64,000 nucleotides of DNA. Source: Clostridia bacterium. Lineage in GTDB: Bacteria; Bacillota; Clostridia; Christensenellales; Aristaeellaceae. Each line of letters starts with the position of its first letter. The first letter of the stretch is position 1. Both the position numbers and the translations under genes were made by a program. Below are positions 1 to 64,000 of this stretch, piece by piece. Under the pieces are notes generated by a model, which saw only the letters and a program-made list of their open reading frames with translations, was not told where the DNA came from and ran no database searches. The stretch is taken from positions 62,001-126,000 of the forward strand of contig JAFWEJ010000005.1 of NCBI GenBank assembly GCA_017512985.1, given 5' to 3'.

Positions 1-2
1 TG

Positions 3-1721
3 GAGGAAAACGGCGTCTTTGACGCGGGCAGGCTCCGCCGGGCGCTCTCGGACGCGGTCGTTTCCTTCCGGACCAATGAGGATTTCGTCCACGGGCTGAG
101 CATCTATGCCCCCTTCGACAATAAAAACAAATATACCGCGCCCTGGGGCGCCGCGTATGACAGCCTTCCTTTTTCCGAATCCTATCAGTCCTTTGTCCGC
201 TCCTTCGCGCGGGAGTGGATGGGCGGCAGCGGCGTTTCCTGGCAGGATGAATCCGCCGTGCAGCTGGCCAGGCAGGAACAGTGGATGCGCCTTTCCACCC
301 GGCTTTCCGGGGAGAAAGCCGCGGACCTTGCGGCCGCGCGGCTCCTGATCCTGGAAGCCATTGCGGATAACGAATACCGGCTGCTCTGGACGTCGGAAAA
401 CCTGCGGGAACAGGACGGAATGCTCAGCGCCGATTACCGCAGCGAGGCGCTGTACCTGACGGACGACAGCGGCAATATTATTGACGGGCCCCTGACCTGG
501 CAGCCGATGACCGCCGCGGCCGTGCCGGACGCAGGCCTGCATGCCGGCCGCATTGCCACCATCGGGCTGCAGATGACGGACCTGCACGGGTTCCGGAACG
601 TATACCTGACCTGGAAGCCCGGCAAAAGCGGAGAATACGACCTGGCTGAAATCTATGTGCTCAATCCGGAGGCGGAGCTCTTTTTCCCGGTCACCGATAC
701 GCTGAAGCCGGGAGACTGTTTCCAGCTCGGCGCCTGGACCAGGCGCTTCCCGGAAAGCGGGGCCGCCTTCCGGGACTGGGATTTCGGGGATAATATCGTC
801 TACTGCCCGGTGACCTTTACCGGGGAGACAGGCTGGCACCTGAAGTTCCTGCCCCTGCAGTCGTCCGCGGACCGCTATGCCGTTTTTGAAATGACGGACC
901 TGCATGCGAACGTACACCTTTCCGAACTGATTCCCATAGACAACAATACGCAGATCGACGTCACGGAAGGCCTTCCGCAGACGGCCTCGGCGGACGGGAT
1001 TGAGGCGGCCCTCGACGCGGTGAAAATCTTCACCGGCGCGAACGCCTGCCTGGAACTGGACCTGACCGTGCATAACACCCTCGGCCGGACGGTTTCCCTG
1101 GTCTCCGAGGCGCTCCTCCTGGACGATACGGTGCCGGGCGGGTTTCCCCTCTACGGGGTCGGCCTGGATACGCCGGCGTTTGTCCCGGACGAAAGCCGGC
1201 AGGTCACGCTGCGGTTCTCCGCGGACGACCTGCGCCGGGCGCGGATTGAGAAAGCCGGGACCCTGCGGATTTATCTCTCCCGCGGCGGAAGAACGTCCCC
1301 TGTCCGGGAATATGTCTGCCTGGAGTATCATCTTCCGCTCTATCCGGGCGTGATCTCCCTGCCCTTCGGCGACGAGCCGGAGCCCGTCTTTTCGCATACG
1401 GACAACGGCGTCACATACACCGTGACGGATGCCCGCAGGGAGATTGTGGAGACGTATCCGTCCGTTGTCCTGGACATGGCCGTCCGGAACGATTCGGATG
1501 AGGACCGGTGGATCGGGAACGGGAACCTGGAGGTCAACGGGACCCGGACGTCGTACGCGTCCCTCCTCCCCGATACCAATAAGACGCTTCTCCTTCCGGC
1601 CCGCAGTGAAATCCGCTATTCCCTGGTCGCATATATGGCCTTTGACGGGGACGAAGACCCGGGCGAGCCCGCGGAAATCCGGCTGGATATGCCGGTATAC
1701 GCCGCTCCGGAAGAAAAATAA
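3..1721 (+). CDS. Clostripain-like cysteine peptidase, C-terminal part (5' end outside window)
   Basis: The reading frame is open from the first bases of the window to a TAA at 1719, so the gene begins upstream. The early residues (GLSIYAPFDN, then a Y..LPFSESYQSFV segment) match the end of the catalytic domain of clostripain-family (C11) peptidases, where a GLSxYFP-type strand is followed by aspartate and serine/tyrosine-rich segments. The catalytic His and Cys would lie upstream of the window and cannot be checked. The following roughly 450 residues are beta-rich with no family I recognise, and probably form extracellular accessory domains. The protein is likely secreted or surface-bound, by family; no anchor is visible at the C-terminus. 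The next gene has its own ribosome binding site 100 bases downstream. Confidence 0.6.
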   Translation, partial: EENGVFDAGRLRRALSDAVVSFRTNEDFVHGLSIYAPFDNKNKYTAPWGAAYDSLPFSESYQSFVRSFAREWMGGSGVSWQDESAVQLARQEQWMRLSTRLSGEKAADLAAARLLILEAIADNEYRLLWTSENLREQDGMLSADYRSEALYLTDDSGNIIDGPLTWQPMTAAAVPDAGLHAGRIATIGLQMTDLHGFRNVYLTWKPGKSGEYDLAEIYVLNPEAELFFPVTDTLKPGDCFQLGAWTRRFPESGAAFRDWDFGDNIVYCPVTFTGETGWHLKFLPLQSSADRYAVFEMTDLHANVHLSELIPIDNNTQIDVTEGLPQTASADGIEAALDAVKIFTGANACLELDLTVHNTLGRTVSLVSEALLLDDTVPGGFPLYGVGLDTPAFVPDESRQVTLRFSADDLRRARIEKAGTLRIYLSRGGRTSPVREYVCLEYHLPLYPGVISLPFGDEPEPVFSHTDNGVTYTVTDARREIVETYPSVVLDMAVRNDSDEDRWIGNGNLEVNGTRTSYASLLPDTNKTLLLPARSEIRYSLVAYMAFDGDEDPGEPAEIRLDMPVYAAPEEK

Positions 1722-1833
1722 AACCGGCCGCGTTTCACCGGTTTGAAGGCAACAGAATATGTGTTTTTTCCGGAACTTTTCCGCCCCGGTATTCGTCCTG
1801 TATAGTGAAACCGCTTTGAAAGGAGTTTTCATC

Positions 1834-2532
1834 ATGCGTAAGTTTATTGCTTTGCTGCTTTCCCTGGCCCTGTGCCTTTCCCTCACCGCCGCCCTGGCGG
1901 ACCAGACCGTCACCGTGTCCGGCGCCGGCGAGACCCTGGTCTCCGCCGATACCGCCATCGTCTCCGTCGGCGTCAGCGTCCGCAGGCCCACCGCGCCGCA
2001 GGCCCAGTCCGCCGCGAACGAGGTCATCGCCGCCATCCGCGGCGCGCTGGAAGCCGCCGGCCTCAGTGAGGAGGATATCAACACCGGCTTCATCAACCTT
2101 TACGGCGTCTATGACTACACAAAGGACGTCGAGCAGATCGTCGCCTACAACGCCAACTCCACCCTGGCCGTCAAGGTCACGGACATGGCCCGCGTGGGCG
2201 AGGTCATCGACCTGGCCTTCGGCGCCGGCGCCAACACGCTGGACTATGTCAGCTTCTCCGTCTCGGACGATACCGCCGCCCGGGCGGAGTCCCTGAAGGC
2301 CGCCGTCGCGGACGCGCAGGCAAAGGCCGCCGTCCTGGCAGAAGCCGCGGGCCTGGGCGAACTCGAGATCGTGTCCATCCAGGAGGGCAATGTCTACAGC
2401 TTTGACAGCGGCGTGAACAACTTCTCCCGCAAGGTCGCCGGCAACGAATCCGGAATGGATTCCCCCACCGTTGTCCGCGCCGCGAAGATCGGCGTCTCCG
2501 CCTCCGTCACGGTCACCTTCAGGGTGAAATAA
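1834..2532 (+). CDS. Secreted SIMPL-domain (DUF541) protein
   Basis: The protein is 232 residues. The ATG at 1834 is preceded by AAAGGAG and opens a clear signal peptide (MRKFIALLLSLALCLSLTAALA), so the longer frame beginning at 1759 is not used. The mature part begins DQTVTVSGAGE, and VSVSG/VSVGVSV-type strands with a C-terminal ASVTVTFRVK strand are typical of the SIMPL (DUF541, BP26/OMP28-like) fold. Family members are secreted or periplasmic and oligomerise, but their molecular role is largely undefined. A TATAGT -10-like hexamer lies at 1801. The stop codon is one base from the ATG of the next, degraded gene. Confidence 0.85.
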   Translation: MRKFIALLLSLALCLSLTAALADQTVTVSGAGETLVSADTAIVSVGVSVRRPTAPQAQSAANEVIAAIRGALEAAGLSEEDINTGFINLYGVYDYTKDVEQIVAYNANSTLAVKVTDMARVGEVIDLAFGAGANTLDYVSFSVSDDTAARAESLKAAVADAQAKAAVLAEAAGLGELEIVSIQEGNVYSFDSGVNNFSRKVAGNESGMDSPTVVRAAKIGVSASVTVTFRVK

Positions 2533-2533
2533 T

Positions 2534-2794
2534 ATGAAAACAGCCAGGCTGCTGATCCGCCCGCTGGCGTTTGCCGTCTTCCCCGCCCATCAGCGGAAAG
2601 GCTTCATGCAGGAAGCCCTGCAGGCGTACATCCCAGCCCTGTTCCGGGAACAGGGCACGGAATACGTCCATTGCGGCCGTTTCCCGGAGAACCTCCCCTG
2701 CCGGAGCCTCCTGCGCAATCTTTCCTTCCGGGAATACGCACAGCACACAATAAACGGCCGAACTGTCATCGACGAAATCCTGTACCGGACATAA
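2534..2794 (+). pseudogene. Internally deleted GNAT acetyltransferase remnant
   Basis: This 86-codon frame begins like a RimJ/RimL-type GNAT protein (MKTARLLIRPL) and then jumps directly to the acetyl-CoA-binding segment (HQRKGFMQEAL, similar to the Q/RxxGxG/A loop followed by helix alpha 3) and the normal C-terminal helix and strands (ENLPCRSLLRNLSF). About 70 to 90 residues that would carry the central substrate-binding strands are missing, while the frame is kept. It starts one base after the upstream stop, so it would be translationally coupled. I see this as an in-frame internal deletion; a functional minimal protein cannot be excluded, but no complete GNAT fold is possible. Confidence 0.6.
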
Positions 2795-2803
2795 CCGTCT
2801 TTC

Positions 2804-2839
2804 AAAGAATCCGCAGTTCATACCAACTGCGGATTCTTT
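2804..2839 (+). terminator. Intrinsic terminator after the SIMPL/GNAT pair
   Basis: A 15-base-pair perfect stem (left arm 2804-2818, right arm 2825-2839) with a six-base loop is followed by a T-rich stretch (TTTATTTTG). Confidence 0.85.
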
Positions 2840-2989
2840 ATTTTGATTTGGCGGCATTATCCCGCTTCATTTCCTTTCATCTCTTCCCGAAAGCCTTTTT
2901 ATTTCCCCCGAAATATGCTATGCTGAAAAAAAGAACGAACTTGCTGGAAACAACATATAACCCGGGGAATCAGAAAAGGAGGCCCTGCT

Positions 2990-4354
2990 ATGGAAATACG
3001 CGCCAGCGTAAACATTCCCGCCCCTGCCGAACATGTCTGGGCTGTCTTTACCGACAATCTCCAGTGGCAGTACTGGTATGGCGTCGAAGTGTCATTCAAC
3101 ACATGGAACGGCGGAAGGAGCATCACCTTTGCGGAGCATGACGGCATTGCGGAAACGGAATGCCCCATCAGCGGATATGTGGAAGGGGAAACCCTGACGA
3201 TCGACGGCAAATTCGGCAGCGATACCTATACCGTCCGTCCGGACGGCGAAGGCTGCGAGTTTTCCCGGACCGCGCGGTTCAGGCCCGGCATGAGCATGCC
3301 TCCGGCCGCGCAGGAAAAGCAGAGCGCCCAGTGGAAAGAGGAACTGGAGCGTCTGGGAAAGCTGGTCGTCAGCAACTACGCGCCGCGCCCGCTTCCGGAA
3401 GGCGCGACGGAGATTCCGGACCGTTTCTTCAGGCACTTCAAGGCGCTGGAGGAATATGATATTCCCGAAGGCGTCACCCGGATCGGGGAAGAGGCCTTCT
3501 ACAACTGCAAGGTCCGCAGGCTGACGATCCCCGATTCCGTCACCGGGATCGGCCGCAGCGCGTTCGGCGGCTGCTTTGACCTGGAAAGCATCACGCTGCC
3601 CGCCGGCCTGGAGGTTCTTCCGGATTTTGCCTTCTCCTACTGCACGAAGCTGAAGGAACTGAAGCTGCCCGCCGGCCTGAAGCGGGCCGGAAGAGGCGCT
3701 TTCAAGGCATGCAGGGCGCTCCGGGAACTCGTCCTTCCGGAAGGGCTGGTTGCGATCGGCAACTCAGCGTTCTTTCAGTGCGATTCGCTGAAAGAGATTA
3801 CCCTGCCCCGGAGCCTGAGCGAGCCCGGTGAATGCCTGTTCCACGACTGCATGAACCTGGAGCGCGTCATCCTGTCCGAAGGAATGGAGATCCTGCCCGG
3901 GGGCTCCTTCCATAAATGCCGCAATCTGAAGGAAGTCCGGATCCCGGAATCCGTGAAGGAGATCGGCCCCATCGTCTTCGGGGAATGCAGCAGCCTGAAG
4001 GAGCTCCGCATCCCGTCCGGCGTCACGGAGATCAAACAGCTGTTGTGCTACAAGTGCGCCTCCCTGACATCCATCGTGATTCCGCCCGGCGTGAAAAAGA
4101 TCGGGGAAAACGCTTTCCGGGATTGCACGGGACTGACGGACCTGACGCTTCCGGATGGCGTGGAAATGGCGGACAATGCGTTCGCGGGCTGTACCAATCT
4201 CAGCAATGTCAAATGTCCTGAAGCCCTGGTTGACAAATTCCCGGGAACGCCCGTATATTACCGCAAGCACGGCCTGTGTCAGCACTGCGGCGGCGAGCTG
4301 AAAGGCCTCTTCGGCAAAAAGTGCCAGAAATGCGGCAAGCCGAAGGATTACTGA
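2990..4354 (+). CDS. SRPBCC domain, BspA-type leucine-rich repeats and C-terminal zinc ribbon
   Basis: The protein is 454 residues with AAGGAGG before the ATG. Residues about 1 to 130 look like an AHSA1/SRPBCC lipid-binding fold (IRASVNIPAPAEHVWAVFTD opening, then paired beta strands ending in SRTARFRPG). Residues about 155 to 425 are BspA-like (LRR_5) repeats of 22 to 23 residues with the IPDSVTxIGxxAFxxCxxL pattern, about eleven copies. The end is a CQHC...CQKC zinc ribbon. There is no signal peptide, so unlike most BspA-like proteins this one should stay in the cytosol. The three-part combination is unusual and its function is unknown. The LRR part probably binds protein and the ribbon may mediate docking. 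Confidence 0.75.
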   Translation: MEIRASVNIPAPAEHVWAVFTDNLQWQYWYGVEVSFNTWNGGRSITFAEHDGIAETECPISGYVEGETLTIDGKFGSDTYTVRPDGEGCEFSRTARFRPGMSMPPAAQEKQSAQWKEELERLGKLVVSNYAPRPLPEGATEIPDRFFRHFKALEEYDIPEGVTRIGEEAFYNCKVRRLTIPDSVTGIGRSAFGGCFDLESITLPAGLEVLPDFAFSYCTKLKELKLPAGLKRAGRGAFKACRALRELVLPEGLVAIGNSAFFQCDSLKEITLPRSLSEPGECLFHDCMNLERVILSEGMEILPGGSFHKCRNLKEVRIPESVKEIGPIVFGECSSLKELRIPSGVTEIKQLLCYKCASLTSIVIPPGVKKIGENAFRDCTGLTDLTLPDGVEMADNAFAGCTNLSNVKCPEALVDKFPGTPVYYRKHGLCQHCGGELKGLFGKKCQKCGKPKDY

Positions 4355-4390
4355 GTGGCATTCAGATAATGCCCGGGTGTCATCAACAAT

Positions 4391-4423
4391 CAGACAGCCC
4401 GCCTGAATCAGGCGGGCTGTCTG
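4391..4423. terminator. Bidirectional terminator between convergent genes
   Basis: A perfect 16-base-pair inverted repeat with a single central base separates the plus-strand gene ending at 4354 from the minus-strand gene ending at 4439. It lacks a long U tract, so efficiency in either direction is uncertain. Confidence 0.7.
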
Positions 4424-4438
4424 CTGTGCCGGAGGATA

Positions 4439-4963
4439 TCAGAAGTGGACCGCGCGGAACTGGAACAGCTCCTGGCCGTCCACTGTAATGAACTGGGCGC
4501 AGAACACGATCCCGTTGTCGTAGGCTTTGATAAACTTCCCGCTCTCTTCCGTCATATAGGCAATGTCGTAGGCATTGAAATCGTCCATGAATCCCTTGCC
4601 CGGCAGTTCGGGATAAAGATTGTCATAGGTGTAGATCAGGTCGTTGTAGCAGAACAGCGGCCAGGGAAAGCTCGCGTCGTCCATGTAGATCTGGTCCCTC
4701 CCGCAGAGGAACTCCATCCCGCCGACGTTCCCGTCCGCGCCCTCGGTGAACCGGACGGTCACCCCGTACTTCTCATCCGTGGCCGTCAGTTCCTTTTTTT
4801 CTTCGTCGTACGTCCACTCCCAGTCGTTGACCGCGTCTTCGCCGCCGCTTTCCTCCTGGCATTCCAGGAACTGGGCCCTGGCTTCCTCCGGGGTCGCTGC
4901 CAGCGCGGAGGCCGCGGCCAGGCACAGGATCAGGGCAATAAGGACTGCAAAAATCTTTTTCAT
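4439..4963 (-). CDS. Small secreted protein of unknown function
   Basis: The protein is 174 residues. The ATG at 4963 follows AGGGGGAAA and opens a signal peptide (MKKIFAVLIALILCLAAASALA), so the longer frame that extends to 5209 is rejected. The mature protein is acidic and rich in aromatic residues (DDASFPWPLFCYNDLIYTYD), with two cysteines flanking the centre. I recognise no family. It stands alone between a terminator and the divergent phage-type regulator genes. Confidence 0.7.
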   Translation of the reverse strand: MKKIFAVLIALILCLAAASALAATPEEARAQFLECQEESGGEDAVNDWEWTYDEEKKELTATDEKYGVTVRFTEGADGNVGGMEFLCGRDQIYMDDASFPWPLFCYNDLIYTYDNLYPELPGKGFMDDFNAYDIAYMTEESGKFIKAYDNGIVFCAQFITVDGQELFQFRAVHF

Positions 4964-5271
4964 CTGGATTTCCCCCTGTATGCATATTGTTCCGTATCTT
5001 TTTTCGTTTTCTTCCGTCTGTGTAATCATTGTACCACAATCGCCGGACCCGTCGCAATCCGTTCCGCGGGTTTTCCGCGCCCGGTTTTTTCTTTTCCTGC
5101 CGGACGCGTGCTGTCCGGCCGTCCGGATGCCCGTCCCGCAGGCCCTCCGGGCTTTCCCCGGGCCGCGTGCGGCTTTGTTCCGCGGGCCTTTCTTCCTGAA
5201 AAAGGACATCCCGCGTCCGGGTCTTTCCCCTTCATCCGCGGTAGGCTTTCCTCAGCAAAGGAGGAAAGACC

Positions 5272-5529
5272 ATGGATCAGAAAAACAGCTGCCGGAACCG
5301 CTCCGGCCTCTACGACAGCGGCGTCATCGCCCTGATCGAAGCCATCGTCCGCCAGGCGGCGAAGGACCACCTTGCGGCGCTCCGCCGCCATGACCGCCGT
5401 GGCGCAGCCCGCCTGCGGGAAACCCGCGCCTTCTTCCGTTCGGCCTTTTTCAGCCGCCTGACCGGCATCTCCGGGGAACATCTCCTGCAAAGGATCGAAA
5501 AGGAGGCGGAAAAGCATGACCGCGCGTGA
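5272..5529 (+). CDS. Small basic protein paired with a phage-type regulator
   Basis: The protein is 85 residues with a very strong AAAGGAGGAAAG ribosome binding site before the ATG. It is mainly helical and rich in Arg, Ala and His (for example IEAIVRQAAKDHLAAL) and has no membrane segment. It overlaps the next gene by 14 bases, which indicates co-translation. Similar small genes sit beside DUF1492/ArpU-type regulators in Clostridia prophages and other mobile elements. The function is unknown. Confidence 0.7.
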   Translation: MDQKNSCRNRSGLYDSGVIALIEAIVRQAAKDHLAALRRHDRRGAARLRETRAFFRSAFFSRLTGISGEHLLQRIEKEAEKHDRA

Positions 5530-5935
5530 ATACCTGGAACGCCCTGAAACCATCCGCCGGGAGATCGGGCGCAAGCGCATGCGGATCGGCACCCTGCGCC
5601 GACTCGCCACCCGCTTCTCCGCGGAGCCCTCCGCCGTCCGCGTCCGCACCTCCCCGGACCCGGCCCGCATGCAGGACTTCCTGGCCGAGGCCGCGGACGA
5701 GGAGCGGGAGATCCTCCTCCTGGAGGAACAGCGCCGCCGGGCCTTCGCCGACGCCGCCCTGCTCATCTCCCGCCTGCCGGAGGAAAAGATGGTCCGCATC
5801 CTGGAAATGCGCTACCTGGACCTGCTCCCCTGGGAGGAGATCACAGACCGGATGGACATCAGCCCCAGCCGCGTCTTCCGCCTGCACCAGCTGGCCCTGG
5901 ACATCCTCACCCCGGCCCCGGATCCCGGGGACTGA
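5516..5935 (+). CDS. Phage-type sigma-like regulator (DUF1492/ArpU-like)
   Basis: The protein is 139 residues, starting at an ATG with AAAGGAGGCGG inside the upstream gene. The N-terminal half is a charged coiled region (REYLERPETIRREIGRKRMR, then DEEREILLLEEQ). The C-terminal half is a sigma-70 region 4-like helix-turn-helix (RILEMRYLDLLPWEEITDRM, SPSRVFRLHQLALDIL). This layout is that of the DUF1492/RinA/ArpU regulators that switch on late genes in Bacillota prophages. No other prophage gene is adjacent. The nearest phage-derived genes in the window are the tail cluster at 48 to 64 kb, which this orphan regulator might act on; that link is inference. Confidence 0.7.
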   Translation: MTAREYLERPETIRREIGRKRMRIGTLRRLATRFSAEPSAVRVRTSPDPARMQDFLAEAADEEREILLLEEQRRRAFADAALLISRLPEEKMVRILEMRYLDLLPWEEITDRMDISPSRVFRLHQLALDILTPAPDPGD

Positions 5936-5941
5936 AAAAAG

Positions 5942-5970
5942 TTGGAATCTTCCGCAAAAACGCGTATAAT
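5942..5970 (+). promoter_or_regulatory. Sigma-A promoter of the aldo/keto reductase operon
   Basis: TTGGAA at 5942-5947 is separated by 17 bases from a perfect TATAAT at 5965-5970, 43 bases before the ATG at 6014. It rules out the longer frame that would begin at 5942. Confidence 0.75.
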
Positions 5971-6013
5971 AATGATGTATGACCGTCAACCGAACAGAAA
6001 GGAAGAAACCGCC

Positions 6014-7138
6014 ATGCCTGACGCTTTCCGGCCCAATCCCTTCCGCCTCGCCTTCGGGCTGATGCGCCTGCCGAAGAACCCGGACGGCAGCATCGACATT
6101 CCCCAGGTCGCTGAGATGGCGGACCGCTTCATCGCCGCCGGCGGCACCTATTTCGACACCGCCTTTGTCTATGACGGCGGGGACAGCGAAAAGGCCTTCA
6201 AAGCCGCCGTGGCGGACCGCCACCCGCGGGAGGCGTATACCCTCGCCACCAAGCTGAACGCCGCCATGGGCGCCACGGACGCGAAAAGCGCCCGTCAGGA
6301 GTTCGACATCAGCCTGGAACGCACCGGCGCGGGATATTTCGACTATTACCTGCTGCACGCCCTGCAGCGTACCACCTATCAGAAATACGACGAATACGGC
6401 ATCTGGGACTATGTGAAAGAACTGAAAGCCAAAGGCCTTATCCGCCACTGGGGCTTCTCCTTCCACGCGGACCCGGACCTGCTGGAGGAACTGCTGGACA
6501 AACACCCGGACGCGGAGTTCGTCCAGCTCCAGATCAACTACGCCGACTGGGAAAACCCCGGCGTCGCCTCCCGGCGCAACTGGGAGATCTGCCGCCGCCG
6601 CGGCAAGCCCGTCATGATCATGGAGCCGGTCAAGGGCGGCATCCTCGCCGACCCGATCCCCACGGTCCGGGAAGTCTTTGACGCGTCCGGCGAAGACGTT
6701 TCCTACGCCAGCTGGGCCCTGCGCTTCGCCGCCGGGCTGGAGGGCGTGCATGCCGTGCTCAGCGGCATGAGCAATCTCGCCCAGATGGACGACAACCTGA
6801 AGACCATGAAGGACTTCCGCCCGCTGGACGAAAGGGAGATGGAGCTCATCCACCGCGCCCAGAAGGCCCTGGACGAGGACAAGTCCATTCCCTGCACCGC
6901 CTGCCATTACTGCACCAAGGGCTGCCCCATGGAAATCCCGATCCCCGAGATCTTCAACGTCATCAACCGCCGCAAGGGCAGCCCGGAGTTCCGCACCGTC
7001 CGGGAATACGGCATCGTGACCGCCGGCCGGGGCAAGGCGAGCGACTGCGTCTCCTGCGGGCAGTGCGAACGCGCCTGCCCCCAGGGGCTGAAGATCATCT
7101 CCTTCCTGCGGCAGTGCAAAACCGAACTGGAGAAATAA
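6014..7138 (+). CDS. Aldo/keto reductase with C-terminal double 4Fe-4S ferredoxin domain
   Basis: The protein is 374 residues. The ATG at 6014 follows AAAGGAAGAAACC and lies downstream of the promoter. Residues 1 to about 280 form the AKR barrel (FGLMRLP opening, catalytic Asp/Tyr in YFDTAFVYDGG, Lys in LATKLN, His in LLHALQ). The C-terminus carries two cysteine clusters, CTACHYCTKGCPMEIPIP and CVSCGQCERACP, the 4Fe-4S ferredoxin arrangement of the large Clostridia AKR-Fd family. Such enzymes are thought to pass electrons between ferredoxin-like clusters and a carbonyl substrate, but the substrate is unknown. It is followed after three bases by the rhomboid gene and probably forms an operon through 8682. 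Confidence 0.9.
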   Translation: MPDAFRPNPFRLAFGLMRLPKNPDGSIDIPQVAEMADRFIAAGGTYFDTAFVYDGGDSEKAFKAAVADRHPREAYTLATKLNAAMGATDAKSARQEFDISLERTGAGYFDYYLLHALQRTTYQKYDEYGIWDYVKELKAKGLIRHWGFSFHADPDLLEELLDKHPDAEFVQLQINYADWENPGVASRRNWEICRRRGKPVMIMEPVKGGILADPIPTVREVFDASGEDVSYASWALRFAAGLEGVHAVLSGMSNLAQMDDNLKTMKDFRPLDEREMELIHRAQKALDEDKSIPCTACHYCTKGCPMEIPIPEIFNVINRRKGSPEFRTVREYGIVTAGRGKASDCVSCGQCERACPQGLKIISFLRQCKTELEK

Positions 7139-7141
7139 ACG

Positions 7142-7738
7142 ATGTACAGCAGTAAGAAGCCCCTGCGCGTCTCCTTCAACGCGCCGGTCACCCTCGCCTT
7201 CGCCGCCCTGTGCGTGCTCGCCCGCGGAATCGATATGCTCACCGGAGGCGCCGCCAACCGGCTTGTCTTCAGCGTCTACGGCTCGCCCCTCTCGGACCCC
7301 CTCACCTTCGTCCGCTGCGTGTGCCACGTGCTGGGCCACGCCGGCTGGGATCACCTGATCTCAAACATGATGTACATTCTCCTCCTCGGCCCCATGATCG
7401 AGGAGAAATACGGCCCGAAGAACACCGCCCTCATCATCCTCGCCACCGCGGTCGTCACCGGCGCGCTCAACATGCTCCTCTTCCCGCGGACCATGCTCCT
7501 GGGCGCCAGCGGCGTCGTCTTCGCCTTCATCCTCATCTCCTCCGTCACCGTGCGGGAGGACCGCACCATCCCGGTCACCTTCATCCTGGTCGCCCTCCTC
7601 TACCTGGGCCGGGAGGTCTATGACGGCATCACCCAAAGGGATAACATTTCCCAGATGACCCACATCGCCGGCGGCGCCGTCGGCTCTGTCCTCGGTTTCC
7701 TGCTGAGCAAAAAGAAAAAGAAGGATCCCCTTTTCTGA
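7142..7738 (+). CDS. Rhomboid-family intramembrane serine protease
   Basis: The protein is 198 residues with about six hydrophobic segments. The catalytic serine is in LGASGVVFAF (GxSG, about residue 123) and the catalytic histidine in QMTHIAGG (about residue 175). The HAGWDHLISNMMYI segment matches the conserved His-Asn region of TM2. Length matches compact bacterial rhomboids. The ribosome binding site GGAGAA overlaps the stop of the upstream reductase. It should cleave type-I membrane proteins within the bilayer; the substrates are unknown. Confidence 0.9.
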   Translation: MYSSKKPLRVSFNAPVTLAFAALCVLARGIDMLTGGAANRLVFSVYGSPLSDPLTFVRCVCHVLGHAGWDHLISNMMYILLLGPMIEEKYGPKNTALIILATAVVTGALNMLLFPRTMLLGASGVVFAFILISSVTVREDRTIPVTFILVALLYLGREVYDGITQRDNISQMTHIAGGAVGSVLGFLLSKKKKKDPLF

Positions 7739-7761
7739 TCCTTCTCCCCCGGAGGTTCCGC

Positions 7762-8682
7762 ATGGCGGAAAGAACTGTCCCCCTCATCCGGAAGATCCTC
7801 GCTGCAGCGCTGCTCCTGGCGGCGCTGCTTCCGCTGTTTCCCGCCCAGACCAAAGCGGAAACAGAAGAAACCCCCGGTTTCATAGAGGCCGCCTTCGAGC
7901 TGCTGGAGGAGGGCAACCCCTTCACCGCCCGGTATGAAAAGCTGACCGGAAAGAAGATCACCCCGCTCTTCCGCCTCGGCGTCCCCTATTACTTCGGCGG
8001 CCAGAGCGGAGCCCGGGGAAACGGGTACTTCTACCTGGCCTGGCCGGAATACTGCGTCAAAATGTGCGAGCACGGCTCCTCCTGGTTCAGGGTCGGAAAC
8101 TATTACTGCTACGGCCTGGACTGCGTCGGCTTCACCCGCCACGTCTACAAGGCCTGCGGCAAGGAGCCGCACCCCGCCCTCTCCGACCTGATGAAGAACT
8201 GGTGGGAGCACCGCGCCAGCCTGGTTTACACCCACCGGAAAGGCAAAGAGCCCCCGCCCTTCGATCAGCTGAAGGACGTCCTGCAGGTCGGGGACCTGTA
8301 TATCATCAAACACGAAACCACCGATACCCGCCATGTCATGATGTATATCGGCACCCTCCGGGACTTCGGCTACACCGCCGAAGAGGAGCCCGCCCTGGCC
8401 CCCTGGCTGGACTGGCCCCTGGTAATCCACTGCGGCCTGAGCCCCTTCTACGGCGAACGCTTCCAGAAGATGATCGACGAAAACCCGGAGCGCTACGGCA
8501 AATGCTCCACCACCGACGGCGGCGTCGCAATCTCCCTCCTCGGCCTTTCCCCGGAGGACGCCCCGGAGCACGGCCACGTCCAGAACACGGACTACAGCTG
8601 GTTCACCATGAACGACGGCGGCTACATGCTCACCGTCATCAACCTCACCGACGTGAAATACTACTGCTGGTACCGGCAGTAA
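7762..8682 (+). CDS. Secreted NlpC/P60-like cysteine peptidase or amidase
   Basis: The protein is 306 residues, with GGAGGTTCCGC before the ATG and an N-terminal signal sequence (about residues 10 to 32). The YGLDCVGFTRHVY motif supplies a nucleophile Cys in the NlpC/P60 pattern (DCxGF), and RHVMMYIGT gives the general-base His. Between them is the VGDL(Y/V)II strand typical of the fold. It is a clear paralogue of the gene at 37109-37963, sharing LEEGNPF, YGLDCVGFTR, IGTL.DFGY and PLVIHC blocks. It may act on peptidoglycan stem peptides or related amides. Last gene of the reductase-rhomboid operon. Confidence 0.8.
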   Translation: MAERTVPLIRKILAAALLLAALLPLFPAQTKAETEETPGFIEAAFELLEEGNPFTARYEKLTGKKITPLFRLGVPYYFGGQSGARGNGYFYLAWPEYCVKMCEHGSSWFRVGNYYCYGLDCVGFTRHVYKACGKEPHPALSDLMKNWWEHRASLVYTHRKGKEPPPFDQLKDVLQVGDLYIIKHETTDTRHVMMYIGTLRDFGYTAEEEPALAPWLDWPLVIHCGLSPFYGERFQKMIDENPERYGKCSTTDGGVAISLLGLSPEDAPEHGHVQNTDYSWFTMNDGGYMLTVINLTDVKYYCWYRQ

Positions 8683-8687
8683 CTGAA

Positions 8688-8717
8688 AAATCCGGGGAAA
8701 TCACTTTCCCCGGATTT
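8688..8717 (+). terminator. Intrinsic terminator
   Basis: A 13-base-pair stem (8688-8700 with 8705-8717, loop TCAC) begins just after the stop codon at 8682 and ends in a T-rich run. Confidence 0.85.
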
Positions 8718-8830
8718 ATTTTCACATGCCCCTTTCGGCAACGTCATCATGGATCCGGAATAACAGGAAACGGTTGCGGCGATTGAAACTGATCCTTTTC
8801 AGGCACCGCTTTCATTGCTTTCTGTCCATG

Positions 8831-8953
8831 CTACATCTGTTCCTGCTGTTCCATCAGCAGGTCATAGAACTCCTCCACACTGACCAGCGCCAGTTCTCCC
8901 GGATCCTCCTCCGTGATCTCCTCCTCCGGAAAATCCAAATCCCGCTCGCTCAT
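8831..8953 (-). CDS. Very small acidic protein
   Basis: This 40-residue frame runs from an ATG at 8953 to a TAG at 8831. It begins MSERDLDFPEEEITEEDPG and continues with a helical VSVEEFYDLLMEQQEQM. A GGGGGAG sequence lies a few bases upstream. Codon use is GC-rich at third positions like the real genes around it, whereas the plus-strand frame over the same bases (8726-8989) looks like a shadow. No family recognised; it resembles short acidic proteins that bind a partner through one helix. About 210 bases on its left up to 8717 show nothing else. Confidence 0.45.
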   Translation of the reverse strand: MSERDLDFPEEEITEEDPGELALVSVEEFYDLLMEQQEQM

Positions 8954-9052
8954 TCCGCTCCCCCGCCGGTCCGTGCTGCGCGTCTGTAACTGTAAAACGT
9001 TTCATCTGTCAAAGCCATCATATCACAGAATACAAAAACTGGAAAGAGCGCC

Positions 9053-9955
9053 TCAGCTGCCGCCGTTCCCCGCCTCCCGCCCCGGCGCCGTGTACAGCTC
9101 CTCCCTGTCCGCCCAGCGGTTCACGGAGAACTTCACCGCCTTCCCGTCGCTCACGCACTTCACCGTTCCCTGCAGGTCCGTCCGGAACACAAACGCCCCG
9201 TTTTTCTGCAGCAGGTTCAGCACGCTGCCGTGGGGATGGAAATACCGGTTCCCTTCCCCGCAGGAGATCACAGCATAGGACGGCGATACCGCTTTCAGGA
9301 ACTCCTCCGTCGTGGAATACCTGCTCCCGTGATGCGCCACCCGCAGCACGTCCGCCTTCAGCGGCAGGCCGGAATCAATCATCATATACTCGGAAGCGGC
9401 TTCCGCGTCTCCGGCAATGACAAAGGACGTTTCGCCGTAATCAATCCGGACGACAATGGACATGTCGTTCACCGGATCCACGTTCCCGCCGGTCCACTCG
9501 GCGGCTTCCGGCCAGCAGTGCAGCACCGTCACCACGGCCCCGCCCAGTCTCATCTGGTCCCCGTCCGCGGGCACGCTCACCGGCGTGCCGGACCGGTCCG
9601 CGTATCTCATCAGGTCGCTGAAGTGCTCCGAGGTTTCCCATTCCGCGACCGGAGAAAGGATCAGGTCCGCCGGCGCCGCGTTCAGCACCGCCGTCAGGCC
9701 GCCCACATGGTCCTCATGGGGATGCGTCGCGATCACATAATCAATATATTCCAGGCCCGGCTGCTCCCGCAGGAAGGAATACACAAACTGCGACGACCCG
9801 ACCGGCCCGCCGTCAATCACCATGCACTCCCCGTCGCACACAATCACGGTGCAGTCCCCCTGGCCCACATCCAGGAACCAGGCGGACAGTTCCGCCCCGG
9901 CCCACACCGGCGCCAGCAGCAGAAGAACAAGCGCCAGGCATACAATCCTCTTCAT
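9053..9955 (-). CDS. Secreted ComEC-like metallo-beta-lactamase-fold hydrolase
   Basis: The protein is 300 residues with GGAGAGAAAG before the ATG and a signal peptide (MKRIVCLALVLLLLAPVWAGA). The metal-binding motif THPHEDHVGG (about residues 76 to 85), a later GDAE and VAHHGS give the metallo-beta-lactamase pattern of the ComEC/Rec2 C-terminal domain (FLDVGQGDCTVI opening is also characteristic). Stand-alone versions lack the ComEC channel and may be extracellular nucleases or phosphodiesterases. Asp in GDAE and His in AHHGS are present, so it is probably active. Confidence 0.85.
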   Translation of the reverse strand: MKRIVCLALVLLLLAPVWAGAELSAWFLDVGQGDCTVIVCDGECMVIDGGPVGSSQFVYSFLREQPGLEYIDYVIATHPHEDHVGGLTAVLNAAPADLILSPVAEWETSEHFSDLMRYADRSGTPVSVPADGDQMRLGGAVVTVLHCWPEAAEWTGGNVDPVNDMSIVVRIDYGETSFVIAGDAEAASEYMMIDSGLPLKADVLRVAHHGSRYSTTEEFLKAVSPSYAVISCGEGNRYFHPHGSVLNLLQKNGAFVFRTDLQGTVKCVSDGKAVKFSVNRWADREELYTAPGREAGNGGS

Positions 9956-10077
9956 CTTTCTCTCCGCGGATCCCTCCGCGCCTCCTATCAGTCCCCCTCA
10001 CACAGTTTCCCGGGGATCTTCCCCGGCGCCTTTATCATACAAAACCCGGACAAAGCAATACAGGACAGGATATGAAA

Positions 10078-10110
10078 AATACTGCCTGCTATTTTTCAGC
10101 AGGCAGTATT
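10078..10110 (-). terminator. Intrinsic terminator after thpR
   Basis: A 13-base-pair stem (10078-10090 with 10098-10110) lies 25 bases after the stop of the minus-strand operon and is followed in that direction by a T run (TTTTTCAT). Confidence 0.8.
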
Positions 10111-10135
10111 CACAGCAACAAATCAGATCAAATAA

Positions 10136-10645
10136 TCACAAAACGCCGCTTGTCCCGATCACGGTATAAACCATCCCGTTTTTCCCGCGGTCGGACCGGT
10201 ACAGGCTCACCTCGTCCACAATCATCGAAACGGCGGGAACCGGGATCTCCGAAAGAACGACATCCCCCGGCACGGACGGTTTCCTGGCCAGCGTGATATG
10301 CGGGTTGAACCGCTTCCGGTCAAACGGGATCCCCGCGTCCGCAAGCCGGCGCCGCACCCGCTCCGCCAGATGATCCAGCTCCCCGCAGGGCCGGACCCCC
10401 GCCCACAGCACGTCCGCCTCCGGAAAATACCCCAGGTGCGAGAGCGTAATGGAAAACGGTTTCTCCACCGCGGGAAGCGCATCCGTCACCTCTTCCGGCC
10501 ATTCCCCGATGAACGCCAGGGTCATATGCAGCCCGGAAGGTTCCCGGAACTTCCCCGTCACCCCGGCGGCACGAAGCCGCTCCTGCACGTCCTCAAGCGC
10601 GGCAAGGAACCCCGGGGAGGGCTGCAGGGCGATAAACTGGCGCAT
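10136..10645 (-). CDS. thpR: RNA 2',3'-cyclic phosphodiesterase (2H family)
   Basis: The protein is 169 residues from the ATG at 10645 (MRQFIALQPSPGF). The frame open to 10813 has an arginine-rich, non-protein-like N-terminal extension that overlaps the upstream gene, so it is rejected. The two HxTx motifs of 2H phosphoesterases are present: HMTLAFIGE and HITLARKP. Length and spacing match ThpR (formerly 2'-5' RNA ligase), which hydrolyses 2',3'-cyclic phosphates at RNA ends. The start lies four bases after the stop of the upstream small gene, with GGGGGA as ribosome binding site, so it is co-translated. Confidence 0.9.
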   Translation of the reverse strand: MRQFIALQPSPGFLAALEDVQERLRAAGVTGKFREPSGLHMTLAFIGEWPEEVTDALPAVEKPFSITLSHLGYFPEADVLWAGVRPCGELDHLAERVRRRLADAGIPFDRKRFNPHITLARKPSVPGDVVLSEIPVPAVSMIVDEVSLYRSDRGKNGMVYTVIGTSGVL

Positions 10646-10649
10646 ACCA

Positions 10650-10862
10650 TCAGTCCCCCAGGTAATACTTTCCGTCCGGAGTCCGGCAGAGCGCTTCATA
10701 CAGCACCAGTTTCTCCGTATATTCCTCAAACAGGTCCGGATTCTCCACCCCGGCCTCCGCCAGGGTCTTGGCCGTTTCCGGCGTCTTTGCCCCGCACCTT
10801 TCCAGCGCGTCAACGATCAGCTTTCTCCGCAGCGCAAACACGGATGACGTAAATACTGCCAT
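10650..10862 (-). CDS. Small conserved-looking protein in the thpR operon
   Basis: The protein is 70 residues, helical and charged (LRRKLIVDALERCGAKTPE, then FEEYTEKLVLYEALCRTPDGKYYLGD). AAGGGAAAG precedes the ATG. It sits between ybjQ and thpR with gaps of 11 and 4 bases, so the three form one operon. The PDGKYYLGD end resembles a short DNA-binding wing, but I do not assign a family. Confidence 0.65.
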   Translation of the reverse strand: MAVFTSSVFALRRKLIVDALERCGAKTPETAKTLAEAGVENPDLFEEYTEKLVLYEALCRTPDGKYYLGD

Positions 10863-10873
10863 ACCGCTTTCCC

Positions 10874-11185
10874 TTACCTGAATTTCACAGCCGTGCCGTA
10901 AACCATGATCTCAGCGGCGCCCTGCATGATGGACGAAGTCCCGTACCGGGTGCATACAATCGCGTCCGCGCCCAGCTGTTCCGCTTCTGCGACCATCCGG
11001 TCCGTCGCGATCTTCCTCGCCTTGGCGATCATCTCGTTATACTTGACCAGTTCGCCGCCGACCAGCGTCTTGAACGCGGCGCCGATATCCTTGAAAGCGT
11101 TCACTGTCTGGATCGTGGAGCCCTTCACCAGGCCCAGCATTTCCGTTTCCTTGCCGAAAACATATTCTGTCGTTACGATAATCAT
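10874..11185 (-). CDS. YbjQ/UPF0145 (heavy-metal-binding-like) protein
   Basis: The protein is 103 residues with AAAGGTGAATAGAC before the ATG. It is a full-length YbjQ family member: VTTEYVFGKE strand, LGLVKGSTIQTVNAFKDIGA, ERxxA-type helix MIAKARKIATDRMVAEAEQLGADAIVCTRYGTSS, and a final GTAVKF strand. Members form beta-sandwich decamers; the earlier heavy-metal-binding label is poorly supported. Confidence 0.9.
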   Translation of the reverse strand: MIIVTTEYVFGKETEMLGLVKGSTIQTVNAFKDIGAAFKTLVGGELVKYNEMIAKARKIATDRMVAEAEQLGADAIVCTRYGTSSIMQGAAEIMVYGTAVKFR

Positions 11186-11267
11186 GTCTATTCACCTTTC
11201 CGCCCCTTCGGGCATTGATTTATATGAATTATACCATACGGAGCACCGCCGCGCAAACCGCAGCCCC

Positions 11268-11678
11268 TCAGACCAGCACGCCGCTGCAGTGATCGATCTC
11301 GTGCTGCACAATCTGCGCCTGGAACCCGTCCAGCGTCCCGGTATGCACCTTCATCTGCATATCCTGCCACTGCAGCCGGATGGACCGGTACCGCTTCGTT
11401 TTCCGGACGCCTTCCAAAGACAGGCAGCCTTCCTCCGCCTCATATTCCCCGGAGGCGGAAAGGATCTTCGGGTTGATCATCGCCACCACCAGGGGACCCC
11501 TTGCCATCACGATGATCCGTTTCTTTTTCCCGATCATATTGGCCGCCATGCCGACGCACCGGTCCAGGTTCGCCTTCAGGGTATCGATCAGGTCCACGGC
11601 AACGGGCAGGTCCGCCTCCGTCGCCTCGGAGGACGGCTGCGCCAGGAAAACCGGGTCATGGATAATTTCTCGGATCAT
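11268..11678 (-). CDS. def: Peptide deformylase, Clostridia type
   Basis: The protein is 136 residues with AAGGAGCAGC before the ATG. The metal ligands are present: Cys in EEGCLSL and the two His of QHEIDHCSGV. The first motif, normally GxGxAAxQ, reads VGMAANM, so the conserved glutamine is methionine. That change is often seen in short Clostridia deformylases as far as I recall. The enzyme removes the formyl group from nascent N-formylmethionyl proteins using Fe or Zn. It lies 43 bases after the unknown gene at 11722 and may be co-transcribed with it downstream of the S-box-like element at 12435-12562. Confidence 0.85.
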   Translation of the reverse strand: MIREIIHDPVFLAQPSSEATEADLPVAVDLIDTLKANLDRCVGMAANMIGKKKRIIVMARGPLVVAMINPKILSASGEYEAEEGCLSLEGVRKTKRYRSIRLQWQDMQMKVHTGTLDGFQAQIVQHEIDHCSGVLV

Positions 11679-11721
11679 TTTGCTGCTCCTTGTATTGTGT
11701 CATTGTGTACTGATATCTGAA

Positions 11722-12198
11722 TCAGCAATCATAGGTCTTGCCAACGTTCATTTCTGTTAGTTGATTCCGGTTTTCCCTACGGTCCTGCCTGTCGTTTCTT
11801 GTCTGTTCATCTATAGAACCGAGGAAGTGCACAACAAACAGCAGCAATTCCTTCGCTTCATACTTCGGATGGCTGAGAAAAAAAGCTTTGCACGCCCAGA
11901 AGAAACCTTCGTCAAAATCGCCCTGCTTCAATACTCCGTACCGGGGATAATCTTTCATAATCCTGTACAGCCAGCTCAGTTCTTTGTAACAGGGCGTCAT
12001 GATGACATAGTCCGACTTATGATAAGCATCGGACACGGGTTTCTGTACTTCCTTCTCACCCGGTTTTCTGTCGCTTTCTCGGATAATGAACCCGGCACTC
12101 CCCCATCCATGCTCACTTTCATGTTCGCGGACCTTCTCCAGATCAGCAATTTCAATCAGGCGTTTCACCTCATAAATACTATCCCAGATAATCTTCAT
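11722..12198 (-). CDS. Protein of unknown function
   Basis: The protein is 158 residues. The ATG at 12198 is eight bases from AGGAGG; a TTG six bases further upstream is too close to it. Sequence is mixed alpha/beta with many aromatic residues (YKELSWLYRIMKDYPRYGV, EGFFWACKAFFLSHPKYEAKELLLFVVHFLG) and a hydrophilic Arg/Asn-rich tail. No family recognised. Upstream are a 237-base leader and an S-box-like element with terminator. Confidence 0.65.
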   Translation of the reverse strand: MKIIWDSIYEVKRLIEIADLEKVREHESEHGWGSAGFIIRESDRKPGEKEVQKPVSDAYHKSDYVIMTPCYKELSWLYRIMKDYPRYGVLKQGDFDEGFFWACKAFFLSHPKYEAKELLLFVVHFLGSIDEQTRNDRQDRRENRNQLTEMNVGKTYDC

Positions 12199-12326
12199 AA
12201 CCAATACCTCCTGTTATTTTTTCTGCACCCATCGTACAACCGGAAAGTCTTCTTCCGGTCGTCCGGCGGATGACACTTTATCCATCGTCCGGCAGCCGGC
12301 TCCTTCTGTCACGTCATCGCTTCTGT

Positions 12327-12415
12327 TATCAGCATACAATATCGTCCGTCAAAAATACCGACAGATTCAAGCGGAGCTTGAAAAGCATAGATCAAGTTGA
12401 ACTTGATACTGCATC
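12327..12415 (-). repeat. Leader repeat with TCAAG palindromes, copy 1
   Basis: This leader of the 11722 gene contains two perfect 6-bp inverted repeats with 3-base loops (TCAAGC...GCTTGA and TCAAGT...ACTTGA) and a stretch around a TATGCTGA block that resembles the leader at 18893-18966, upstream of the Sel1 gene at 17527. The rest of the gap 12199-12434 holds no gene. Confidence 0.4.
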
Positions 12416-12434
12416 TGGAAGATGCACGAAAAAA

Positions 12435-12562
12435 CCGTCCCATCGTTCCGACAGGACGGCTTATCCCCATTTCCTTCATCCTATCGGTCAGGCTTTGGCA
12501 CCTTGCCGTTCCCGGCAGGTTGTCGTGCGGTCTCAGGGCCTGTCCCTCGCGCACTCTTCATA
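12435..12562 (-). promoter_or_regulatory. S-box-like (SAM-I clan) riboswitch candidate with terminator, copy 1
   Basis: Read on the minus strand, the RNA contains the S-box signatures GAGGGACAGGCCC, GACAACC, and AAGGTGCCAAA in the right order. A P1-like helix (CCTAT/ATAGG), a P2a helix (GTGCG/CGCAC) and a P3 helix closed by a GNRA-like loop (TGCCG/CGGCA) can be drawn. The P4 arm is very short or absent, so it may be a SAM-I/IV-type variant. It ends in an 11-bp terminator stem (12435-12459) and a T6 run. The next minus-strand genes are an unknown protein and peptide deformylase, not known methionine-pathway genes. Confidence 0.6.
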
Positions 12563-12685
12563 GGCATTATTCAGTTCGCCGGTCATCCGGCAGATTCATT
12601 ATACCACATGCCCGCGATAAACCGCGAATCAAGAAAGGTTGTCAACAAGGCCTTTACCCCCACTGACAGCCTTTCAACTGACAAT

Positions 12686-14926
12686 TCAGCCGTGAGGAAG
12701 AATATCCTCCAGGGTAAAAACCGGTACGGGAGAATTCTGAGCTTCCAGTGCTGCACTTTCCTCCGCAGTCAGCATATCCAAATAACTGGTCATGACATAG
12801 CCCGTCTTGCCGTCGACCATCACATAAGTCCAGGTTTCGCCGAGATCATTTATCATCGTATAAATCATATAAACAGAACAATTCTTTTTCAGTATACCTT
12901 GATTCTTGGAACTGGTACTGGCATCTGTACGCAGGAAAACCTTACTGTTGGTTTTCCCATAACGGTTAATTAATTCAGTTGTCAGATTTTCCGGAATCGG
13001 TTCCAGTGTTGGAGTTGCGGTTGGTTCCTTTTGCGGGATCTCTGTCGGTATTTCAGTAGGTATATCAGTGGGTATTTCAGCAGGTTCCGAAGTTACTTCA
13101 TAATAACGTTCCGGACCGTCATCATTCTTTCCTGGAATCACATTCTCTGTATTAATTTCAGAATTGTTTTTTAAACCTTCAGTATACTTCGATGAATTGA
13201 CAAACTCATCTGCTTCGCTGACTGTCAACAATCTGAAATATCGGCTGGATATATATCCGTCAGTCTCGTTATATGACACTTTATACCAAGTATCACCATC
13301 GGAAACAACAGTACCATAAACATAACAGTAAGCGTATTTTTTCAACAGTTTAATCCTTCGGGATGAAGGATATGGCTCTTCACGGAAATTAACACCATCG
13401 GCTGTTATATAGCCGTAATTACTGAATAATTCATGGTTATTACTGTCTGATCCTTCATTTACAGGTATAACCGGTTCAGGGGATGGCGTAGGGATCGGAG
13501 TGGGAGCTGGCGTCGGTGTAATCTGAACCGTGTACGGAGTCGGAAAAGAAACAATATCATTATCCTCAATCAGATCCGCATCATTTCCTTTGATTCCCTG
13601 AATTGCACGGTTCACCCTGACCAGCTGATCATCATCAAGAGTCATATCCACAATGCTTATCTTTAGTTCAAGATTAATTAAAGATATTTCCAGCTGATCC
13701 AGCAGATACTCTTTCTTCTCCTCGCTGCTATAATATTCATAATAAGACGGCTTCTTCTCATCCTGTGTCAGGGAATCCACGCTTCTTCCCATAGTATATG
13801 TGCCATTCTCCCAGTCAAACCTTACAAATCCGTCTGACACGCTGCCGCCGCGTGTTTTCGCCCTGTAATGGAGCAATACCACCGGCTGGTTCCATTCATA
13901 TACATATTCTGTATCTGAACTCTTGCTTTCATTCCGGGAAAAGCTGCCGCGGAACACCAAAGCCTCGCACAGTTCCATGGATTCGGGGAAAATCAATGTG
14001 TCCTTAACCATCAGCGCACATTTCAAAACCCTGGATTCATAAAACAACTTCCGGCGAAGTTTTTTTATTTCATCCGTCTGTTCCAATGAAACAAAATATT
14101 TTTCTGCTTCGGCATATTTCCCTTGCGATAAAAGATTATGCGCTTTCATTTCATTGATTCTTCCAAGCGTTTCCGCCGGGACAGAATCATTGTCCAATTG
14201 TGAGAGTTTTTTCTCTGCCAGATCGGTATTCCCTGCGTCCAGAGCTTCTTCGACTTCATGAAGGATTATTCTCGCAATCAGTCCTCTTTTTCTTTCTCCT
14301 GATTTTGCCGTCGCAAGAATCACATCCGCTTCGTCGTATTTTCCGCGATCAATTAAGGCTTCAGCCTGGGCCAATATTTCTTCTTCCTTTATTGCTGCAG
14401 CCAGACTGGTTTTTTGCATACTGTCCGGCAATGAATCGAGAAGCGCTGCCGCTTCAGATATCTGATTATTCTCGATATACCATTCTGCCTGTTTCAGTTT
14501 TTCAAGTTCAGATACTTTCTGTGACAGCTGCGTTTTCCTTTCACTGTCAGGAAGGTAATTCAAGATATGACCCGCTTCCTCGGCATCCCCTTCCAGAAGC
14601 AATTCCGCAGCCTGATTCAGTTTATTGTTTTCATCTATTTTTTTCAGCAATTCGCTTTTTCTTGCTCCGTCCCTGGCAGATAACAACACATTCTCCGCCT
14701 CAGTATATTTCCCATCGGAAATATACTTTTCCGCCTGATCCAGAACCTGATTGGGCTGAATCACAAAGAAAAACACGAGTGCTGCCGCGGCAAGCACGCA
14801 CACCGCGGCAATGGCAAGCGCTTTTTTCCCCGCCGTACTTTTTCTGATCCTGTAACCACAATGAGGACACTTTTTCACGCTGTCACTAATTTCCTTTTTG
14901 CATTCCGGGCATTGAATAAGAGCCAT
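12686..14926 (-). CDS. Membrane-anchored zinc-ribbon protein with TPR-like repeats and two SH3 domains
   Basis: The protein is 746 residues. The ATG at 14926 follows GGGAGGAAG; the ATG at 14941 lies inside that site. Order: zinc ribbon (CPECKKEI...CPHCGYR, residues 6 to 25), one transmembrane helix (about 36 to 58), a charged helical region with about five copies of an xQAExxIxxGxYxEAxxxL motif (about 60 to 300), a globular region, a TPTPAPTPIPTPSPEP linker, a bacterial SH3 domain (ADGVNFREEPYPSS), a second Pro/Glu/Thr linker (IPTDIPTEIPTEIPQ) and a final SH3 domain (VFLRTDASTSSKNQG). With the ribbon inside, the SH3 domains lie outside and could bind cell wall. Codon use is more AT-rich than in the flanking regions. 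Confidence 0.75.
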   Translation of the reverse strand: MALIQCPECKKEISDSVKKCPHCGYRIRKSTAGKKALAIAAVCVLAAAALVFFFVIQPNQVLDQAEKYISDGKYTEAENVLLSARDGARKSELLKKIDENNKLNQAAELLLEGDAEEAGHILNYLPDSERKTQLSQKVSELEKLKQAEWYIENNQISEAAALLDSLPDSMQKTSLAAAIKEEEILAQAEALIDRGKYDEADVILATAKSGERKRGLIARIILHEVEEALDAGNTDLAEKKLSQLDNDSVPAETLGRINEMKAHNLLSQGKYAEAEKYFVSLEQTDEIKKLRRKLFYESRVLKCALMVKDTLIFPESMELCEALVFRGSFSRNESKSSDTEYVYEWNQPVVLLHYRAKTRGGSVSDGFVRFDWENGTYTMGRSVDSLTQDEKKPSYYEYYSSEEKKEYLLDQLEISLINLELKISIVDMTLDDDQLVRVNRAIQGIKGNDADLIEDNDIVSFPTPYTVQITPTPAPTPIPTPSPEPVIPVNEGSDSNNHELFSNYGYITADGVNFREEPYPSSRRIKLLKKYAYCYVYGTVVSDGDTWYKVSYNETDGYISSRYFRLLTVSEADEFVNSSKYTEGLKNNSEINTENVIPGKNDDGPERYYEVTSEPAEIPTDIPTEIPTEIPQKEPTATPTLEPIPENLTTELINRYGKTNSKVFLRTDASTSSKNQGILKKNCSVYMIYTMINDLGETWTYVMVDGKTGYVMTSYLDMLTAEESAALEAQNSPVPVFTLEDILPHG

Positions 14927-15164
14927 TTTTCTTCCTCCCATACAACCTGTTTTATTTTATTGTTTGACAAAACAAGAATGCTTACTGAAATCAATCAGAC
15001 TCACATGATTCCTGCGCACACTGAAATAATAGAACAGAACAATTTGTTGTTAATACTATACCACAGGAAAGCAAGACGGTACAATCATTTTATCCCAAAG
15101 GGCATTCCCTGTTCAGAACAACCGCATCCGATATCCATATTCCGCAATGAAGAAGCATGAAAAA

Positions 15165-15293
15165 AGCCGTCCCATCGTTCCGACAGGACGGCTTATCCTC
15201 TGTTCCTTCATCCTATCGGTCAGGCTTTAGCACCTTGCCGTTTCCGGCAGGTTGTCGTACGGTCACAGGGCCTGTCCCTCGCGCACTCTTCAT
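15165..15293 (-). promoter_or_regulatory. S-box-like (SAM-I clan) riboswitch candidate with terminator, copy 2
   Basis: This is a near copy of the element at 12435-12562. It has GAGGGACAGGCCC, GACAACC and AAGGTGCTAAA, the same P1 (TCTAT/ATAGG), P2a (GTGCG/CGTAC) and P3 helices, and an extended AGCCGTCC/GGACGGCT terminator followed by T6. Base changes between the copies (G-C to G-U in P1 and P2a) keep pairing. The downstream gene, 239 bases away, is the zinc-ribbon/SH3 protein. Confidence 0.6.
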
Positions 15294-15295
15294 AG

Positions 15296-15368
15296 ACGTT
15301 ATTCCGCATAATTATCATCTTCTTTTCATACTCACTGCATTAGCGACATAAAAAGCCTTCCCGTTATA
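15296..15368. repeat. Intergenic repeat, copy A
   Basis: Seventy-odd bases beginning GTTATTCCGCATAATTATC and ending CCTTCCCGTTAT are about three quarters identical to 25490-25555. A looser similarity follows further right (AAATGAAAAGCAA at 15380 and 25336). It lies directly upstream of S-box copy 2 and may include its promoter. No gene is seen between 15294 and 15492. Confidence 0.5.
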
Positions 15369-15492
15369 GTCAGACAGGTCAAATGAAAAGCAAATACAAA
15401 AAAGGATTTCAGCAATCCCATCTCTCAATACACAGCCGACTCTCAGCGTTTTCTGATCACATCACAGATCGGTAAATAAATCCGCTTGCTGC

Positions 15493-15880
15493 TTACAGAT
15501 CCACCAGGTATATCCCGATGGAAACCTTCGTCCAGGCGCCCTGGTCCTCAATCTTCCGGACCTTCGCCTTCAGGATCTTCCCGGCGTCCATCAGGCGGGA
15601 AAACACAATATTGTCCTTTTCCGGCACATATCCCAGTTTCTGTTTATCGCTGTTCAGCACCAGGATGGCCCTGCTACTTGTTGTCTTCCCGGCGGAGAAC
15701 CAGGTCGTCGTCCGCCTTCAGGGCCTTCAGGACGGTCTTGTCCTCCAGGTGCGTCGTGCCCGCGATCCATGTATCAAACAGGTGAATCTCCCGGATCAGC
15801 GGCTGGATGATTTCCCCCAGCCCATGGTTCGTGACGACAGAAACAGCGCTCTGCCCGCCGGTAATGATCTCATTGCCCAT
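15493..15880 (-). pseudogene. HIRAN-domain protein, frameshifted
   Basis: From an ATG at 15880 (GGAGGG site upstream) the frame encodes a typical small HIRAN protein opening (IHLFDTWIAGTTHLED, then LVLRREDNK) and hits TAG at 15674-15676. The rest of the domain (ILVLNSDKQKLGYVPEKDN, FSRLMDAGKILKAKV, SIGIYLVDL) continues in another frame to TAA at 15493. By comparison with the family, about five bases seem lost around 15673, where a YDxxA-type linker is expected. HIRAN domains bind DNA ends or stalled forks. A sequencing error is the alternative explanation. Confidence 0.75.
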
Positions 15881-16595
15881 CTGCCAGTCCCTCCGCATTC
15901 AGTCTTTCCAGCGCCTTTCTGCAGGTTTCGTCTCCTTTTTCAGCGCCTTCCCTGTAAAAAGCAATTGCTTTTTCCATATCCTGCTCAGTACCGTAACCAT
16001 TTTCATAATCGAGGGCAAGGTTAAAGCATGCTTCCGGGACATCGTCTTCATAAGCCATCAATGCATACTGATGGCCTTTTTCCATATCCATAGGAACGCA
16101 GCGTCCCATACTGTACATCCTGCCCAGGTTCAGTGCGCTGGGACCGCATCCATGGCTGACGCCTTCGCTGTAATACTTCACTGCTTTCTCATAATCCTGA
16201 TCTTCAAACAAGCCGCATTCGGCATAATAACCCATATAAAAACAGGCTTCCCATACGCCGCGCTGATAGGCTTCCCTGAAAAACCTGTAAGCTTTTGCCT
16301 TGTCCTGATCCACGTACTGGCCGTTATAATACAGGTTTCCCATATTATACAGGCAATTCTTATCGCCGCCCAGCGCTGCCTCAAGAAACCAGTAGTATGC
16401 CTGTTCATAATCTTCTTTTACCAGGTAAGCAGCCCCCAGTTCATTCAATACATCGACATAACCCAGCTTCATTGCTTTTTCATACCAAAGGATCGCCGCA
16501 TCCGGATCAGGCGTACCGGTCTCAGTGCCCTCCAGGAACGCCAGCGCTTTGAGTCCCAGTTTTTCCCCCAGTTCCCGCTTTTCCTCCTGCGTCAT
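15870..16595 (-). CDS. Sel1-repeat protein
   Basis: The protein is 241 residues from the ATG at 16595 (GGAGGTGA site). A GTG start at 16628 would overlap the upstream gene and lacks a site. It has five to six Sel1-type TPR repeats (AILWYEKAMKLGYVDVLNEL, AYYWFLEAALGGDKNCLYNM, AVKYYSEGVSHGCGPSALNL, AIAFYREGAEKGDETCRKAL). There is no signal peptide, so it should be a cytosolic scaffold. It overlaps the HIRAN gene by 11 bases and follows the J-domain-like gene by 29 bases, indicating one operon. Confidence 0.85.
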   Translation of the reverse strand: MTQEEKRELGEKLGLKALAFLEGTETGTPDPDAAILWYEKAMKLGYVDVLNELGAAYLVKEDYEQAYYWFLEAALGGDKNCLYNMGNLYYNGQYVDQDKAKAYRFFREAYQRGVWEACFYMGYYAECGLFEDQDYEKAVKYYSEGVSHGCGPSALNLGRMYSMGRCVPMDMEKGHQYALMAYEDDVPEACFNLALDYENGYGTEQDMEKAIAFYREGAEKGDETCRKALERLNAEGLADGQ

Positions 16596-16624
16596 CCCGC
16601 TCACCTCCCCAGCAGCAGCTTCCG

Positions 16625-17407
16625 TCACTCCGCGTCCCAGACAACGATCATCCCTTCCGGCAGCACGGAGGCCAGGATCTCGTCCAGCTTCGCGGCGTAG
16701 GAAGTGTATTCCCCGATCTGCCCCTGCAGCGTCCTTTTCTTTTCCTCCACGGCTTCCGGATCGTCAAACAGGAACTTGTACTGATAGGGATCCGTGCCGG
16801 TAATCTTATCGATCTCCCCCTCCAGGGAAGAGATCCGCGCGTCCAGGTCCGGGACCTCAACCTTCCACTCTTCCCCGGAACGGTCCGCCAGCGCCGCGGC
16901 CACCAGCACCTCCAGCTCTTCCAGTTCCTTCAGGTCGTTGCAGGCATAGGCGACGGATACCCGGTTCCACAGGTCCTTCAGGTCCTCGGATTCCGCCACC
17001 TCCGGGTGAATGTCCGGGTGCAGCAGTTTCACGGTCCGGCGGTAGATCTTCCGGATCTTCGCCAGGTCCGCTTCCGTAATCTTCACAGCGCTCTTCGCGA
17101 CTTCATACTCCTCGGACATCTTCCGGAAATGCTCCTGCAGCTCCCGGGTCTCCTTCAGGATGAATTCCTGCAGTTTCCGTTCATCCGGTTCCTCGCCCCG
17201 GTTCACGGCTGCCTGGCAGAACTCGATCGTCTTTTTCTTTTTCGCGCACTCAATCTGCAGCCGGTACAGTTTCAGGATCGCCTCCCCGAACAGGCGGGTA
17301 TACTCCTGCTCCAGCTGGAAGCATTCCTTCTTCAGCGCGGACTTCCTGAGCAGCAGTTCCTCATACCGGTCATATGCGGATTTATTCATGTTCACAATCT
17401 CACTCAT
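16625..17407 (-). CDS. J-domain-like protein with long coiled coil
   Basis: The protein is 260 residues with GAGGAGGAACC before the ATG. Residues about 15 to 120 form a coiled coil (KECFQLEQEYTRLFGEAILK, ETRELQEHFRKMSEEYEVAK). Then KIRKIYRRTVKLLHPDIHPE carries the HPD signature of J domains, followed by LWNRVSVAYACNDLKELEEL, where a J domain's last helix is expected. J proteins stimulate the ATPase of DnaK-type chaperones. The placement of the J domain after a coiled coil suggests a client-specific adaptor. It heads a three-gene operon with the Sel1 and HIRAN genes. Confidence 0.75.
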   Translation of the reverse strand: MSEIVNMNKSAYDRYEELLLRKSALKKECFQLEQEYTRLFGEAILKLYRLQIECAKKKKTIEFCQAAVNRGEEPDERKLQEFILKETRELQEHFRKMSEEYEVAKSAVKITEADLAKIRKIYRRTVKLLHPDIHPEVAESEDLKDLWNRVSVAYACNDLKELEELEVLVAAALADRSGEEWKVEVPDLDARISSLEGEIDKITGTDPYQYKFLFDDPEAVEEKKRTLQGQIGEYTSYAAKLDEILASVLPEGMIVVWDAE

Positions 17408-17526
17408 TCAGGTTCCTCCTCTCACTGCATGGATGCCGGCCGGTCTCCGGATACTTCCGGGCATATTCATTTTACCGATCCAGATGCCGCAAAAAAAGAT
17501 CATCCCGCCTCTCTTTTCCGCGGTTT

Positions 17527-18774
17527 TCACTTCTCCTCTCCCAGCCGTTCCAGCGCCTCGATGGCATGTTCCTCACCCGTCTCCGCAGCCGCCCTGTAGT
17601 ACTCAACAGCCTTCTTCCGGTTCTTCCTTACGCCCTGGCCCACCTCATAGCAGTACCCGATGTTCGCAGCCGCCAGCGCGTCTCCCCGCTCCCAGCCGAG
17701 CATGTACAGTTCAAAGCCTTTCTGCAGGTCCTCCGGAACACCGGTTCCTGTGCAGTACATCCTGCCCAGGTTCACCGGGCAGTATTCGTCGCCTTCCTCG
17801 ATCCCCTGCTCATAATACCTGACCGCGGCTTCATAATCCGGTTCCTCCAGGAAACCGTTCTCCGCGTACAGGCCCATGTACAGGCTTACGCCGGGATGGC
17901 CCGCCTCATACAGCTTCCGGAAATACTCATACGCCTTCCCGTAGTCCTGGTCCACATGCTCGCCCCAATAATACATATTCGCGACATTGAACATGCCCTT
18001 TTCGTCCCCGGCATATGCCGCCTCCAGGTACCACCGGTAGGCGTTCTCCCAGTCTTCCTTCTCCTCACAGATATTTCCGAGATTCACCATGGCCGTCGCG
18101 TTCCCGAGTTCCGCGGCCTTCTCATACCAGGAAACCGCTCCTTCCATATCCGGATCATCCCCGGTCTGCAGTTCCCAGCCCCTGTTATTGTACTCGTTCC
18201 CCAGCGCAATTTTTTCCTCCGGCGTCAGGGATTCCTCTTTCTCTTCTTTCCCCGCTTCGCTGATCAGCTTCTCCAGCAGTTCCTTCTGATTTTTCTTCAA
18301 TCCGGAATAATTCTGCCGGATCTTCTCCTTCAGTTCTTCCGGGTCATACGGTTTGGGCGCCCCGCCCCCTGTCCAGGAGTATTTGAAGTTGTTGCCCCTG
18401 AGATGGCGGAAGGGATATCCTTCCAGATCAAGCCCGCCCCAGAGGATATTCATGAGATCAGCTTCCTCCACGGACGCAACCGGGATCCAGTCCTGGTAGT
18501 AGCCGTCGCCGTCATCATCAAAGCAGGAATGATATTCCGAGCGCTGCATGATCACCAGGCCGCCGCATTCATCACAGCGTGTAAGGAATCTCGCTCCGTC
18601 ATCCCACATGTAGTTGTAATGGAGCACTGTTCCGTCTTCCAGGGCGGTATACTCGCCGTAATCCCTGACCAGCGTCCCTCTGAATGCCTTCTCTGCTTCC
18701 TCTGCGTCCCCGGTTTCCCAGAAATGACAAGGAAACCTGGTTCCTTCTGTGTTCATCTTCTTCGCTCCGCTCAT
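17527..18774 (-). CDS. Sel1-repeat protein with N-terminal CxxC domain
   Basis: The protein is 415 residues from the ATG at 18774 (GGAGGGGAT site); the longer frame to 18870 is not needed. Residues about 1 to 150 form an unfamiliar domain with one CDECGG knuckle and an acidic FDDDGDGYY segment. Residues about 205 to 415 contain six Sel1 repeats (AVSWYEKAAELGNATAMVNL, AYRWYLEAAYAGDEKGMFNV, AVRYYEQGIEEGDEYCPVNL, AVEYYRAAAETGEEHAIEAL). It resembles the shorter Sel1 protein at 15870, suggesting duplication. Cytosolic. Confidence 0.8.
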   Translation of the reverse strand: MSGAKKMNTEGTRFPCHFWETGDAEEAEKAFRGTLVRDYGEYTALEDGTVLHYNYMWDDGARFLTRCDECGGLVIMQRSEYHSCFDDDGDGYYQDWIPVASVEEADLMNILWGGLDLEGYPFRHLRGNNFKYSWTGGGAPKPYDPEELKEKIRQNYSGLKKNQKELLEKLISEAGKEEKEESLTPEEKIALGNEYNNRGWELQTGDDPDMEGAVSWYEKAAELGNATAMVNLGNICEEKEDWENAYRWYLEAAYAGDEKGMFNVANMYYWGEHVDQDYGKAYEYFRKLYEAGHPGVSLYMGLYAENGFLEEPDYEAAVRYYEQGIEEGDEYCPVNLGRMYCTGTGVPEDLQKGFELYMLGWERGDALAAANIGYCYEVGQGVRKNRKKAVEYYRAAAETGEEHAIEALERLGEEK

Positions 18775-18892
18775 GCTTATCCCCTCCCGTCCTTTCTTCA
18801 TCCGTCCTTCCCTGTCACAGCCATACTGTACTGCTGAAACCACATCTTCGGGTCGCCCGCCCGGCGACATTTACCCGGTGTCCCGCCGCCAT

Positions 18893-18966
18893 ATTCAGCA
18901 TACACTACCGCCTGCCGGAAAAACCAGAAAATTCAGATTGAACTTGAAATCCGCAACTCAAGCGCA
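18893..18966 (-). repeat. Leader repeat with TCAAG palindrome, copy 2
   Basis: The leader of the 17527 gene shares with 12327-12415 a CAGCATACA block, an A-rich AAAAACCAGA-type stretch and a TCAAGC...GCTTG palindrome. The remainder of the 18775-19053 gap shows no gene. Confidence 0.4.
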
Positions 18967-19053
18967 GCTTGTTTTCCCTCCGGCCTTCCGCCGCTTTCCG
19001 ATCCATATCCATGCCTCTCCTTTCATATCCCACCCTGAAGAGGCACGAAAAAA

Positions 19054-19078
19054 CCGTCCCATCGTTCCGACAGGACGG
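19054..19078 (-). terminator. Intrinsic terminator after the helicase-nuclease gene
   Basis: The 25-base hairpin core (11-bp stem, GAA loop, then T6) is identical to the terminator cores of the two S-box-like elements at 12435 and 15167, but no aptamer precedes it. It follows the stop codon at 19086 by seven bases. Confidence 0.85.
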
Positions 19079-19085
19079 TATATCA

Positions 19086-22000
19086 TCAGCCATTTGTTTG
19101 ATTATCCATCAACTCTGTCAGCGATATCTGACCAGTTCCCTCAATCACACCCTGTGCTTTTGCAAACTGAATGGCTGCGGCAATTGCCGCTTCCACATTC
19201 TTTCCCAGGCGTTTATAGCCCAGATTCCGGGAAACAAGGAAGATCAGGCCGTCCCGGTCCATTGTTCCGTTATGCTGCTTCAGGGTATAGCAGATGGCAT
19301 TCTTCAGTTCATGCGGGCTGATCTCTTCACAGTTCCTGTTCGGCTCTGCCCGGAACACCTTATAGGCATTGGGATCCGTTTCCTTCTCCCAGCAGAACGT
19401 AACACCCTTTGTCTTGACGTTTCGGATATTCGCGGCACGGAGCGCTTTTTCTGTTGCCTCCGTGACAGCGTTCGTCTGACGCTTCACGCCAAACGTCGTC
19501 CAGGTCCTCCACATAAGTGTGGAATAGTGGATGGGTGCTTCAGCCTTCAGGATGATCTCAGCCCGGCGGGTGATTTCCTTCCGGTTCGCCGGCGCCACAT
19601 AATCCTCTGTGTCGATCGGCGTTGTCGGAATTTGCGCATACACATATTCAACCGGGCGGTAATCTCCGGAGAATCGCGGATCGCCGTCTATAGTATCCTG
19701 TACAATTTCTTCTGGCTGTTGTACCGGTTCCTCAGACTCTTCAACGGGTTCGGACTGCGGTTCTTTTTCCACCCGGGGTTCTTCCGGAACATCCTCATCC
19801 TCTTCCGGTTCTTCCTCGGGAAGTACCGGCTGCACAGGTTCTTCCGGAACCGCGGGTGTTTCCTGTGCTTCCGGCTTCTTCTCCGCCCAGATCTCGATGT
19901 TCAGACCCGGAATATCCAGTTTGAACATATCCTGAGTTTCCGTTTCTTCTTCCGTAATGACCTCTTCCACCTCTGCCGCCAGTTCCTTCTCCACTGCCTC
20001 CGTCATGGCTTCCGGAGCCAAGTGTTTGTCCCTTTCCTTTTCGGCGTTCCTGAGCTCTGCCTTTTTCCGCATCTCTTCCAGCTTCTCCAGAATGATCCGG
20101 ATCTGTTTATCCGCGTTATCCCACCAGTCAATCGTCCACACCCGCAGGAGCGTCCATCCCAGCCGACGCAGCACACTGACCTGGGCAATCTCGCGGTCAC
20201 GCGTATTGCCGGTCATACGGTAATTCTCTCCGTCCAGCAGGATGCCCATTAGATATTGGGTCGGATCATAGGGATCCACCACGGCAATATCCACATGGAA
20301 GCTGGAATGCCCGATATTCGTCTGGCACTCATAGCCCTTTTCACGGATTGCGCTGCAGATCCGGGACATAATTCCGTCTCCGGTCTCCCCATCGTCCCGC
20401 ATAGGCTTCCGCGCCGCACTCAGATCATTTCCTTCCGCGTAATGCAGGAATTCCTTAAATGCTTTCAGGCCCTCAGACGATGTATCGTTCGCCCTGATTT
20501 GTGTCGAATCCATGCTGGTAAAGATCAGCATCTCCACCCTGGCGCGGGAGAAAGCCACATTCAGCCGCTTTCCTCCTCCGGACTGGTTGATCGGGCCGAA
20601 GTGCATGCTGATGTTTCCCTTTTCATCCGGGCCATATCCGACGGAGAACATGATCACATCCCGCTCATCGCCCTGAACGTTTTCCAGGTTCTTAACAAAC
20701 AGCTTATCCTCTCCGGTGTTTGCCCACTCGTCAAAACCCTTGTCCTTCTTATATGCCTTTTCCAGCTTATTCAGGATCAATTCCTGCTGTTTGAGGTTAA
20801 ATGTCACAACACCAATGGATAGTTTCCTCTTTTCCGGGTCCATATAGCGATGAATAATCTCTTCCACTATTGCTTTCGCTTCAACCTCATTTGTATTGTT
20901 CTTGTATACACCGTTCACCCGGATCGCCCTGACGCGCCGTTCCCTGTCATTGGCTGACGGGAATGTGAACATCTTGTTCCCGTAGAATTCATAGTTGCTG
21001 AAGGCGATCAGGCTCTCATGCGTGCTGCGGTAATGCCACTGCAGATACTGTGACGGAACCCCCAGCGCCAGCGCGTCATCCAGGATGCTGTCCAGGTCTT
21101 CCAGACTCACGTCTTCCGCAATCTGCCTGTCGGCAGCAAAGAAGGATGTGGGCGGCATCTGTTTCGGATCGCCGACGATGACGGCCGCTTTAGCCCGTGC
21201 CAGTGCGCCGACTGCTTTACAGGTCGGCAGCTGGGAGGCTTCGTCAAAAATCACCACATCGAACACGTCGTTCTTCCGCTCCAGATACTGCGCCACAGAG
21301 TCCGGACTCATCAGCATAACGGGACAAAGCTTCTGGATGATATGGGACAATTTCTCGAACAGCGTACGGATCGACATACCCCTGGCATTGCTGCCGATGG
21401 CCTTCCGCAGCATGTTCAGTTCCATACCCGCTTCAGCGGAGCTCAGGTTGGTCGGGATCTGCCCAACCAGCTTATTGTATATTTCAGTTTTTGTATGCTC
21501 AATCAGCGCATCGTCCAGCTGTTTGAGCTGCCGGACGGATTCATTGAAGGAGGATCCGGAGAAAGTGCTCAGCACTTCGTCTGTGCTCATCACTCCATTG
21601 ATCAGCGCGTAATACAGGCCCTTCCTGCAGGCAGGATAGACCGCATCGGAAGGCATCCCGCCTTCATACGCCTTGATAACCGGTTCCAGGCCGGCAGCCA
21701 GGCATTCATTCCGGCAGCCGACATAAATGGACCAGTCCTTCAGCGCTGAAGGCGTCTCCTGCAGGTACTGTGCCATAGCGATTTCTTCTTCAACCAGGCT
21801 CGATTCCTGATGCCGCTCCAGGACTGTATTCAGCTCGTTCCTCCGCCCGAAGAACGCTTCAAAGGCTTTCCGGTATTCCGCAAGCGCTGTATCGGATACG
21901 CTGATGCCTTTCAGCACAGACAAATCCGCCTTGCAGGCAGTCAGCTCCTGGCGCAGTTCATCTGCCTGGGCCCTGGCTTCCTCCAGTCCGCTGACAGTCT

Positions 22001-25000
22001 CGACCAGTGCAATAATCTTCTTCTCTTCTTCAGACAGCTGGTCATTCAGCTCCTGGCAGGCTTTCGAGCGTTCCTGCCATTCTTTCACTTTCCCTGCGAT
22101 GATCGGGATCATCTCGGGAACAACGGCCTTGTTCGCCACTTCCTGCAGTTCGGCGGCGATGGCTTTCATGGCAGCGCCTTTGCCGATCAGCTTCTTTTCC
22201 GCAGCCTCGCAGCGCCGGATGAGCGCTGCCATATCCGCGTTCAGGAATTCTTCCTTCCAGCTCTTCAGGAAGTCCTGTTTATCCTTTTCGACGGTTTCAT
22301 GAGCTTCCAGGTATTTCCGAATCTTTTTGGAGTCTCCGCCTGTCAGCCACAGCGCGGCTTCACCAGAACCCTGAACCTTTACCGCACAATCGGCATAACG
22401 GAGCAGTTCCCCGTATCCGCCAGTTGTTTCCGGTACAGGCCTGCCGCAATTCTCCGCAAGCCGGGCTGCGGCTGCCTTCATCGTCTCAGCAGCTTTCAGG
22501 TAGGCATTGACAGCCTCTTCCGCCTTTGCCCGGATCGCGAAGGAATAATTGTCCAGCTCAATTGTCCGGAGCGGATGATGCAGCGGATCCCGGACATCGT
22601 CGCCGGCTGCCGTCAGTTTCCCGATGAGGGATCTGTGGCTCCGGATCTGTTCATTCGTCATCTCCCGGACTTCATCCCGGGAGAAAGGAATCATCTGATC
22701 CTGTTCGGAAGTGGTTTCGTACAGGTCAATCAGCTCATACAGGCTGTACCCGCAGGTCCGTGTCTGATGCAGATGCTGCATATACCGGTCCAGTTCATCC
22801 CTGCTGAGATTAAACTTTTTCAGGTATGCTTCATATTCATCTTTCTTCTTGCGTCCCTGGTTAGCCAGCGCCTTGTCCAGCTGAGTCAGTACATGCTTCT
22901 TATTCGCCTTATCGGAATAAAGCTCCAGGCAGAAATCCCCGATTCCCAGTGAGGACAGCCGTTTCTCCACAACGGACAGCGCGGCCATTTTTTCCGCGAC
23001 AAACAGGACGCGTTTCCCGTGCGCCATGAGGTTTGCGATCATACCGGTAATCGTCTGGGACTTGCCCGTCCCCGGCGGTCCGTGCAGCACGAAGGTCTTC
23101 CCCTGAGCAGCCATCTCAATTGCTTTCAGCTGGGTGCCGTCCACCGTGATCGGCAGATAGATCTCCTCTGCGCCGGCGTTATCACTCTGTTCAACATCCC
23201 AGTCCACATGGCCCTTCATCAGGCTGCGGACAATCCCGCTGTTATCCAGCATGTCACCTGCCCGATGGATATCATTCCACATAGCAAACTGGGCAAAGCT
23301 GAAGTTGCCGATTACACAGGTCTCAAACACATCCCAGCCCCGTACCGTCTGTAAATGGCTGCGAACAATAGCAAACGTCCTCTTGATATCAACGCCATGA
23401 TCGTCCCTGGGGAGAGGATCCAGGCCGCCGATATCGATATTGTGGTTTTGCTTCATCATCTCCAGAAGCGTCAGGTTAAAATGCGGTTCTTCATCCCGCA
23501 TATGGAAGGCGTATCCCTGATTGGCAGACTTCCGAACCATCTCTATTGGAACCAGGACAAGTGGTGCATGGTACAGTTTCCCTTCGTCATCAAACCAGCG
23601 TAGCAAGCCGATGGCAAGGTATAGACTGCTGACACCGTTCTCTTGTTGCGAAGCAGAAGCAACCCGATACATCGCTGTCAGGTTTTTATCCAATTCTTCT
23701 GGTCTACGATAAGTATACAAGCGGTGGTTCCTGGCTTCCTGGCGCCACAAGTCTGCATAATCCTTTTTCCCGAAACGCCAGTCTGTCAGTTCATATGCTC
23801 CATGATTCTTCTCTAGTAATACAGCAAGTGCTGGAATGAATGTTGTTTCCCCTTTCTCATCCTTTTTTTCAATCCCGTATTTAAGTACATCCAGGTGAAT
23901 CGGGCATAAAGTAAAATCTTCTCCATCTGCTAAGGCGTTTTCCAATTCATCCACATACGAAGATGCGATAGGCTCAACAATTTTTATCGGGAGATTCAGC
24001 AGCATATTACGTGTGGTGAGATCAAGTAGCTTTGTTTCCCATAATTCTTTTTTATTTGTGATTTTCCTTTTTCCGGTATTCAGATCTTTTTGAATAACTA
24101 TCTTTCGAGCTTCGGGTGCTGCTGTAATTTCATCATCTTTTCTTTCAACAACATCAATTTCATAATGGCCATCTTTCAATGTGCGGGAAAAGAGAGGACG
24201 TATCCCTTTTTCTCTGGAAGCACATACATCCAATGCAAAGTTGAACTTTTCCGGTGACAGATTACCTTTCTTCTCCGGAATCGACATTGCTTGTTCAAAA
24301 GAGATACTATTACCTGCACACATAGCCGTGCATTCGACAAAAAGTATCTCACCAGACCCCTTCTGATATCTCTTTACAATTTCTTCATTTGTATCTCTTC
24401 CATTAATCAGGAAAATCTCAGAGAGTTGTGTTTCATGAAGCCAGAATCCAGTGAAGATATGGCCTATCTTTGCATATAGAACAGGACGTAATCCCATCGC
24501 CTCCAAGCATGCTGCGTAAAGGAGCGTCATATCCATACATGTGCCAAGACGCTGTTCCAGCATTACTTCAGGAGTACGTATGCGTTGGCCTACCCCGTAC
24601 AGTTCAGCGGTAGCCGGTGGTTCAGCGTAAACAATATTTTTCTTTTGTATAGCAGCGTAAGCAGCAGCGGCGAGCTCTATTACTCGATTAGGATCTTCTC
24701 TTTGATATCCTTCCAATGAAGGATCCTTTCCCCATTTTTTCAGAATCATTGCCGCATCATGAATCAAACCAACAACTACAGGATGGTTTGGCATAACAAA
24801 CGATGACAATAAATCTCTGTAATTTGATCCCATACTCTGATCATAGGTCAGAATCATGATTTCGCCTTGGATTCCCGTAATGAATTCATCGCCCTGGAGC
24901 AAAGCCATTTTTACATTAATACTGATTGGCTCTGTTAATTCCGCCAACAGTTCCCCGTTGATATGGATCTCCGGATCATCTACTTGCATCGGTTTTCCAG

Positions 25001-25223
25001 GCAGGACAGGATCAAGCGGGATACAGGTATCGCACATCATTTCAGTCTCAGGCATAATCACAAGCGACAGGTCTTCAATCGGATCCTGTGTATTGTTAAC
25101 AATACGTATACCGCGTATGGGACTGATACCATACTGATACATGACACAATTGAATATGTCCATTCGTTCCACATAAATTCCAACATCGTCTGGCTGAATA
25201 CATCTGACTTCATTGTCTGCCAT
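19086..25223 (-). CDS. Giant DUF4011 superfamily-1 helicase with Vsr-like nuclease and transglutaminase-like domain
   Basis: The protein is 2045 residues, with GGAGGAAAGC before the ATG. Order: N-terminal region of unknown fold; a transglutaminase-like segment (Cys in RLGTCMDMTLLYAACLEAMG near 229, His in KIGHIFTGFW near 255); DUF4011 from about 393 (WETKLLDLTTRNMLLN); helicase Walker A GPPGTGKSQT (about 715 to 724), Walker B FDEASQ, then GDPKQMPP, WHYRSTHESL and NVAFSRAR motifs; a Vsr/DUF559-type nuclease (SFHVDIAVV, then LRRLGWTLLRVWTIDWW); an acidic Pro/Glu linker; and a C-terminal DUF3320-like region (AEIILKAEAPIHYSTLMWRT). The whole resembles large helicase-nucleases found in defence islands. 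It is divergent from an FtsK-like motor. Unfriendly linker and lower GC suggest transfer. Confidence 0.85.
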   Translation of the reverse strand: MADNEVRCIQPDDVGIYVERMDIFNCVMYQYGISPIRGIRIVNNTQDPIEDLSLVIMPETEMMCDTCIPLDPVLPGKPMQVDDPEIHINGELLAELTEPISINVKMALLQGDEFITGIQGEIMILTYDQSMGSNYRDLLSSFVMPNHPVVVGLIHDAAMILKKWGKDPSLEGYQREDPNRVIELAAAAYAAIQKKNIVYAEPPATAELYGVGQRIRTPEVMLEQRLGTCMDMTLLYAACLEAMGLRPVLYAKIGHIFTGFWLHETQLSEIFLINGRDTNEEIVKRYQKGSGEILFVECTAMCAGNSISFEQAMSIPEKKGNLSPEKFNFALDVCASREKGIRPLFSRTLKDGHYEIDVVERKDDEITAAPEARKIVIQKDLNTGKRKITNKKELWETKLLDLTTRNMLLNLPIKIVEPIASSYVDELENALADGEDFTLCPIHLDVLKYGIEKKDEKGETTFIPALAVLLEKNHGAYELTDWRFGKKDYADLWRQEARNHRLYTYRRPEELDKNLTAMYRVASASQQENGVSSLYLAIGLLRWFDDEGKLYHAPLVLVPIEMVRKSANQGYAFHMRDEEPHFNLTLLEMMKQNHNIDIGGLDPLPRDDHGVDIKRTFAIVRSHLQTVRGWDVFETCVIGNFSFAQFAMWNDIHRAGDMLDNSGIVRSLMKGHVDWDVEQSDNAGAEEIYLPITVDGTQLKAIEMAAQGKTFVLHGPPGTGKSQTITGMIANLMAHGKRVLFVAEKMAALSVVEKRLSSLGIGDFCLELYSDKANKKHVLTQLDKALANQGRKKKDEYEAYLKKFNLSRDELDRYMQHLHQTRTCGYSLYELIDLYETTSEQDQMIPFSRDEVREMTNEQIRSHRSLIGKLTAAGDDVRDPLHHPLRTIELDNYSFAIRAKAEEAVNAYLKAAETMKAAAARLAENCGRPVPETTGGYGELLRYADCAVKVQGSGEAALWLTGGDSKKIRKYLEAHETVEKDKQDFLKSWKEEFLNADMAALIRRCEAAEKKLIGKGAAMKAIAAELQEVANKAVVPEMIPIIAGKVKEWQERSKACQELNDQLSEEEKKIIALVETVSGLEEARAQADELRQELTACKADLSVLKGISVSDTALAEYRKAFEAFFGRRNELNTVLERHQESSLVEEEIAMAQYLQETPSALKDWSIYVGCRNECLAAGLEPVIKAYEGGMPSDAVYPACRKGLYYALINGVMSTDEVLSTFSGSSFNESVRQLKQLDDALIEHTKTEIYNKLVGQIPTNLSSAEAGMELNMLRKAIGSNARGMSIRTLFEKLSHIIQKLCPVMLMSPDSVAQYLERKNDVFDVVIFDEASQLPTCKAVGALARAKAAVIVGDPKQMPPTSFFAADRQIAEDVSLEDLDSILDDALALGVPSQYLQWHYRSTHESLIAFSNYEFYGNKMFTFPSANDRERRVRAIRVNGVYKNNTNEVEAKAIVEEIIHRYMDPEKRKLSIGVVTFNLKQQELILNKLEKAYKKDKGFDEWANTGEDKLFVKNLENVQGDERDVIMFSVGYGPDEKGNISMHFGPINQSGGGKRLNVAFSRARVEMLIFTSMDSTQIRANDTSSEGLKAFKEFLHYAEGNDLSAARKPMRDDGETGDGIMSRICSAIREKGYECQTNIGHSSFHVDIAVVDPYDPTQYLMGILLDGENYRMTGNTRDREIAQVSVLRRLGWTLLRVWTIDWWDNADKQIRIILEKLEEMRKKAELRNAEKERDKHLAPEAMTEAVEKELAAEVEEVITEEETETQDMFKLDIPGLNIEIWAEKKPEAQETPAVPEEPVQPVLPEEEPEEDEDVPEEPRVEKEPQSEPVEESEEPVQQPEEIVQDTIDGDPRFSGDYRPVEYVYAQIPTTPIDTEDYVAPANRKEITRRAEIILKAEAPIHYSTLMWRTWTTFGVKRQTNAVTEATEKALRAANIRNVKTKGVTFCWEKETDPNAYKVFRAEPNRNCEEISPHELKNAICYTLKQHNGTMDRDGLIFLVSRNLGYKRLGKNVEAAIAAAIQFAKAQGVIEGTGQISLTELMDNQTNG

Positions 25224-25644
25224 ACTGCTTTCCTCCGTATGCTTTAATGATCAATTATTCATTGCTATTATCTTTTCAACAACCTCAAGAAATCTATAAA
25301 ACAGTTTGTTTATTATATTATACAGTCAGAAAGCACAAATGAAAAGCAATTGCGAAAAAGAGAGAGCGCCGACCCGCTCTGAACACAACCAGCATTTCAC
25401 TTATTAAACATTAACCATTTCTACTGTTCATCATTTAACTCATTCACTTCATCAAACCTACAGGCCGATTCCCACCAGAACAAGTATTATTCCGCATAAT
25501 AATCGTTTTCTTTTACGATCACTGTATTAACGCCGTAACAACCTTCCCGTTATGCTGTTTCCAATATTATTGAAAAATGAGAAGGCATCGTATAAAATAC
25601 ACCTAGAAACAATAATTTGCCTTGTCTACAGGGAGATGATATCA
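25224..25644. other. Divergent intergenic region, 421 bases, AT-rich
   Basis: This region separates the helicase and FtsK-like genes, which are transcribed away from each other, so it must hold both promoters. It is clearly more AT-rich than the window average. I see repeat copy B at 25490-25555 and a weaker match to the 15380 area near 25325-25365, but no convincing gene and no promoter I would commit to. Confidence 0.6.
25490..25555. repeat. Intergenic repeat, copy B
   Basis: About three quarters identical to 15296-15368 (TATTCCGCATAAT, TTTCTTTT, ATCACTG, CCTTCCCGTTAT blocks in the same order). It precedes the FtsK-like gene. Confidence 0.5.
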
Positions 25645-26886
25645 ATGCTAGAACTGCAGTTTCCGTGCGACAATCTTACTGCCAGAACAGATGTAGACGG
25701 TTTTGTCTCCATTGATCAAATGCGGGAAATAGCGAAAAAACTCGAAGATCTGTTTTGTAGTCTGAAACTGCCGGTGAAAGTGGCAGATTACAAATTCAAC
25801 AATGTCGCTATTGTCCTTACGCTTGTATATAATGACACAAGAAACCCTTCAAAACGATTCGAAGCAAAAGTCAATGAACTTAAGAAAATACAGAAGGATA
25901 TTGAACTGTGTCTGTGCTGCCCTGTAGAAATATCCGGGCAGAACAATACCATTATTATCGCTGTACAGAGCTTTGCCCGTAGGTCCGTAACTCTGAAAGA
26001 CCTGCTTTCATCCGGAGAATTTCTTTCCAGCAATTCTCCGCTTACAGTAGCAGGAGGAACAGATATTTCCGGCGGCCGTTTTGTCTTTGATCTGGAAAGC
26101 CTGGGAAACTTGTTGATTGTAGGGGTCACCGGTGCAGGCAAAAGTACATTCCTGAATGATATTATTATCAGCATACTGGCAAAAGCAACACCGGATCAGG
26201 TTCAGTTCGTTCTGATGGATTTCAAAGGAGTAGAGCTTCTGCATTATCAGAGGCTTCCGCATCTGTATGATAAGAATATCGAAAAAGAACCAGAGGCCGC
26301 ACTTGATACACTGAAGCAATTGCAATTACTTTCTCAGGAACGTGAAAAAGCTCTTGCGCAAAAAGGCTTCTATAGATTTGATTATTATCAGAGAGCTGTT
26401 GAAGATGATCCAACAAGAGGGGAACCTCTTCCGCGAATTATAATTATCATCGATGAATTTATTGAGCTATATCAGAAACTGCTGGACAGATATCCTCTCC
26501 AAAGGGCCAATCAACTATGGAAGGAAGTTCTTTCCTGTCTGGAAGCAATATCCGAAAAAACTGTACAGACCGGAATTCATTTCGTATTGGTAGCTCAGAC
26601 CCCAATAGCTTATGAGCCTGATGAAAAGAACAACCGTAATATTGAATGGGATATCATTGATGCCCTGCGTTTCATCCGAAATCGTGCATGCCTGGTTACA
26701 ACCAGCCAGGACGAGCTGAAAAGAATCGTGAATAACACTTTCACAGACAAGCTTTTAGGTGAAGGTGATATGTATTTTTATCAGGGATTTGAAGATCGCG
26801 GCAGGCATATTCAGACTGCAAAAGTCGAACCAGAGGATGTCGATAAAGTGGTCGGGTATTTACAAAAAAAGTATTCAGCGGAATGA
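25645..26886 (+). CDS. Soluble FtsK/SpoIIIE-type DNA translocase motor
   Basis: The protein is 413 residues from the ATG at 25645 (AGGGAG site; ATG 25636 is too close). Residues about 1 to 130 resemble the alpha domain of FtsK, and the motor follows with Walker A GVTGAGKSTF, the DFKGVELLHYQRLPHL block and Walker B RIIIIIDEF. It lacks both the N-terminal membrane segments and the C-terminal gamma DNA-recognition domain of real FtsK/SpoIIIE. So it is a stand-alone pump, as found in mobile elements and some defence systems. Divergent from the DUF4011 helicase, which may be its partner (inference). Codon use is AT-rich. Confidence 0.8.
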   Translation: MLELQFPCDNLTARTDVDGFVSIDQMREIAKKLEDLFCSLKLPVKVADYKFNNVAIVLTLVYNDTRNPSKRFEAKVNELKKIQKDIELCLCCPVEISGQNNTIIIAVQSFARRSVTLKDLLSSGEFLSSNSPLTVAGGTDISGGRFVFDLESLGNLLIVGVTGAGKSTFLNDIIISILAKATPDQVQFVLMDFKGVELLHYQRLPHLYDKNIEKEPEAALDTLKQLQLLSQEREKALAQKGFYRFDYYQRAVEDDPTRGEPLPRIIIIIDEFIELYQKLLDRYPLQRANQLWKEVLSCLEAISEKTVQTGIHFVLVAQTPIAYEPDEKNNRNIEWDIIDALRFIRNRACLVTTSQDELKRIVNNTFTDKLLGEGDMYFYQGFEDRGRHIQTAKVEPEDVDKVVGYLQKKYSAE

Positions 26887-26948
26887 TATTTCGATGCAAA
26901 TCCGATGCCTCTGCATTCTGCTTTAGCGTAGGATTATCCATCCCACCA

Positions 26949-27947
26949 TTATTCCTCAGATTCTGAAAAAAGCTCATCAAACATGGCCACAGCCAAATCC
27001 AGAATCCTGTCAAACGGGATCTCTCTCCGAACTGCTCCGCACTTGGAAGCATAAGATTTGACCTTTTCCGCTTCCGCAGCCGCCTTCCTCACAACCTCGG
27101 GATCTTCTCCCAATGCAGCGGCAATCCACATCAGAGAATACGGATTCAGCAAACGGTTATAAGTTGTCTTCGCGCTGTAATTATGCTCTGTTCTGGAATA
27201 GTTCCCCCTTCCATGATGCATCTGTGCAGAGAACCAGGTAACCATATGCAGATGGTCATAATCATAATTCACATTGATCTCTTTCAGATATGCAGCGACA
27301 TCCGGCTGCGGCGGCAGATTGGCAAAGATCATGGCCATTGTAAAGTTGTCAATATCATCTGCCGGCATTTCCGGTATTTCTTCAGGGCCACCCTCATTAA
27401 TTGAGATCTGCCTGAATACTTCCACTCGTCCCATCAGGAACTTGCATATCATAAAATGGACCGAGTCTTCAATCTCTTCTTCCGGATACTGGTACTTCGC
27501 CAACAAACCCTTGTATTCATCCACCGCAGAATTAAAAATTGTCAGATAATCCGTATCATACCGGACTCTTTTTGCTGCGTCTGCCGCATAGCCCATATCC
27601 ACCAATTCCAGAATCGTAAACAACCGAAGCAGGCATTCCAGAACGGTCTTTATCTTCCCTTCTGAAACGTCTTCCACATTGAATCTGTAAAAATAACTTG
27701 CCAGAAATAATTTGGAGTTTGCATTAAATCTGAACAGCACCTGAACAAGAGGATAGCTCAGCACTTTCTTCCAAGTCTTTGTAAGATTGCTCAGCTGTTC
27801 ACATAACAGAATAGGCTGCCTGATGATTTCCTTATTGCTCTCAATATAATACCGTCTCAAGCCTGGCGTTGTTACATTGATCGCACCGGATTCCGAAACA
27901 ATCTCTTTCATCTCGATAAAGAATTGGTTCAACTTTCCAATTTCCAT
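26949..27947 (-). CDS. Unknown mostly helical protein of the 25-29 kb island
   Basis: The protein is 332 residues from the ATG at 27947 (GAGGAAATACG site); an ATG at 27977 would overlap the upstream gene even more. It is helical with aromatic-rich segments (WKKVLSYPLVQVLFRFNAN, LHMVTWFSAQMHHGRGNY, NPYSLMWIAAALGEDPE). The NPYSLMW...GEDPE segment hints at a helix-turn-helix-like end. No family recognised. Its 5' end overlaps the upstream gene by 107 bases in another frame. Confidence 0.65.
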   Translation of the reverse strand: MEIGKLNQFFIEMKEIVSESGAINVTTPGLRRYYIESNKEIIRQPILLCEQLSNLTKTWKKVLSYPLVQVLFRFNANSKLFLASYFYRFNVEDVSEGKIKTVLECLLRLFTILELVDMGYAADAAKRVRYDTDYLTIFNSAVDEYKGLLAKYQYPEEEIEDSVHFMICKFLMGRVEVFRQISINEGGPEEIPEMPADDIDNFTMAMIFANLPPQPDVAAYLKEINVNYDYDHLHMVTWFSAQMHHGRGNYSRTEHNYSAKTTYNRLLNPYSLMWIAAALGEDPEVVRKAAAEAEKVKSYASKCGAVRREIPFDRILDLAVAMFDELFSESEE

Positions 27948-28632
27948 TACGTATTTCCTCAAAAAACTGTTCTTCATTTATGTCTTTCTGCTTCTGCGCA
28001 TTCAATAACATTTGATTTAGACTGCTGTCAGTTATACTATCTCCTGCGCAATATGGAATATACCTTTTGTTTGTTTCAATAAATGCCTTTTTCTTATCCT
28101 CATCAATACTTATACTATGATTTATAATCGCTATTATCACAATTGGGAAAATGTTTACTATTGCGGTGTGCAAATAGTAAAAAAACGAGTCGTAAAATTC
28201 AGAATCAGTTCTTTTCCATTTTCTTTCAGGATTATTCGCCTCAATACATAATTCTGTAAGTTTAGATAACTGATAAAAAAATTGCTCAACAAGCTTTTGT
28301 GTTAACGAAGTAGCATAAGGCGTATTATCCGATGATAGCGACCTAAAAAAGTTCTTTGTTTCCCCAAATTCCTTTGAATCAGAATAAATCTGGCTCCATT
28401 CTTTATCTATCTTGTCATAAAATTTTTTATACTCACGACAAATTACTTCCAGATTGTTTTTTCTGTTAAACAAATTAGATTTATGAAGAAGATCTTTCTC
28501 TCTTTTTGATAAATATTCTGCTTCACCCATTAATCGAATCATCGAATCAATATAGATCTCGAGTAACCTCGTATCGTTTCGCATGCTTTCATCCTCCAAA
28601 TCACAACCTACTCCATCTGATCCGCAGTTCAT
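27841..28632 (-). CDS. Unknown helical protein with a central hydrophobic segment
   Basis: The protein is 263 residues with AAAGGAATA before the ATG and a start seven bases after the WYL gene's stop. The N-terminal half is charged and helical (LMGEAEYLSKREKDLLHKSN, REYKKFYDKIDKEWSQIYSD). A strongly hydrophobic stretch (TAIVNIFPIVIIAIINHSIS, about residues 155 to 175) could be a membrane helix. Two CxxC-like cysteines lie near the C-terminus (FGIRCDQCNN). No family recognised. The gene is AT-rich. Confidence 0.6.
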   Translation of the reverse strand: MNCGSDGVGCDLEDESMRNDTRLLEIYIDSMIRLMGEAEYLSKREKDLLHKSNLFNRKNNLEVICREYKKFYDKIDKEWSQIYSDSKEFGETKNFFRSLSSDNTPYATSLTQKLVEQFFYQLSKLTELCIEANNPERKWKRTDSEFYDSFFYYLHTAIVNIFPIVIIAIINHSISIDEDKKKAFIETNKRYIPYCAGDSITDSSLNQMLLNAQKQKDINEEQFFEEIRNGNWKVEPILYRDERDCFGIRCDQCNNARLETVLY

Positions 28633-28639
28633 TATTCCT

Positions 28640-29632
28640 TTATTCTTCTAGTACCTCATTCATCGCCATTCCCAGGTATCCCACGTACACTTCCCTGACA
28701 TATTCCGGCCCCAGAATTCGCATCTTACCCACGAACTGGAATACCCAGGCGTAGAACGTCGTGCTCAGGCTCACCGGCACCGTCACCTCAAACGTTTCAC
28801 TGCACCGATTTTTCAGCTCTATTCCTTCTCCGAACCGGTCAATCACCTGATCCAGTATTTCCGTTTTGCACTTCAGCGTGACCTTTTCCTCCGGGCCTCC
28901 GTACATCCGGAAGACCTTATCCGTGTAATCCCGGATATCAAAATCATCCGGTGCCGGTATCCGCTTGTTCGGCAGCTGCTTCGGGACCTTCATCCGGTCT
29001 ATGCGGTATACGGCAATCTTATTCCGTTTATCAGACCAGCCGACCAGGTAATACCGGTCGTTGTTCCAGACCGTGGCATACGGAGACACGACATACTCTT
29101 CCTCCGGCGTGCCTTCATGCTTCGGAACCTGTTCCTTATTCATGTTGTACTGAAGATATCTGAAAGCGATTTTCCTGTCCCGCTCAATCGCCCGGCGGAT
29201 TGCCTGAACGGAATAGATCATATCCTTGTTCTTTGCCTTGACCCGCTCGGAGATCAGGAACTGCGGAACAAGCTCTTCCTGATGCGACGGTCCGGCCATT
29301 CCGGACAGCTTCCTGATCAGTTCCTCGCTTCTCGCCTGCGGAATAAACTGCGCAGCGGATACCGCGTCTACCAGGATCTGCAGTTCCGGCTGGGACCATT
29401 CCCGGTCCATCCAGGCATACCGGGTATAACCACCCTCCGTCTTTTCCCGGATCTCAATCTCATACCCGCAGTCCTGCAGGCTCTTCACATCCCGCCGGAG
29501 CGTACGGATGGAGCAGTCATGCCCCTCCGCTTCCAGGGCAGCAAGAATATCCGCCGTTGAAAGGGCGGTTTCATCGTCGGAGTTTTTCTGCAGGGTCTGC
29601 AGCAAGACCAGCAGCCGGTCCTTGGTCGGCAT
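28640..29632 (-). CDS. WYL-domain transcriptional regulator
   Basis: The protein is 330 residues. The N-terminus is a winged helix-turn-helix (TADILAALEAEGHDCSIRTL, RDVKSLQDCGYEIEIRE) and the middle is a WYL domain (IAFRYLQYN...YVVSPYATVWNNDRYYLVGW, VYRIDRMK), followed by a C-terminal WCX-like region (FEVTVPVSLSTTFYAWVFQF). WYL proteins sense nucleotides or nucleic acids and frequently control defence and DNA-damage genes. It is the first gene of the minus-strand operon 28640-26949 and has a good promoter upstream. Confidence 0.9.
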   Translation of the reverse strand: MPTKDRLLVLLQTLQKNSDDETALSTADILAALEAEGHDCSIRTLRRDVKSLQDCGYEIEIREKTEGGYTRYAWMDREWSQPELQILVDAVSAAQFIPQARSEELIRKLSGMAGPSHQEELVPQFLISERVKAKNKDMIYSVQAIRRAIERDRKIAFRYLQYNMNKEQVPKHEGTPEEEYVVSPYATVWNNDRYYLVGWSDKRNKIAVYRIDRMKVPKQLPNKRIPAPDDFDIRDYTDKVFRMYGGPEEKVTLKCKTEILDQVIDRFGEGIELKNRCSETFEVTVPVSLSTTFYAWVFQFVGKMRILGPEYVREVYVGYLGMAMNEVLEE

Positions 29633-29673
29633 ATATGTATCCCTCTATTAACTGTTTGATGGACTTACAGAAG

Positions 29674-29703
29674 ATTATACTATGCCCGCAGGGTTTTTGT
29701 CCA
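29674..29703 (-). promoter_or_regulatory. Promoter of the WYL operon
   Basis: On the minus strand TGGACA (29698-29703) and TATAAT (29674-29679) are separated by 18 bases, 42 bases before the WYL start codon. Confidence 0.7.
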
Positions 29704-29848
29704 CCTTGCGACCTGCCAAAAATTGAAGGTGGAATTATCTGGAAGAAACGCTCTCTTTCCACAAGCTGCACCGGAGCAGACACAAACGAAAAGGGAAGCC
29801 GGAGGATCTTATATATCCGGGCTTTCCAGATATCCTCAAAAAGAAAAC

Positions 29849-29881
29849 AATATAGTCATTCTGCCTGTAAATGACTATATT
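29849..29881 (-). terminator. Intrinsic terminator after the HtrA-like gene
   Basis: A perfect 12-bp inverted repeat (29849-29860 and 29870-29881) lies 32 bases after the stop at 29913 and is followed by a T-rich run in the minus direction. Being AT-rich and symmetrical, it could also be an operator. The rest of the 29704-29912 gap shows nothing. Confidence 0.65.
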
Positions 29882-29912
29882 GACTCTTCTTTTGACTATG
29901 TTGTTTTTGCTT

Positions 29913-30779
29913 TTACTTATAGCACTTCCCGCAGGGCTCATAGCCCTGCTCTATTGCATCCATCAGGTCCATTTGGACGGGGGAACGCATTTTGGAGCAG
30001 TTGGGGTTGTTGTGGTATTTCTTGCCGCCTCCGGAGACCCAGACGATGGTGCCTTCTTTTGCGTCTTTCTGCTGGGAGGCGGTGGGGTAGGAATAGCCCT
30101 TCATGTTCCCCATTTTTGCGACGGTTTTCTTGTCCCATTTGTTGTAGAGCCTGATGGCTTCTTCCACTTTGACCGCCATGTTGACGTTCTGGGCGGAGGC
30201 GTAGGTGGCGGTGGTGATGCCGATGATCTCCCCTTCGTCGTTGAAGAGGGCGCCGCCGCTGGAGCCGGAGGAGATGGGGGCGGTGAACTGGATCCAGTCC
30301 TTGCCGCTGTTTTTGTAGAACCCGCTGATGTTCCCGATGGAGATCGTGTTCCGCAGGCCCGCCGGGCTGCCGATGGCCACCACGGTCTGGGAGCGCTTCA
30401 GGTTGCCGTCCGTGTCCAGGGGCAGCGGGGCGACGTTTGTGGTTTTGTCGAAGCACAGGAGGGCGATGTCCCTGTTTTTGTCGTAGCCGCAGACGCCGGA
30501 GACCAGGTATTCGTCCAGGTCGTCGCTGATCGCGATGACGTAGGAGCCGCCCTCGATCACATGGTAGTTGGTGATAAGGAGGGAGGAGTCAAAGGCGACG
30601 AAGCCGCTGCCGGTGGCGAGCATCCGGTTGTTGTAGGAATAGACCTCCAGCATGAACACGGAATCCGCAGCCTTCTCGATCGCGTCCGCGTCGGCGGAGA
30701 AGGAGTAGTCGCCGAGGGCCGGTTTGGAGCACAGCAGCAGGGCTGCCGCCAGGAGCAGCGTGAACAGGCGTTTCTTCAT
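29913..30779 (-). CDS. Secreted trypsin-like (HtrA/DegP-like) serine protease
   Basis: The protein is 288 residues with AGGGGAG before the ATG and a signal peptide (MKKRLFTLLLAAALLLCSKPALG). The catalytic triad is visible: His in ITNYHVIEG, Asp in NRDIALL, Ser in SSGSSGGALF. There is no PDZ domain. Instead the C-terminus has a cysteine-histidine module (YHNNPNCSKM...GYEPCGKCYK) like those that follow nucleases and secreted enzymes in Bacillota, probably metal binding. It should degrade or process exported proteins. Confidence 0.9.
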   Translation of the reverse strand: MKKRLFTLLLAAALLLCSKPALGDYSFSADADAIEKAADSVFMLEVYSYNNRMLATGSGFVAFDSSLLITNYHVIEGGSYVIAISDDLDEYLVSGVCGYDKNRDIALLCFDKTTNVAPLPLDTDGNLKRSQTVVAIGSPAGLRNTISIGNISGFYKNSGKDWIQFTAPISSGSSGGALFNDEGEIIGITTATYASAQNVNMAVKVEEAIRLYNKWDKKTVAKMGNMKGYSYPTASQQKDAKEGTIVWVSGGGKKYHNNPNCSKMRSPVQMDLMDAIEQGYEPCGKCYK

Positions 30780-30797
30780 GGGTTTCTCCCCTTTCTC

Positions 30798-31241
30798 TTA
30801 CCGGTTCAGGCGGATCCTTCTGCGTTCCTCCGCCGCGGCGTATTCCTGCTTTTCCTCGTTCGTTTCCGGGACGAAGGCGGGAATCTGCACCGGCTGGTCG
30901 TCGTCCCCGATGGCGACGAAGACCACATAGGCCCGGTTGATCAGCTCCCGGCTGCCGTCCAGGCGCTCCACCATGCTGTCCACCCGCACCTCCAGGGAGG
31001 TGCGGCCGGTCCAGGTGACGGCCGCCTCCTGCACGACGGTGTCGTTCAGGTAGGCGGGCTTGAGGAAGGTCAGGTTGTCGATGCAGACGGTGGTGACCGC
31101 CTGCCCGGTATAGCGGCGGGCGGCCACCGCGCCCACCACGTCGATCCAGGCCATGATCTGGCCGCCGAAGAGGCGGGGCTTGCTGTAGCCGTTGCAGTGC
31201 TGGGGCATCACAATCTGGACGGCTGTGGTTTTCTCAGGCAT
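30798..31241 (-). CDS. Acyl-CoA thioesterase, hotdog fold
   Basis: The protein is 147 residues from the ATG at 31241 (GGAGGAACC site); the much longer frame to 31679 is a shadow of the plus-strand gene. The CNGYSKPRLFGGQIMAWIDV opening and VCIDNLTFLKPAYLND segment match YciA/BACH-type thioesterases, where the Asp in MAWID and Asn/Thr nearby are catalytic. It hydrolyses acyl-CoA; chain-length preference cannot be told. Confidence 0.9.
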   Translation of the reverse strand: MPEKTTAVQIVMPQHCNGYSKPRLFGGQIMAWIDVVGAVAARRYTGQAVTTVCIDNLTFLKPAYLNDTVVQEAAVTWTGRTSLEVRVDSMVERLDGSRELINRAYVVFVAIGDDDQPVQIPAFVPETNEEKQEYAAAEERRRIRLNR

Positions 31242-31343
31242 GGGAGGTTCCTCCAAAATATTTTTGTTCGCCTTCCTTTGCGGGGAAGGTTTTCGTATAA
31301 TTGAGGGAGAGGGAAGTTTTGACCGGGAGGTTATGTTGCGTCC

Positions 31344-31907
31344 GTGATCAGGATGATATTGTCTGAAAAGGATATCCACGAGGACCGGTATGAGGGGATG
31401 ACCCGGCGGGAGCAGACCTGCTGCCTGACGGGGCACCGGATCATTCCGCCCGGGGAAGAGGAAAAGGTCCGGACCCGGATGCGGTATATCCTGCTCAAGC
31501 TCATCCGGGAGAAGAATGTCAGGTACTTCGGGGTGGGCGGCGCCGTGGGGTTTGACATGATGGCCGCGGAGTACCTCATCAACCTGCGGCTGCATAAGGA
31601 GCCGCAGCTGAAAATCATCTCGGTGATCCCGTATCCCGCCTGGCGGGAAACGGAGGACTGGAACGGGGTCCTCAGGCACAGGGAGGACAATATCCTCCGC
31701 GCCAGCGACAAGGTGGTGTATGTGCGGCAGGAGTATGAGAAGAACGTGTTCCTGCTGCGGGACCGGAAGCTGGTGGAGGGCTCCGCGTACTGCGTGAGCT
31801 ACTGCAACCGCCCGCGCACCGGCACGGCCTATACCGTACGGTACGCGATGCAGCAGGGGGTAAAGGTATTCAACGCCAGCAGCTTCGACGTGAAGACCCT
31901 GCTGTGA
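31344..31907 (+). CDS. SLOG-superfamily protein (DUF1273/YpsA-like)
   Basis: The protein is about 187 residues. The start is uncertain: GTG at 31344 is 13 bases from GGGAGG, ATG at 31353 is an alternative. CCLTGHRIIPPGEEEK, GVGGAVGFDMMAAEYLI and SVIPYPAWRETEDW match the nucleotide-binding Rossmann-like SLOG fold of YpsA/DUF1273 proteins (SGYRPQE-type start, GGxxGxD loop). Such proteins bind nucleotide ligands; the cellular role is unsettled. Divergent from the thioesterase gene, with TATAAT at 31294 as a possible -10. Confidence 0.8.
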   Translation: MIRMILSEKDIHEDRYEGMTRREQTCCLTGHRIIPPGEEEKVRTRMRYILLKLIREKNVRYFGVGGAVGFDMMAAEYLINLRLHKEPQLKIISVIPYPAWRETEDWNGVLRHREDNILRASDKVVYVRQEYEKNVFLLRDRKLVEGSAYCVSYCNRPRTGTAYTVRYAMQQGVKVFNASSFDVKTLL

Positions 31908-31908
31908 C

Positions 31909-32160
31909 TTACGGGCGGAAATCGTCCTTTGTGATTTCGCCGCCGTCGTCGTCCTTTTCCCGGCCGATGCGCAGCAGGCCGATGATGGCCAGTACGCAGG
32001 CCGCGGAGATGCCCAGGCGGATCAGCCCCTTCCAGATGAAGGGGAACATGAACAGGGTGCCGAAGCAGTAGACGCCGCCCGCCGAGAGGCCGATGATCAG
32101 GATGAATTTGATGATCATCCCGAAGGCGCCGCCGATGAATGAAAGGATGTCCTTAATCAT
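31909..32160 (-). CDS. Small two-helix membrane protein
   Basis: The protein is 83 residues with two to three hydrophobic segments (GGAFGMIIKFILIIGLSAGG, LIRLGISAACVLAIIGLL) and a charged tail (EKDDDGGEITKDDFRP). It starts right after the stop of the YgjP-like gene and belongs to the same minus-strand operon. No family. Confidence 0.65.
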   Translation of the reverse strand: MIKDILSFIGGAFGMIIKFILIIGLSAGGVYCFGTLFMFPFIWKGLIRLGISAACVLAIIGLLRIGREKDDDGGEITKDDFRP

Positions 32161-32715
32161 TTATTCTTCCTCCGCCATGGCGAGAAGCGCCTCGCCGTGC
32201 TCCTTCAGCCACTTCTGGCGCTCCCGGTATTCCGGGAGCGCTTTTATGACCTCCGCGTAGAAGCGCTTAGAGTGGTTCATGTGTTTCAGGTGGCACAATT
32301 CGTGCACCACGATGCTGTCGAGCACGCCCGGGGGCGTGAGCATGAGAAGGCAGTTGAAGTTGAGGTTGCCCTTCGCCGAGCAGCTGCCCCAGCGCGTCCG
32401 CTGGCAGCGGATCGCGATCCGGTTGTATTTTACGCCGATGACGGGCGCCCAGTAGGCCGCCCGTTCCGGGATCGCCTTCTTCGCCTGCTTTTTCAGGTCG
32501 TTGAGCTCCTCTTTCGTCAGCTTCCGGATGCCGGCCTTCGCCTGCTCCGCGGCCCGGGCCTTCAGGATATGCTTTTCCAGCCAGTCCCGGTGCTCCTCCA
32601 GGAAGCGCCGGATCTCCCCGTCCGATGTGCGCAGCGGCGCGCGGACGGTGATCCTGTTTCCTTTGACCTGGACGGAAAGGGTTTTCCGGCGGCTCCGGAT
32701 GATCTCGTATTCCAT
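32161..32715 (-). CDS. YgjP-like M48/WLM-type metallopeptidase
   Basis: The protein is 184 residues. The zinc motif VVHELCHLKHMNHSKRFY (HExxH...H) and RCQRTRWGSCSAKGNLNFNC are the hallmarks of the YgjP/DUF45 family. The N-terminal IRSRRKTLSVQVK strand also fits. Intracellular; the substrates are unknown, though relatives are found beside restriction and repair genes. It overlaps or abuts neighbours on both sides, forming an operon 33208 to 31909. Confidence 0.9.
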   Translation of the reverse strand: MEYEIIRSRRKTLSVQVKGNRITVRAPLRTSDGEIRRFLEEHRDWLEKHILKARAAEQAKAGIRKLTKEELNDLKKQAKKAIPERAAYWAPVIGVKYNRIAIRCQRTRWGSCSAKGNLNFNCLLMLTPPGVLDSIVVHELCHLKHMNHSKRFYAEVIKALPEYRERQKWLKEHGEALLAMAEEE

Positions 32716-32716
32716 A

Positions 32717-33208
32717 TCAGTAAAACCTCAGCGCCGGGAAGGAAAGGGCCATCATCATATAGGCGGGGTTCACGTCCTCGTAGAAGGTGGTCATGAAGTA
32801 CGGCTCCACGGCGGCGTTCTTCGGCGGGATCCAGTCCGCCTCGGTGACGCGCTCCGCCATCGCGGTGACGGGCATGAGGGGCCGGCCGAACAGGTAGATC
32901 CCGTCCCGGATCTCCGCGTAGTCGGAGGCCTCCCGGGTCCGCACCTCGTACTTGCCCGGCTGCCAGAATACGATCCGGTAAACCTCCGCGCCGGTCTGGT
33001 TGTCCTTCACCTGGCGGCTGGTGCCGGGAACGATCATATTGTCGATGCCGAACTGGCTGTACCAGCAGATCTCGCCGCCCTGGATCAGCACGGGGGACGA
33101 AGTGGATATGGCGCCGCTGACGGAACCGATCCGGTTCCGCCCGGCGTCATAGAACTCATAGCCCCACCGGCCTGTCTCGGACAGGCGGTACGTGATGATC
33201 CGCGTCAT
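32717..33208 (-). CDS. Unknown beta-rich protein
   Basis: The protein is 163 residues with GGAGGAAAGGC before the ATG. It is rich in strands (RIITYRLSETGRWGYEFYD, IVFWQPGKYEVRTREASD), ending in a MMMALSFPALRFY segment. The beginning resembles LURP-one/tubby-like beta barrels, but I am not certain. It is the first gene of the operon with the YgjP-like peptidase. Confidence 0.6.
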   Translation of the reverse strand: MTRIITYRLSETGRWGYEFYDAGRNRIGSVSGAISTSSPVLIQGGEICWYSQFGIDNMIVPGTSRQVKDNQTGAEVYRIVFWQPGKYEVRTREASDYAEIRDGIYLFGRPLMPVTAMAERVTEADWIPPKNAAVEPYFMTTFYEDVNPAYMMMALSFPALRFY

Positions 33209-33241
33209 GCCTTTCCTCCGGTTTTCCCTAAAACCATCTTA

Positions 33242-34081
33242 TCACATCCGCGCGCCGGCGTCTGCCAGGCGCAGGAGGGTTTTTGCCACCGCGTCCCCGT
33301 CGTTGTTCCCGATGACGGCCGTGGCGGCCGCCTTCAGCTCCGCCGTGGCGTTCTCCACCGCGTAAGCCTCGTCCGCGATCCGGAACATGGACAGGTCGTT
33401 GGTCGAGTCCCCGAACACCACCAGCTTTCTGAAGCCGTAGCGCTCCTTCATCTGCAGGACCGCCTTCGCCTTGGTGCAGTTCTGGGGACAGACCTCCACC
33501 CAGTACTCGTCCCAGTAGGTATCCTTCTGGAAGAGGCACTCCCAGCAGGAGTACTGCCGGAGGCGCTCGTAGAAGGGTTCCATCTTGTCCCTGTCGTCGA
33601 TCAGGGTAACGTAGCCGGGCTGCCCGCAAAAGAGGCCGTCAAAGGAGTCCGCCGCCGCCATGCGGGGATCCTCCCGGTAGTAGTCCAGGTATTTCTGCAA
33701 ACCCGGGGTGTGCTTTCCCGGGAGGTAGGTTTTGATCATCTCCTCCCCGATGAAGCAGGAGACGAAGCCGGTTTCCGGCAGCTCCGGCAGGAGCTTTTTG
33801 AGGAGGTCCACCTCCTCCTGCGTGAAGAGCGCCTTTTCCAGGTGCTTTCCGGTTTTGTTGTCCGCCAGCACGCAGCCGTTGCGGGTGATGACCGGCAGCT
33901 CCAGGCGCAAATCCCCGGTGATCGTCCGGGCGCTTTCCACGGAGCGGGCCGTCGCGTAGGTGAAGGCAACGCCCCGGGCGGCCAGCGCGTTGACCGTCTC
34001 CGCCGTATACGGGGAGATCTTCCCGTCGCTGCGCATCAATGTGCCGTCCAGGTCCGATACATACAGGCAGTCTGTGTTCAT
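33242..34081 (-). CDS. Cof-type HAD phosphatase
   Basis: The protein is 279 residues from the ATG at 34081; the frame to 34261 runs through a terminator. Motif I is SDLDGTLM, motif II TARSVES, and motif III/IV KLVVFGDSTNDLSMF, all typical of Cof/type IIB HAD phosphatases that act on sugar phosphates, flavin or pyridoxal phosphates. Catalytic Asp residues are all present. Confidence 0.9.
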   Translation of the reverse strand: MNTDCLYVSDLDGTLMRSDGKISPYTAETVNALAARGVAFTYATARSVESARTITGDLRLELPVITRNGCVLADNKTGKHLEKALFTQEEVDLLKKLLPELPETGFVSCFIGEEMIKTYLPGKHTPGLQKYLDYYREDPRMAAADSFDGLFCGQPGYVTLIDDRDKMEPFYERLRQYSCWECLFQKDTYWDEYWVEVCPQNCTKAKAVLQMKERYGFRKLVVFGDSTNDLSMFRIADEAYAVENATAELKAAATAVIGNNDGDAVAKTLLRLADAGARM

Positions 34082-34173
34082 GGCGCCTCGCTGTCCTCCG
34101 GCACGGGCCGGGTTTCTTTCCGGGGATATTATCCCATATCCGGAGATTGTCTGACAAGGTTTTGCATGAAAAA

Positions 34174-34199
34174 AAGCCCGCCTTGCGGCGGGCGGGCTT
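34174..34199 (-). terminator. Intrinsic terminator after the anti-sigma gene
   Basis: A nine-base-pair GC-rich stem (34174-34182, 34191-34199) starts four bases after the stop at 34203 and is followed by a T6 run. Confidence 0.8.
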
Positions 34200-34202
34200 G
34201 GG

Positions 34203-35222
34203 TCAGCCGAGGCCGCCCAGGCCGTTGTTGTATTCGAAGTCCTCGATCTCGCCGGTCTCAACGTTCACAAAGACGTTGTAGTAGCCGTCGCCTTCCCTGT
34301 ATTCCCGTTCCTCGCCGTTCTCCATCTGTTCGGCGGTCAGGGGCTGGTAGAGCAGGTATTCCACCTTGAAGCAGGGTTTGCCGTTCACCATCTCATACCA
34401 TTCGTTTTCGTTGTTCGCCTCTTCCGGATCAATGCCGATCAGGTACAGGTACTTCGGGGTGGAATTGGTGTAGAGCTCCAGGCGGCTGGTCTGTTCTTCG
34501 TTCAGGTTCCAGTTGCTGATGATGAACTCCCGCCCGGCGGCGATCATCTCGTCCTCGGTGAGTTTGCGGGACTGCATGGCCGCGGTCTTGTCCTCCTCGC
34601 GCTTTTCGTAGTACGCTTCGACCTCCGCGTCCGTGGGCTCCGTGTATTCCACGGGGGCGATGTGCGCTTCCGTGATCTCCGCGGCGCGGTCGAGGAACGC
34701 CAGTTTGCGCTGCTCGTCCTGCCCGTCCTGCACCATGGCCTTCAGCTGGTCCAGGCCCCAGATCTCGGAATCGTAGCCGCCGGAAGTGTCCTCGCCGTCG
34801 TGGCTCCAGGTGATCTCCGCCTTTCCGTCCCTGACGACGGCGGTGTAGGTGCCCAGCGGGTATTCCATGCCGCCGGCGCCGGCGTAGGTCACCGTCACGG
34901 TGCCGTCCTGCGCCTCCTCCTGGCTGCGGGCAAAGAACGTCTGCATTTCCGCGGTGATCCCGTACTTTTCCTCCAGCGCCCGGTCCGCGGTCCTTACGGC
35001 GTCCGCGCGGGGCGAGAGCAGCAGGGTGGTTGCCAGGGCCGCCGCGGCCAGCAGCACCAGCACAATCGCAAATACCAATCCGAGAGAGATCTTCCTTTTC
35101 ATCACAGGTTCCTCCTCCTGAGCGATACGGCACAGTACGGCCGCCCGGCAGGACGGCAGTTCATCCAGGAAGGAGAGGCGGGCGTCCATGGCGGACCGGA
35201 TGGTCTTTTCATTCTTCTTCAA
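34203..35222 (-). CDS. Single-pass membrane anti-sigma-like protein
   Basis: The protein is 339 residues starting with TTG at 35222, nine bases from GGAGG; no ATG nearby has a site. Order: short cytosolic N-terminal domain (SAMDARLSFLDELPSCRAAV), one transmembrane helix (about 45 to 68, ISLGLVFAIVLVLLAAAALA), then a large extracytoplasmic domain with a PepSY-like end (YYNVFVNVETGEIEDFEYNN). The gene overlaps the ECF sigma gene by 14 bases, the usual arrangement for a sigma/anti-sigma pair. No zinc HxxxCxxC motif is seen. Confidence 0.75.
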   Translation of the reverse strand: MKKNEKTIRSAMDARLSFLDELPSCRAAVLCRIAQEEEPVMKRKISLGLVFAIVLVLLAAAALATTLLLSPRADAVRTADRALEEKYGITAEMQTFFARSQEEAQDGTVTVTYAGAGGMEYPLGTYTAVVRDGKAEITWSHDGEDTSGGYDSEIWGLDQLKAMVQDGQDEQRKLAFLDRAAEITEAHIAPVEYTEPTDAEVEAYYEKREEDKTAAMQSRKLTEDEMIAAGREFIISNWNLNEEQTSRLELYTNSTPKYLYLIGIDPEEANNENEWYEMVNGKPCFKVEYLLYQPLTAEQMENGEEREYREGDGYYNVFVNVETGEIEDFEYNNGLGGLG

Positions 35223-35715
35223 AATACCATTCCTCCAGTTCCTTCTTCAGTATCGCTTTCGCTTTCTTTAACCGGTAGTTGATCGTTGACCGGGGGAGCC
35301 TGAGCACCCTGCGGATCTCGTCGAGCGACATGCCCTGGTACCAGTGCAGCAGTACCGCTTCCTTCATCTCCTTCGGCAGGGAGAGCACCGCACGCGTAAC
35401 GGTGTCGTCCCGCCCGTCAAAGGGAGCGGAGCCTTCCGGCAGGGCGTCCGGGGTCACAGAGCGGTCGGTGTGACAGGCCCAGGCGCTCTTCATCTGGTCC
35501 TTGCAGGTGTTGATGGCAATGCGCGTCAGCCAGGTCTTCTCCTCTGCGGCGCCGCGGAATTTCCCGTAGTTCTTCCAGGCCTTGAAAAATGTTTCCTGTA
35601 CTGCGTCCTCCGCCAGCGCCGTGTCGCAGAGCCAGGCGTAACACAGCCGGAGCAGGGGCTTTTCCCATCGGGTAATGGCTTCGTCCAGCCATGCCCTGCG
35701 CGGATCCTGTTCCAA
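35209..35715 (-). CDS. ECF-type RNA polymerase sigma factor
   Basis: The protein is 168 residues starting with TTG at 35715, placed seven bases after AAAGGAGG; the longer frame starts inside this site. Region 2 (LLRLCYAWLCDTALAEDAVQ, ETFFKAWKNY) and region 4 (LSLPKEMKEAVLLHWYQGMS, DEIRRVLRLPRSTINYRL) are clear. A GGTTAGCC ... CGTCTAA pair about 17 bases apart lies upstream (35744-35775, minus), resembling ECF promoters, so it may be self-regulated. Both this gene and its partner use TTG starts, which should keep levels low. Confidence 0.85.
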   Translation of the reverse strand: MEQDPRRAWLDEAITRWEKPLLRLCYAWLCDTALAEDAVQETFFKAWKNYGKFRGAAEEKTWLTRIAINTCKDQMKSAWACHTDRSVTPDALPEGSAPFDGRDDTVTRAVLSLPKEMKEAVLLHWYQGMSLDEIRRVLRLPRSTINYRLKKAKAILKKELEEWYFEEE

Positions 35716-35877
35716 CGCGCTCCCTCCTTTCAACACTGATTAGACGACCCGGAATAAAAAAGAGGCTAACCTGGTTTAAAAACTTTTTATATTTTCTCCG
35801 CAACGGAAACAATGCCCTGCTTCCGCCTGACTTCCTGCCGTTCAGCTGCTTTGGGTGAAATGAAGGCAACGGTTCAA

Positions 35878-35926
35878 TTTCGGCAATTTTTGCCGAAAAA
35901 TATCAGCTGACCGGTTCTGCTGATAT
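35878..35926. promoter_or_regulatory. Two inverted repeats upstream of an SH3 protein gene
   Basis: TTTCGGCAA/TTGCCGAAA (35878-35898, 3-base loop) and ATATCAGC/GCTGATAT (35900-35926, 11-base spacer) lie between the divergent sigma and SH3 genes, just upstream of the promoter at 35943. Neither has a U tract, so they look more like operators than terminators. Confidence 0.45.
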
Positions 35927-35942
35927 CATTTTCCCTCTCCGC

Positions 35943-35971
35943 TTGACGGCACGGCGGGTTTGTCGGATAAT
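35943..35971 (+). promoter_or_regulatory. Promoter of the three-SH3 gene
   Basis: TTGACG at 35943-35948 and GATAAT at 35966-35971 are 17 bases apart, 44 bases before the ATG at 36016. Confidence 0.75.
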
Positions 35972-36015
35972 TACAGGGAAAGCATCTCTCAACCGACTCC
36001 GACGGAGAAACGCAT

Positions 36016-36690
36016 ATGAAGAAAAGAATTGTCGCCCTTATCCTGGTCCTCGCCCTGGCGCTGCCTGCCGGCTCCGCGCTGGCGGTGAAGTATTACCGCG
36101 TGAACACCACCTGGCTCAAAGCCCATGAAAAGCCGGCCTACGGCGCCACCGTCGTGGCCAGCTACCAGCGGGATTACGCCGCGACAATCTGCCGCGTGGG
36201 GAAGGACGGCTGGGTCAAGGTCCGCTTCCGGCCCGGCGGGAACATGGTCTTTGTCCAGAAGAAGTACCTGCAGCTGTGTTCCTCCTATACCGCGTATATT
36301 TCCAAAGACAACACCGTCCTGCTTACCGGGCCCGGTACGAACTTCAAGTCCCTGGGCAAGCTGAAAAAAGGCGCGAAGGTCACCGTGCTGACCCACGGCT
36401 ACGCCTTTGACTTTGTCTCCACCTCCAGGGGCAAGGGATATGTGCGGAACACGCACCTGACCACGGATAAGGCCAGGGCAAAGCCGTCGACCACCTACAC
36501 GGCCACGGTGAAAAACAGCACGGGAAAGAACGTCGTCCTGCGCGGGGGCCCCGGAAAGAAATACAAGGCGCTCTCGTCCTGGCGGGCCGGCACCCGGGTG
36601 ACGGTCCTGAAGCACGGCGTCTCCTGGTGCAAGGTCACCCACAACGGCGTCACGGGCTACATCATGACGCGCTACCTGAAGAAGGAATAA
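36016..36690 (+). CDS. Secreted protein with three bacterial SH3 domains
   Basis: The protein is 224 residues with a signal peptide (MKKRIVALILVLALALPAGSALA). Three SH3b repeats follow, each with a strand pattern such as WLKAHEKPAYGATVVASY, VLLTGPGTNFKSLGKLKKGA and VVLRGGPGKKYKALSSWRAG, and end with GYIMTRYLKKE. Bacterial SH3 domains bind peptidoglycan or polysaccharide. No catalytic domain is present, so it is likely a wall-binding adaptor. Related secreted SH3 proteins occur at 43516 and in the 12686 gene. Confidence 0.85.
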   Translation: MKKRIVALILVLALALPAGSALAVKYYRVNTTWLKAHEKPAYGATVVASYQRDYAATICRVGKDGWVKVRFRPGGNMVFVQKKYLQLCSSYTAYISKDNTVLLTGPGTNFKSLGKLKKGAKVTVLTHGYAFDFVSTSRGKGYVRNTHLTTDKARAKPSTTYTATVKNSTGKNVVLRGGPGKKYKALSSWRAGTRVTVLKHGVSWCKVTHNGVTGYIMTRYLKKE

Positions 36691-36691
36691 A

Positions 36692-36720
36692 ATTGTCAGG
36701 GGGACAGTCCCCCTGACAAT
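36692..36720 (+). terminator. Intrinsic terminator
   Basis: A 13-base-pair perfect stem with a CAG loop begins one base after the stop codon and is followed by CTTTCT. Confidence 0.8.
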
Positions 36721-36774
36721 CTTTCTGACGCAGTCCCCCGGGCGATCCGGGGGCTGTTTTCAGTTCCGTTCCGC

Positions 36775-36963
36775 TTACCGGTCGTCGGACCAGATCTCCA
36801 CCGCGCCGGTCTCGTCCCCGCGGACCCACCAGATCAGGTTCTGGTCCACGCGGATATACGCGGACTCCGTTCCTTCCGGAAGCATGGCCTCGACCTGCTC
36901 GGGCGTGATGTTCCCGCCCAGCGGCGACTGGATATAGATCTCAAGTTTCGGCGCCTTTTTCAT
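36775..36963 (-). CDS. Stand-alone DUF6465 protein
   Basis: The protein is 62 residues (KLEIYIQSPLGGNITPEQVE, then YIRVDQNLIWWVRGDETGAV). It matches residue for residue the C-terminal half of the HTH protein at 47069-47443 and is a DUF6465 member, a small Clostridia family of unknown function. AGGGAAAAGCC precedes the ATG. Confidence 0.8.
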   Translation of the reverse strand: MKKAPKLEIYIQSPLGGNITPEQVEAMLPEGTESAYIRVDQNLIWWVRGDETGAVEIWSDDR

Positions 36964-37108
36964 GGCTTTTCCCTCTCTTTTCCGGTATTCGGTTGTCTTC
37001 CCGTCTGTCTGTAAAATTATACCACAAAGAGTGGAAAAGAAAAAGCCTGTATATCGTTACTGCATATGGTACAATGAATTATCTGTCCGGATCATGGAGG
37101 AACCCCGT

Positions 37109-37963
37109 ATGACAAAAACCCGCTTCGCTGCGCTGCTGGCCGCGCTTCTCCTGCTGCTGTCCCCTTCCTTTGCCCGGGCGGCCAACCGCCACCGCTACCG
37201 CGTGCTGGACGCCGCCATGACGATGCTGGAGGAGGGCAATCCCTTCCTGCTGGGCTACAACAGCGAGAACGAGACGGATTATAAGGCGCGGTTTCCGCTG
37301 GGCTGCCCGTATTTCTGGGGCGGCCGCCACGCGGACAAAATCCTGCAGCCGGCCTCCCCCGGGCAGGAATCGGATTACTATGTCTGGGCCAAGACCTACC
37401 TGTACGGCCTGGACTGCGTGGGCTTCACCCGCTGGGTGCTGGAAAGGGCAGGCTTCACGGCGCATGATTCCATCTCCAACCTGCTGAACCGGTCGAAGTA
37501 TAAGGAAGACGTCCTCTACCGCGCCGCGAAAACCACCGGGAAGGAGCGGGTGAGCGAGCTGCGGGTCGGCGACCTGGTGGCGATCAGGCACCCCTCCGGC
37601 GGAAACCACTGCGCGATGTTCATCGGCACGCTGCTGGATTTCGGCTATTCCAAAAAGAACCTGCCGGAGGAGCTGATCCCCTACCTGCATTACCCGCTGG
37701 TCATCCACTGCACCGAAAGCAGCGACTATTACGAGCGCTACCGCCTCTGGCTGGAGGAAACGGGGCAGGCCGGCATCGAGCCGCCCTGCGGCGGGGTCAT
37801 CGTGAGCCTGCTGGACGCACCGGCCGAGGCGGCGCCGTCCTTCACGCCGGACGCCATCGGCCTGAAAAAGCCCTGCTTCGACCTGGACGGCTACCACCTG
37901 GAGATCCTGGACCTTTCCGCCGAAAAGGACCAGCGCTGGATCCGCTGGAACCATACCCCGTAA
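37109..37963 (+). CDS. Secreted NlpC/P60-like enzyme, paralogue of the 7.8 kb gene
   Basis: The protein is 284 residues from the ATG at 37109 (GGAGGAACC site) with a signal peptide (MTKTRFAALLAALLLLLSPSFARA); the longer upstream frame overlaps noncoding sequence. Cys in YGLDCVGFTRWVL and His in NHCAMFIGTLLDFGY give the NlpC/P60 pattern. Blocks LEEGNPF, GCPYFWGGRHADK and YPLVIHC are shared with the protein at 7762-8682. Probably a cell-wall or amide hydrolase. Confidence 0.8.
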   Translation: MTKTRFAALLAALLLLLSPSFARAANRHRYRVLDAAMTMLEEGNPFLLGYNSENETDYKARFPLGCPYFWGGRHADKILQPASPGQESDYYVWAKTYLYGLDCVGFTRWVLERAGFTAHDSISNLLNRSKYKEDVLYRAAKTTGKERVSELRVGDLVAIRHPSGGNHCAMFIGTLLDFGYSKKNLPEELIPYLHYPLVIHCTESSDYYERYRLWLEETGQAGIEPPCGGVIVSLLDAPAEAAPSFTPDAIGLKKPCFDLDGYHLEILDLSAEKDQRWIRWNHTP

Positions 37964-37974
37964 ATATGAAAAAA

Positions 37975-38004
37975 GGCGGCTTCCGGAACATTCCGGAAGC
38001 CGTC
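37975..38004. terminator. Bidirectional terminator between convergent genes
   Basis: A 14-base-pair stem with flanking A and T runs on both sides (AAAA before, TTTTTC after) separates the genes ending at 37963 and 38017. Confidence 0.85.
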
Positions 38005-38016
38005 CTTTTTCTTTTG

Positions 38017-38622
38017 TCAGAGGTTCTGCAGCGCCCGGATGCCCAGGCAGATGAGGAACGTGCCCGCCACCATCACGGCGAACATCGCCGGCCACCGGCC
38101 GTTCCGGTTGAAGCCGTAGAAATCGTCCCAGCGTTTCCCTTCCGGGGCGTACAGGATCTTATACAGGTACAGCGGCCCGTAGAGCGCCACCGGCAGCATC
38201 CCCCACAGGCACTGCGCAAAGGACATTCCCCGCTTCTCAAACACGCAGAAGGAAACGAGGGCGGCGAGCGGCGTCAGCAGGTGCATGAACTTGTCCGAGG
38301 GCTTCTTCAGCAGCACATCGTACCAGCCCTTCCCCACGCTGGGCGCCAGGATGAAAAACACCGTCAGCATGGTCACCGTGACCGCCGCCGTGCCCATGTA
38401 CTTCAGGGTCCAGACCCACTGCGGGACGTTTCCGGCCAGGAGGAAAATGCCCGTCAGGAAACAGGCGTCCGCGCACAGGATATTGCTCAGGCAGGTGAAG
38501 AAGCGCAGGGCGTACCGCAGGCGGTCCGGCGCCCAGTCCCCGTCCTTGCGGGAAAAGGAGACCACAAACGCCAGCGTAACCGCCCAGACGGCGAAGTTCA
38601 GGATCACGTCCGCGGTGTTCAT
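38017..38622 (-). CDS. Six-helix integral membrane protein (Pr6Pr-like)
   Basis: The protein is 201 residues from the ATG at 38622, which overlaps the stop of the GAF gene in an ATGA. About six hydrophobic helices (FAVWAVTLAFVVSFS, AAVTVTMLTVFFILAP, WGMLPVALYGPLYLYKIL). The charged loop FFTCLSNILCADAC and H in KFMHLLTPL resemble the Pr6Pr/FAR-17a/AIG1-like family. Function unknown. Confidence 0.75.
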   Translation of the reverse strand: MNTADVILNFAVWAVTLAFVVSFSRKDGDWAPDRLRYALRFFTCLSNILCADACFLTGIFLLAGNVPQWVWTLKYMGTAAVTVTMLTVFFILAPSVGKGWYDVLLKKPSDKFMHLLTPLAALVSFCVFEKRGMSFAQCLWGMLPVALYGPLYLYKILYAPEGKRWDDFYGFNRNGRWPAMFAVMVAGTFLICLGIRALQNL

Positions 38623-39074
38623 GCCCACTCCACCTTTCCCTCAATCACCCGGACCAGCGCTTCCAGGCCGGCTTTGTCCTCCGCGCTGAAGCGGTCCTTC
38701 TGCACGCTGTCGATGTCCAGGACCGCCCGGATTTCTTCTCCGTCGTGGATCGGGATCACGATCTCCGACTCGGACGCGCTGTCGCAGGCGATGTGCCCCG
38801 GGAACAGGTGCACGTCCGGCACCACCACGGTTTCATTCCGGCTGACTGCCGTGCCGCAAACGCCCTTTCCCGCCGCGATACGGATGCAGGCCGGTTTTCC
38901 CTGGAAGGGCCCGACGGTCAGGCCGCCGTCCCTCACGAAATAGAATCCCGCCCAGTTGAGCGCGGGCAGCGTATCCTTTACCAGCGCGGAAATATTGCTC
39001 AGCGCCGCCACATACCACGGCTCCGCCTCCAGGATTCCCTCCGCCTGCGCGATCATTGTTTTGTAGTCCGTCAT
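38619..39074 (-). CDS. msrC: Free methionine-(R)-sulfoxide reductase (GAF domain)
   Basis: The protein is 151 residues. The GAF fold begins LSNISALVKDTLPALNWAGFYF and the redox cysteines lie in GKGVCGTAV and GHIACDSASESEIVIPI, as in fRMsr enzymes, which reduce free Met-R-sulfoxide using thioredoxin. AAGGAAAG precedes the ATG. It is co-translated with the membrane protein at 38017. Confidence 0.9.
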   Translation of the reverse strand: MTDYKTMIAQAEGILEAEPWYVAALSNISALVKDTLPALNWAGFYFVRDGGLTVGPFQGKPACIRIAAGKGVCGTAVSRNETVVVPDVHLFPGHIACDSASESEIVIPIHDGEEIRAVLDIDSVQKDRFSAEDKAGLEALVRVIEGKVEWA

Positions 39075-39196
39075 TTCTTTCCTTCCCTCCCTGCCGGTCT
39101 CCGTTTAAATGTCCATGCTGTCCGGATCCGGCAGTAAAACAGGCACTGATTTTGATCAGATAATCAACGCCCTGTGAAACATTTTTGCGGATTCCA

Positions 39197-39910
39197 TCAG
39201 TGTTGCCAGGGAAACGGTTCTGTTGACAGCTTTTCTGATGTCAGTCCGTCCCGGTCCTTTCCGATCCGGATCACGAAACCGAACCGGTCCCGGTCGATGC
39301 ACATCCGGAAGTCCTTTTCCGGAAACACGTCCTGAAGCGCCGGATCAAAGAAGCGCTTCCCGCCGCCCGTCCGGAGCGCCTGCAGCCGGTCACCGATATC
39401 CGGCATTTCCTTTCCTTCCAGCAGGCTCTTCAGGTACAGCGCGCAGAGCTCGTCCTCCTCCGCGGGCGCCAGGCCTTCATTGCCCATGCAGACCAGGGAA
39501 ACCTTCTCCGGGTTTCGCCTCCGGATATACTCCGCCGACGCCCGGGCGTTCAGGAAGCACCCGGCCAGGATCTCCTCCGCGTGAACCGCGTTCACCGCGC
39601 CCTGGGTCCCGGCGCTCGTGGTGTGGATGATCCGCTTTCCCCGGACCGCCTCCGGATCCACTGTGGAAGGGGAATTCCCGAAGTCGAACCCGTCCAGCTT
39701 CCGCCCGTGCCGCTCGCCGATCAGGACGCAGCCGGGGTCCTTTTCCCGCCAGGCCAGCGCCTCACCGACCGCGCCGACAGGGCGGATCTCCGCCGCGCCC
39801 ATGGCGTAAAGCCAGCATTCCAGCGAAAAAGCGCGGAACACGTCGATCACGACCGTCAGCCCTTCCGCCCGTCTCGCGCCTTCAATCAGGCGATCAATCC
39901 CGATATCCAT
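39197..39910 (-). CDS. 2-phosphosulfolactate phosphatase-like protein (ComB family)
   Basis: The protein is 237 residues from the ATG at 39910; a GTG at 39934 overlapping the upstream stop (GTGA) is an alternative start. TVVIDVFRAFSLECW, GERHGRKLDGFDFGNSP and IIHTTSAGTQGAVNA match ComB phosphatases of the sulfolactate branch of coenzyme M synthesis, which also occur in non-methanogens, where the true substrate is unclear. Confidence 0.8.
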   Translation of the reverse strand: MDIGIDRLIEGARRAEGLTVVIDVFRAFSLECWLYAMGAAEIRPVGAVGEALAWREKDPGCVLIGERHGRKLDGFDFGNSPSTVDPEAVRGKRIIHTTSAGTQGAVNAVHAEEILAGCFLNARASAEYIRRRNPEKVSLVCMGNEGLAPAEEDELCALYLKSLLEGKEMPDIGDRLQALRTGGGKRFFDPALQDVFPEKDFRMCIDRDRFGFVIRIGKDRDGLTSEKLSTEPFPWQH

Positions 39911-39930
39911 GATTTCGTTTCCCCGTACTG

Positions 39931-40638
39931 TCACTCCGCGTAGAATTCCTGCAGATCGTCCAGCCGCAGCAGCATCGGGCTGCCGCCGCCGGCCGCGCCG
40001 GTATCGATATCCAGCCAGGTGTCCGTGCTGAACATCCGGCCCTTTTCGCCGAAATACTGCGTCGGCGTATGCCCCAGGATCACCAGCCGGTCCTCCCAGT
40101 ACCGCTCCTCCGGCCCGGGCCGGGTCCAGACGATTTCCTCCTCGCTGTACTCGTCCAGGCCCTTCTCCGGCTCAAACCCTTCCAGCCCGCCGTGCAGCAG
40201 CACAAAGCGCCTGCCGCCCGCAGCCAGCTCCATATACAGCGGCGCGGAGCGGACATAGTCCAGCAGTTTCTTCAGCTCCTCCGGGTCTTCCTCCCGGAGC
40301 TTCAGCAGGCTCTCCAGCGTGACCAGGCAGCCGTTCCGGTGCCACCGCAGCAGGCTGTATTCCTGCTCCAGCGTCACCTTCCGCAGGTTCGCCAGGTCCA
40401 TGTCCGGCGCCATGGCAAACTCGCATTCCAGCATCATGGACTCATGGTTGCCCCGGATCAGATCCACGTTCTCCTGCCGCATCATCCAGCGCAGCATGGC
40501 CACGCCGCCATCGCCGTTCCGGTCGATCACATCCCCGATCACATACAGCCGGTCGGACGACGAAAAGCCTGCCTTTTCCAGCAGGCGCAGGAACGAATCC
40601 AGGGGATAGCCGTGGATGTCCGAAGTCGCGTAAATCAT
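39931..40638 (-). CDS. PPP-family metallophosphatase
   Basis: The protein is 235 residues. The four metal motifs are SDIHG, GDVIDRNGDGG, RGNHESM and HGGLEG, plus ILGHTPTQ, the signature of bacterial PPP (PrpA/ApaH-like) phosphatases. It could act on phosphoproteins or dinucleoside polyphosphates. It is followed directly by the ComB-like gene and preceded by the GGDEF gene. Confidence 0.9.
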   Translation of the reverse strand: MIYATSDIHGYPLDSFLRLLEKAGFSSSDRLYVIGDVIDRNGDGGVAMLRWMMRQENVDLIRGNHESMMLECEFAMAPDMDLANLRKVTLEQEYSLLRWHRNGCLVTLESLLKLREEDPEELKKLLDYVRSAPLYMELAAGGRRFVLLHGGLEGFEPEKGLDEYSEEEIVWTRPGPEERYWEDRLVILGHTPTQYFGEKGRMFSTDTWLDIDTGAAGGGSPMLLRLDDLQEFYAE

Positions 40639-40659
40639 GCCTGTCCGTTCTTTCTCCCC

Positions 40660-41757
40660 TTATTCCGCCGGTTCGTAAATGCAGAACTGCCTCTCCGGAT
40701 CGGCTTTCGCCCTGTACAGCGCAGCGTCCGCCTTCCTGAAGATTTCGGAATAGTTTTTTTCTTCGCCGCCGCACACGGCAATCCCGACGCTGACGCTGAC
40801 CTTCTGCTGGCCGTCCGGCAGCGAAACCTGCCCGGACACACCCCGGACGATCTCCTCCGCCGTCCCGGCGGCGGCCTGCGGATCTTCCATGCCCCGGATA
40901 AAGACGACAAACTCGTCCCCGCCGAAGCGCCCGGCGATCTCCCCGCCGGTGAACCGGCTGCCGAGGAAACCGCCCAGCTGCCGGATGACCTGGTCCCCGG
41001 TGTCGTGGCCGTAGGTGTCGTTGATCGACTTGAACCGGTCGACGTCCAGCAGGAACATGGTGCCCCCGCCCGCCTGCCCGTCCGCCAGGAATCTGTTGAT
41101 CGCCCGGGTCAGCGCGCTCTTGTTCATCAGGCCCGTCATTTCGTCCGTATCCTTCTGGATGTTGATCGTCCGCGTCAGGACGAACTCTTTGATGCGGATC
41201 GAGTTCGCGATGATATGCAGGACAATGCCGATGCCCAGGAAAATGGCCACATTGACCACGTCAATCCGCCAGACCTCCGCCGGCTTGACGCCGTGCATCC
41301 AGGTCAGGAACACGGCGGACGCGATTGTCAGCTCAATCGCCATGAAATACGGCTTGTCGATCATGAACATGGGCGTGATCAGCAGCAGGGCAATGAAGGC
41401 CGTGGCCGGAAGATCCGGCTTGTTCGCCGTGATGAAGCCGCTGAACAGGAACAGAAGCGATATCGACAGGTAGATGATCAGCTGCGCGGCCAGCGAGTCC
41501 TTTTTCAGGAAGCAGAAAGCGGCGACCGCCGCCAGGGAATAGACGAAGGCGCACAAGTAGAACACCCGGTTCGAACCCATCAGGTGGCTGAACCCGGAAG
41601 CGATGAACAGCACCCCGAACACAACGGCCATCAGGACGTGAAGGCCCTGCCACACCCTGAAATTCGACACGTAGGCGTCCTTTTTCAGCGCTTTGTATTC
41701 TTCCTTTTCAATTCCGCAGTAGCAGATATAGTTCCGGATGGTCCTGAATACGCCCAT
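40660..41757 (-). CDS. Membrane-bound diguanylate cyclase (GGDEF)
   Basis: The protein is 365 residues from the ATG at 41757 (GGAGGGAAGGAG site). About six membrane helices (residues 45 to 185) precede the GGDEF domain (DEMTGLMNKSALTRAINRFL, LLDVDRFKSINDTYGHDTGD, GRFGGDEFVVFIRG), so the active-site GGDEF is intact. The inhibitory RxxD site five residues before it is absent (SRFTGGEIAGRFGGDEF), so product feedback is unlikely. It should make cyclic di-GMP in response to a membrane signal. Confidence 0.9.
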   Translation of the reverse strand: MGVFRTIRNYICYCGIEKEEYKALKKDAYVSNFRVWQGLHVLMAVVFGVLFIASGFSHLMGSNRVFYLCAFVYSLAAVAAFCFLKKDSLAAQLIIYLSISLLFLFSGFITANKPDLPATAFIALLLITPMFMIDKPYFMAIELTIASAVFLTWMHGVKPAEVWRIDVVNVAIFLGIGIVLHIIANSIRIKEFVLTRTINIQKDTDEMTGLMNKSALTRAINRFLADGQAGGGTMFLLDVDRFKSINDTYGHDTGDQVIRQLGGFLGSRFTGGEIAGRFGGDEFVVFIRGMEDPQAAAGTAEEIVRGVSGQVSLPDGQQKVSVSVGIAVCGGEEKNYSEIFRKADAALYRAKADPERQFCIYEPAE

Positions 41758-41791
41758 ACTCCTTCCCTCCCGTCCGGCAGCCGGACGCGCG

Positions 41792-43282
41792 TTATTCGAA
41801 CGTGTTCTCAAAGTGCCTGTCGCAGGCCTCCTCCAGCGCTTTGACGACAATCTTCAGGGCCTTGATGCGCGCGTAGCGCTTGTCGTTGGACTCAATGATG
41901 AACCAGGGCGCGTTCTTCGTACTGGTCTTCTGCAGCATCTCGTCCACAGCCGCCTCATACTGCGGCCACTTCTCCCGGTTCCGCCAGTCCTCCTCGGTGA
42001 TCTTCCACTGCTTCTCCGGCGTGTTCTGCCGGTCGGTGAAACGGGCCAGCTGGGTGTCCTGGTCAATATGGATCCAGAACTTCAGCAGCACGGCGCCCCA
42101 GTCCGTCAGCTGGCGCTCAAACTCGTTGATCTCGTTGTAGGCGCGCATCCAGTCCTTCTCCCCGCAGAAGCCCTCCAGGCGCTCCACCATGACCCGCCCG
42201 TACCAGGTGCGGTCGAAGATGCAGATGTGCCCGGTCCGGGGCAGGCGGGTCCAGAACCGCCACAGGTACTGCCGGTTCAGCTCGTGCGGAAGCGGGCTGG
42301 CGATCGGATGGACGTCAAAGCCCCGGGGATCCAGCGGATAGGCCAGGCGGCGGATGTTGCCGCCCTTGCCGGCCGCGTCCCAGCCCTCGTAGCAGATGAC
42401 CACCGGGATCTTTTTCCGGTAGATCACGTTATGGAGCTCGCTCAGCCGCTTCTGCAGCTTCTTGAGCTCCTTCCGGTAATCCTCCTCGGAGATCGCCGGG
42501 GACAGGTCCACCTCGGCCAGCTTCGGCATCTTCAGCAGCGGGAACTTTTCCTCAAAAGGCTCGCCCACATAGCGCTTCTTTGCCAGCGACTTCTCAATCC
42601 GGCCCACCAGGAGCTTCATCGCGTCGCGGACGGCCGTACGCTTGCGCTGCCCGTCCAGGATATGCCACCGGATCGTTTCGTCCGTCTCTTCCATGAACTC
42701 GTCGTACGCCTTCAGGAAGCTTTTGTATTCCCGGTGCTGCCACAGGTCGTCCGGCGTCACCCGCCATTCGGTGTCCGGATCCTCGCTGAGGTCCTCCAGG
42801 CGCTCGAACTGCTCCTCCTCGTCGATATGCAGGAAAATCTTCAGCACCAGGTAACCGGCGTCCCGCAGCTGGCGCTCAAACTCGTTGACGGCGCGAACGC
42901 GGCGTTTGTATTCCTCGTCGGAGATCTCCAGCCGCAGCCGCTTGCGCACGACGGATTCCATCCAGCCGGAATCCAGGAACATGAGCTTCCCGTTCTCCGG
43001 AATGGCCGTGGCATAGGGATACAGGAAGGGATAGCGCATTTCGCTCTCCGGCACCACGGCGGGGGACACCACGTTATAGAAACGCGGGTCAAGCTCGCTG
43101 ATGATCTCCTTGATCAGGCTGCCCTTTCCGGCCGCCGCCCAGCCCTCGATCAGGACGAGGATCGGCAGTTTCTTTTCCCGGATCAGCTGCTGCTGCCCGG
43201 CCAGGGTCGCGCGGAGCTCTTTGATCTCCTCGCTGACCGCGCTTTTTTCCTCAGGTTTGCTTTTTTCGTAGTCCTTCAGCAT
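41792..43282 (-). CDS. Tandem-domain polyphosphate kinase 2 (polyphosphate:AMP phosphotransferase type)
   Basis: The protein is 496 residues from the ATG at 43282 (GGAGGGGAC site). Two PPK2 domains are present, each with a Walker A (EGWAAAGKGSL and EGWDAAGKGGN) and lid residues (the second has FDRTWYGRVMVERLEGF). In the first domain the equivalent reads LDSGWMESVVRKRLRLE, so it has lost the DRSWYxR-type lid and is probably inactive, as is usual for this two-domain class II type that phosphorylates AMP to ADP from polyphosphate. The gene is often called pap. Confidence 0.9.
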   Translation of the reverse strand: MLKDYEKSKPEEKSAVSEEIKELRATLAGQQQLIREKKLPILVLIEGWAAAGKGSLIKEIISELDPRFYNVVSPAVVPESEMRYPFLYPYATAIPENGKLMFLDSGWMESVVRKRLRLEISDEEYKRRVRAVNEFERQLRDAGYLVLKIFLHIDEEEQFERLEDLSEDPDTEWRVTPDDLWQHREYKSFLKAYDEFMEETDETIRWHILDGQRKRTAVRDAMKLLVGRIEKSLAKKRYVGEPFEEKFPLLKMPKLAEVDLSPAISEEDYRKELKKLQKRLSELHNVIYRKKIPVVICYEGWDAAGKGGNIRRLAYPLDPRGFDVHPIASPLPHELNRQYLWRFWTRLPRTGHICIFDRTWYGRVMVERLEGFCGEKDWMRAYNEINEFERQLTDWGAVLLKFWIHIDQDTQLARFTDRQNTPEKQWKITEEDWRNREKWPQYEAAVDEMLQKTSTKNAPWFIIESNDKRYARIKALKIVVKALEEACDRHFENTFE

Positions 43283-43401
43283 GGACGTCCCCTCCCGACA
43301 ATGAATACAGGTGCGCAAAAACCCTTATTCGTTTTTATGTACCCTTCCGTATTATCATACCATATCCCCGGAAAAGAAAAAAGACCAAAGAACCGGTTCT
43401 G

Positions 43402-43430
43402 TTGACAACTCCGCCGCCCGCGGATATCCT
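43402..43430 (+). promoter_or_regulatory. Promoter of the SH3 gene at 43516
   Basis: A perfect TTGACA (43402-43407) and TATCCT (43425-43430) are 17 bases apart. On the other strand a TGGTATGAT extended -10 near 43355-43363 may serve the PPK2 gene. The 43283-43515 gap holds no gene. Confidence 0.6.
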
Positions 43431-43515
43431 TAAGGCACATCTTTTCCGGTTCCCGGAATAAAACGGCGCCTGCCGCCATTATATTAACGTACGAACGAAA
43501 AGGAGGACTGCGAAC

Positions 43516-43989
43516 ATGAAGAAAAATATCCGGATACTGATCCTGGCCCTGCTGGTCCTGGCCCTCGGCAGCGCGGCGGCTGTCCACGCGGAGATCATCC
43601 CTCCCTACGGCGAAGGGCAGATCGGCCTTACTTCCGTGGTGCTGTGCGAACAGCTCACCCTGCGCAGGGAACCCTCCACTTCCGCGAAGACGGTGGAAAC
43701 GCTGATGTACGGAAGCCTGATCAACGTGATGAAGCAGGAAAACGGATGGGCTTACTGCGTCTTCGGGGATTCCGAAGAGTCCCCCGCGGGCTGGGTAAAG
43801 ACAGACTATATCGCCGTCGATCCCGCCTGGTACATGGCAGTCTCCGCCACCCCGGTCTATGCCTGGAACGACGCGGCGGCCCCCAAGGTCGCCCTGCTGG
43901 ACACGGGCACCCGGCTGCCGATCCTGAAGGACGACGGGGACTGGCTGGTCGTCAGCCTCCGCGGCGCCTCCGGCTGGATCCGCAAATAA
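43516..43989 (+). CDS. Secreted SH3-domain protein
   Basis: The protein is 157 residues with AAAGGAGG before the ATG and a signal peptide (MKKNIRILILALLVLALGSA). Two SH3b-like repeats (LTLRREPSTSAKTVETLMYG, and VYAWNDAAAPKVALLDTGTR ending GASGWIRK). No catalytic domain. Probably a wall-binding protein. Confidence 0.8.
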   Translation: MKKNIRILILALLVLALGSAAAVHAEIIPPYGEGQIGLTSVVLCEQLTLRREPSTSAKTVETLMYGSLINVMKQENGWAYCVFGDSEESPAGWVKTDYIAVDPAWYMAVSATPVYAWNDAAAPKVALLDTGTRLPILKDDGDWLVVSLRGASGWIRK

Positions 43990-44007
43990 ACTTTCCCGCA
44001 AACGCAT

Positions 44008-44035
44008 CAGGGCCTCCGGCTAACCGGAGGCCCTG
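44008..44035 (+). terminator. Intrinsic terminator
   Basis: A 12-base-pair stem CAGGGCCTCCGG/CCGGAGGCCCTG with a CTAA loop is followed by TTTATAT. Confidence 0.85.
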
Positions 44036-44045
44036 TTTATATCTG

Positions 44046-44336
44046 TCATATTTCAGGCTGAATTGATCCTGTTCTGTCCTGATCCGCTTTCCTGATCATT
44101 TCCTCTTTTTCCGCATGGCTCATCCGCTTGATATGCCATTCCCGGCTCAGCGCCTCACGGCGGTCCTCATACGCTTCCGAATACGCCAGCGCCGCCGGCA
44201 GCCGCGACCGGGTATATTTCGCGCCCCGGCCGCTGTTATGGGCCGCCAGCCGAGTCTTAAGATCCGTTGTCCAGCCGCAGTACAGGCTGCCGTCCGCGCA
44301 CCGGAGCAGGTATACGTAATTCATTTCAGATTTCAT
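44046..44336 (-). CDS. GIY-YIG endonuclease-fold protein
   Basis: The protein is 96 residues. MNYVYLLRCADGSLYCGWT carries the GIY-YIG motif as YVYLLR...LYCGWT, followed by RLAAHNSGRGAKYTRSR and a final YEDRREALSREWHIKRMS with the catalytic Arg/Glu region, as in UPF0213/YhbQ-like proteins. Its ATG shares the TGATG of a DUF1653 3'-end fragment (44334-44380), showing that it once directly followed the DUF1653 gene now at 45751. Confidence 0.9.
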   Translation of the reverse strand: MKSEMNYVYLLRCADGSLYCGWTTDLKTRLAAHNSGRGAKYTRSRLPAALAYSEAYEDRREALSREWHIKRMSHAEKEEMIRKADQDRTGSIQPEI

Positions 44337-44380
44337 CAGTCTCCGGTTCTCTCAAATCTCCGGACCGTTTTCCCGTCCTG
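44334..44380. repeat. 47-bp direct repeat, left copy (DUF1653 3' end)
   Basis: Identical to 45749-45795. It encodes the last residues (DGKTVRRFERTGD) of the DUF1653 protein plus the TGATG junction with the GIY-YIG gene, here without the rest of the gene. It marks one end of an inserted segment of about 1.37 kb. Confidence 0.85.
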
Positions 44381-44390
44381 CAATTCTTCA

Positions 44391-45575
44391 TCAGAATCCT
44401 GATCTGCCCTGCAAAAAATCCGCCAGGCGGATGTGTTCAACTGCACTGGTTGAATAATCCACATCATCATTGGTGATAATGACCTTACGGTCATAAACCG
44501 GAATTCCGGAAAACGCTTCAAATTCACGTTTCCACGTCTTCTCTTCTACAACTGAGTAAGCAACCTGGACATAGGTCTTTTTCCGGTCTTTCTCCGCCAG
44601 AAAATCGATTTCTTTTCCGTTGTTGTCATAGACAGTAACAGAAAACCCCCGATAGATCAGTTCATTATACACAATGTTTTCCATATTATGTGTCATATCG
44701 AACCGGTTATCCCTGCAGCGAATGGAATTCAGGGAAACATCGCTGTTATATATCTTTCTGCTTTGTTCCAGCTCTTTCTTTGCTTTTCTGGAATACCGGG
44801 ATACTTCGTCAATGATATATGCGCTTTCCAGATATGCAATCCACTTCTGTACTGTATTGGGTGTTACGTTGATCCCGTTGCCGATCATGTGGTCTGAGAT
44901 GGATTTTGCCGAATAAATCCTGCTGTTTGAAATCAAAATGAAATTGACGACTTTTCGGAATTCATTCTGTTTCCGAATCCCATATCGATTGATCAGATCA
45001 TTTGCCACAATGGTTTCATTCAGATCCGACAAATACCTTTTCTGTTCAGCGGGCGTAGAAAATTCCAGGCGTTTCGGAAAACCTCCCCAAATCAGATAAT
45101 CCGCCACGGAGCACTCTCTGTTCAACTGCCGGGCATACTCCTGCAGTTCCTGATAAACGAAGGGACGTATCCGGAAAGAGACATACCGCCCGGATAACTC
45201 TTTCGTAAACTCCTTTGAGAGAAGTTTTGAATTGGAACCCGTGATAAAAACAGAGCAGTTTTCACGCCGTAACGCCCTGCACGCGCTGGCCCAGCCATCA
45301 ATTTCCTGGACTTCGTCCAGGAAAACATAGCATAGTTTTTCTTTTCGATTGCTTTGCACATAATGCACGATATCCTGCCATTCCTGGATATCCGCGGTTG
45401 CAATGCGATCATCAAAATCGAGGAAGACTATGTTTTCCGTTTCTTCTGACAACTCTTCCCTGATCTGCTGCAGAACAAAAGACTTCCCGCAGCGGCGTAC
45501 GCCGGTAATTATCTTTATCAGATCACTATGATAGAATCCACGGATTTCAGACAGGTATTTCTCCCGATAGATCAT
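44391..45575 (-). CDS. AAA-14/DUF4143 ATPase, inserted cassette
   Basis: The protein is 394 residues from the ATG at 45575. Walker A is GVRRCGKSFVL, Walker B LCYVFLDEVQEIDGW, sensor FITGSNSKLLSKEFT, and the C-terminal half is the DUF4143 nuclease-like region (VYNELIYRGFSVTVYDNNGKEIDFLAE, with KEIDFLAE like the ExK-type core). The family is common, patchily distributed and of unknown role. The gene is markedly AT-rich and sits exactly between the two 47-bp repeats, so it was acquired. Confidence 0.9.
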   Translation of the reverse strand: MIYREKYLSEIRGFYHSDLIKIITGVRRCGKSFVLQQIREELSEETENIVFLDFDDRIATADIQEWQDIVHYVQSNRKEKLCYVFLDEVQEIDGWASACRALRRENCSVFITGSNSKLLSKEFTKELSGRYVSFRIRPFVYQELQEYARQLNRECSVADYLIWGGFPKRLEFSTPAEQKRYLSDLNETIVANDLINRYGIRKQNEFRKVVNFILISNSRIYSAKSISDHMIGNGINVTPNTVQKWIAYLESAYIIDEVSRYSRKAKKELEQSRKIYNSDVSLNSIRCRDNRFDMTHNMENIVYNELIYRGFSVTVYDNNGKEIDFLAEKDRKKTYVQVAYSVVEEKTWKREFEAFSGIPVYDRKVIITNDDVDYSTSAVEHIRLADFLQGRSGF

Positions 45576-45748
45576 AAAACATCCACGCCTTCCTGTTTCT
45601 ATTGCGAATTCTATCACATGTTTCCGAAATTCGCAATACTATTTAGAATTCAGGAAGCTTCCGGAATTATTCGCAATACCCGCCGCCGCAGAATCATTTC
45701 CTGCCCGCAATGATCATCCATAAACAGCGGACCCATCCCCGCCATTCC

Positions 45749-45795
45749 CATCAGTCTCCGGTTCTCTCAAATCTCCGGACCGTTTTCCCGTCCTG
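45749..45795. repeat. 47-bp direct repeat, right copy (inside DUF1653 gene)
   Basis: Identical to 44334-44380; here it is the natural 3' end of the DUF1653 gene. The 45576-45748 stretch between the ATPase start and this repeat holds no gene and is AT-rich. Confidence 0.85.
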
Positions 45796-46170
45796 TTCAA
45801 CTTCCTCGTTCCACATGGACGCGGGGCGCACCCAGAGCCCGCGGTCCCCGTACAGCGCGCGGTAAACCACCAGGGCCTCTTCGGTCTCCGAATGCCGGGC
45901 GATCCCGATCACTTCGTATTCCTTTCCCTTATAATGGCGGTACTTCCCGGGCGGTATGCTTTCCATGGCCTCTTCATACGTCGGAAGGATCTCAATTCCG
46001 GCGATATCGGACTCGAAAAGGATATACTCCCCGACCTGGAGGCCTTCCTCCTCCCGGTTGTACTCATGCAGGCCGTATCCGGACGGAAAGCTCACCGCGA
46101 TCCCGGTAATCTTCCGGCCTTCGCTGTCCGTCACCCGGACCGTTTTGTCCTCATAACTGAATAAGTCCAT
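45751..46170 (-). CDS. DUF1653 protein
   Basis: The protein is 139 residues from the ATG at 46170 (GGGAGAG site). The C-terminal half is a DUF1653 domain (GKYRHYKGKEYEVIGIARHS, VVYRALYGDRGLWVRPASMW); the N-terminal half (MDLFSYEDKTVRVTDSEGRK) looks like a small LSM-like beta barrel. Its start overlaps the end of the DMT exporter gene by 20 bases. Function unknown. Confidence 0.85.
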   Translation of the reverse strand: MDLFSYEDKTVRVTDSEGRKITGIAVSFPSGYGLHEYNREEEGLQVGEYILFESDIAGIEILPTYEEAMESIPPGKYRHYKGKEYEVIGIARHSETEEALVVYRALYGDRGLWVRPASMWNEEVEQDGKTVRRFERTGD

Positions 46171-47062
46171 CCGTATTCTCTCCCTGCCGGTTTCCGGCCT
46201 CACCGGTGCCTGCCTGTTCTTCAGGCAGGTTCCTTTTTTTCTTTGCCAGCCAGACGTTGTACGCCAGGATGGAACAGACGACGATCACGCAGCCGATGAC
46301 GGAAAGCGTTGTGATCCGCTCCCCGTAGAACGCCGCGACGAGCAGCGGGTTCAGGATCGGTTCCATTCCGGTGATCAGGCTGGCCGTCACGGCCGGCGTG
46401 TCCCGGATCCCGATCGAGAACAGGATATACGCGCCGCCGACCTGGACCACGCCCAGCGCGATAACGGAGGCCATAACCGGCGCGGAGAAATCCATTTCCC
46501 GCAGGCACAGCGGCGCCATTGCCAGACCGGCCGCCAGCTGGCCCAGGAAGCAGGAGGAGATCGCGTCCGCGTTCTCCCCCGTGTTCATCATGAACACGCC
46601 GGCGTAACAGATTCCCGAGAGAACCGCCAGGACATTCCCAAGCAGGTTTCCTGCCCGGATCCCGTCCACAAAAAACAGCACGACGCCCAGCAGCACCAGG
46701 AAGCAGACCGCCAGGTCCACCCGGCCGGGTTCCTGGCGGTAAAACACCGCCATAAACAGGATGACAAACACAGGCGCGGTGAACTGCAGCACAATTGTGT
46801 TCGCCGCGGTCGTCAGTTTGTTTGCCAGCGCGAACAGCGTCGTCACGCCGATCATCGACAGGGCGCCGACCAGCACCCGGCGGCTGAAAACGATCCGGCG
46901 CCGGGCCGCCAGCAGGAAGGTCCCGATCACCGCCGCGCCGATCAGGTTCCGCGCGCCGTTGATCGCCAGCGCGTTCCAGGGAACCAGCTTAATAAACAGG
47001 CCTCCGGTACTGAAGCACACAGAGGCCAGGAAAACAAACAATACCGATCTGTTTTTATTCAT
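46151..47062 (-). CDS. EamA/DMT-family transporter
   Basis: The protein is 303 residues with ten hydrophobic helices in two EamA halves (VLFVFLASVCFSTGGLFIKL..., then NVLAVLSGICYAGVFMMNTG...). VGGAYILFSIGIRDTPAVTA and EPILNPLLVAAFYGERIT are typical of the second half. Likely exports or imports a small metabolite; the substrate cannot be told. It ends within the DUF1653 gene. Confidence 0.9.
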   Translation of the reverse strand: MNKNRSVLFVFLASVCFSTGGLFIKLVPWNALAINGARNLIGAAVIGTFLLAARRRIVFSRRVLVGALSMIGVTTLFALANKLTTAANTIVLQFTAPVFVILFMAVFYRQEPGRVDLAVCFLVLLGVVLFFVDGIRAGNLLGNVLAVLSGICYAGVFMMNTGENADAISSCFLGQLAAGLAMAPLCLREMDFSAPVMASVIALGVVQVGGAYILFSIGIRDTPAVTASLITGMEPILNPLLVAAFYGERITTLSVIGCVIVVCSILAYNVWLAKKKRNLPEEQAGTGEAGNRQGENTDGLIQL

Positions 47063-47068
47063 TGACCG

Positions 47069-47443
47069 TCAGTCCCAGATCCACACATACCCGGTTTCTC
47101 CGTTCCCGCGCACCCACCAGATCTTGTTCTGGTCCACCCGCACAAAGCAGGCCTCCGTTCCCTCCGGCATCTTCGCGGCCACTTCCTCCGGCGTGATGTT
47201 CCCGCCCAGCGGGGACTGGATATACATTTCCAGCTTCGGCGTGGACACCTTCTTCACCAGCTTCTTTTCCCCGGCGTCCCTGACCTCCACGCCGAACACT
47301 TCCCAGATCTTGTCCGCGATCCGGTCGCTGATCTTCATCCGGCCGTTTTCCAGGTGCCCGACACAGCTCTGGTTCACGCCGATCAGCTTCGCGAACTGGG
47401 CCTGGGTCAGTTTCTTGGATGTGCGCAATTCCTTAATCGTCAT
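47069..47443 (-). CDS. XRE-type HTH regulator fused to DUF6465
   Basis: The protein is 124 residues. Residues 1 to 60 are an XRE helix-turn-helix (LTQAQFAKLIGVNQSCVGHL ENGRMKIS region), residues about 68 to 124 the DUF6465 domain (KLEMYIQSPLGGNITPEEVA, VRVDQNKIWWVRG). The DUF6465 part is nearly the same as the stand-alone protein at 36775, so the domain may be a sensor or partner shared by both. Confidence 0.85.
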   Translation of the reverse strand: MTIKELRTSKKLTQAQFAKLIGVNQSCVGHLENGRMKISDRIADKIWEVFGVEVRDAGEKKLVKKVSTPKLEMYIQSPLGGNITPEEVAAKMPEGTEACFVRVDQNKIWWVRGNGETGYVWIWD

Positions 47444-47479
47444 GTTATGCTCTCCTGCGGATCGTCTTTCTGAACTGTC

Positions 47480-47935
47480 TTATCTGCCGAATAATTTCGC
47501 AAAGAATCCTTTTTTAGGCGCGGGCTGTTCCGGCGCGGTTTCCGCCTTCGGTTCGGGCTCGGGTTTGGATTCCGGTTCGGGCTCGGATTCAGGTTTCGGT
47601 TCCGGTTCCGGCTTGGGCTCGGGCTTCGGTTCCGGCTCCGCCTCCGCCGCGGCCTCTTTCTTCTCTTCCTCCACGGCTTTCTCCTCTGCGGTTTCCCCGA
47701 CAGCCGTCCCCGCGTATTTGTCCGTCACGTCACTGTCCAGCGTCAGTCTTCCCGGCACCAGGGTGCAGGAAAAAATGTGCCTGCATTTGTCGCACATAAG
47801 CACATTGTCCTTGATTCCGTTCTGCTTTGCCAGATTTCCCGCGGATTCAAACGTCAGCGTGTTCCCGCAGTTCAGGCAGTCCGCTTTTGCGCCAAGCAGC
47901 ATTTCCATGAATGAGTTCCCGTCCATAACCCTCAT
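47480..47935 (-). CDS. Zinc-ribbon protein with Pro-Glu-Lys repeat tail
   Basis: The protein is 151 residues with AAAGGAGAC before the ATG. Residues 20 to 56 contain CLNCGN and CDKCRH, a zinc ribbon. Residues about 90 to 140 are a low-complexity run of EPKPEPEP-type units, an extended spacer like those in TonB-type proteins, ending in KKGFFAKLFGR, which looks amphipathic and might bind membrane. Function unknown. The repeat DNA may vary in length between strains. Confidence 0.75.
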   Translation of the reverse strand: MRVMDGNSFMEMLLGAKADCLNCGNTLTFESAGNLAKQNGIKDNVLMCDKCRHIFSCTLVPGRLTLDSDVTDKYAGTAVGETAEEKAVEEEKKEAAAEAEPEPKPEPKPEPEPKPESEPEPESKPEPEPKAETAPEQPAPKKGFFAKLFGR

Positions 47936-48065
47936 CGGTCCTGTCTCCTTTCCGTGATATGCGGTTTTCTCTCTTTCGCCTCCCGCGGTCTGATATCATT
48001 ATACGATATTCTCCGGAAAAACAAAAGAGTGTTTTGCCGCCGGCCGCGTCTCCCCAAAAGAAAAA

Positions 48066-48096
48066 AGCCTTCCGGAGCGCTGCTCTCCGGAAGGCT
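48066..48096 (-). terminator. Terminator at the end of the tail/lysis cluster
   Basis: A 12-bp stem AGCCTTCCGGAG/CTCCGGAAGGCT follows the holin stop by 17 bases and runs into T6 and a T-rich tract on the minus strand. Confidence 0.85.
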
Positions 48097-48112
48097 GTGT
48101 CAAAGACGTTAT

Positions 48113-48379
48113 TCAGTTGTTCAGCTCATCATCCCAGGGTTCCTCATACCCCATCGCCCGGTCGCTGTCCTCCAGGCCGGCCGTGGTCGGGTCCACAATT
48201 ACACCGATCAGGCCCAGGAAGGTCAGCGCCTGGTTCATCAGCCGCAGGACCAGGTTTTCTGTCACCTCCGGGAACACGCCGAACAGTGCCAGCATGCTGT
48301 ACACAAACCCGATAATCAGGCTCAGGAAGCTTCCGAGCCAGGCCTTGTTTTTAAAGCGCACTCTCCAGTTTATTTTCAT
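48113..48379 (-). CDS. Phi-LC3-type holin
   Basis: The protein is 88 residues with AAAAGGAG before the ATG. MKINWRVRFKNKAWLGSFLS and two hydrophobic helices with an acidic tail (LEDSDRAMGYEEPWDDELNN, GYEEPWDD being highly typical) identify the phi-LC3 holin family. It forms the membrane lesion that releases the lysin. Last gene of the cluster. Confidence 0.9.
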   Translation of the reverse strand: MKINWRVRFKNKAWLGSFLSLIIGFVYSMLALFGVFPEVTENLVLRLMNQALTFLGLIGVIVDPTTAGLEDSDRAMGYEEPWDDELNN

Positions 48380-48410
48380 TCCGATTCACTCCTTTTACAT
48401 AAAAACCGGA

Positions 48411-48629
48411 TCATGATCTTCTCAAATCGTCCAGTTCATTTTTCAGGTTCTTGACCTGCTCCTCCAGCCGGTACATGCGTTCCACCACATTGTTGTGCTT
48501 GTCCACCTTCTCCTCCATCTTCTCCAGCCGGTAGGCCACCAGCGCCGCCTGTTTCCGGTTGCTGATATACACCCCCAGGAACGCGAAACCGGCGGTGATC
48601 GCCGCGACAAGAATGGTTTCAGGATTCAT
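48411..48629 (-). CDS. Small membrane/coiled-coil phage protein (XhlA-like position)
   Basis: The protein is 72 residues: one N-terminal membrane helix (ILVAAITAGFAFLGVYIS) and a coiled coil (YRLEKMEEKVDKHNNVVERM, YRLEEQVKNLKNELDDLRRS). Such proteins sit beside holin and lysin in Bacillota prophages and assist lysis. It overlaps the lysin stop by 11 bases. Confidence 0.8.
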   Translation of the reverse strand: MNPETILVAAITAGFAFLGVYISNRKQAALVAYRLEKMEEKVDKHNNVVERMYRLEEQVKNLKNELDDLRRS

Positions 48630-49386
48630 GCTTCATCAACTCCTTCCATGTGGCCGGTCCCGCGATCCCGTCCGCGGCCAGGCCGTAATCCTTCTGGAAC
48701 TGCCGCACCGCGGCGTCCGTACACCTGCCGAAATCCCCGTCCGTGCCGCAGGGCCCGAGGTCGTAGCCGAGCCCGGCCAGGATTGCCTGCAGCTTTTTCA
48801 CTTCCGCGCCTTTGCTGCCTTTTCGCAGCGTCGGGAACAAGGGGACTTCGTCCGGAACCGGGGGACTGTCCCCGGCAGTACCGGATCCGGAATAATCCAC
48901 GCCCTGCAGTTCTCCCCAGTGCGTCCATTTTCCGGCGGTCACTTTTGTGGTCGTGACGCCGTTCATCGTGCCCATCGCCTCAATGACGGTGCCGCTGCCG
49001 ACGAAGAGGCCCACATGGCTGTACTTCTTCCCGTTCCAGACGAAGACCGCCGTTCCGGGTTTCAGCGTCCCCCAGTCCGTCCGCTTTCCTTTTTTCAGTT
49101 CGCCCTTGCAGACGCAGTACTTCCGGTACATGGTGTCGCTGCCATGGTACATATACCCGCCCAGCTGCCTGAACGCCCACGAAAAAAGGCCGCTGCAGTC
49201 AGCGACCCTGTGCCCGGTCCATTTGCTCCCGTACCGTCTTCCCTGTGCCCTGTCGGCGTCTTTTGTCTTCTCCAGTTCCTTCTGTTTCGCCGCCGTCCAG
49301 GTTTCTCCGGCCGTGCCCCAGATGTAGCCCCAGTGTTCTGATAATGCCTGTTGGAACTTGTCAATCAATGCCTGTGTATGGATCAT
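48619..49386 (-). CDS. Endolysin: NlpC/P60-type domain plus peptidoglycan-binding domain
   Basis: The protein is 255 residues from the ATG at 49386 (AAGGGG site); ATG 49407 is possible. The N-terminal catalytic domain has ADCSGLFSWAFRQLG (Cys), a TLKPGTAVFVWNGKKYSHVGLFVG strand (His) and fits CHAP/NlpC-type prophage lysins. The C-terminus is a PG_binding_1 domain (LRKGSKGAEVKKLQAILAGL, DGDFGRCTDAAVRQFQKDYG). The linker is Ser/Gly/Pro-rich. Cleaves peptidoglycan to release particles. Confidence 0.9.
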   Translation of the reverse strand: MIHTQALIDKFQQALSEHWGYIWGTAGETWTAAKQKELEKTKDADRAQGRRYGSKWTGHRVADCSGLFSWAFRQLGGYMYHGSDTMYRKYCVCKGELKKGKRTDWGTLKPGTAVFVWNGKKYSHVGLFVGSGTVIEAMGTMNGVTTTKVTAGKWTHWGELQGVDYSGSGTAGDSPPVPDEVPLFPTLRKGSKGAEVKKLQAILAGLGYDLGPCGTDGDFGRCTDAAVRQFQKDYGLAADGIAGPATWKELMKHES

Positions 49387-49491
49387 GCCGGTACCCCTTT
49401 TTGACATAGTCTCTTTGTTTTTTGTGATTTATCCGGAAACCGCGTACAGGGAAAAATGACATACGGCGGATAAGAAACGGGAATCGCTTGT

Positions 49492-49902
49492 TTATTCGGT
49501 TACTGTTTGCACTCCGGCCGGGACCGGAAGGAGATCCGGATTTGTTCCCGCCGGGCTGACGCTCACCGTGCCGTCCCCGTTGTCGGACAGGGTGACGCCC
49601 TCCGGCAGCGCTTCCGGAACGCCTTCGTTCGTTCCGTCCCAGGTCCAGAGCTTCAGCTTTGCCAGCAGGTACCGCCGGAAAGCTTCGTCCGCCATGCCGG
49701 GTTCCCGCTTCAGGCCGGCCGCTTCCGCGATGGCGTCCAGCTGAATACCCTCCGCCTGGGAAAAGGAATACGCGGACTGCATGGACCGGACCAGGGGGAT
49801 CAGGTCCGCAGCCTGGCGGAGCACCGCTTCCGCCAGCGCCATGAAGCGGGGCTTCTCCCGGGAAGCGCCCGGGAAAAGGGAAAGATAACCGGATAATTCC
49901 AT
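49492..49902 (-). CDS. Tail/baseplate protein (DUF2612/tail protein I-like)
   Basis: The protein is 136 residues from the ATG at 49902 (AAAGGAGAA site). DLIPLVRSMQSAYSFSQAEG, QLDAIAEAAGLKRE and AKLKLWTWDGTNEGVPEALP match small baseplate-attached proteins of the DUF2612 or P2-gpI type that follow gpJ in contractile tails. No tail fibre gene follows it, which is unusual. Confidence 0.75.
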   Translation of the reverse strand: MELSGYLSLFPGASREKPRFMALAEAVLRQAADLIPLVRSMQSAYSFSQAEGIQLDAIAEAAGLKREPGMADEAFRRYLLAKLKLWTWDGTNEGVPEALPEGVTLSDNGDGTVSVSPAGTNPDLLPVPAGVQTVTE

Positions 49903-49913
49903 CGTATTCTCCT

Positions 49914-49942
49914 TTGACAGCCTGCCTTCCCTGCTGTACAAT
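49914..49942 (+). promoter_or_regulatory. Promoter of the YgjV-like gene inside the tail cluster
   Basis: A perfect TTGACA (49914-49919) and TACAAT (49937-49942) are 17 bases apart. The -35 overlaps the ribosome binding site (AAAGGAG on the other strand) of the divergent tail gene. Confidence 0.8.
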
Positions 49943-49976
49943 CCCGGATTGATGACCCTGTTGGGAGGAATGTGCT

Positions 49977-50513
49977 TTGGAGATTGCCGCGCAGGTTTTC
50001 GGGATTCTTGCCTTTATCGTTTCCGTCATCTCATTCCAGCTGAAGACATACCGCCGGATCCTGTGGGCGCAGACGCTATGCGCGCTGCTCTTTGTCACGC
50101 ATTTCTACCTGCTGTACCTGAGCGGCCGGGCGGACGCGGTCACCGGCGCCGCGCTCAACGGCGTATGCGCTGTCCGGGACGTCGTGCTGCTCCTGACCGA
50201 GAAAAAGCGCACCCGGAAACTGACGGTCTGCCTGACGGTGGCCTTCTCCGCCGCGGTGGTGGCCGTGGGGCTCCTCTCCTGGACCAGCCGGGTCTCCCTG
50301 CTGTTCCTCATCGCCATGATCCTGAACACCGTCGCCCTGTCCATTCCCGATCCGAACCGGGTGCGGATCTTTATCATGATTTCCTCCCCCTTTGCCTGCG
50401 CGTACGATATCCTGACGCACTCCATCGGGGGAACGGTCAACGAAGTGGTCTCCTTCCTGTCCGCCCTGACCGCCTTCCTGCGTTACCGGCGGCAGGAAAG
50501 GAAGCTCAGCTGA
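49977..50513 (+). CDS. YgjV-like membrane protein inserted in the tail cluster
   Basis: The protein is 178 residues starting with TTG at 49977, eight bases after GGGAGGA; no ATG is suitably placed. It has about six hydrophobic helices (VFGILAFIVSVISFQLKTYR, FLIAMILNTVALSIP...) and fits the YgjV family of inner membrane proteins of unknown function. It lies on the opposite strand between two baseplate genes and its 3' end overlaps that of the gpJ-like gene by eight bases, so it interrupts the tail operon. Confidence 0.8.
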   Translation: MEIAAQVFGILAFIVSVISFQLKTYRRILWAQTLCALLFVTHFYLLYLSGRADAVTGAALNGVCAVRDVVLLLTEKKRTRKLTVCLTVAFSAAVVAVGLLSWTSRVSLLFLIAMILNTVALSIPDPNRVRIFIMISSPFACAYDILTHSIGGTVNEVVSFLSALTAFLRYRRQERKLS

Positions 50514-51423
50514 AGCGGATGCTCACCCCTCCGTTCCGGACCGCGGTGATCTTTTCGTCCCAGGCGCAGGGAACGACCGTCCGGACCACGCCGGAGGTTC
50601 CCGGCACCGAGACCTGCATATCCGTCACGACAAAGGTGTTTGCGATCCCGGGATCCGCGGCGTAAGCCACGCCGTAGAGCTGGGGGACGTTCAGGGATAT
50701 GCCCAGGCCCAGCCGGTCCACATAATCCGTGATCGCCGGCGCCACCGCGTCCGTGATTGCCTGCTGATCCCCTCCGGCCAGCAGCGTGATATACGGATAG
50801 ATCTGGATCATTTTGTCCGTGTAGGGCGTAAAGCTGACCGTGTGCTCATTCCCCGCCGCGTCGGTAATGCTCTTTGATGTGCTCCCCCAGGTTCCGATGC
50901 CCGGGGCTTTTTTGTTCCAGATCGCCTCCGCGACGGCCGCGCCGTTTCCGCCGCGGGTCACCACGGCGACGCTGTGCGCCGGAATGCCGTCCGCGTCCGC
51001 GCTGTCCGTATCGTTGACATACACCCGCGCGTCCTTCACGCCGCGGGCGTTTTTCACGGCGGCGAGCAGGGCGTCCGTCCCGGACGTTCCCCGTCCCGCC
51101 AGCGAGGTCCGGATCCGGGCGCGGACCTCCGCGTCCGTTTCCCCCGCCGCCCGGGTGATCCCGTACTGCGGCAGGAGCAGGTCCAGCGCGGCGCCCGCGG
51201 CGTACTGCGGGTTCCGGCTGTTGTACGCCTGCAGGCAGAGGGCGGAGACGTCGTCCAGCGCTTTGGCGAATACTGACAGGAGCTGGTAATCCGGGACGGA
51301 AGCAGACAGTTCCGACTCCACGCCGAAAATGCTGCGATATGACTCCACCAGGTCCTCCAGCCGGTCTTCATAGGTCGGCATATGTAACCCGGAATCGTCG
51401 ATATAGGGAGCGAAATAGGACAT
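50506..51423 (-). CDS. Baseplate J-like protein
   Basis: The protein is 305 residues with GGAGG before the ATG. The N-terminus (MPTYEDRLEDLVESYRSIFG, QLLSVFAKALDDVSALCLQA YNSRNP region) and GTSGTDALLAAVKNARGVKD, VYVNDTDS are classic gpJ/XkdT sequence. It forms the baseplate wedge or ring that triggers sheath contraction. Length is slightly short for the family. Confidence 0.9.
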   Translation of the reverse strand: MSYFAPYIDDSGLHMPTYEDRLEDLVESYRSIFGVESELSASVPDYQLLSVFAKALDDVSALCLQAYNSRNPQYAAGAALDLLLPQYGITRAAGETDAEVRARIRTSLAGRGTSGTDALLAAVKNARGVKDARVYVNDTDSADADGIPAHSVAVVTRGGNGAAVAEAIWNKKAPGIGTWGSTSKSITDAAGNEHTVSFTPYTDKMIQIYPYITLLAGGDQQAITDAVAPAITDYVDRLGLGISLNVPQLYGVAYAADPGIANTFVVTDMQVSVPGTSGVVRTVVPCAWDEKITAVRNGGVSIRFS

Positions 51424-51431
51424 AAAGCCTC

Positions 51432-51791
51432 CTACAATGAAAAATCAATTTCCGCGTAACCGTCATTGGTCACAACAGTGCACTGATAAGCAAACTGCCG
51501 GCCATTCTCCACGGAAAAAGTTACGTCATCCACGTCCAGCACGCCGGGCGTTTCCCGGATATATGTGGCGATGTATGACGCCAGGGCCTGCCGGTCCGCT
51601 TCCGTAAAGCGGGATTCCCGCAGCATGTCCACGGCGGCGTTCCCCCATTCCGGATTCTCCCACCACTCCCCGGCAAGCAGTTCAAGCCGGTATTTCACCA
51701 GCCGGGCGACGGCCGGGGCGCCCCGAAGGAGCGCGCCGGAGGACAGCGCCGGCAGGATATCGCCGGACGCGTCCGCAGGGCGTAATAACAT
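51432..51791 (-). CDS. Baseplate wedge protein (XkdS/gp25-like)
   Basis: The protein is 119 residues from the ATG at 51791 (GAGGTGAAT site), four bases after the spike gene. NPEWGNAAVDMLRESRFTEA, DRQALASYIATYIRETPGVL and VDDVTFSVENG fit the DUF2634/gp25 group. Works with gpJ in the baseplate. The longer frame to 51911 overlaps the spike gene. Confidence 0.75.
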   Translation of the reverse strand: MLLRPADASGDILPALSSGALLRGAPAVARLVKYRLELLAGEWWENPEWGNAAVDMLRESRFTEADRQALASYIATYIRETPGVLDVDDVTFSVENGRQFAYQCTVVTNDGYAEIDFSL

Positions 51792-51795
51792 GCAT

Positions 51796-52131
51796 TCACC
51801 TCGTCTGAAATCCCACAAACGCAAAAGCGTCGGAGAGGCTGTGCGTCCTTCCGGACGCGGGTTCCGCCGCTTCCCCGGTATCCAGCCAGGCGTCCGTGTC
51901 GCAGTCGGCAAAGATCACCAGGCAGGGATCGCCGGGAAAGACGTCAAAGCGCCAGGGCATGAAGACCGGCACGTCCCGCAGCGGCGGCATGCCCTTCACC
52001 GCCGGACGGACCACCGCGGTCCGGGATTCCCCGTCAAAGGATTCCACCGTGCCGGGCAGGGCGCAGTGCAGCGAAGACAATATCTCCTTCTTTAAGGCGG
52101 CAACCGCCGCAGGTGTAATTCTTTCCAACAA
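51796..52131 (-). CDS. Baseplate spike protein (Gp138 N-terminal-like)
   Basis: The protein is 111 residues and has no ATG start: two adjacent TTG codons (52131 and 52128) follow GGGGA. CALPGTVESFDGESRTAVVR, PLRDVPVFMP and SLSDAFAFVGFQ match the Gp138_N/OB-fold spike hub that closes the tail tip. Compact, without a C-terminal needle extension. Confidence 0.8.
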   Translation of the reverse strand: MLERITPAAVAALKKEILSSLHCALPGTVESFDGESRTAVVRPAVKGMPPLRDVPVFMPWRFDVFPGDPCLVIFADCDTDAWLDTGEAAEPASGRTHSLSDAFAFVGFQTR

Positions 52132-52146
52132 GGTTCCCCGATTTCA

Positions 52147-52917
52147 TTATGAATTATGAATTGCGAGCACAAGCTCCGCCTGCCAGTTCCCTTCCAGGTT
52201 GTCCGCGTCCACGCTGCGCTCCGTCACCAGGCCTTCGTACCGTTCCCCCTTCCGGGTAACGGAGATCCGTTTGCCCAGCGGCCAGCCGGCGGGCTTCGTC
52301 CGCAGGACCAGCAGGCCGTTCCCGGCGGCCGCCGGGCTGTCCGTCAGGTCCGCCTCCGAAAGGGTCATGGAAACCGGCAGGCCGGAGGACGGGACGACGC
52401 ACAGGCCCGCGTCCGTGAGATAACCCTTCGCACCGGCGGCGGACAGCGCCTCCGCGATACACTCCGCCGCCCTGCCGAAAAAAGCCTGGCCGCGGGCGCG
52501 GACCGGATCCTCCCCGGGAAAGGACAGGAGGCGGATGCCGGTGCCGGAGGCGGACAGGATCCGCCGCACGGTTTCCGAAACGGAAACGCCGGCCTCCACG
52601 GAAAGGGAGACCGGCGCTTCCCAGAGGCGAAGGCCCGCGGAAAAGACGATTTCCGTCACCGTTCCTTCCGGAACGGTCCGCAGGAAAACGTCCGAGATGC
52701 TGCCCGACGCCAGGACGGAAGCCTCATGGCGCACGGACAGCCGCTTTGCCGCGGACAGCAGCAGATAATCCGAATCCGCCAGGTTCCACAGCCGCAGGGT
52801 AAAGGGCATCGGATACAGGCCGACGCTGTCCGCGCCGGTCAGCCGGGCATGATGAAAACCGGTCACCGCAAAGCCGTCCGCAAAAACGGCCAGTGACCGG
52901 AAAGGCGCTTTGTGCAT
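52147..52917 (-). CDS. Baseplate hub (XkdQ/gpD-like)
   Basis: The protein is 256 residues with CGGAGGAAAA before the ATG. SVEAGVSVSETVRRILSASG, IAEALSAAGAKGYLTDAGLC and LLVLRTKPAGWPLGKRISV fit the late-control gpD/XkdQ hub fold. Family members are usually about 320 residues, so this is shortened. It joins the tail tube to the spike. Confidence 0.75.
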   Translation of the reverse strand: MHKAPFRSLAVFADGFAVTGFHHARLTGADSVGLYPMPFTLRLWNLADSDYLLLSAAKRLSVRHEASVLASGSISDVFLRTVPEGTVTEIVFSAGLRLWEAPVSLSVEAGVSVSETVRRILSASGTGIRLLSFPGEDPVRARGQAFFGRAAECIAEALSAAGAKGYLTDAGLCVVPSSGLPVSMTLSEADLTDSPAAAGNGLLVLRTKPAGWPLGKRISVTRKGERYEGLVTERSVDADNLEGNWQAELVLAIHNS

Positions 52918-52947
52918 TTTTCCTCCGGGAAACCGGATCCCGCCGGG

Positions 52948-53034
52948 TCAGCGTTTTGTATACTTCAGGTTGTTTTCCAGGCAAAGCTGCTCCGCCGGCG
53001 ATCCGGGCGTTACTTTCAGTTTCAGTTTTGCCAA
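52948..53034 (-). CDS. Possible tiny tail-cluster protein
   Basis: A 28-residue frame from TTG (53034) to TGA (52948), beginning KLKLKVTPGSPAEQLCLENN, fills the otherwise empty gap between two baseplate genes. VTPGSPAEQL has the look of a LysM-like or tail X-like start. No good ribosome binding site, so the call is weak. Confidence 0.3.
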   Translation of the reverse strand: MAKLKLKVTPGSPAEQLCLENNLKYTKR

Positions 53035-53044
53035 TCGGTCCGCG

Positions 53045-53404
53045 TCAGTTCCCGAACGTGTCGCTCCAGACCACCCGGTAATCCGTCAGGTTCTTCTCCG
53101 CCGGATCCGCCCGGGCGGTTTCCTCCGTTCCCCGCAGGCAGAAAAGCGAGCCGAGCCCCTTCCCGCCCCGCAGGTACCGGAAGGGCAGGAGCAGGTCGTT
53201 GACTTCCCCGCAGGAGGTGACCAGCGGAATCATGTTCACCAGCAGTTCGCCGCCGGAATGGTCCCAGACGGAAACAAACCACTGCCTCGGCGCCGGCAGG
53301 TAGCGCAGTTTCACCTGCGCGTGAAACGCCTCCCCGTCGATCTCCGGATCCAGGGTCATCACCTGCCAGGGATCACCGGTCAGCGGCAGGATGTATCCGG
53401 TCAT
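53045..53404 (-). CDS. Baseplate plug-like protein (DUF6983-like)
   Basis: The protein is 119 residues. YILPLTGDPWQVMTLDPEID, VKLRYLPAPRQWFVSVWDHS and LPFRYLRGGKGLGSLFCLRG follow the pattern of DUF6983, named for the plug protein of the cyanophage Pam3 baseplate. It would close the tube inside the hub. It begins three bases after the upstream stop. Confidence 0.75.
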   Translation of the reverse strand: MTGYILPLTGDPWQVMTLDPEIDGEAFHAQVKLRYLPAPRQWFVSVWDHSGGELLVNMIPLVTSCGEVNDLLLPFRYLRGGKGLGSLFCLRGTEETARADPAEKNLTDYRVVWSDTFGN

Positions 53405-53407
53405 GCA

Positions 53408-53932
53408 TCACACCCCCGCCCGCCGCAGCATCTGAAGGAACGGCGATCCGGAAACCTTTTCCGCGCTGCCCGCGCTGCCGGTGTTCTTCCGGACGGAGGA
53501 ACTGGTGTTGGCCTTGCCGGTTTTCGCCTGTTCCTCCGCGGCCGGGATATACTCCGTGAACGTCAGCGTGCCGCTCCAGCCGTACTGGTTCTCCCCGTCC
53601 TGGACGGCGATAATCTCCGTCAGCAGCATCCGGTCATAGGACGCCATGGAGGTGACAACCCGGCAGAGATACCGGCTTTTTTTGATTGCCGCCATCGCCT
53701 CCAGCATCCGCGCCGCCCAGCCGGCGGGGTGCTCCGTATCCGTTTCCACAACGGACAGCGTGACCCGTCCGGCCAGGTTCCGGGCGCCGTAGACAATGTC
53801 CGTGCCCTGGGAAGCTCTGCTGTCCAGGTTCAGCGCCAGGCTGTGCTCAATCGCCGTGACGCCGGTAAAGTGATACGTGTATGTTTTGCCGCCGATACTG
53901 CAGGCGACATACGCCGCGGAAGATGCGCCCAT
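53408..53932 (-). CDS. Tail/baseplate protein between tape measure and plug
   Basis: The protein is 174 residues from the ATG at 53932 (GAAAGGAG site); a GTG at 53962 is upstream of that site. ACSIGGKTYTYHFTGVTAIE and GWSGTLTFTEYIPA resemble DUF6046/Dit-like proteins of contractile tails whose tails carry LysM. The Ser/Lys-rich C-terminus (KTGKANTSSSVRKNTGSAGS) looks disordered. Confidence 0.65.
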   Translation of the reverse strand: MGASSAAYVACSIGGKTYTYHFTGVTAIEHSLALNLDSRASQGTDIVYGARNLAGRVTLSVVETDTEHPAGWAARMLEAMAAIKKSRYLCRVVTSMASYDRMLLTEIIAVQDGENQYGWSGTLTFTEYIPAAEEQAKTGKANTSSSVRKNTGSAGSAEKVSGSPFLQMLRRAGV

Positions 53933-53955
53933 AAAAAGGCTCCTTTCTGTTGTGC

Positions 53956-53985
53956 TGGACACGCGGGAACGCGGAGTGATATGAT
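53956..53985 (+). promoter_or_regulatory. Promoter of the TrkA-C membrane protein gene
   Basis: TGGACA (53956-53961) and TATGAT (53980-53985) are 18 bases apart. The surrounding 50 bases resemble 56040-56090, which carries the same promoter. Confidence 0.65.
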
Positions 53986-54019
53986 GGAAAGAGAATCATC
54001 CGTAAGGAGACCGGAAAGC

Positions 54020-54736
54020 ATGAACATCTACCTCTCCCTGCTGCTCTTTTCCTTTGTCATCCTGCTGTACTGGGTCATCACGGAGCTGTTTACCTTCTTT
54101 TTCCGCCTGACAGGGCTGCCGGCGGAAAAGGCGCGCTTCCAGGTCATCTCCCTGCTGACCGGCACGGGCTTTACCACCAGGGAGAGCGAGATGATCCTCT
54201 CCTCCCGGCGGCGCCGCCGCCTCGCGCGCGTCACCATGCTCTTCGGGTATGTGTTCAACATCACCATCGTATCCGCGTTCATCAACATCTTCATTTCCAT
54301 GAAGGTCGTGCCGTTCGGCTACGAGTTCATCGGCTTCCTGATTCCCCTGGGCACCGTCGCGCTGATTTTCGTCATCATGCGCGTGCCGAAGGTTCACGCC
54401 TGGTTCGACAGCCTCATGCGGCGCCTCGCGGACCGGATCTTTGACCGGAAGGAAACCTTCAACGCGGTCATGCTGATCGACAACATCGGCTCCGAATCCA
54501 TCGCCCAGGTAACCATCCGCCACATCCCGGAGGAATACGCGGGCCTCAGCCTGGCCGATACAAAGCTGCGCGCGGAAACCGGCATCCTGGTCATGCTCGT
54601 GGAGCGCCAGGGCGGCAAGCCGGTGCCGGCCCAGGCGGATACCGTGTTTGAGCCCGGCGACAAACTGACCGTCTTCGGGGATTACAAAACAATCTGCAAC
54701 GCCTTCCACGCGAAAGAGCATTTCGCGGACGACTGA
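54020..54736 (+). CDS. Membrane protein with TrkA-C (RCK-C) domain, in the tail cluster
   Basis: The protein is 238 residues from the ATG at 54020 (AAGGAGA site). Three to four membrane helices at the N-terminus (NIYLSLLLFSFVILLYWVIT, TMLFGYVFNITIVSAFINIF, IGFLIPLGTVALIFVIM) and a TrkA-C domain at the C-terminus (YAGLSLADTKLRAETGILVM, FEPGDKLTVFGDYKTIC). RCK-C domains bind ligands such as cyclic dinucleotides. LLTGTGFTTRES between helices may be a short channel loop. It is a host-type gene on the strand opposite to the tail operon. Confidence 0.75.
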   Translation: MNIYLSLLLFSFVILLYWVITELFTFFFRLTGLPAEKARFQVISLLTGTGFTTRESEMILSSRRRRRLARVTMLFGYVFNITIVSAFINIFISMKVVPFGYEFIGFLIPLGTVALIFVIMRVPKVHAWFDSLMRRLADRIFDRKETFNAVMLIDNIGSESIAQVTIRHIPEEYAGLSLADTKLRAETGILVMLVERQGGKPVPAQADTVFEPGDKLTVFGDYKTICNAFHAKEHFADD

Positions 54737-54817
54737 AAAAAACACGGAAGTTTTTCCCGCCCGCGGCGTCTGACAGGGTGCGGCGGAAAAACGCCGCCGG
54801 AAAGGAAGGAACAGAAA

Positions 54818-55183
54818 ATGAAAAAACTGATCGCGCTCGCTCTTATCATGCTGCTTCTCGCCTCCGCCGCCTGCGCGGAAGGCCCCGTGATGGGCGGCTG
54901 GACCCCCTCGGAGGACCCGGTCGTGACGGAAGAACTCAAAAACCTTTTCGCGCAGGGAACCGCCGCGCTGACCGGCGCAGGCTATATCCCCGTCGCGTAT
55001 CTCGGATCCCAGGTCGTCGCGGGAACCAATTACGCGTTCCTCTGCCGGGTTGTCACCGCCTATCCCGGATCGCTGGATACGCCTCCGGCCTACGCGATGG
55101 TCTACCTGTACCGGGCCCTGGACGGCAGCGTGTCGATCCTGAGCATCGCGGACTTCGATATCGGCTCCCTCTGCACATACTGA
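54818..55183 (+). CDS. Secreted cystatin-like protein
   Basis: The protein is 121 residues with AAAGGAAGGAAC before the ATG and a signal peptide (MKKLIALALIMLLLASAACA). The mature chain begins GPVMGGWTPSED, followed by a helix and SQVVAGTNYAFLCRV, which is the QxVxG loop with the following NY strand of cystatins; Gly near the N-terminus also fits. Cystatins (I25) inhibit papain-type cysteine proteases. A second binding loop (PW) is not obvious. Inserted on the plus strand in the tail cluster. Confidence 0.65.
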   Translation: MKKLIALALIMLLLASAACAEGPVMGGWTPSEDPVVTEELKNLFAQGTAALTGAGYIPVAYLGSQVVAGTNYAFLCRVVTAYPGSLDTPPAYAMVYLYRALDGSVSILSIADFDIGSLCTY

Positions 55184-55187
55184 TCCC

Positions 55188-55215
55188 ACCGCCGCGCCGG
55201 GCGCGGCGGTTTTTT
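55188..55215 (+). terminator. Intrinsic terminator of the cystatin-like gene
   Basis: A 10-bp GC-rich stem (55188-55197, 55201-55210) is followed by T6 that overlaps the stop of the tape-measure gene on the other strand. Confidence 0.85.
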
Positions 55216-56024
55216 CATGCCCTCACGCTTTTCAGCGTCCGGAGCAGGTACCGCTCCGCGGTGTCGTATACCGACCGACCGATCCGCTCCGCATCCGCGC
55301 CGGAGGCGTGCACCTGGATCGTGACCGGGGCGGAAACATTGGAATTGTTCCAGGTGACCTGAGCGGCCGCGGCTGTACCGGCGGCGATATCAGGCAGGGA
55401 AAAATCCCCTGCGCCGCCCAGGCTCTCACGGGCGGTCGGGGACAGTTCCGAGAGCAGCTGCCGCAGCAGCGGGACGGCGCGGTCTTCCTTTTTCACAGGA
55501 ATAATGTATTCCGCGTCGCCGTCCTCCGCGACCTGGACGTCCGTGGGTTTCGTGAACCGGCCGCCTGTGGACATCTTCACGGCTCCGCCGGAATCCCCGC
55601 CGACGTCCCCGCCCTGACTGATCACCCTCGCGGTGATCGTAACCGGAACGGAAAAGATGCTCTTTACGCTGATGTAAGCCGACCGGGCGGCGGAGACGAC
55701 GCCGGACGCGTTTACGGAAAGCGGAACCGGCTTTTTCGCCAAGGCGATGAAGCTTTGCAGGTCCTGCTCCGCAGCGGAAGTATCCAGGCCCAGCGTCAAG
55801 CCACTAAAACCGGACATGCCCTCCGAAGTGATCCCGCCGGAAGAGAGCCCTGGTAGTATCCCCAGTTCCTCCGCAAAAGTATGGATCGCGGCCGTGGCGG
55901 AAGAAAACGCCGCGGACAGCCGCTCCGCCAGTTCCCGGTTCTCCTCCAGGACCTGCTGCAGACGGGAGACACCGCTCTCATCGATCTCCACCGCGAAGGA
56001 CGCGAGAAATTCCTGGGATGCCAT
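55215..56024 (-). CDS. Short tape-measure protein
   Basis: The protein is 269 residues with AGGCAGGTGAAC before the ATG. N-terminal coiled coil (SRLQQVLEENRELAERLSAA), central glycine-rich part, and a C-terminal MSTGGRFTKPTDVQVAEDGD, AEYIIPVKKEDRAVPLLRQL, typical of XkdO-type tape measures. No long helical region, membrane helices or lytic domain. Tail length scales with tape-measure length at about 1.5 A per residue, so the predicted tube is only about 40 nm. Confidence 0.75.
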   Translation of the reverse strand: MASQEFLASFAVEIDESGVSRLQQVLEENRELAERLSAAFSSATAAIHTFAEELGILPGLSSGGITSEGMSGFSGLTLGLDTSAAEQDLQSFIALAKKPVPLSVNASGVVSAARSAYISVKSIFSVPVTITARVISQGGDVGGDSGGAVKMSTGGRFTKPTDVQVAEDGDAEYIIPVKKEDRAVPLLRQLLSELSPTARESLGGAGDFSLPDIAAGTAAAAQVTWNNSNVSAPVTIQVHASGADAERIGRSVYDTAERYLLRTLKSVRA

Positions 56025-56048
56025 GGCTGTTCACCTGCCTTTCTGTGC

Positions 56049-56078
56049 TGGACATGCCGGAGTGAAGGATGATATGAT
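56049..56078 (+). promoter_or_regulatory. Promoter upstream of the tape-measure gene, plus strand
   Basis: TGGACA (56049-56054), 18 bases, TATGAT (56073-56078), a copy of the arrangement at 53956. Transcription would meet the terminator at 56127-56160 after about 75 bases, before the HD gene. Confidence 0.6.
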
Positions 56079-56126
56079 GAAATACAGTTCTTAGAGCGGT
56101 TAACTTTGAATTTTCCGGCCTAACTC

Positions 56127-56160
56127 ACCTGCTGATTCAGCTTGAATCAACAGGTTTTTT
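56127..56160 (+). terminator. Terminator upstream of the HD-domain gene
   Basis: A 12-position stem with one mismatch (56128-56139 and 56143-56154) and loop GCT is followed by T6. With the promoter at 56049 it would define a transcript of about 75 to 80 nt. The 56161-56266 stretch shows no gene. Confidence 0.75.
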
Positions 56161-56266
56161 CATACGCAGATTCTGCATACAGGAATTCCCTGTTGTGTAA
56201 CGAAATTAGTAAACAGAACTTTGAAGTTTCTGAAGCAGAAATTCTGATCATCGTTAAGGAGATTAC

Positions 56267-56848
56267 ATGGAAGACTGCCGTATTATTGAGCTGATAAAGA
56301 AGACATACATGGATGCCCACAAGCCCAAAACCCTGAAACATGTGGAAGCTGTAGCAGATACTGCAGTGTGGCTTGCGGGAGTACATCACCTGGATCATGC
56401 AAAGACAGAAACAGCTGCGTTGTTACATGATATCAGCGTTATCTTGACTCCGCAGCAGATGTATGAACTGGCAATAGAACGTAATATGACAATGGATCCA
56501 GCGGAAGAGAAATACCACTTCCTTCTGCATCAGAGGATCTCAAAGCTTATCGCCCTTGAGCGATTCGGCATCACAGATCCCGATATACTGAATGCTGTTG
56601 AGTGCCATACAACATTAAAGAAAAATGCTGGCCCCTATGATCAGGTTGTATTCATTGCTGATAAGATTTCCTGGGATCAGGAAGGACAGCCGCCATATTA
56701 TGAGACACTGAAACAGTTGGCAGCGGAATCCCTGGATCAATCCTGCTATTTTTATATCCGTTATCAGTTTGATCATAATCTGCTGTTGATGCCCCATCAA
56801 TGGATCATGGAGGCGTATCAGGAATTGAAAACAAGATTAGGGATGTAA
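56267..56848 (+). CDS. HD-domain phosphohydrolase (YqeK-like)
   Basis: The protein is 193 residues with AAGGAGATTAC before the ATG. HVEAVADTAVWLAG, ETAALLHDISVIL (HD pair), and AVECHTTLKKNAGPYDQVVF, IADKISWDQEG match YqeK-type HD hydrolases, which split diadenosine tetraphosphate. It is more AT-rich than its surroundings, so it was probably acquired separately. It sits between the chaperone and tape-measure genes on the opposite strand. Confidence 0.8.
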   Translation: MEDCRIIELIKKTYMDAHKPKTLKHVEAVADTAVWLAGVHHLDHAKTETAALLHDISVILTPQQMYELAIERNMTMDPAEEKYHFLLHQRISKLIALERFGITDPDILNAVECHTTLKKNAGPYDQVVFIADKISWDQEGQPPYYETLKQLAAESLDQSCYFYIRYQFDHNLLLMPHQWIMEAYQELKTRLGM

Positions 56849-56870
56849 CGATAACCCGGAAGATAGAGCA

Positions 56871-57439
56871 TCACGCCCGGACTGCGTCAGCAGCCCGGGC
56901 TTCGTTCTCCCTGCGGACGCGGATCAGTTCCGTGATGTCCAGCAGGTCATCCAGGGTGTAGGTTCCATCCCAAAGCTCATGCTGCCGCCACATTCCGACG
57001 GCTACCGGCAGGAACAGGAACTCGTCAATGTTCGGGCAGGTCAGGGGGCAGTATCCGCAGGGGCGGCTTCCGGCTTCGACCGCCCGCCGCCGAAAAAACC
57101 GGACAGGCTCCAGGCGATCCCTTCCAGCAGGAGCTTCATGCAGGAAGGCGTATCGTGTTCCAGCTCCGGATAGCCCCACTCGTTCCCGGTCATGACCGGA
57201 TGGGGACCCGCCGGCAGGAGGACCTCAGTGTGGTTGAGGACGGAGGTCATGACGGAGCGCAGTTCGTCCTCCGAGAGCGAGGCGATCAGGTCCAGCATGG
57301 TCGGATTCGGATGATGCTCCTCCAGCCTCATCAGGAGGCGGAGGAGCGTGACGCCGGAAAAGGCGTCCAGCTTCGTCAGGCGGAAGCCGGTCGGGTTTCC
57401 GTCAATCGTAATCTGAATATCTTTGGTAATCTGGCGCAT
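56871..57439 (-). CDS. Tail assembly chaperone, frameshifted long form (G-T type)
   Basis: A minus-one slip at TTTTTTC (57092-57098) joins the first 116 residues of the chaperone to a 73-residue extension that ends at TGA 56871, giving 189 residues. The extension begins RRRAVEAGSRPCGYCPLTCP and ends helical (DDLLDITELIRVRRENEARA). Its open frame overlaps the end of the short form as in lambda G/GT. The extension would bind the tape measure whose gene follows. Confidence 0.7.
57041..57439 (-). CDS. Tail assembly chaperone, short form (G/XkdN-like)
   Basis: The protein is 132 residues from the ATG at 57439 (CGGAGGTTCC site). DIQITIDGNPTGFRLTKLDA, FSGVTLLRLLMRLEE and LIASLSEDELRSVMTSVLNH match small tail chaperones between tube and tape-measure genes. 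It stops at 57041 after GFFGGGRSKPEAAPADTAP when no frameshift takes place. Confidence 0.75.
   Translation of the reverse strand: MRQITKDIQITIDGNPTGFRLTKLDAFSGVTLLRLLMRLEEHHPNPTMLDLIASLSEDELRSVMTSVLNHTEVLLPAGPHPVMTGNEWGYPELEHDTPSCMKLLLEGIAWSLSGFFGGGRSKPEAAPADTAP
57092..57098 (-). other. Slippery heptamer for minus-one frameshifting
   Basis: T TTT TTC in the zero frame (GGT TTT TTC), the canonical X XXY YYZ form. Slipping back one base leads into the 56871 frame. Confidence 0.75.
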
Positions 57440-57505
57440 GGAACCTCCGTTATGGTATATTACTGAGTGCATCACTATACGAGTTCATATGGAAGGAGAA
57501 CCGAA

Positions 57506-57691
57506 ATGAAAGATTATAAGCTGGTTTACCTGAATAAAGGTTTCAGCGCTTCCCGGGAAAAGGACCTGGACAAAGCTGAAGAAAAGATCAGGGAAATGAC
57601 GGATCAGGGCTGGGAACTGCAGCAGATCGCCTGCCCGGATGACGGCGTCGGCGCCATGGTCGGCGTGTTTTTCAAAGAGCGGAAGCTGTAA
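57506..57691 (+). CDS. DUF4177 protein
   Basis: The protein is 61 residues from the ATG at 57506 (AAGGAGAA site). YKLVYLNKGF and KAEEKIREMTDQGWELQQIA are the DUF4177 pattern, a small alpha/beta protein of unknown function. An extended -10 (TGGTATATT, near 57452) may drive it. Opposite strand within the tail cluster. Confidence 0.8.
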   Translation: MKDYKLVYLNKGFSASREKDLDKAEEKIREMTDQGWELQQIACPDDGVGAMVGVFFKERKL

Positions 57692-57830
57692 GAAGCCAGA
57701 CAGGGAGCGGAGAAATTCGCTCCTTGTTTTGTGATCGTCGCAGCCACTCTGACTGCGTCTGTGACTCGTCAATCGTGGGCTCCTGTAACATGGGAGGCAT
57801 TCGCCGCACTGAAGTGCGGATGCCTCCGCA

Positions 57831-58265
57831 TCACTGCTCCGTGATCGTCGTTGCCAGCAGCGTATAAGTCACATTCGTCGCGGTGCGGTCATAGGTCCGG
57901 TCCGGAGCCTTCTGCAGGGAAACGCCGGTGCAGATCGTCTTGAACCCGGAGACATTGTCCGTGATCGTCAGCGTTCCCAGGGCGATGCGGTTCGGGCTGT
58001 TCGTACTCCTCGCCCACTTCGCCCAGCGGCGGAGGAAATCATCCCCGATACTGTTCTGCGGCACCTCGATCTGGATGGTGCCGTTTGTCGTCTTCAGGCG
58101 GTTGACCACGACATAGCCATCCGCCGTGGAGGTATGGGAAGTCAGGTCCCCCGCAGCGGAGATGGTGATCTTCCCGATCCCGCACAGGTGCAGGTTCGCC
58201 GTGCCGACGTCCGGGTGATAGAGGACGGATTTGACGTCCGGAAGAGAATATACGTTATAAGCCAT
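57831..58265 (-). CDS. Tail tube protein (DUF3277 type)
   Basis: The protein is 144 residues with GGAGGGTTTTC before the ATG. NVYSLPDVKSVLYHPDVGTA and GTIQIEVPQNSIGDDFLRRW, LTITDNVSGFKTICTGVSLQ fit the DUF3277 tube family that pairs with DUF3383 sheaths. It forms the inner hollow tube. It lies downstream of the sheath fragment. Confidence 0.8.
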   Translation of the reverse strand: MAYNVYSLPDVKSVLYHPDVGTANLHLCGIGKITISAAGDLTSHTSTADGYVVVNRLKTTNGTIQIEVPQNSIGDDFLRRWAKWARSTNSPNRIALGTLTITDNVSGFKTICTGVSLQKAPDRTYDRTATNVTYTLLATTITEQ

Positions 58266-58267
58266 AC

Positions 58268-58296
58268 TTGAAAACCCTCCGCATTGCGATTAAAAT
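58268..58296 (+). promoter_or_regulatory. Promoter of the lipoprotein gene in the tail cluster
   Basis: TTGAAA (58268-58273), 17 bases, TAAAAT (58291-58296). The -35 lies just before the start codon of the divergent tube gene. Confidence 0.65.
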
Positions 58297-58325
58297 ATGG
58301 ATATAAAAAGAGGAGTAATACTGCC

Positions 58326-59090
58326 ATGAAAAAACTGACTGTTGTTTTCCTTATTACCATCCTTGCCGCCATATTCCTGACTGCCTGTATGGCCGAGGAA
58401 GATTATTCCGGAATCTGGTATATGCGCGAGATCAGTTTAGGCGGCGTAACGCTGAGCCTGGAAGGGCTGGATCTGGAAGCGCTGCACAAACGGCAATATA
58501 TTGATCTGCGCGCGGACGGCAACGCCGAACTGCTGAACAATATGACAGACAGCGGCATATATCAGTCCCTGGACGGCAGCTGGTCCATCAACGGCAAAGG
58601 AGAAATAGAGATACAGTTCCCCGGCGGGGTAATGACTCTCATCCCGCAGGATGGTAATCTCTGCCTGCAGGACGGCGACACGGTCCAGGTCTACGGAAGA
58701 AATGATCCATCAACCTACCATACTGAACTCCACACAGAAGAGAATCAGATTGTTCCGATTGCGGGAAACACGGCTGAAAAGGAAGAGGATTTTTTCGGCA
58801 TCTGGACATCAAGCGGTGAGATCCTGATCAACGGAGCCCGGCAGGAAATATTTTCCAGCCAACAGATAATACTGACAATCCTTCCGGGCAGGCTCAGCTA
58901 TTCCGTCGGAGACAGAACAGAAGACCGCATAACTCTTTTCCAGGACAACATTCTTTCAGCTTGGGTTGAAATTGCCCCGGAAGAATACCTTCTTGATTTT
59001 ACCCTGGCATTGTTTGAAGACGGCTCGCTGGGCTGGTCGACAAATCAGGAAGGAATGCCAATCAACCTTTACCGGAAAAACGCACAATAA
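58326..59090 (+). CDS. Lipoprotein of unknown function, in the tail cluster
   Basis: The protein is 254 residues from the ATG at 58326 (AGAGGAG site; the frame from 58284 would start inside the promoter). KKLTVVFLITILAAIFLTAC is a lipobox signal. The mature part has two similar beta-rich halves (YSGIWYMREISLGG... and FFGIWTSSGEILING...), each like a small lipocalin-type barrel. Function unknown; it is outside the membrane. Confidence 0.75.
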   Translation: MKKLTVVFLITILAAIFLTACMAEEDYSGIWYMREISLGGVTLSLEGLDLEALHKRQYIDLRADGNAELLNNMTDSGIYQSLDGSWSINGKGEIEIQFPGGVMTLIPQDGNLCLQDGDTVQVYGRNDPSTYHTELHTEENQIVPIAGNTAEKEEDFFGIWTSSGEILINGARQEIFSSQQIILTILPGRLSYSVGDRTEDRITLFQDNILSAWVEIAPEEYLLDFTLALFEDGSLGWSTNQEGMPINLYRKNAQ

Positions 59091-59102
59091 GCAGCCGCGT
59101 CG

Positions 59103-59130
59103 AAACCGCCCGGAATGCCCGGGCGGTTTT
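59103..59130 (+). terminator. Intrinsic terminator of the lipoprotein gene
   Basis: AACCGCCCG/CGGGCGGTT stem followed by TTTT. It ends two bases before the stop of the sheath fragment on the other strand. Confidence 0.8.
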
Positions 59131-59131
59131 G

Positions 59132-59317
59132 TCAAACCTGCACATTCACGGTAATGACAATACTTTCAATGCTGCCAGCCAGGGTCAGGGCGCACTGCAC
59201 CGGAACAGCTTTGTGCGCCGCGCGGTCCGCGTCGCTCTGGTCGTCATAGCTGTCAGCCCAAAGCATAAAGCCATTCTCAATGATGTCCCCGTTATGGACC
59301 GGACCGCTATAGGCCAT
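59132..59317 (-). CDS. Stand-alone sheath C-terminal segment (duplicate)
   Basis: The protein is 61 residues: four new residues (MAYS) and then GPVHNGDIIENGFMLWADSY... ending SIESIVITVNVQV, nearly identical to the end of the sheath protein at 61337 (about 52 of 57 residues). It has an ATG and an AAGAAGGT site, so it could be made. DNA identity is lower than protein identity, meaning selection has kept it. It may be a remnant of a second sheath gene or a separate cap-like subunit. Confidence 0.65.
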   Translation of the reverse strand: MAYSGPVHNGDIIENGFMLWADSYDDQSDADRAAHKAVPVQCALTLAGSIESIVITVNVQV

Positions 59318-59439
59318 ACAGTTTACCTTCTTTTCCTTCTTTTATACGGGCCGTTTTTGTGATACAGTAATATGGAATTGTATTGATAACAGAAAAAAAG
59401 TGAAACCAGTTCCGACTGAAGAATACCGGAGGTACAGAA

Positions 59440-61248
59440 ATGAAAAAACTTGCTGCCCTTGTACTGGCCCTGCTTGTGCTTGTATCCGGCACGGTTTACG
59501 CGGAGGACACGCCTGCGCCCGCAATCCGCGATACCCTCAGCGCGGACGGTTTCCGCCATGTTGACATGCCGGTCGATGTCTCCGGCGACTGCAGTGCAAA
59601 CATTCTGCTGGATGCTTCCCACCTGTCCGTGGAGGACCTGCTGTACGCGAAGCTGCTGGCGGATTTGGTTCCCTATATCCATACCGCTTCGCATACCCGG
59701 GAGGAACTGGATGCCCTCAGCGGGGAATACCTGCTGAATCCGGTTGTCCGGCTCAGCTTCCTGAAAGAGGGAACGGACGGAATCCATATTTATCTGCGGA
59801 TGCACTGGTACTCACAGGAGAAGAACCTGTCCCGGGGTTATGACCTGATGTACGAAATGTTCTTCGAGGCAGACCTGGATGATGCGGAAAGCATACTTGC
59901 CGCGGCCGGCGCTGTAAAAGAGAACCTTCATGACACCATATCTTCCTCCCCCTACCAAGTCCAGATCTACCGGGCAGCCGCCGTCAGCAACCTGCTGAAC
60001 CGGGCGTATAACTACGTCACCTACCTGGATTAGTACGCCTTTCTGGAGCAGGCAGAAACACAGCTTGCGGACAACCCCGAAGCTTTCCTGGCACAGATGA
60101 AGCGGGTTCGCGGCCTGTTGGCGGATTCCCGGGGCGCCGTTGCCGCTTTTGCGGGAAATGAAGACAGCATCGCCCTGAACGGGCGCCTGGCCGACGCGTT
60201 CCTGTCCCGGCTGGGCACGGAATCCCACGAACCCGCTGACTACAGCAGCCTGCCCGTGCCCGCCGCCCGGGAAGGGCTGGTCATTGACAGCAATGTCCTG
60301 TACAACCTGATTTTCGTCGGGTTCGGGACACTGGATATACAATATTCCGCTGACCTGGACGCCCTGGCTGAACTGGTCACGGACAAATACCTCCGCCCCG
60401 GCATGGAAACCGCTTACAACGTCATGCACGGTTTTTCCGATTCGTTGGGTATGTATATCGTTTCCTACCGCGATTCTGAAATCCGGAGCAGCTTCGAAGC
60501 CATGGAACAGGCCGGAAGCTTTGTCGCGGGGCTGGACATGGGTCAGGAGGAACTGGACGGCTATATTTCTTCCGCCGCCGGCTACTATTCACCTGTTTCA
60601 GCTGAAAATTCCCTGGATGCGGTTTTCAATGCTGTATCCGATATCATTGACTATCTGGAAGGAGATGACCCGCTGTGGCGGCAGCAGGGCATGAAGTCCC
60701 TGGAAGCCATGACGCCCGAATCTGTCCGGGCTTACGCTCCGCTGTACACTGTCCTGGCCGAAAAAGGAGTCCGTTCCACCGCCGGCGGTGCTGAAATCCT
60801 GGAACAGAACGCAGACCTGTATGACGTGATCCTGAATCCGTTCCATATCTTTCCCGGGGTGTTTCAGGATGTGCCCGAAGACCATCCACGCTATAATGCT
60901 GTCCGTTTCGTAACGGATAAGCAAATCATGCCGGCTCCGGACGGCGTGTTCGGCGTGGATCTTCCTGCCACCGAGGGTGACCTGGCCGTTGCCCTGACAG
61001 CCCTCGTCTTTGGTGAGGCATATTCCCTGGAGACTTCGCTCCAATTCCTTGCCGGGTACGACATCATGAAAGCCGATACAGATCCCGGCGCGGCCCTTAC
61101 CGCCGGAACTGCTGCAGATCGCCTGAATGCGCTTGCTTCCCTCGCGAGGCTTAAACCCCAGTATGCGGTTGCGGACGCGGACGCCGTTCTGACCCGCGGT
61201 GAATTCGCGGAAATCCCGATGAACTGGAACGACTGGATAGCAAATTAA
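59440..61248 (+). pseudogene. Secreted M16C-like/SLH protein with in-frame TAG
   Basis: A signal peptide (MKKLAALVLALLVLVSGTVYA) opens a frame that continues without shift to TAA at 61246, except for one TAG at 60031-60033. Residues up to about 440 resemble the C-terminal half of M16C metalloproteases (PreP-type; VLYNLIFVGFGTL, MYIVSYRDSEIRSSFEAMEQ), without the HxxEH half. The end has an SLH-like domain (FQDVPEDHPRYNAVRFVTDK). The protein would be 602 residues if the amber codon were read through. Either a recent nonsense mutation, an error, or readthrough. Confidence 0.6.
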
Positions 61249-61336
61249 TCAGTCCGCTTCCCTGAACAGCAACCGAGGCATGCTTCCGTACCTCTTCCGG
61301 TGCGCCGCGCAGGTATTCTTCACAGGATTCAGAAAA

Positions 61337-62455
61337 CTATACCTGCACATTCACAGTAATGACAATCGATTCAATGCTTCCCGCCAGGGTCAGGGCAGCC
61401 TGGACCGGGACGGCTTTGTGCGCCGCGCGGTCCGCGTCGGGCTGCTCATCATAGCTGTCAGCCCAAAGCATAAAGCCATTCTCAATGATGTCCCCGTTAT
61501 GAACCGGGCCGACATTACTGCCGCGCCAGGCAGCGGAGGCGAGAACACCCATATCGGTATAATTCATGAGGATCGCCGAGAACCGGTTGATGAACTGCGC
61601 CGTGGAATCGTCCGTCTGGGGCATCTTGTCCGGGTTTTCCGCCAGCATGGAAACGGCCGCGTTCTGCAGATCCTCTGCGATCTTGTCCACATACAGGACC
61701 TCGTCATACCGCTGGCCGTTGCTGACGGATCCGTTCTCCAGCAGCAGATGCAAATAACCTCGGGCAACGTATACGTTGCATCCAAGCGCCTTCAGGCTGT
61801 CAACGTCAGATTGTGTCAGGGAAGAGGGCTGAATACCCTGGATCGTCTTATAGCACAGCGCAAAGGCGGAGCCTTTATGCGAGAGCTCCAATCCCATCGC
61901 CGTACCCATCACCGCGGCGCAGTCGGATATGCTGCTGCAATAAAACGGCAGCGCACGTTTGACCTGTGCGCCGTGCAGTTTATCCAATACACTGTCGGCA
62001 GCGATCGCCGATGCGACTGTGCCGGTGACCGGCACGAAGAGCATCAGCGGGATGGGCAGGGATTCCACATACTGCGCGAAAGTCAGCCAGTCGGCGGCGG
62101 TACAGGAACTGTCGGTAACCATGACGCCGTAGAATGAAGCAGTCTGGTCCAAGACCGCGTTCAGCGCCCGGGACAGGGTCTCGGACGCCGGATAGCAGGA
62201 GACCAGCAGCCGGGCGGGCGCCGGGGAGGCGGCAAAATACTTCAGCGCGGCTTTATACGGTTCCGTATCCGTACCGAATCCCAGCCCGGCCATTCCTTCC
62301 GCCGCCTCTGTGCCGGAACTGTACGTCATCAGCCGCCTGGACGCGGTATAACCCGAATCCTTCACCAGCAGCAGGCCGGTGTTGAAGGACGCCGGGGACG
62401 CGCCGGCGCGGACCGTGTTGACGACGACGCGGGCAACGGTATTGATGGAAAGCAT
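61337..62455 (-). CDS. Tail sheath protein (DUF3383 type)
   Basis: The protein is 372 residues with CGGAGGAAT before the ATG. The pattern SINTVARVVVNTVRAGASPA, LKYFAASPAPARLLVSCYPA, MGTAMGLELSHKGSAFALCY KTIQG, and the end SIESIVITVNVQV fits the DUF3383 sheath. It forms the contractile outer cylinder. Upstream on the same strand are the neck proteins. Confidence 0.85.
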   Translation of the reverse strand: MLSINTVARVVVNTVRAGASPASFNTGLLLVKDSGYTASRRLMTYSSGTEAAEGMAGLGFGTDTEPYKAALKYFAASPAPARLLVSCYPASETLSRALNAVLDQTASFYGVMVTDSSCTAADWLTFAQYVESLPIPLMLFVPVTGTVASAIAADSVLDKLHGAQVKRALPFYCSSISDCAAVMGTAMGLELSHKGSAFALCYKTIQGIQPSSLTQSDVDSLKALGCNVYVARGYLHLLLENGSVSNGQRYDEVLYVDKIAEDLQNAAVSMLAENPDKMPQTDDSTAQFINRFSAILMNYTDMGVLASAAWRGSNVGPVHNGDIIENGFMLWADSYDEQPDADRAAHKAVPVQAALTLAGSIESIVITVNVQV

Positions 62456-62506
62456 AAAATTCCTCCGAAAATTTTTTTATTTTTCCGAAAATTTGTTCAT
62501 TTTTAC

Positions 62507-62537
62507 TGGACATTTATTGGACAACAGGGTGTATAAA
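62507..62537 (+). promoter_or_regulatory. Possible plus-strand promoter between sheath and neck genes
   Basis: TGGACA (62507-62512) and TATAAA (62532-62537), 19 bases apart. Transcript would end at the terminator 62590-62621. Confidence 0.45.
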
Positions 62538-62589
62538 GGAAATGAACAGGGTTTCTTCTTCATATTTTTCTCCTATATTTCCTTCTCAT

Positions 62590-62621
62590 GGCTCCCTTCG
62601 CAACAAAGGGAGCCTTATTTT
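62590..62621 (+). terminator. Intrinsic terminator, plus strand
   Basis: GGCTCCCTT/AAGGGAGCC stem (62590-62598, 62606-62614), then TTATTTT overlapping the end of the neck gene on the other strand. It would close a short RNA of about 75 to 80 nt from 62507. Confidence 0.65.
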
Positions 62622-63175
62622 GCCTGCCGGAAAATAACGACCGCCGGGGCCGGCCGGATGGAATTGCGCGCCGGGGCGGCCTGTTCGCAGCGAACCCTCA
62701 GGGATATGGTGAGATCCGCGCGCCTGCGCCAGAGGGAGCCCTCCTCCTCATGGAGAAGAGACGGCTGCGGCGGGTCCGGAACCGGAAAGATCCCGGCGAA
62801 GCGGAGAATCTGACGGGGAAATCCGGCGCCGTCCAAATAAAGCATAGACCGGATGCGGTGGGCATATTCCTCCGCGGCCGGTCCGTAGCAAACAATAATC
62901 AGCTGATATTTCAGCGTTGTGCAGACAATCGGGAAATGCGTGCCGGCTGTACTGTTCCCCGCGTTGTACTCCGTGGAGACCGGATCCGCGGACAGATCCT
63001 GGAGGACCGTCCAGTAAATGACGTTCCGGTTCCTGGGCGGGCGCGGTACGTTCTCCGGTTCCGCATATGCTTCATGGATCAAGGCGATTGCGTCCGCGGA
63101 GGATTTGTCCAAGTTCAGGCAAGCGCAGAGAGCATCGAAGATCACCGTATGAAAAGAAGAGGATTCAGAGATCAT
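62615..63175 (-). CDS. Neck/tail terminator protein (LIC_12616/gp12-like)
   Basis: The protein is 186 residues from the ATG at 63175 (GGGAGGGTGAAG site). VIYWTVLQDLSADPVSTEYN, YQLIIVCYGPAAEEYAHRIR and EEGSLWRRRADLTISLRVRC follow the LIC_12616/gp12-like neck-protein pattern, usually next to DUF3383 sheath genes. It would cap the tail. Confidence 0.75.
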   Translation of the reverse strand: MISESSSFHTVIFDALCACLNLDKSSADAIALIHEAYAEPENVPRPPRNRNVIYWTVLQDLSADPVSTEYNAGNSTAGTHFPIVCTTLKYQLIIVCYGPAAEEYAHRIRSMLYLDGAGFPRQILRFAGIFPVPDPPQPSLLHEEEGSLWRRRADLTISLRVRCEQAAPARNSIRPAPAVVIFRQAK

Positions 63176-63326
63176 CTTCACCCTCCCAAATAGCACGTTT
63201 TTTTACATAGAAAAACACTCCCCTGCTGCCTGGCTCTACGATACCCTCGCAGGCCGCATCGCAAATGGAGCGCGCGCATACAATATCATGCAGACCATGT
63301 CCTTTCAACAGCCTATCAGGATTCAC
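63165..63326 (-). CDS. Small protein between two neck genes
   Basis: The protein is 53 residues from GTG 63326 to TGA 63165, beginning MNPDRLLKGHGLHDIVCARS and ending KKRAIWEGEDDL. It overlaps both neighbours by 11 bases, the kind of tight packing expected for a true operon gene, and its frame is closed immediately upstream by TGA. Ribosome binding would depend on coupling. No family recognised. Confidence 0.5.
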   Translation of the reverse strand: MNPDRLLKGHGLHDIVCARSICDAACEGIVEPGSRGVFFYVKKRAIWEGEDDL

Positions 63327-63795
63327 GCATCAGGACAGCATATGCCTGGTAATATCCAAAGGCTCCCCAGTCCCGGACACGGACTACGCGCCAGGTCTGG
63401 TTGTTCCAGCGGATGCGGTCCGCACCTGTAAAAGAAGCACCGGAACTTCTGGGCGAACCTTCTGCGACCGCCAGTGGCGGAAGTATCGCAGAAGGTGAGG
63501 TCATCTGAAACGAGCCGTCTCCACTGTGTGGAGCGGCGACGATTGAAGATGCGGGTCCCTCTGGGACTCCGGTGCTTAATGCATAGTCCGTATAGATCGC
63601 TATGAACTGTTCTTCCCTTTCTTCCTCCGGCAGCAGCCGGATCATCTCCGGGGTTCCCGGATGGACGCAGCCTTGAGCCTGAACAGTCACTGTCCGGGAT
63701 GCCGTTCCCGCCCGGGTGCGGGTATAGGTGATACGCTCCACAGTAAAAGCGGTGCAACCCAACTCAGGATCTAAAACAGCGGAAGTAATATCCAT
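63316..63795 (-). CDS. First tail-cluster gene, adaptor/neck-like
   Basis: The protein is 159 residues with GAGGAAAATGA before the ATG. N-terminal strand pair (FTVERITYTRTRAGTASRTV TVQAQG), EEEREEQFIAIYTDYALSTG and the end GADRIRWNNQTWRVVRVRDW GAFGYYQAY are of the kind seen in head-tail joining or neck proteins. It is the first gene after the divergent HTH gene. Confidence 0.65.
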   Translation of the reverse strand: MDITSAVLDPELGCTAFTVERITYTRTRAGTASRTVTVQAQGCVHPGTPEMIRLLPEEEREEQFIAIYTDYALSTGVPEGPASSIVAAPHSGDGSFQMTSPSAILPPLAVAEGSPRSSGASFTGADRIRWNNQTWRVVRVRDWGAFGYYQAYAVLMRES

Positions 63796-63842
63796 TCATT
63801 TTCCTCAACAAACAGCCTGAAAGCCTTATTTTTCACTTGCTT

Positions 63843-63873
63843 TTGCACTCCGGCGTATGGTAATATATGGTAA
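63843..63873 (+). promoter_or_regulatory. Promoter/operator of the HTH gene
   Basis: TTGCAC (63843-63848) and TATGGT (63866-63871) with a 17-base spacer. TATGGTAA occurs twice, at 63856 and 63866, exactly ten bases apart, which suggests a repressor site. Confidence 0.45.
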
Positions 63874-63926
63874 AGAGGACGAGCTGCACTGACCGGACAA
63901 AACAGCATAGAAAGCGAGTGATACCC

Positions 63927-64000
63927 ATGGGATTTGGTGCCAAATTCCGTGAGTTGCGCGAAAGCCGCGGCTTATCCCAGGCCGCGACAGATGAAATTTT
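63927..64000 (+). CDS. XRE-type HTH regulator, 5' end only
   Basis: MGFGAKFRELRESRGLSQAA TDE... is the first helix and start of an XRE helix-turn-helix. The rest lies beyond the window. Divergent from the tail cluster, so it could be its repressor. Confidence 0.7.
   Translation, partial: MGFGAKFRELRESRGLSQAATDEI

Follow-up and report, generated by a model that had tools for sequence, protein, structure and literature searches.

A contractile-tailed virion locus interleaved with cell genes in rumen Clostridia, probably encoding a phage-like particle for its host that perhaps carries host DNA

Results

The window, the 64,000-nucleotide stretch of a Clostridia genome (G000) analysed here, carries the tail and lysis part of a virion locus that continues beyond its right end. 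The complete locus comprises 25 virion genes spread over 29.5 kb, of which 16.7 kb is phage, and is of the Pam3-like myovirus type. Profile searches against Pfam and PHROGs placed its head, packaging, tail and lysis genes all on one strand, the set comprising TerS, TerL, portal, protease-scaffold, cement, capsid, neck, sheath, tube, baseplate, lysin and holin (Table 1).

An earlier note on this DNA had described a contractile tail cluster without a capsid, bounded by an HTH gene. Its tail and lysis assignments were borne out on the minus strand by profile matches for the tail terminator, DUF3383 sheath, tube, chaperone, Dit-like protein, plug, spike, DUF2612 protein, lysin with NlpC/P60 and peptidoglycan-binding domains, and holin, and by PHROGs matches for the neck, sheath, tape measure, hub, wedge and gpJ-like proteins; the terminator hairpin (48096-48066) is likewise present. 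The chaperone fell just under the Pfam cut-off and was recognised by its PHROG match, as was the gpJ-like protein, whose Pfam match was also under the cut-off; the slippery site is retained in all 18 chaperone genes compared. The description as capsid-less did not hold, as the major capsid, portal, DUF2213, cement, TerL and DUF4054 genes lie directly past position 64000 on the same strand. Nor does the HTH gene bound the cluster: this XRE-like ORF, with a second start at 63927, runs on the plus strand within the locus, flanked by a gp10-like head-tail gene and the neck gene.

Table 1. Features of the virion locus in window coordinates, with the head and packaging genes beyond the window
Feature	Position	Strand	Evidence and remarks
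Major capsid	beyond 64000 (L004)	-	Pfam 7.3e-63
Portal	beyond 64000 (L004)	-	Pfam 4.8e-103
DUF2213 protein	beyond 64000 (L004)	-	Pfam 3e-46
Cement protein	beyond 64000 (L004)	-	Pfam 7.6e-15
TerL	beyond 64000 (L004)	-	Pfam 2.6e-12
DUF4054 protein	beyond 64000 (L004)	-	Pfam 5.9e-11
XRE-like HTH ORF, start	63927..64000	+	ORF list; runs on to L004:6124; inside locus
Neck / head protein	63316..63795	-	phrog_939 6e-16; contains in-frame stretch derived from repeat I1
Tail (neck) terminator	62615..63196	-	PF23961 6.5e-10
Contractile tail sheath, DUF3383	61337..62455	-	PF11863 4.3e-42; phrog_205 2.5e-54; Pam3 sheath 1.5e-6
Interleaved cell gene	60097..61248	+	SLH match weak, below cut-off; no PHROG match
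Interleaved gene, secreted-protein-like (by eye)	59440..60033	+	gene call
Copy of sheath gene 3' end, 171 nt, 89%	59136..59306	-	direct repeat D1
Interleaved gene, lipoprotein-like (by eye)	58326..59090	+	gene call; longer ORF from 58284
Tail tube, KPP10_Orf10 family	57831..58265	-	PF11681 1.7e-16
Interleaved small gene, 61 aa	57506..57691	+	gene call; longer ORF from 57467
Tail assembly chaperone	57041..57475	-	phrog_1688 1.6e-5; slippery T TTT TTC near end
ORF with the chaperone's -1 frameshift extension	56871..57179	-	phrog_4364 4.5e-12; frame check
Interleaved cell gene, HD domain	56267..56848	+	PF01966 1.2e-11
Tape measure, 269 aa	55215..56024	-	phrog_167 1.1e-6
Interleaved gene, 121 aa	54818..55183	+	gene call; 77-79% relatives, neighbouring slot of G001 and G031
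Interleaved cell gene, TrkA_C domain	54020..54736	+	PF02080 5.2e-10
Dit-like distal tail protein	53408..53962	-	PF21821 8.4e-8
Baseplate plug, Pam3 gp18 family	53045..53404	-	PF22479 1.4e-5
Baseplate hub	52147..52917	-	phrog_196 1.7e-8
Spike, N-terminal domain	51796..52131	-	PF18352 1.3e-16
Baseplate wedge	51432..51911	-	phrog_120 5.9e-9; called start 51791
gpJ-like baseplate wedge	50506..51423	-	phrog_6 9.1e-22
Interleaved cell gene, 178 aa	49977..50513	+	gene call
gpI-position protein, DUF2612	49492..49941	-	PF11041 5.3e-6
Endolysin, NlpC/P60 and PG-binding domain	48619..49407	-	PF00877 4.6e-11; PF01471 3.9e-18
Small coiled-coil protein, lysis region	48411..48629	-	phrog_1863 1.2e-11
Holin	48113..48379	-	PF04531 6.1e-21
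Intrinsic-terminator-like hairpin	48066..48096	-	sequence

The gaps between the virion genes are filled with cell genes, mostly antiparallel, and already within 48113..63795 plus-strand cell genes break up the tail genes, a point on which the earlier note is silent. These gap genes were called with a codon-usage gene caller written for this analysis, and many names of interleaved and flanking genes were assigned by eye. Neither a tail fibre gene nor an immunity gene was recognised in the locus, and gene lists of C16:102001-159999 around it, read by eye, yielded no recognisable integrase or replication gene. Word and dyad enrichment over 98 virion upstreams against 205 others revealed no promoter motif common to the separated virion genes, the sole yield being AT-rich TGAATT words (uncorrected p 3.4e-5) that were judged a repeat. 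TerS keeps a conserved HTH-like region, suggesting that packaging may not be random and speaking for some site preference; a fold search in the PDB returned nothing for it at E <= 0.001, the best scores (E 4.0 for HTH proteins, 5.8 for Sf6 TerS) lying far above this threshold.

The sheath was found in 31 of the 45 genomes of the genus, TerL in 29 (with no internal stop among the TerL matches listed) and one or the other in 36; rpoB, for comparison, was found in 31. Both were missed in nine genomes, all less than 88% complete, and four genomes of the genus consist of one or two contigs. Outside the genus the capsid was present in 8 of 263 genomes of a family sample, and in none outside it among 396 genomes of the order. 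Where the locus is interleaved it spans 29.5-43.7 kb. Its left flank is common to seven genomes, G020, G009, G013 and G028 having other flanks. The gaps hold 13 genes in G000 and 32 in its nearest relative, G038, only two of them common in the same slot; of the 11 left-flank genes lying closest in G000, 10 are related to a gene in the flank of G038. The M29 insert has relatives of 78-80% elsewhere in G001, G031 and G038. Broken copies also occur: in G003 the capsid is split, and in G007 a recombinase stands where some of the head genes should be. Overlapping matches had hinted at a duplication of 78 nt at the break in G003, but the junction sequences did not support it. One contig of G036 holds only short pieces of four genes.

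Distances between virion proteins followed those of the host, with Mantel r values against rpoB-rpoC of 0.827 for the capsid (18 genomes, 0/2000 permutations), 0.925 for the sheath (20 genomes, 0/2000) and 0.789 for TerL (22 genomes, 0/5000). These tests used the first listed copy per genome, dropped G029_C57 and G013_C17 and were limited to genomes with a found rpoB, the capsid set including the untyped G026; the host tree also included r844, a long antisense frame, but the distances rest on rpoB and rpoC only. The dN/dS ratios were 0.06-0.37 in 20 genes between G000 and G038 and at most 0.51 in 25 genes between G001 and G031, and were also computed for G031-G007; the values for the spike in G001, G031 and G007 (0.51, 0.56 and 0.73) are unreliable, as they come from over-extended ORFs of 323-325 aa. 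These ratios indicate that the head, packaging and tail genes are under purifying selection.

Phages of this genus possess these virion genes too, next to another TerL. In the capsid tree resident and phage types were intermixed, with three label changes, and the grouping of the phages as one clade was rejected (p 0.026); the labels of the phages G032 (3 rows), G043a and G029_C63 and of the residents G033 and L243 were assumed from layout or partial data. The capsid is thus not strictly vertical, despite its host-congruent distances. The resident-type TerL differs from that of the phages and follows the host. Two contigs of G036 share a sheath 98.5% identical over 1108 bp, and 95% stretches occur in G029; single genes present in almost the same form on two contigs of a genome may refresh the locus. 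The relative in G043 has replication-type genes and another TerL, and that in G012 another TerL.

Discussion

We interpret the locus as the virion genes of a myovirus, domesticated and inherited for the most part vertically, which most likely, though by no means surely, make DNA-packaging contractile-tailed particles similar to gene transfer agents (GTAs) or PBSX. Gene content, open frames, presence throughout the genus, host congruence, purifying selection, the left flank and the antiparallel bias all support this reading. The earlier note's proposal of a domesticated DUF3383-type contractile particle thereby stands, being in line with the host-congruent distances, the purifying selection and the absence of a recognised integrase or replication gene nearby, while its view of the particle as a headless tailocin does not.

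In such a system, complete contractile-tailed particles with DNA-filled heads would be formed and would be released when holin and endolysin lyse some of the cells. Pieces of the host chromosome would be packaged, as in GTAs and PBSX, and the packaged DNA might be delivered. In the lineage of the window the locus has kept to a single site as cell genes came in between the virion genes, and antiparallel inserts may have been favoured because a co-directional insert would drive lysis and virion genes.

R-type tailocins are not known to have head or packaging genes. The contractile tail and lysis genes are what the locus shares with them, and they led the earlier note to a tailocin; but capsid, portal and terminase genes, which that note had itself named as speaking against its reading, adjoin past 64000, open and under constraint, so that a headless tailocin is ruled out at the level of gene content and extremely improbable overall. 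A complete temperate prophage has its integrase and replication genes together with the virion genes. An ordinary prophage with these functions located elsewhere or unrecognised would account for the full virion and lysis set, and the relatives in G043 and G012 are indeed prophage-like. For the window's own locus, however, where no synteny with a complete prophage was found, we rejected it as very unlikely, since cell genes separate the virion genes, the left flank is shared by seven genomes and C16:102001-159999 lacks a recognised integrase or replication gene beside the virion genes.

The locus might instead be a prophage relic without a function of its own, its virion genes being refreshed by exchange with phages of the genus. 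The intermixed capsid types, the near-identical sheath on two G036 contigs, the stretches in G029 and the broken copies in G003 and G007 are consistent with this; the resident TerL, unlike that of the phages and tracking the host, and the dN/dS ratios in loci with a common flank and some common gap genes argue against it, and we consider it improbable. A killer of the PBSX type, packaging host DNA without delivering it and acting as a bacteriocin against related strains, is somewhat likelier and has perhaps a modest chance of being correct. It would show the same anatomy and inheritance as the reading we favour, and nothing here separates it from a GTA; PMC12946183 describes PBSX as a GTA-like element whose particles contain 13.4 kb fragments and act as a tailocin, yet neither a tail fibre nor an immunity gene was recognised in our locus.

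A more specific form of the domesticated-particle reading is that of a contractile-tailed GTA of rumen Clostridia whose conserved virion genes, set between fast-changing cell genes, act as homology arms: DNA brought in by particles would recombine at the virion genes and replace the cargo lying between them, the locus being both vehicle and exchange island. It would fit the mostly different gap genes of G000 and G038 beside a mostly common left flank, and the single virion genes that recur almost unchanged on a second contig of a genome, but we regard it as a speculative and quite unlikely proposal.

PBSX of Bacillus subtilis is Gram-positive, defective and contractile, as the present element would be, but unlike our locus is not known to be interleaved with cell genes. 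It packages DNA (PMC12946183), which the particle proposed here would do as well. According to the portion of PMC9662315 used here, GTAs consist of tailed-phage proteins, are endogenised and mostly vertically inherited, package mostly random host DNA but not their own genome in full, and deliver it. Our locus matches profiles of tailed-phage proteins and is endogenised, being flanked and interleaved by cell genes. Like RcGTA, BaGTA and BhGTA (PMC9662315, same portion) it combines such proteins with chromosomal residence, host congruence and a lack of recognised replication genes, but the tails described for BaGTA and BhGTA are non-contractile, and our locus has a contractile tail and cell genes between its virion genes. 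FpGTA of Faecalibacterium is also a GTA-like element of gut Clostridia; PMC12946183 describes it as resembling a podovirus, with no obvious DNA-binding domain in its TerS, in contrast to the sheathed tail and HTH-like TerS found here. In virion type the locus resembles cyanophage Pam3 (capsid 8hdt, 2.4e-20; sheath 8hdr, 1.5e-6) and Agathobaculum phage AB434P2 (capsid 39.5%), which are phages, whereas no replication or integration genes were recognised beside the locus.

In PMC12946183 FpGTA ranks as the second GTA or GTA-like system known from Gram-positive bacteria, PBSX being the first, and GTA-like packaging is reported for gut families that include Christensenellaceae; our literature search, in a limited collection, found no description of the present locus. 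In summary, the locus probably provides its host with a phage-like particle, perhaps one carrying host DNA, and if this is true it would add a further Gram-positive GTA-like case, of the contractile type. Its virion genes have stayed open and constrained despite the cell genes wedged between them, so that the functioning of a particle operon once broken into units becomes testable, as does any movement of DNA by such particles in the rumen.

Gene content of the locus

Profile searches against Pfam and PHROGs bore out the tail genes that the earlier note had recognized in the window (C16:62001-126000 of a 2.6 Mb assembly in 17 contigs). The same note had read the cluster as capsid-less and bounded by an HTH gene; however, head and packaging genes, which it had named beforehand as the finding that would overturn this reading, lie in the next 20 kb on the same strand (L004, the DNA continuing past the window end), and the XRE ORF at 63927 sits between a neck gene and the gp10-like gene. 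Family searches with the putative TerS gave no match. The locus scripts used 26 query proteins for 25 genes, because the protease and scaffold parts formed a single ORF wherever both were matched.

Virion-locus genes in the DNA continuing past the window end (L004)
Gene	Position	Strand	Remark
gp10-like	L004:6375-6881	tail-gene strand	
DUF4054	L004:7810-8235	tail-gene strand	
BspA-like leucine-rich-repeat (LRR) gene	L004:10782-12278	virion strand	
91 aa ORF	L004:12350-12625	tail-gene strand	
Major capsid	L004:12683-13654	tail-gene strand	
Cement	L004:13680-14180	tail-gene strand	
DUF2213 protease fused to scaffold-like part	L004:14203-15708	tail-gene strand	
Portal	L004:16474-17892	tail-gene strand	
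TerL	L004:17893-19140	tail-gene strand	
TerS	L004:19137-19622	tail-gene strand	named from position and conservation

Cell genes between the virion genes

The locus is 29.5 kb long, of which 16.7 kb is virion sequence, and the gaps between virion genes hold cell genes, for the most part on the other strand. Here they encode proteins with an HD or a TrkA_C domain, an M29 aminopeptidase, and others that look secreted or lipoprotein-like; the genes for a BspA-like LRR protein and for an exchanger-like one lie on the virion strand. Several of these names were assigned by eye. The M29 gene found a match in 10 of the 11 genomes searched, and G001, G031 and G038 carry relatives of 78-80% at other places in the genome. 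Across six interleaved genomes of the genus, 118 of the 134 gap genes are antiparallel (11/13 in the source genome G000, 28/32 in G038, 25/28 in G001, 22/26 in G031, 23/25 in G002 and 9/10 in G020), counts that are not independent because G001 and G031 have 25 same-slot genes in common; G000 and G038 share two, the LRR and exchanger genes. Ten other loci, several of them cut by contig or fetch ends, are compact (13-20 kb, 0-3 antiparallel genes).

The lists for G001 and G002 hold 56 gap genes, of which 47 were searched against families, the nine omitted being short, duplicate or spanning two stretches. Pfam yielded 50 matched families, and the 25 listed of these are cellular, including GNAT, sigma-70, HU, exchanger and phosphatases; with PHROGs 32 were matched, and the 25 of them listed include acetyltransferases, regulators and repressors, along with a sigma factor and a single transposase. 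The BspA-like LRR gene occupies the same slot, with the 91 aa gene on one side and DUF4054 on the other, in G038, G001, G031, G007 and G003, and may be a component of the particle system.

Several repeats were seen in and around the locus. Inserted genes are flanked by copies of gene ends in two places: a stretch of 171 nt from the end of the sheath gene recurs at 89% (window 59136-59306 and 61341-61511), and a pair of 47 nt is exact (window 44334-44380 and 45749-45795). An inverted 105 nt pair (L004:5450-5554 and 15057-15161, 80%) has one copy within the reading frame of the neck gene and the other within that of the protease-scaffold gene, with similar cross-matches in other genomes. In G001 two gp10-like genes adjoin repeated copies of another gene. 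Short AATTNTG-type arrays occur in gaps of the G001, G031, G002, G007 and G027 loci (15 in G001, 14 in G031, 5-7 in other stretches and 0-2 in the remaining loci), compared with 6 across rpo loci totalling 288 kb and none in window 1-47000.

Some copies are broken. The capsid gene of G003 is split by about 21 kb carrying recombinase-like, transport-like and glycosidase-like genes, and in G007 a serine-recombinase-like gene stands in place of some head genes; in both genomes the capsid gene is broken near codon 104. A large serine-recombinase-like protein is encoded next to the major capsid gene in G003:C40 (L176, L177), G007:C6 (L046), G016:C10 (L178) and G018:C32 (L220), and those of G003, G016 and G018 are 98-100% identical. 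The major capsid gene may be an integration site of a mobile element.

Distribution, inheritance and exchange with phages

Within the genus, which we take, as a guess, to be Aristaeella, the sheath was found in 31 of 45 genomes (12 of 13 high-quality ones), TerL in 29 (10/13) and either in 36 (13/13), compared with 31 (11/13) for rpoB; as sheath matches take in phage copies, the resident, chromosomal type is better tracked by TerL. Among 300 genomes sampled from the family, the capsid was matched in 28 of 37 listed members of the genus versus 8 of 263 others, the latter at 34-51% identity and some short; all 8 matches among 396 genomes of the order sample fell within the genus. The relatives that have names are MAGs of Clostridia from the rumen and gut (e.g. 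RUG111, RUG199, CAMKNZ01).

Distances followed those of rpoB-rpoC (Mantel: capsid 0.827, sheath 0.925, TerL 0.789), and clades such as G003-G022 with G010, G006-G020, and G001-G007-G031 with G027 recurred between trees. A left flank of a CobW-like gene pair and a 267 aa gene is common, in whole or part, to G000, G001, G007, G027, G031, G002 and G038; in G020, G009, G013 and G028 the neighbours differ. No dN/dS value exceeded 0.51 among 25 genes compared between G001 and G031. The upper limit for G031-G007 was 0.31 once the spike is set aside, whose value is unreliable in G001, G031 and G007, and the 20 genes that could be compared between G000 and G038 ranged from 0.06 to 0.37. For G001-G031 the strong constraint on TerL (0.021), capsid (0.029) and portal (0.044) was shared by the tube (0), the lysin (0.065) and the terminator (0.078), and for G000-G038 the portal (0.226) was outside the slowest genes; judged from these sequences, low dN/dS argues for a packaging machine in use, not for its being special. 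In all 18 chaperone loci, four of them phage-type (three in G043, one in G012), the tail chaperone has an in-frame T TTT TTY site into a conserved extension.

Related virion genes stand next to another TerL in G043, with replication-type genes, and in G012; this TerL also adjoins virion genes in G036 C32, G008 C25 and the IMG/VR contig L242. The stretches L239-L242 have a compact layout and capsids at 82-85%, and the TerL of L243 (IMG/VR) is 78% like the resident one. On the capsid tree, for which some labels were assumed, resident and phage types are intermixed with three label changes, and a single phage clade was rejected (p 0.026). A sheath gene is 98.5% identical over 1108 bp between two contigs of G036 (L161, L162), either of which could be the resident one, and between contigs of G029 (L167-L169) the identity is 95% over 657 and 1204 bp. 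The stretches around these near-identical single virion genes differ; such genes would fit an exchange of single genes between phages and the locus.

Proposed function

We propose that in some cells a signal would switch the virion genes on, heads would be filled with DNA by TerS and TerL and then joined to contractile tails that a tape measure of 269 aa would keep short, and holin and endolysin would lyse the cell. In TerS a region of three helices is conserved, with pLDDT blocks of 84-94, which suggests that packaging may be site-guided. Three of the six defining features of GTAs were found, the other three being about what particles package and deliver, and we do not claim GTA membership; judged by its gene content and inheritance, the locus probably acts in the manner of a GTA or of PBSX.
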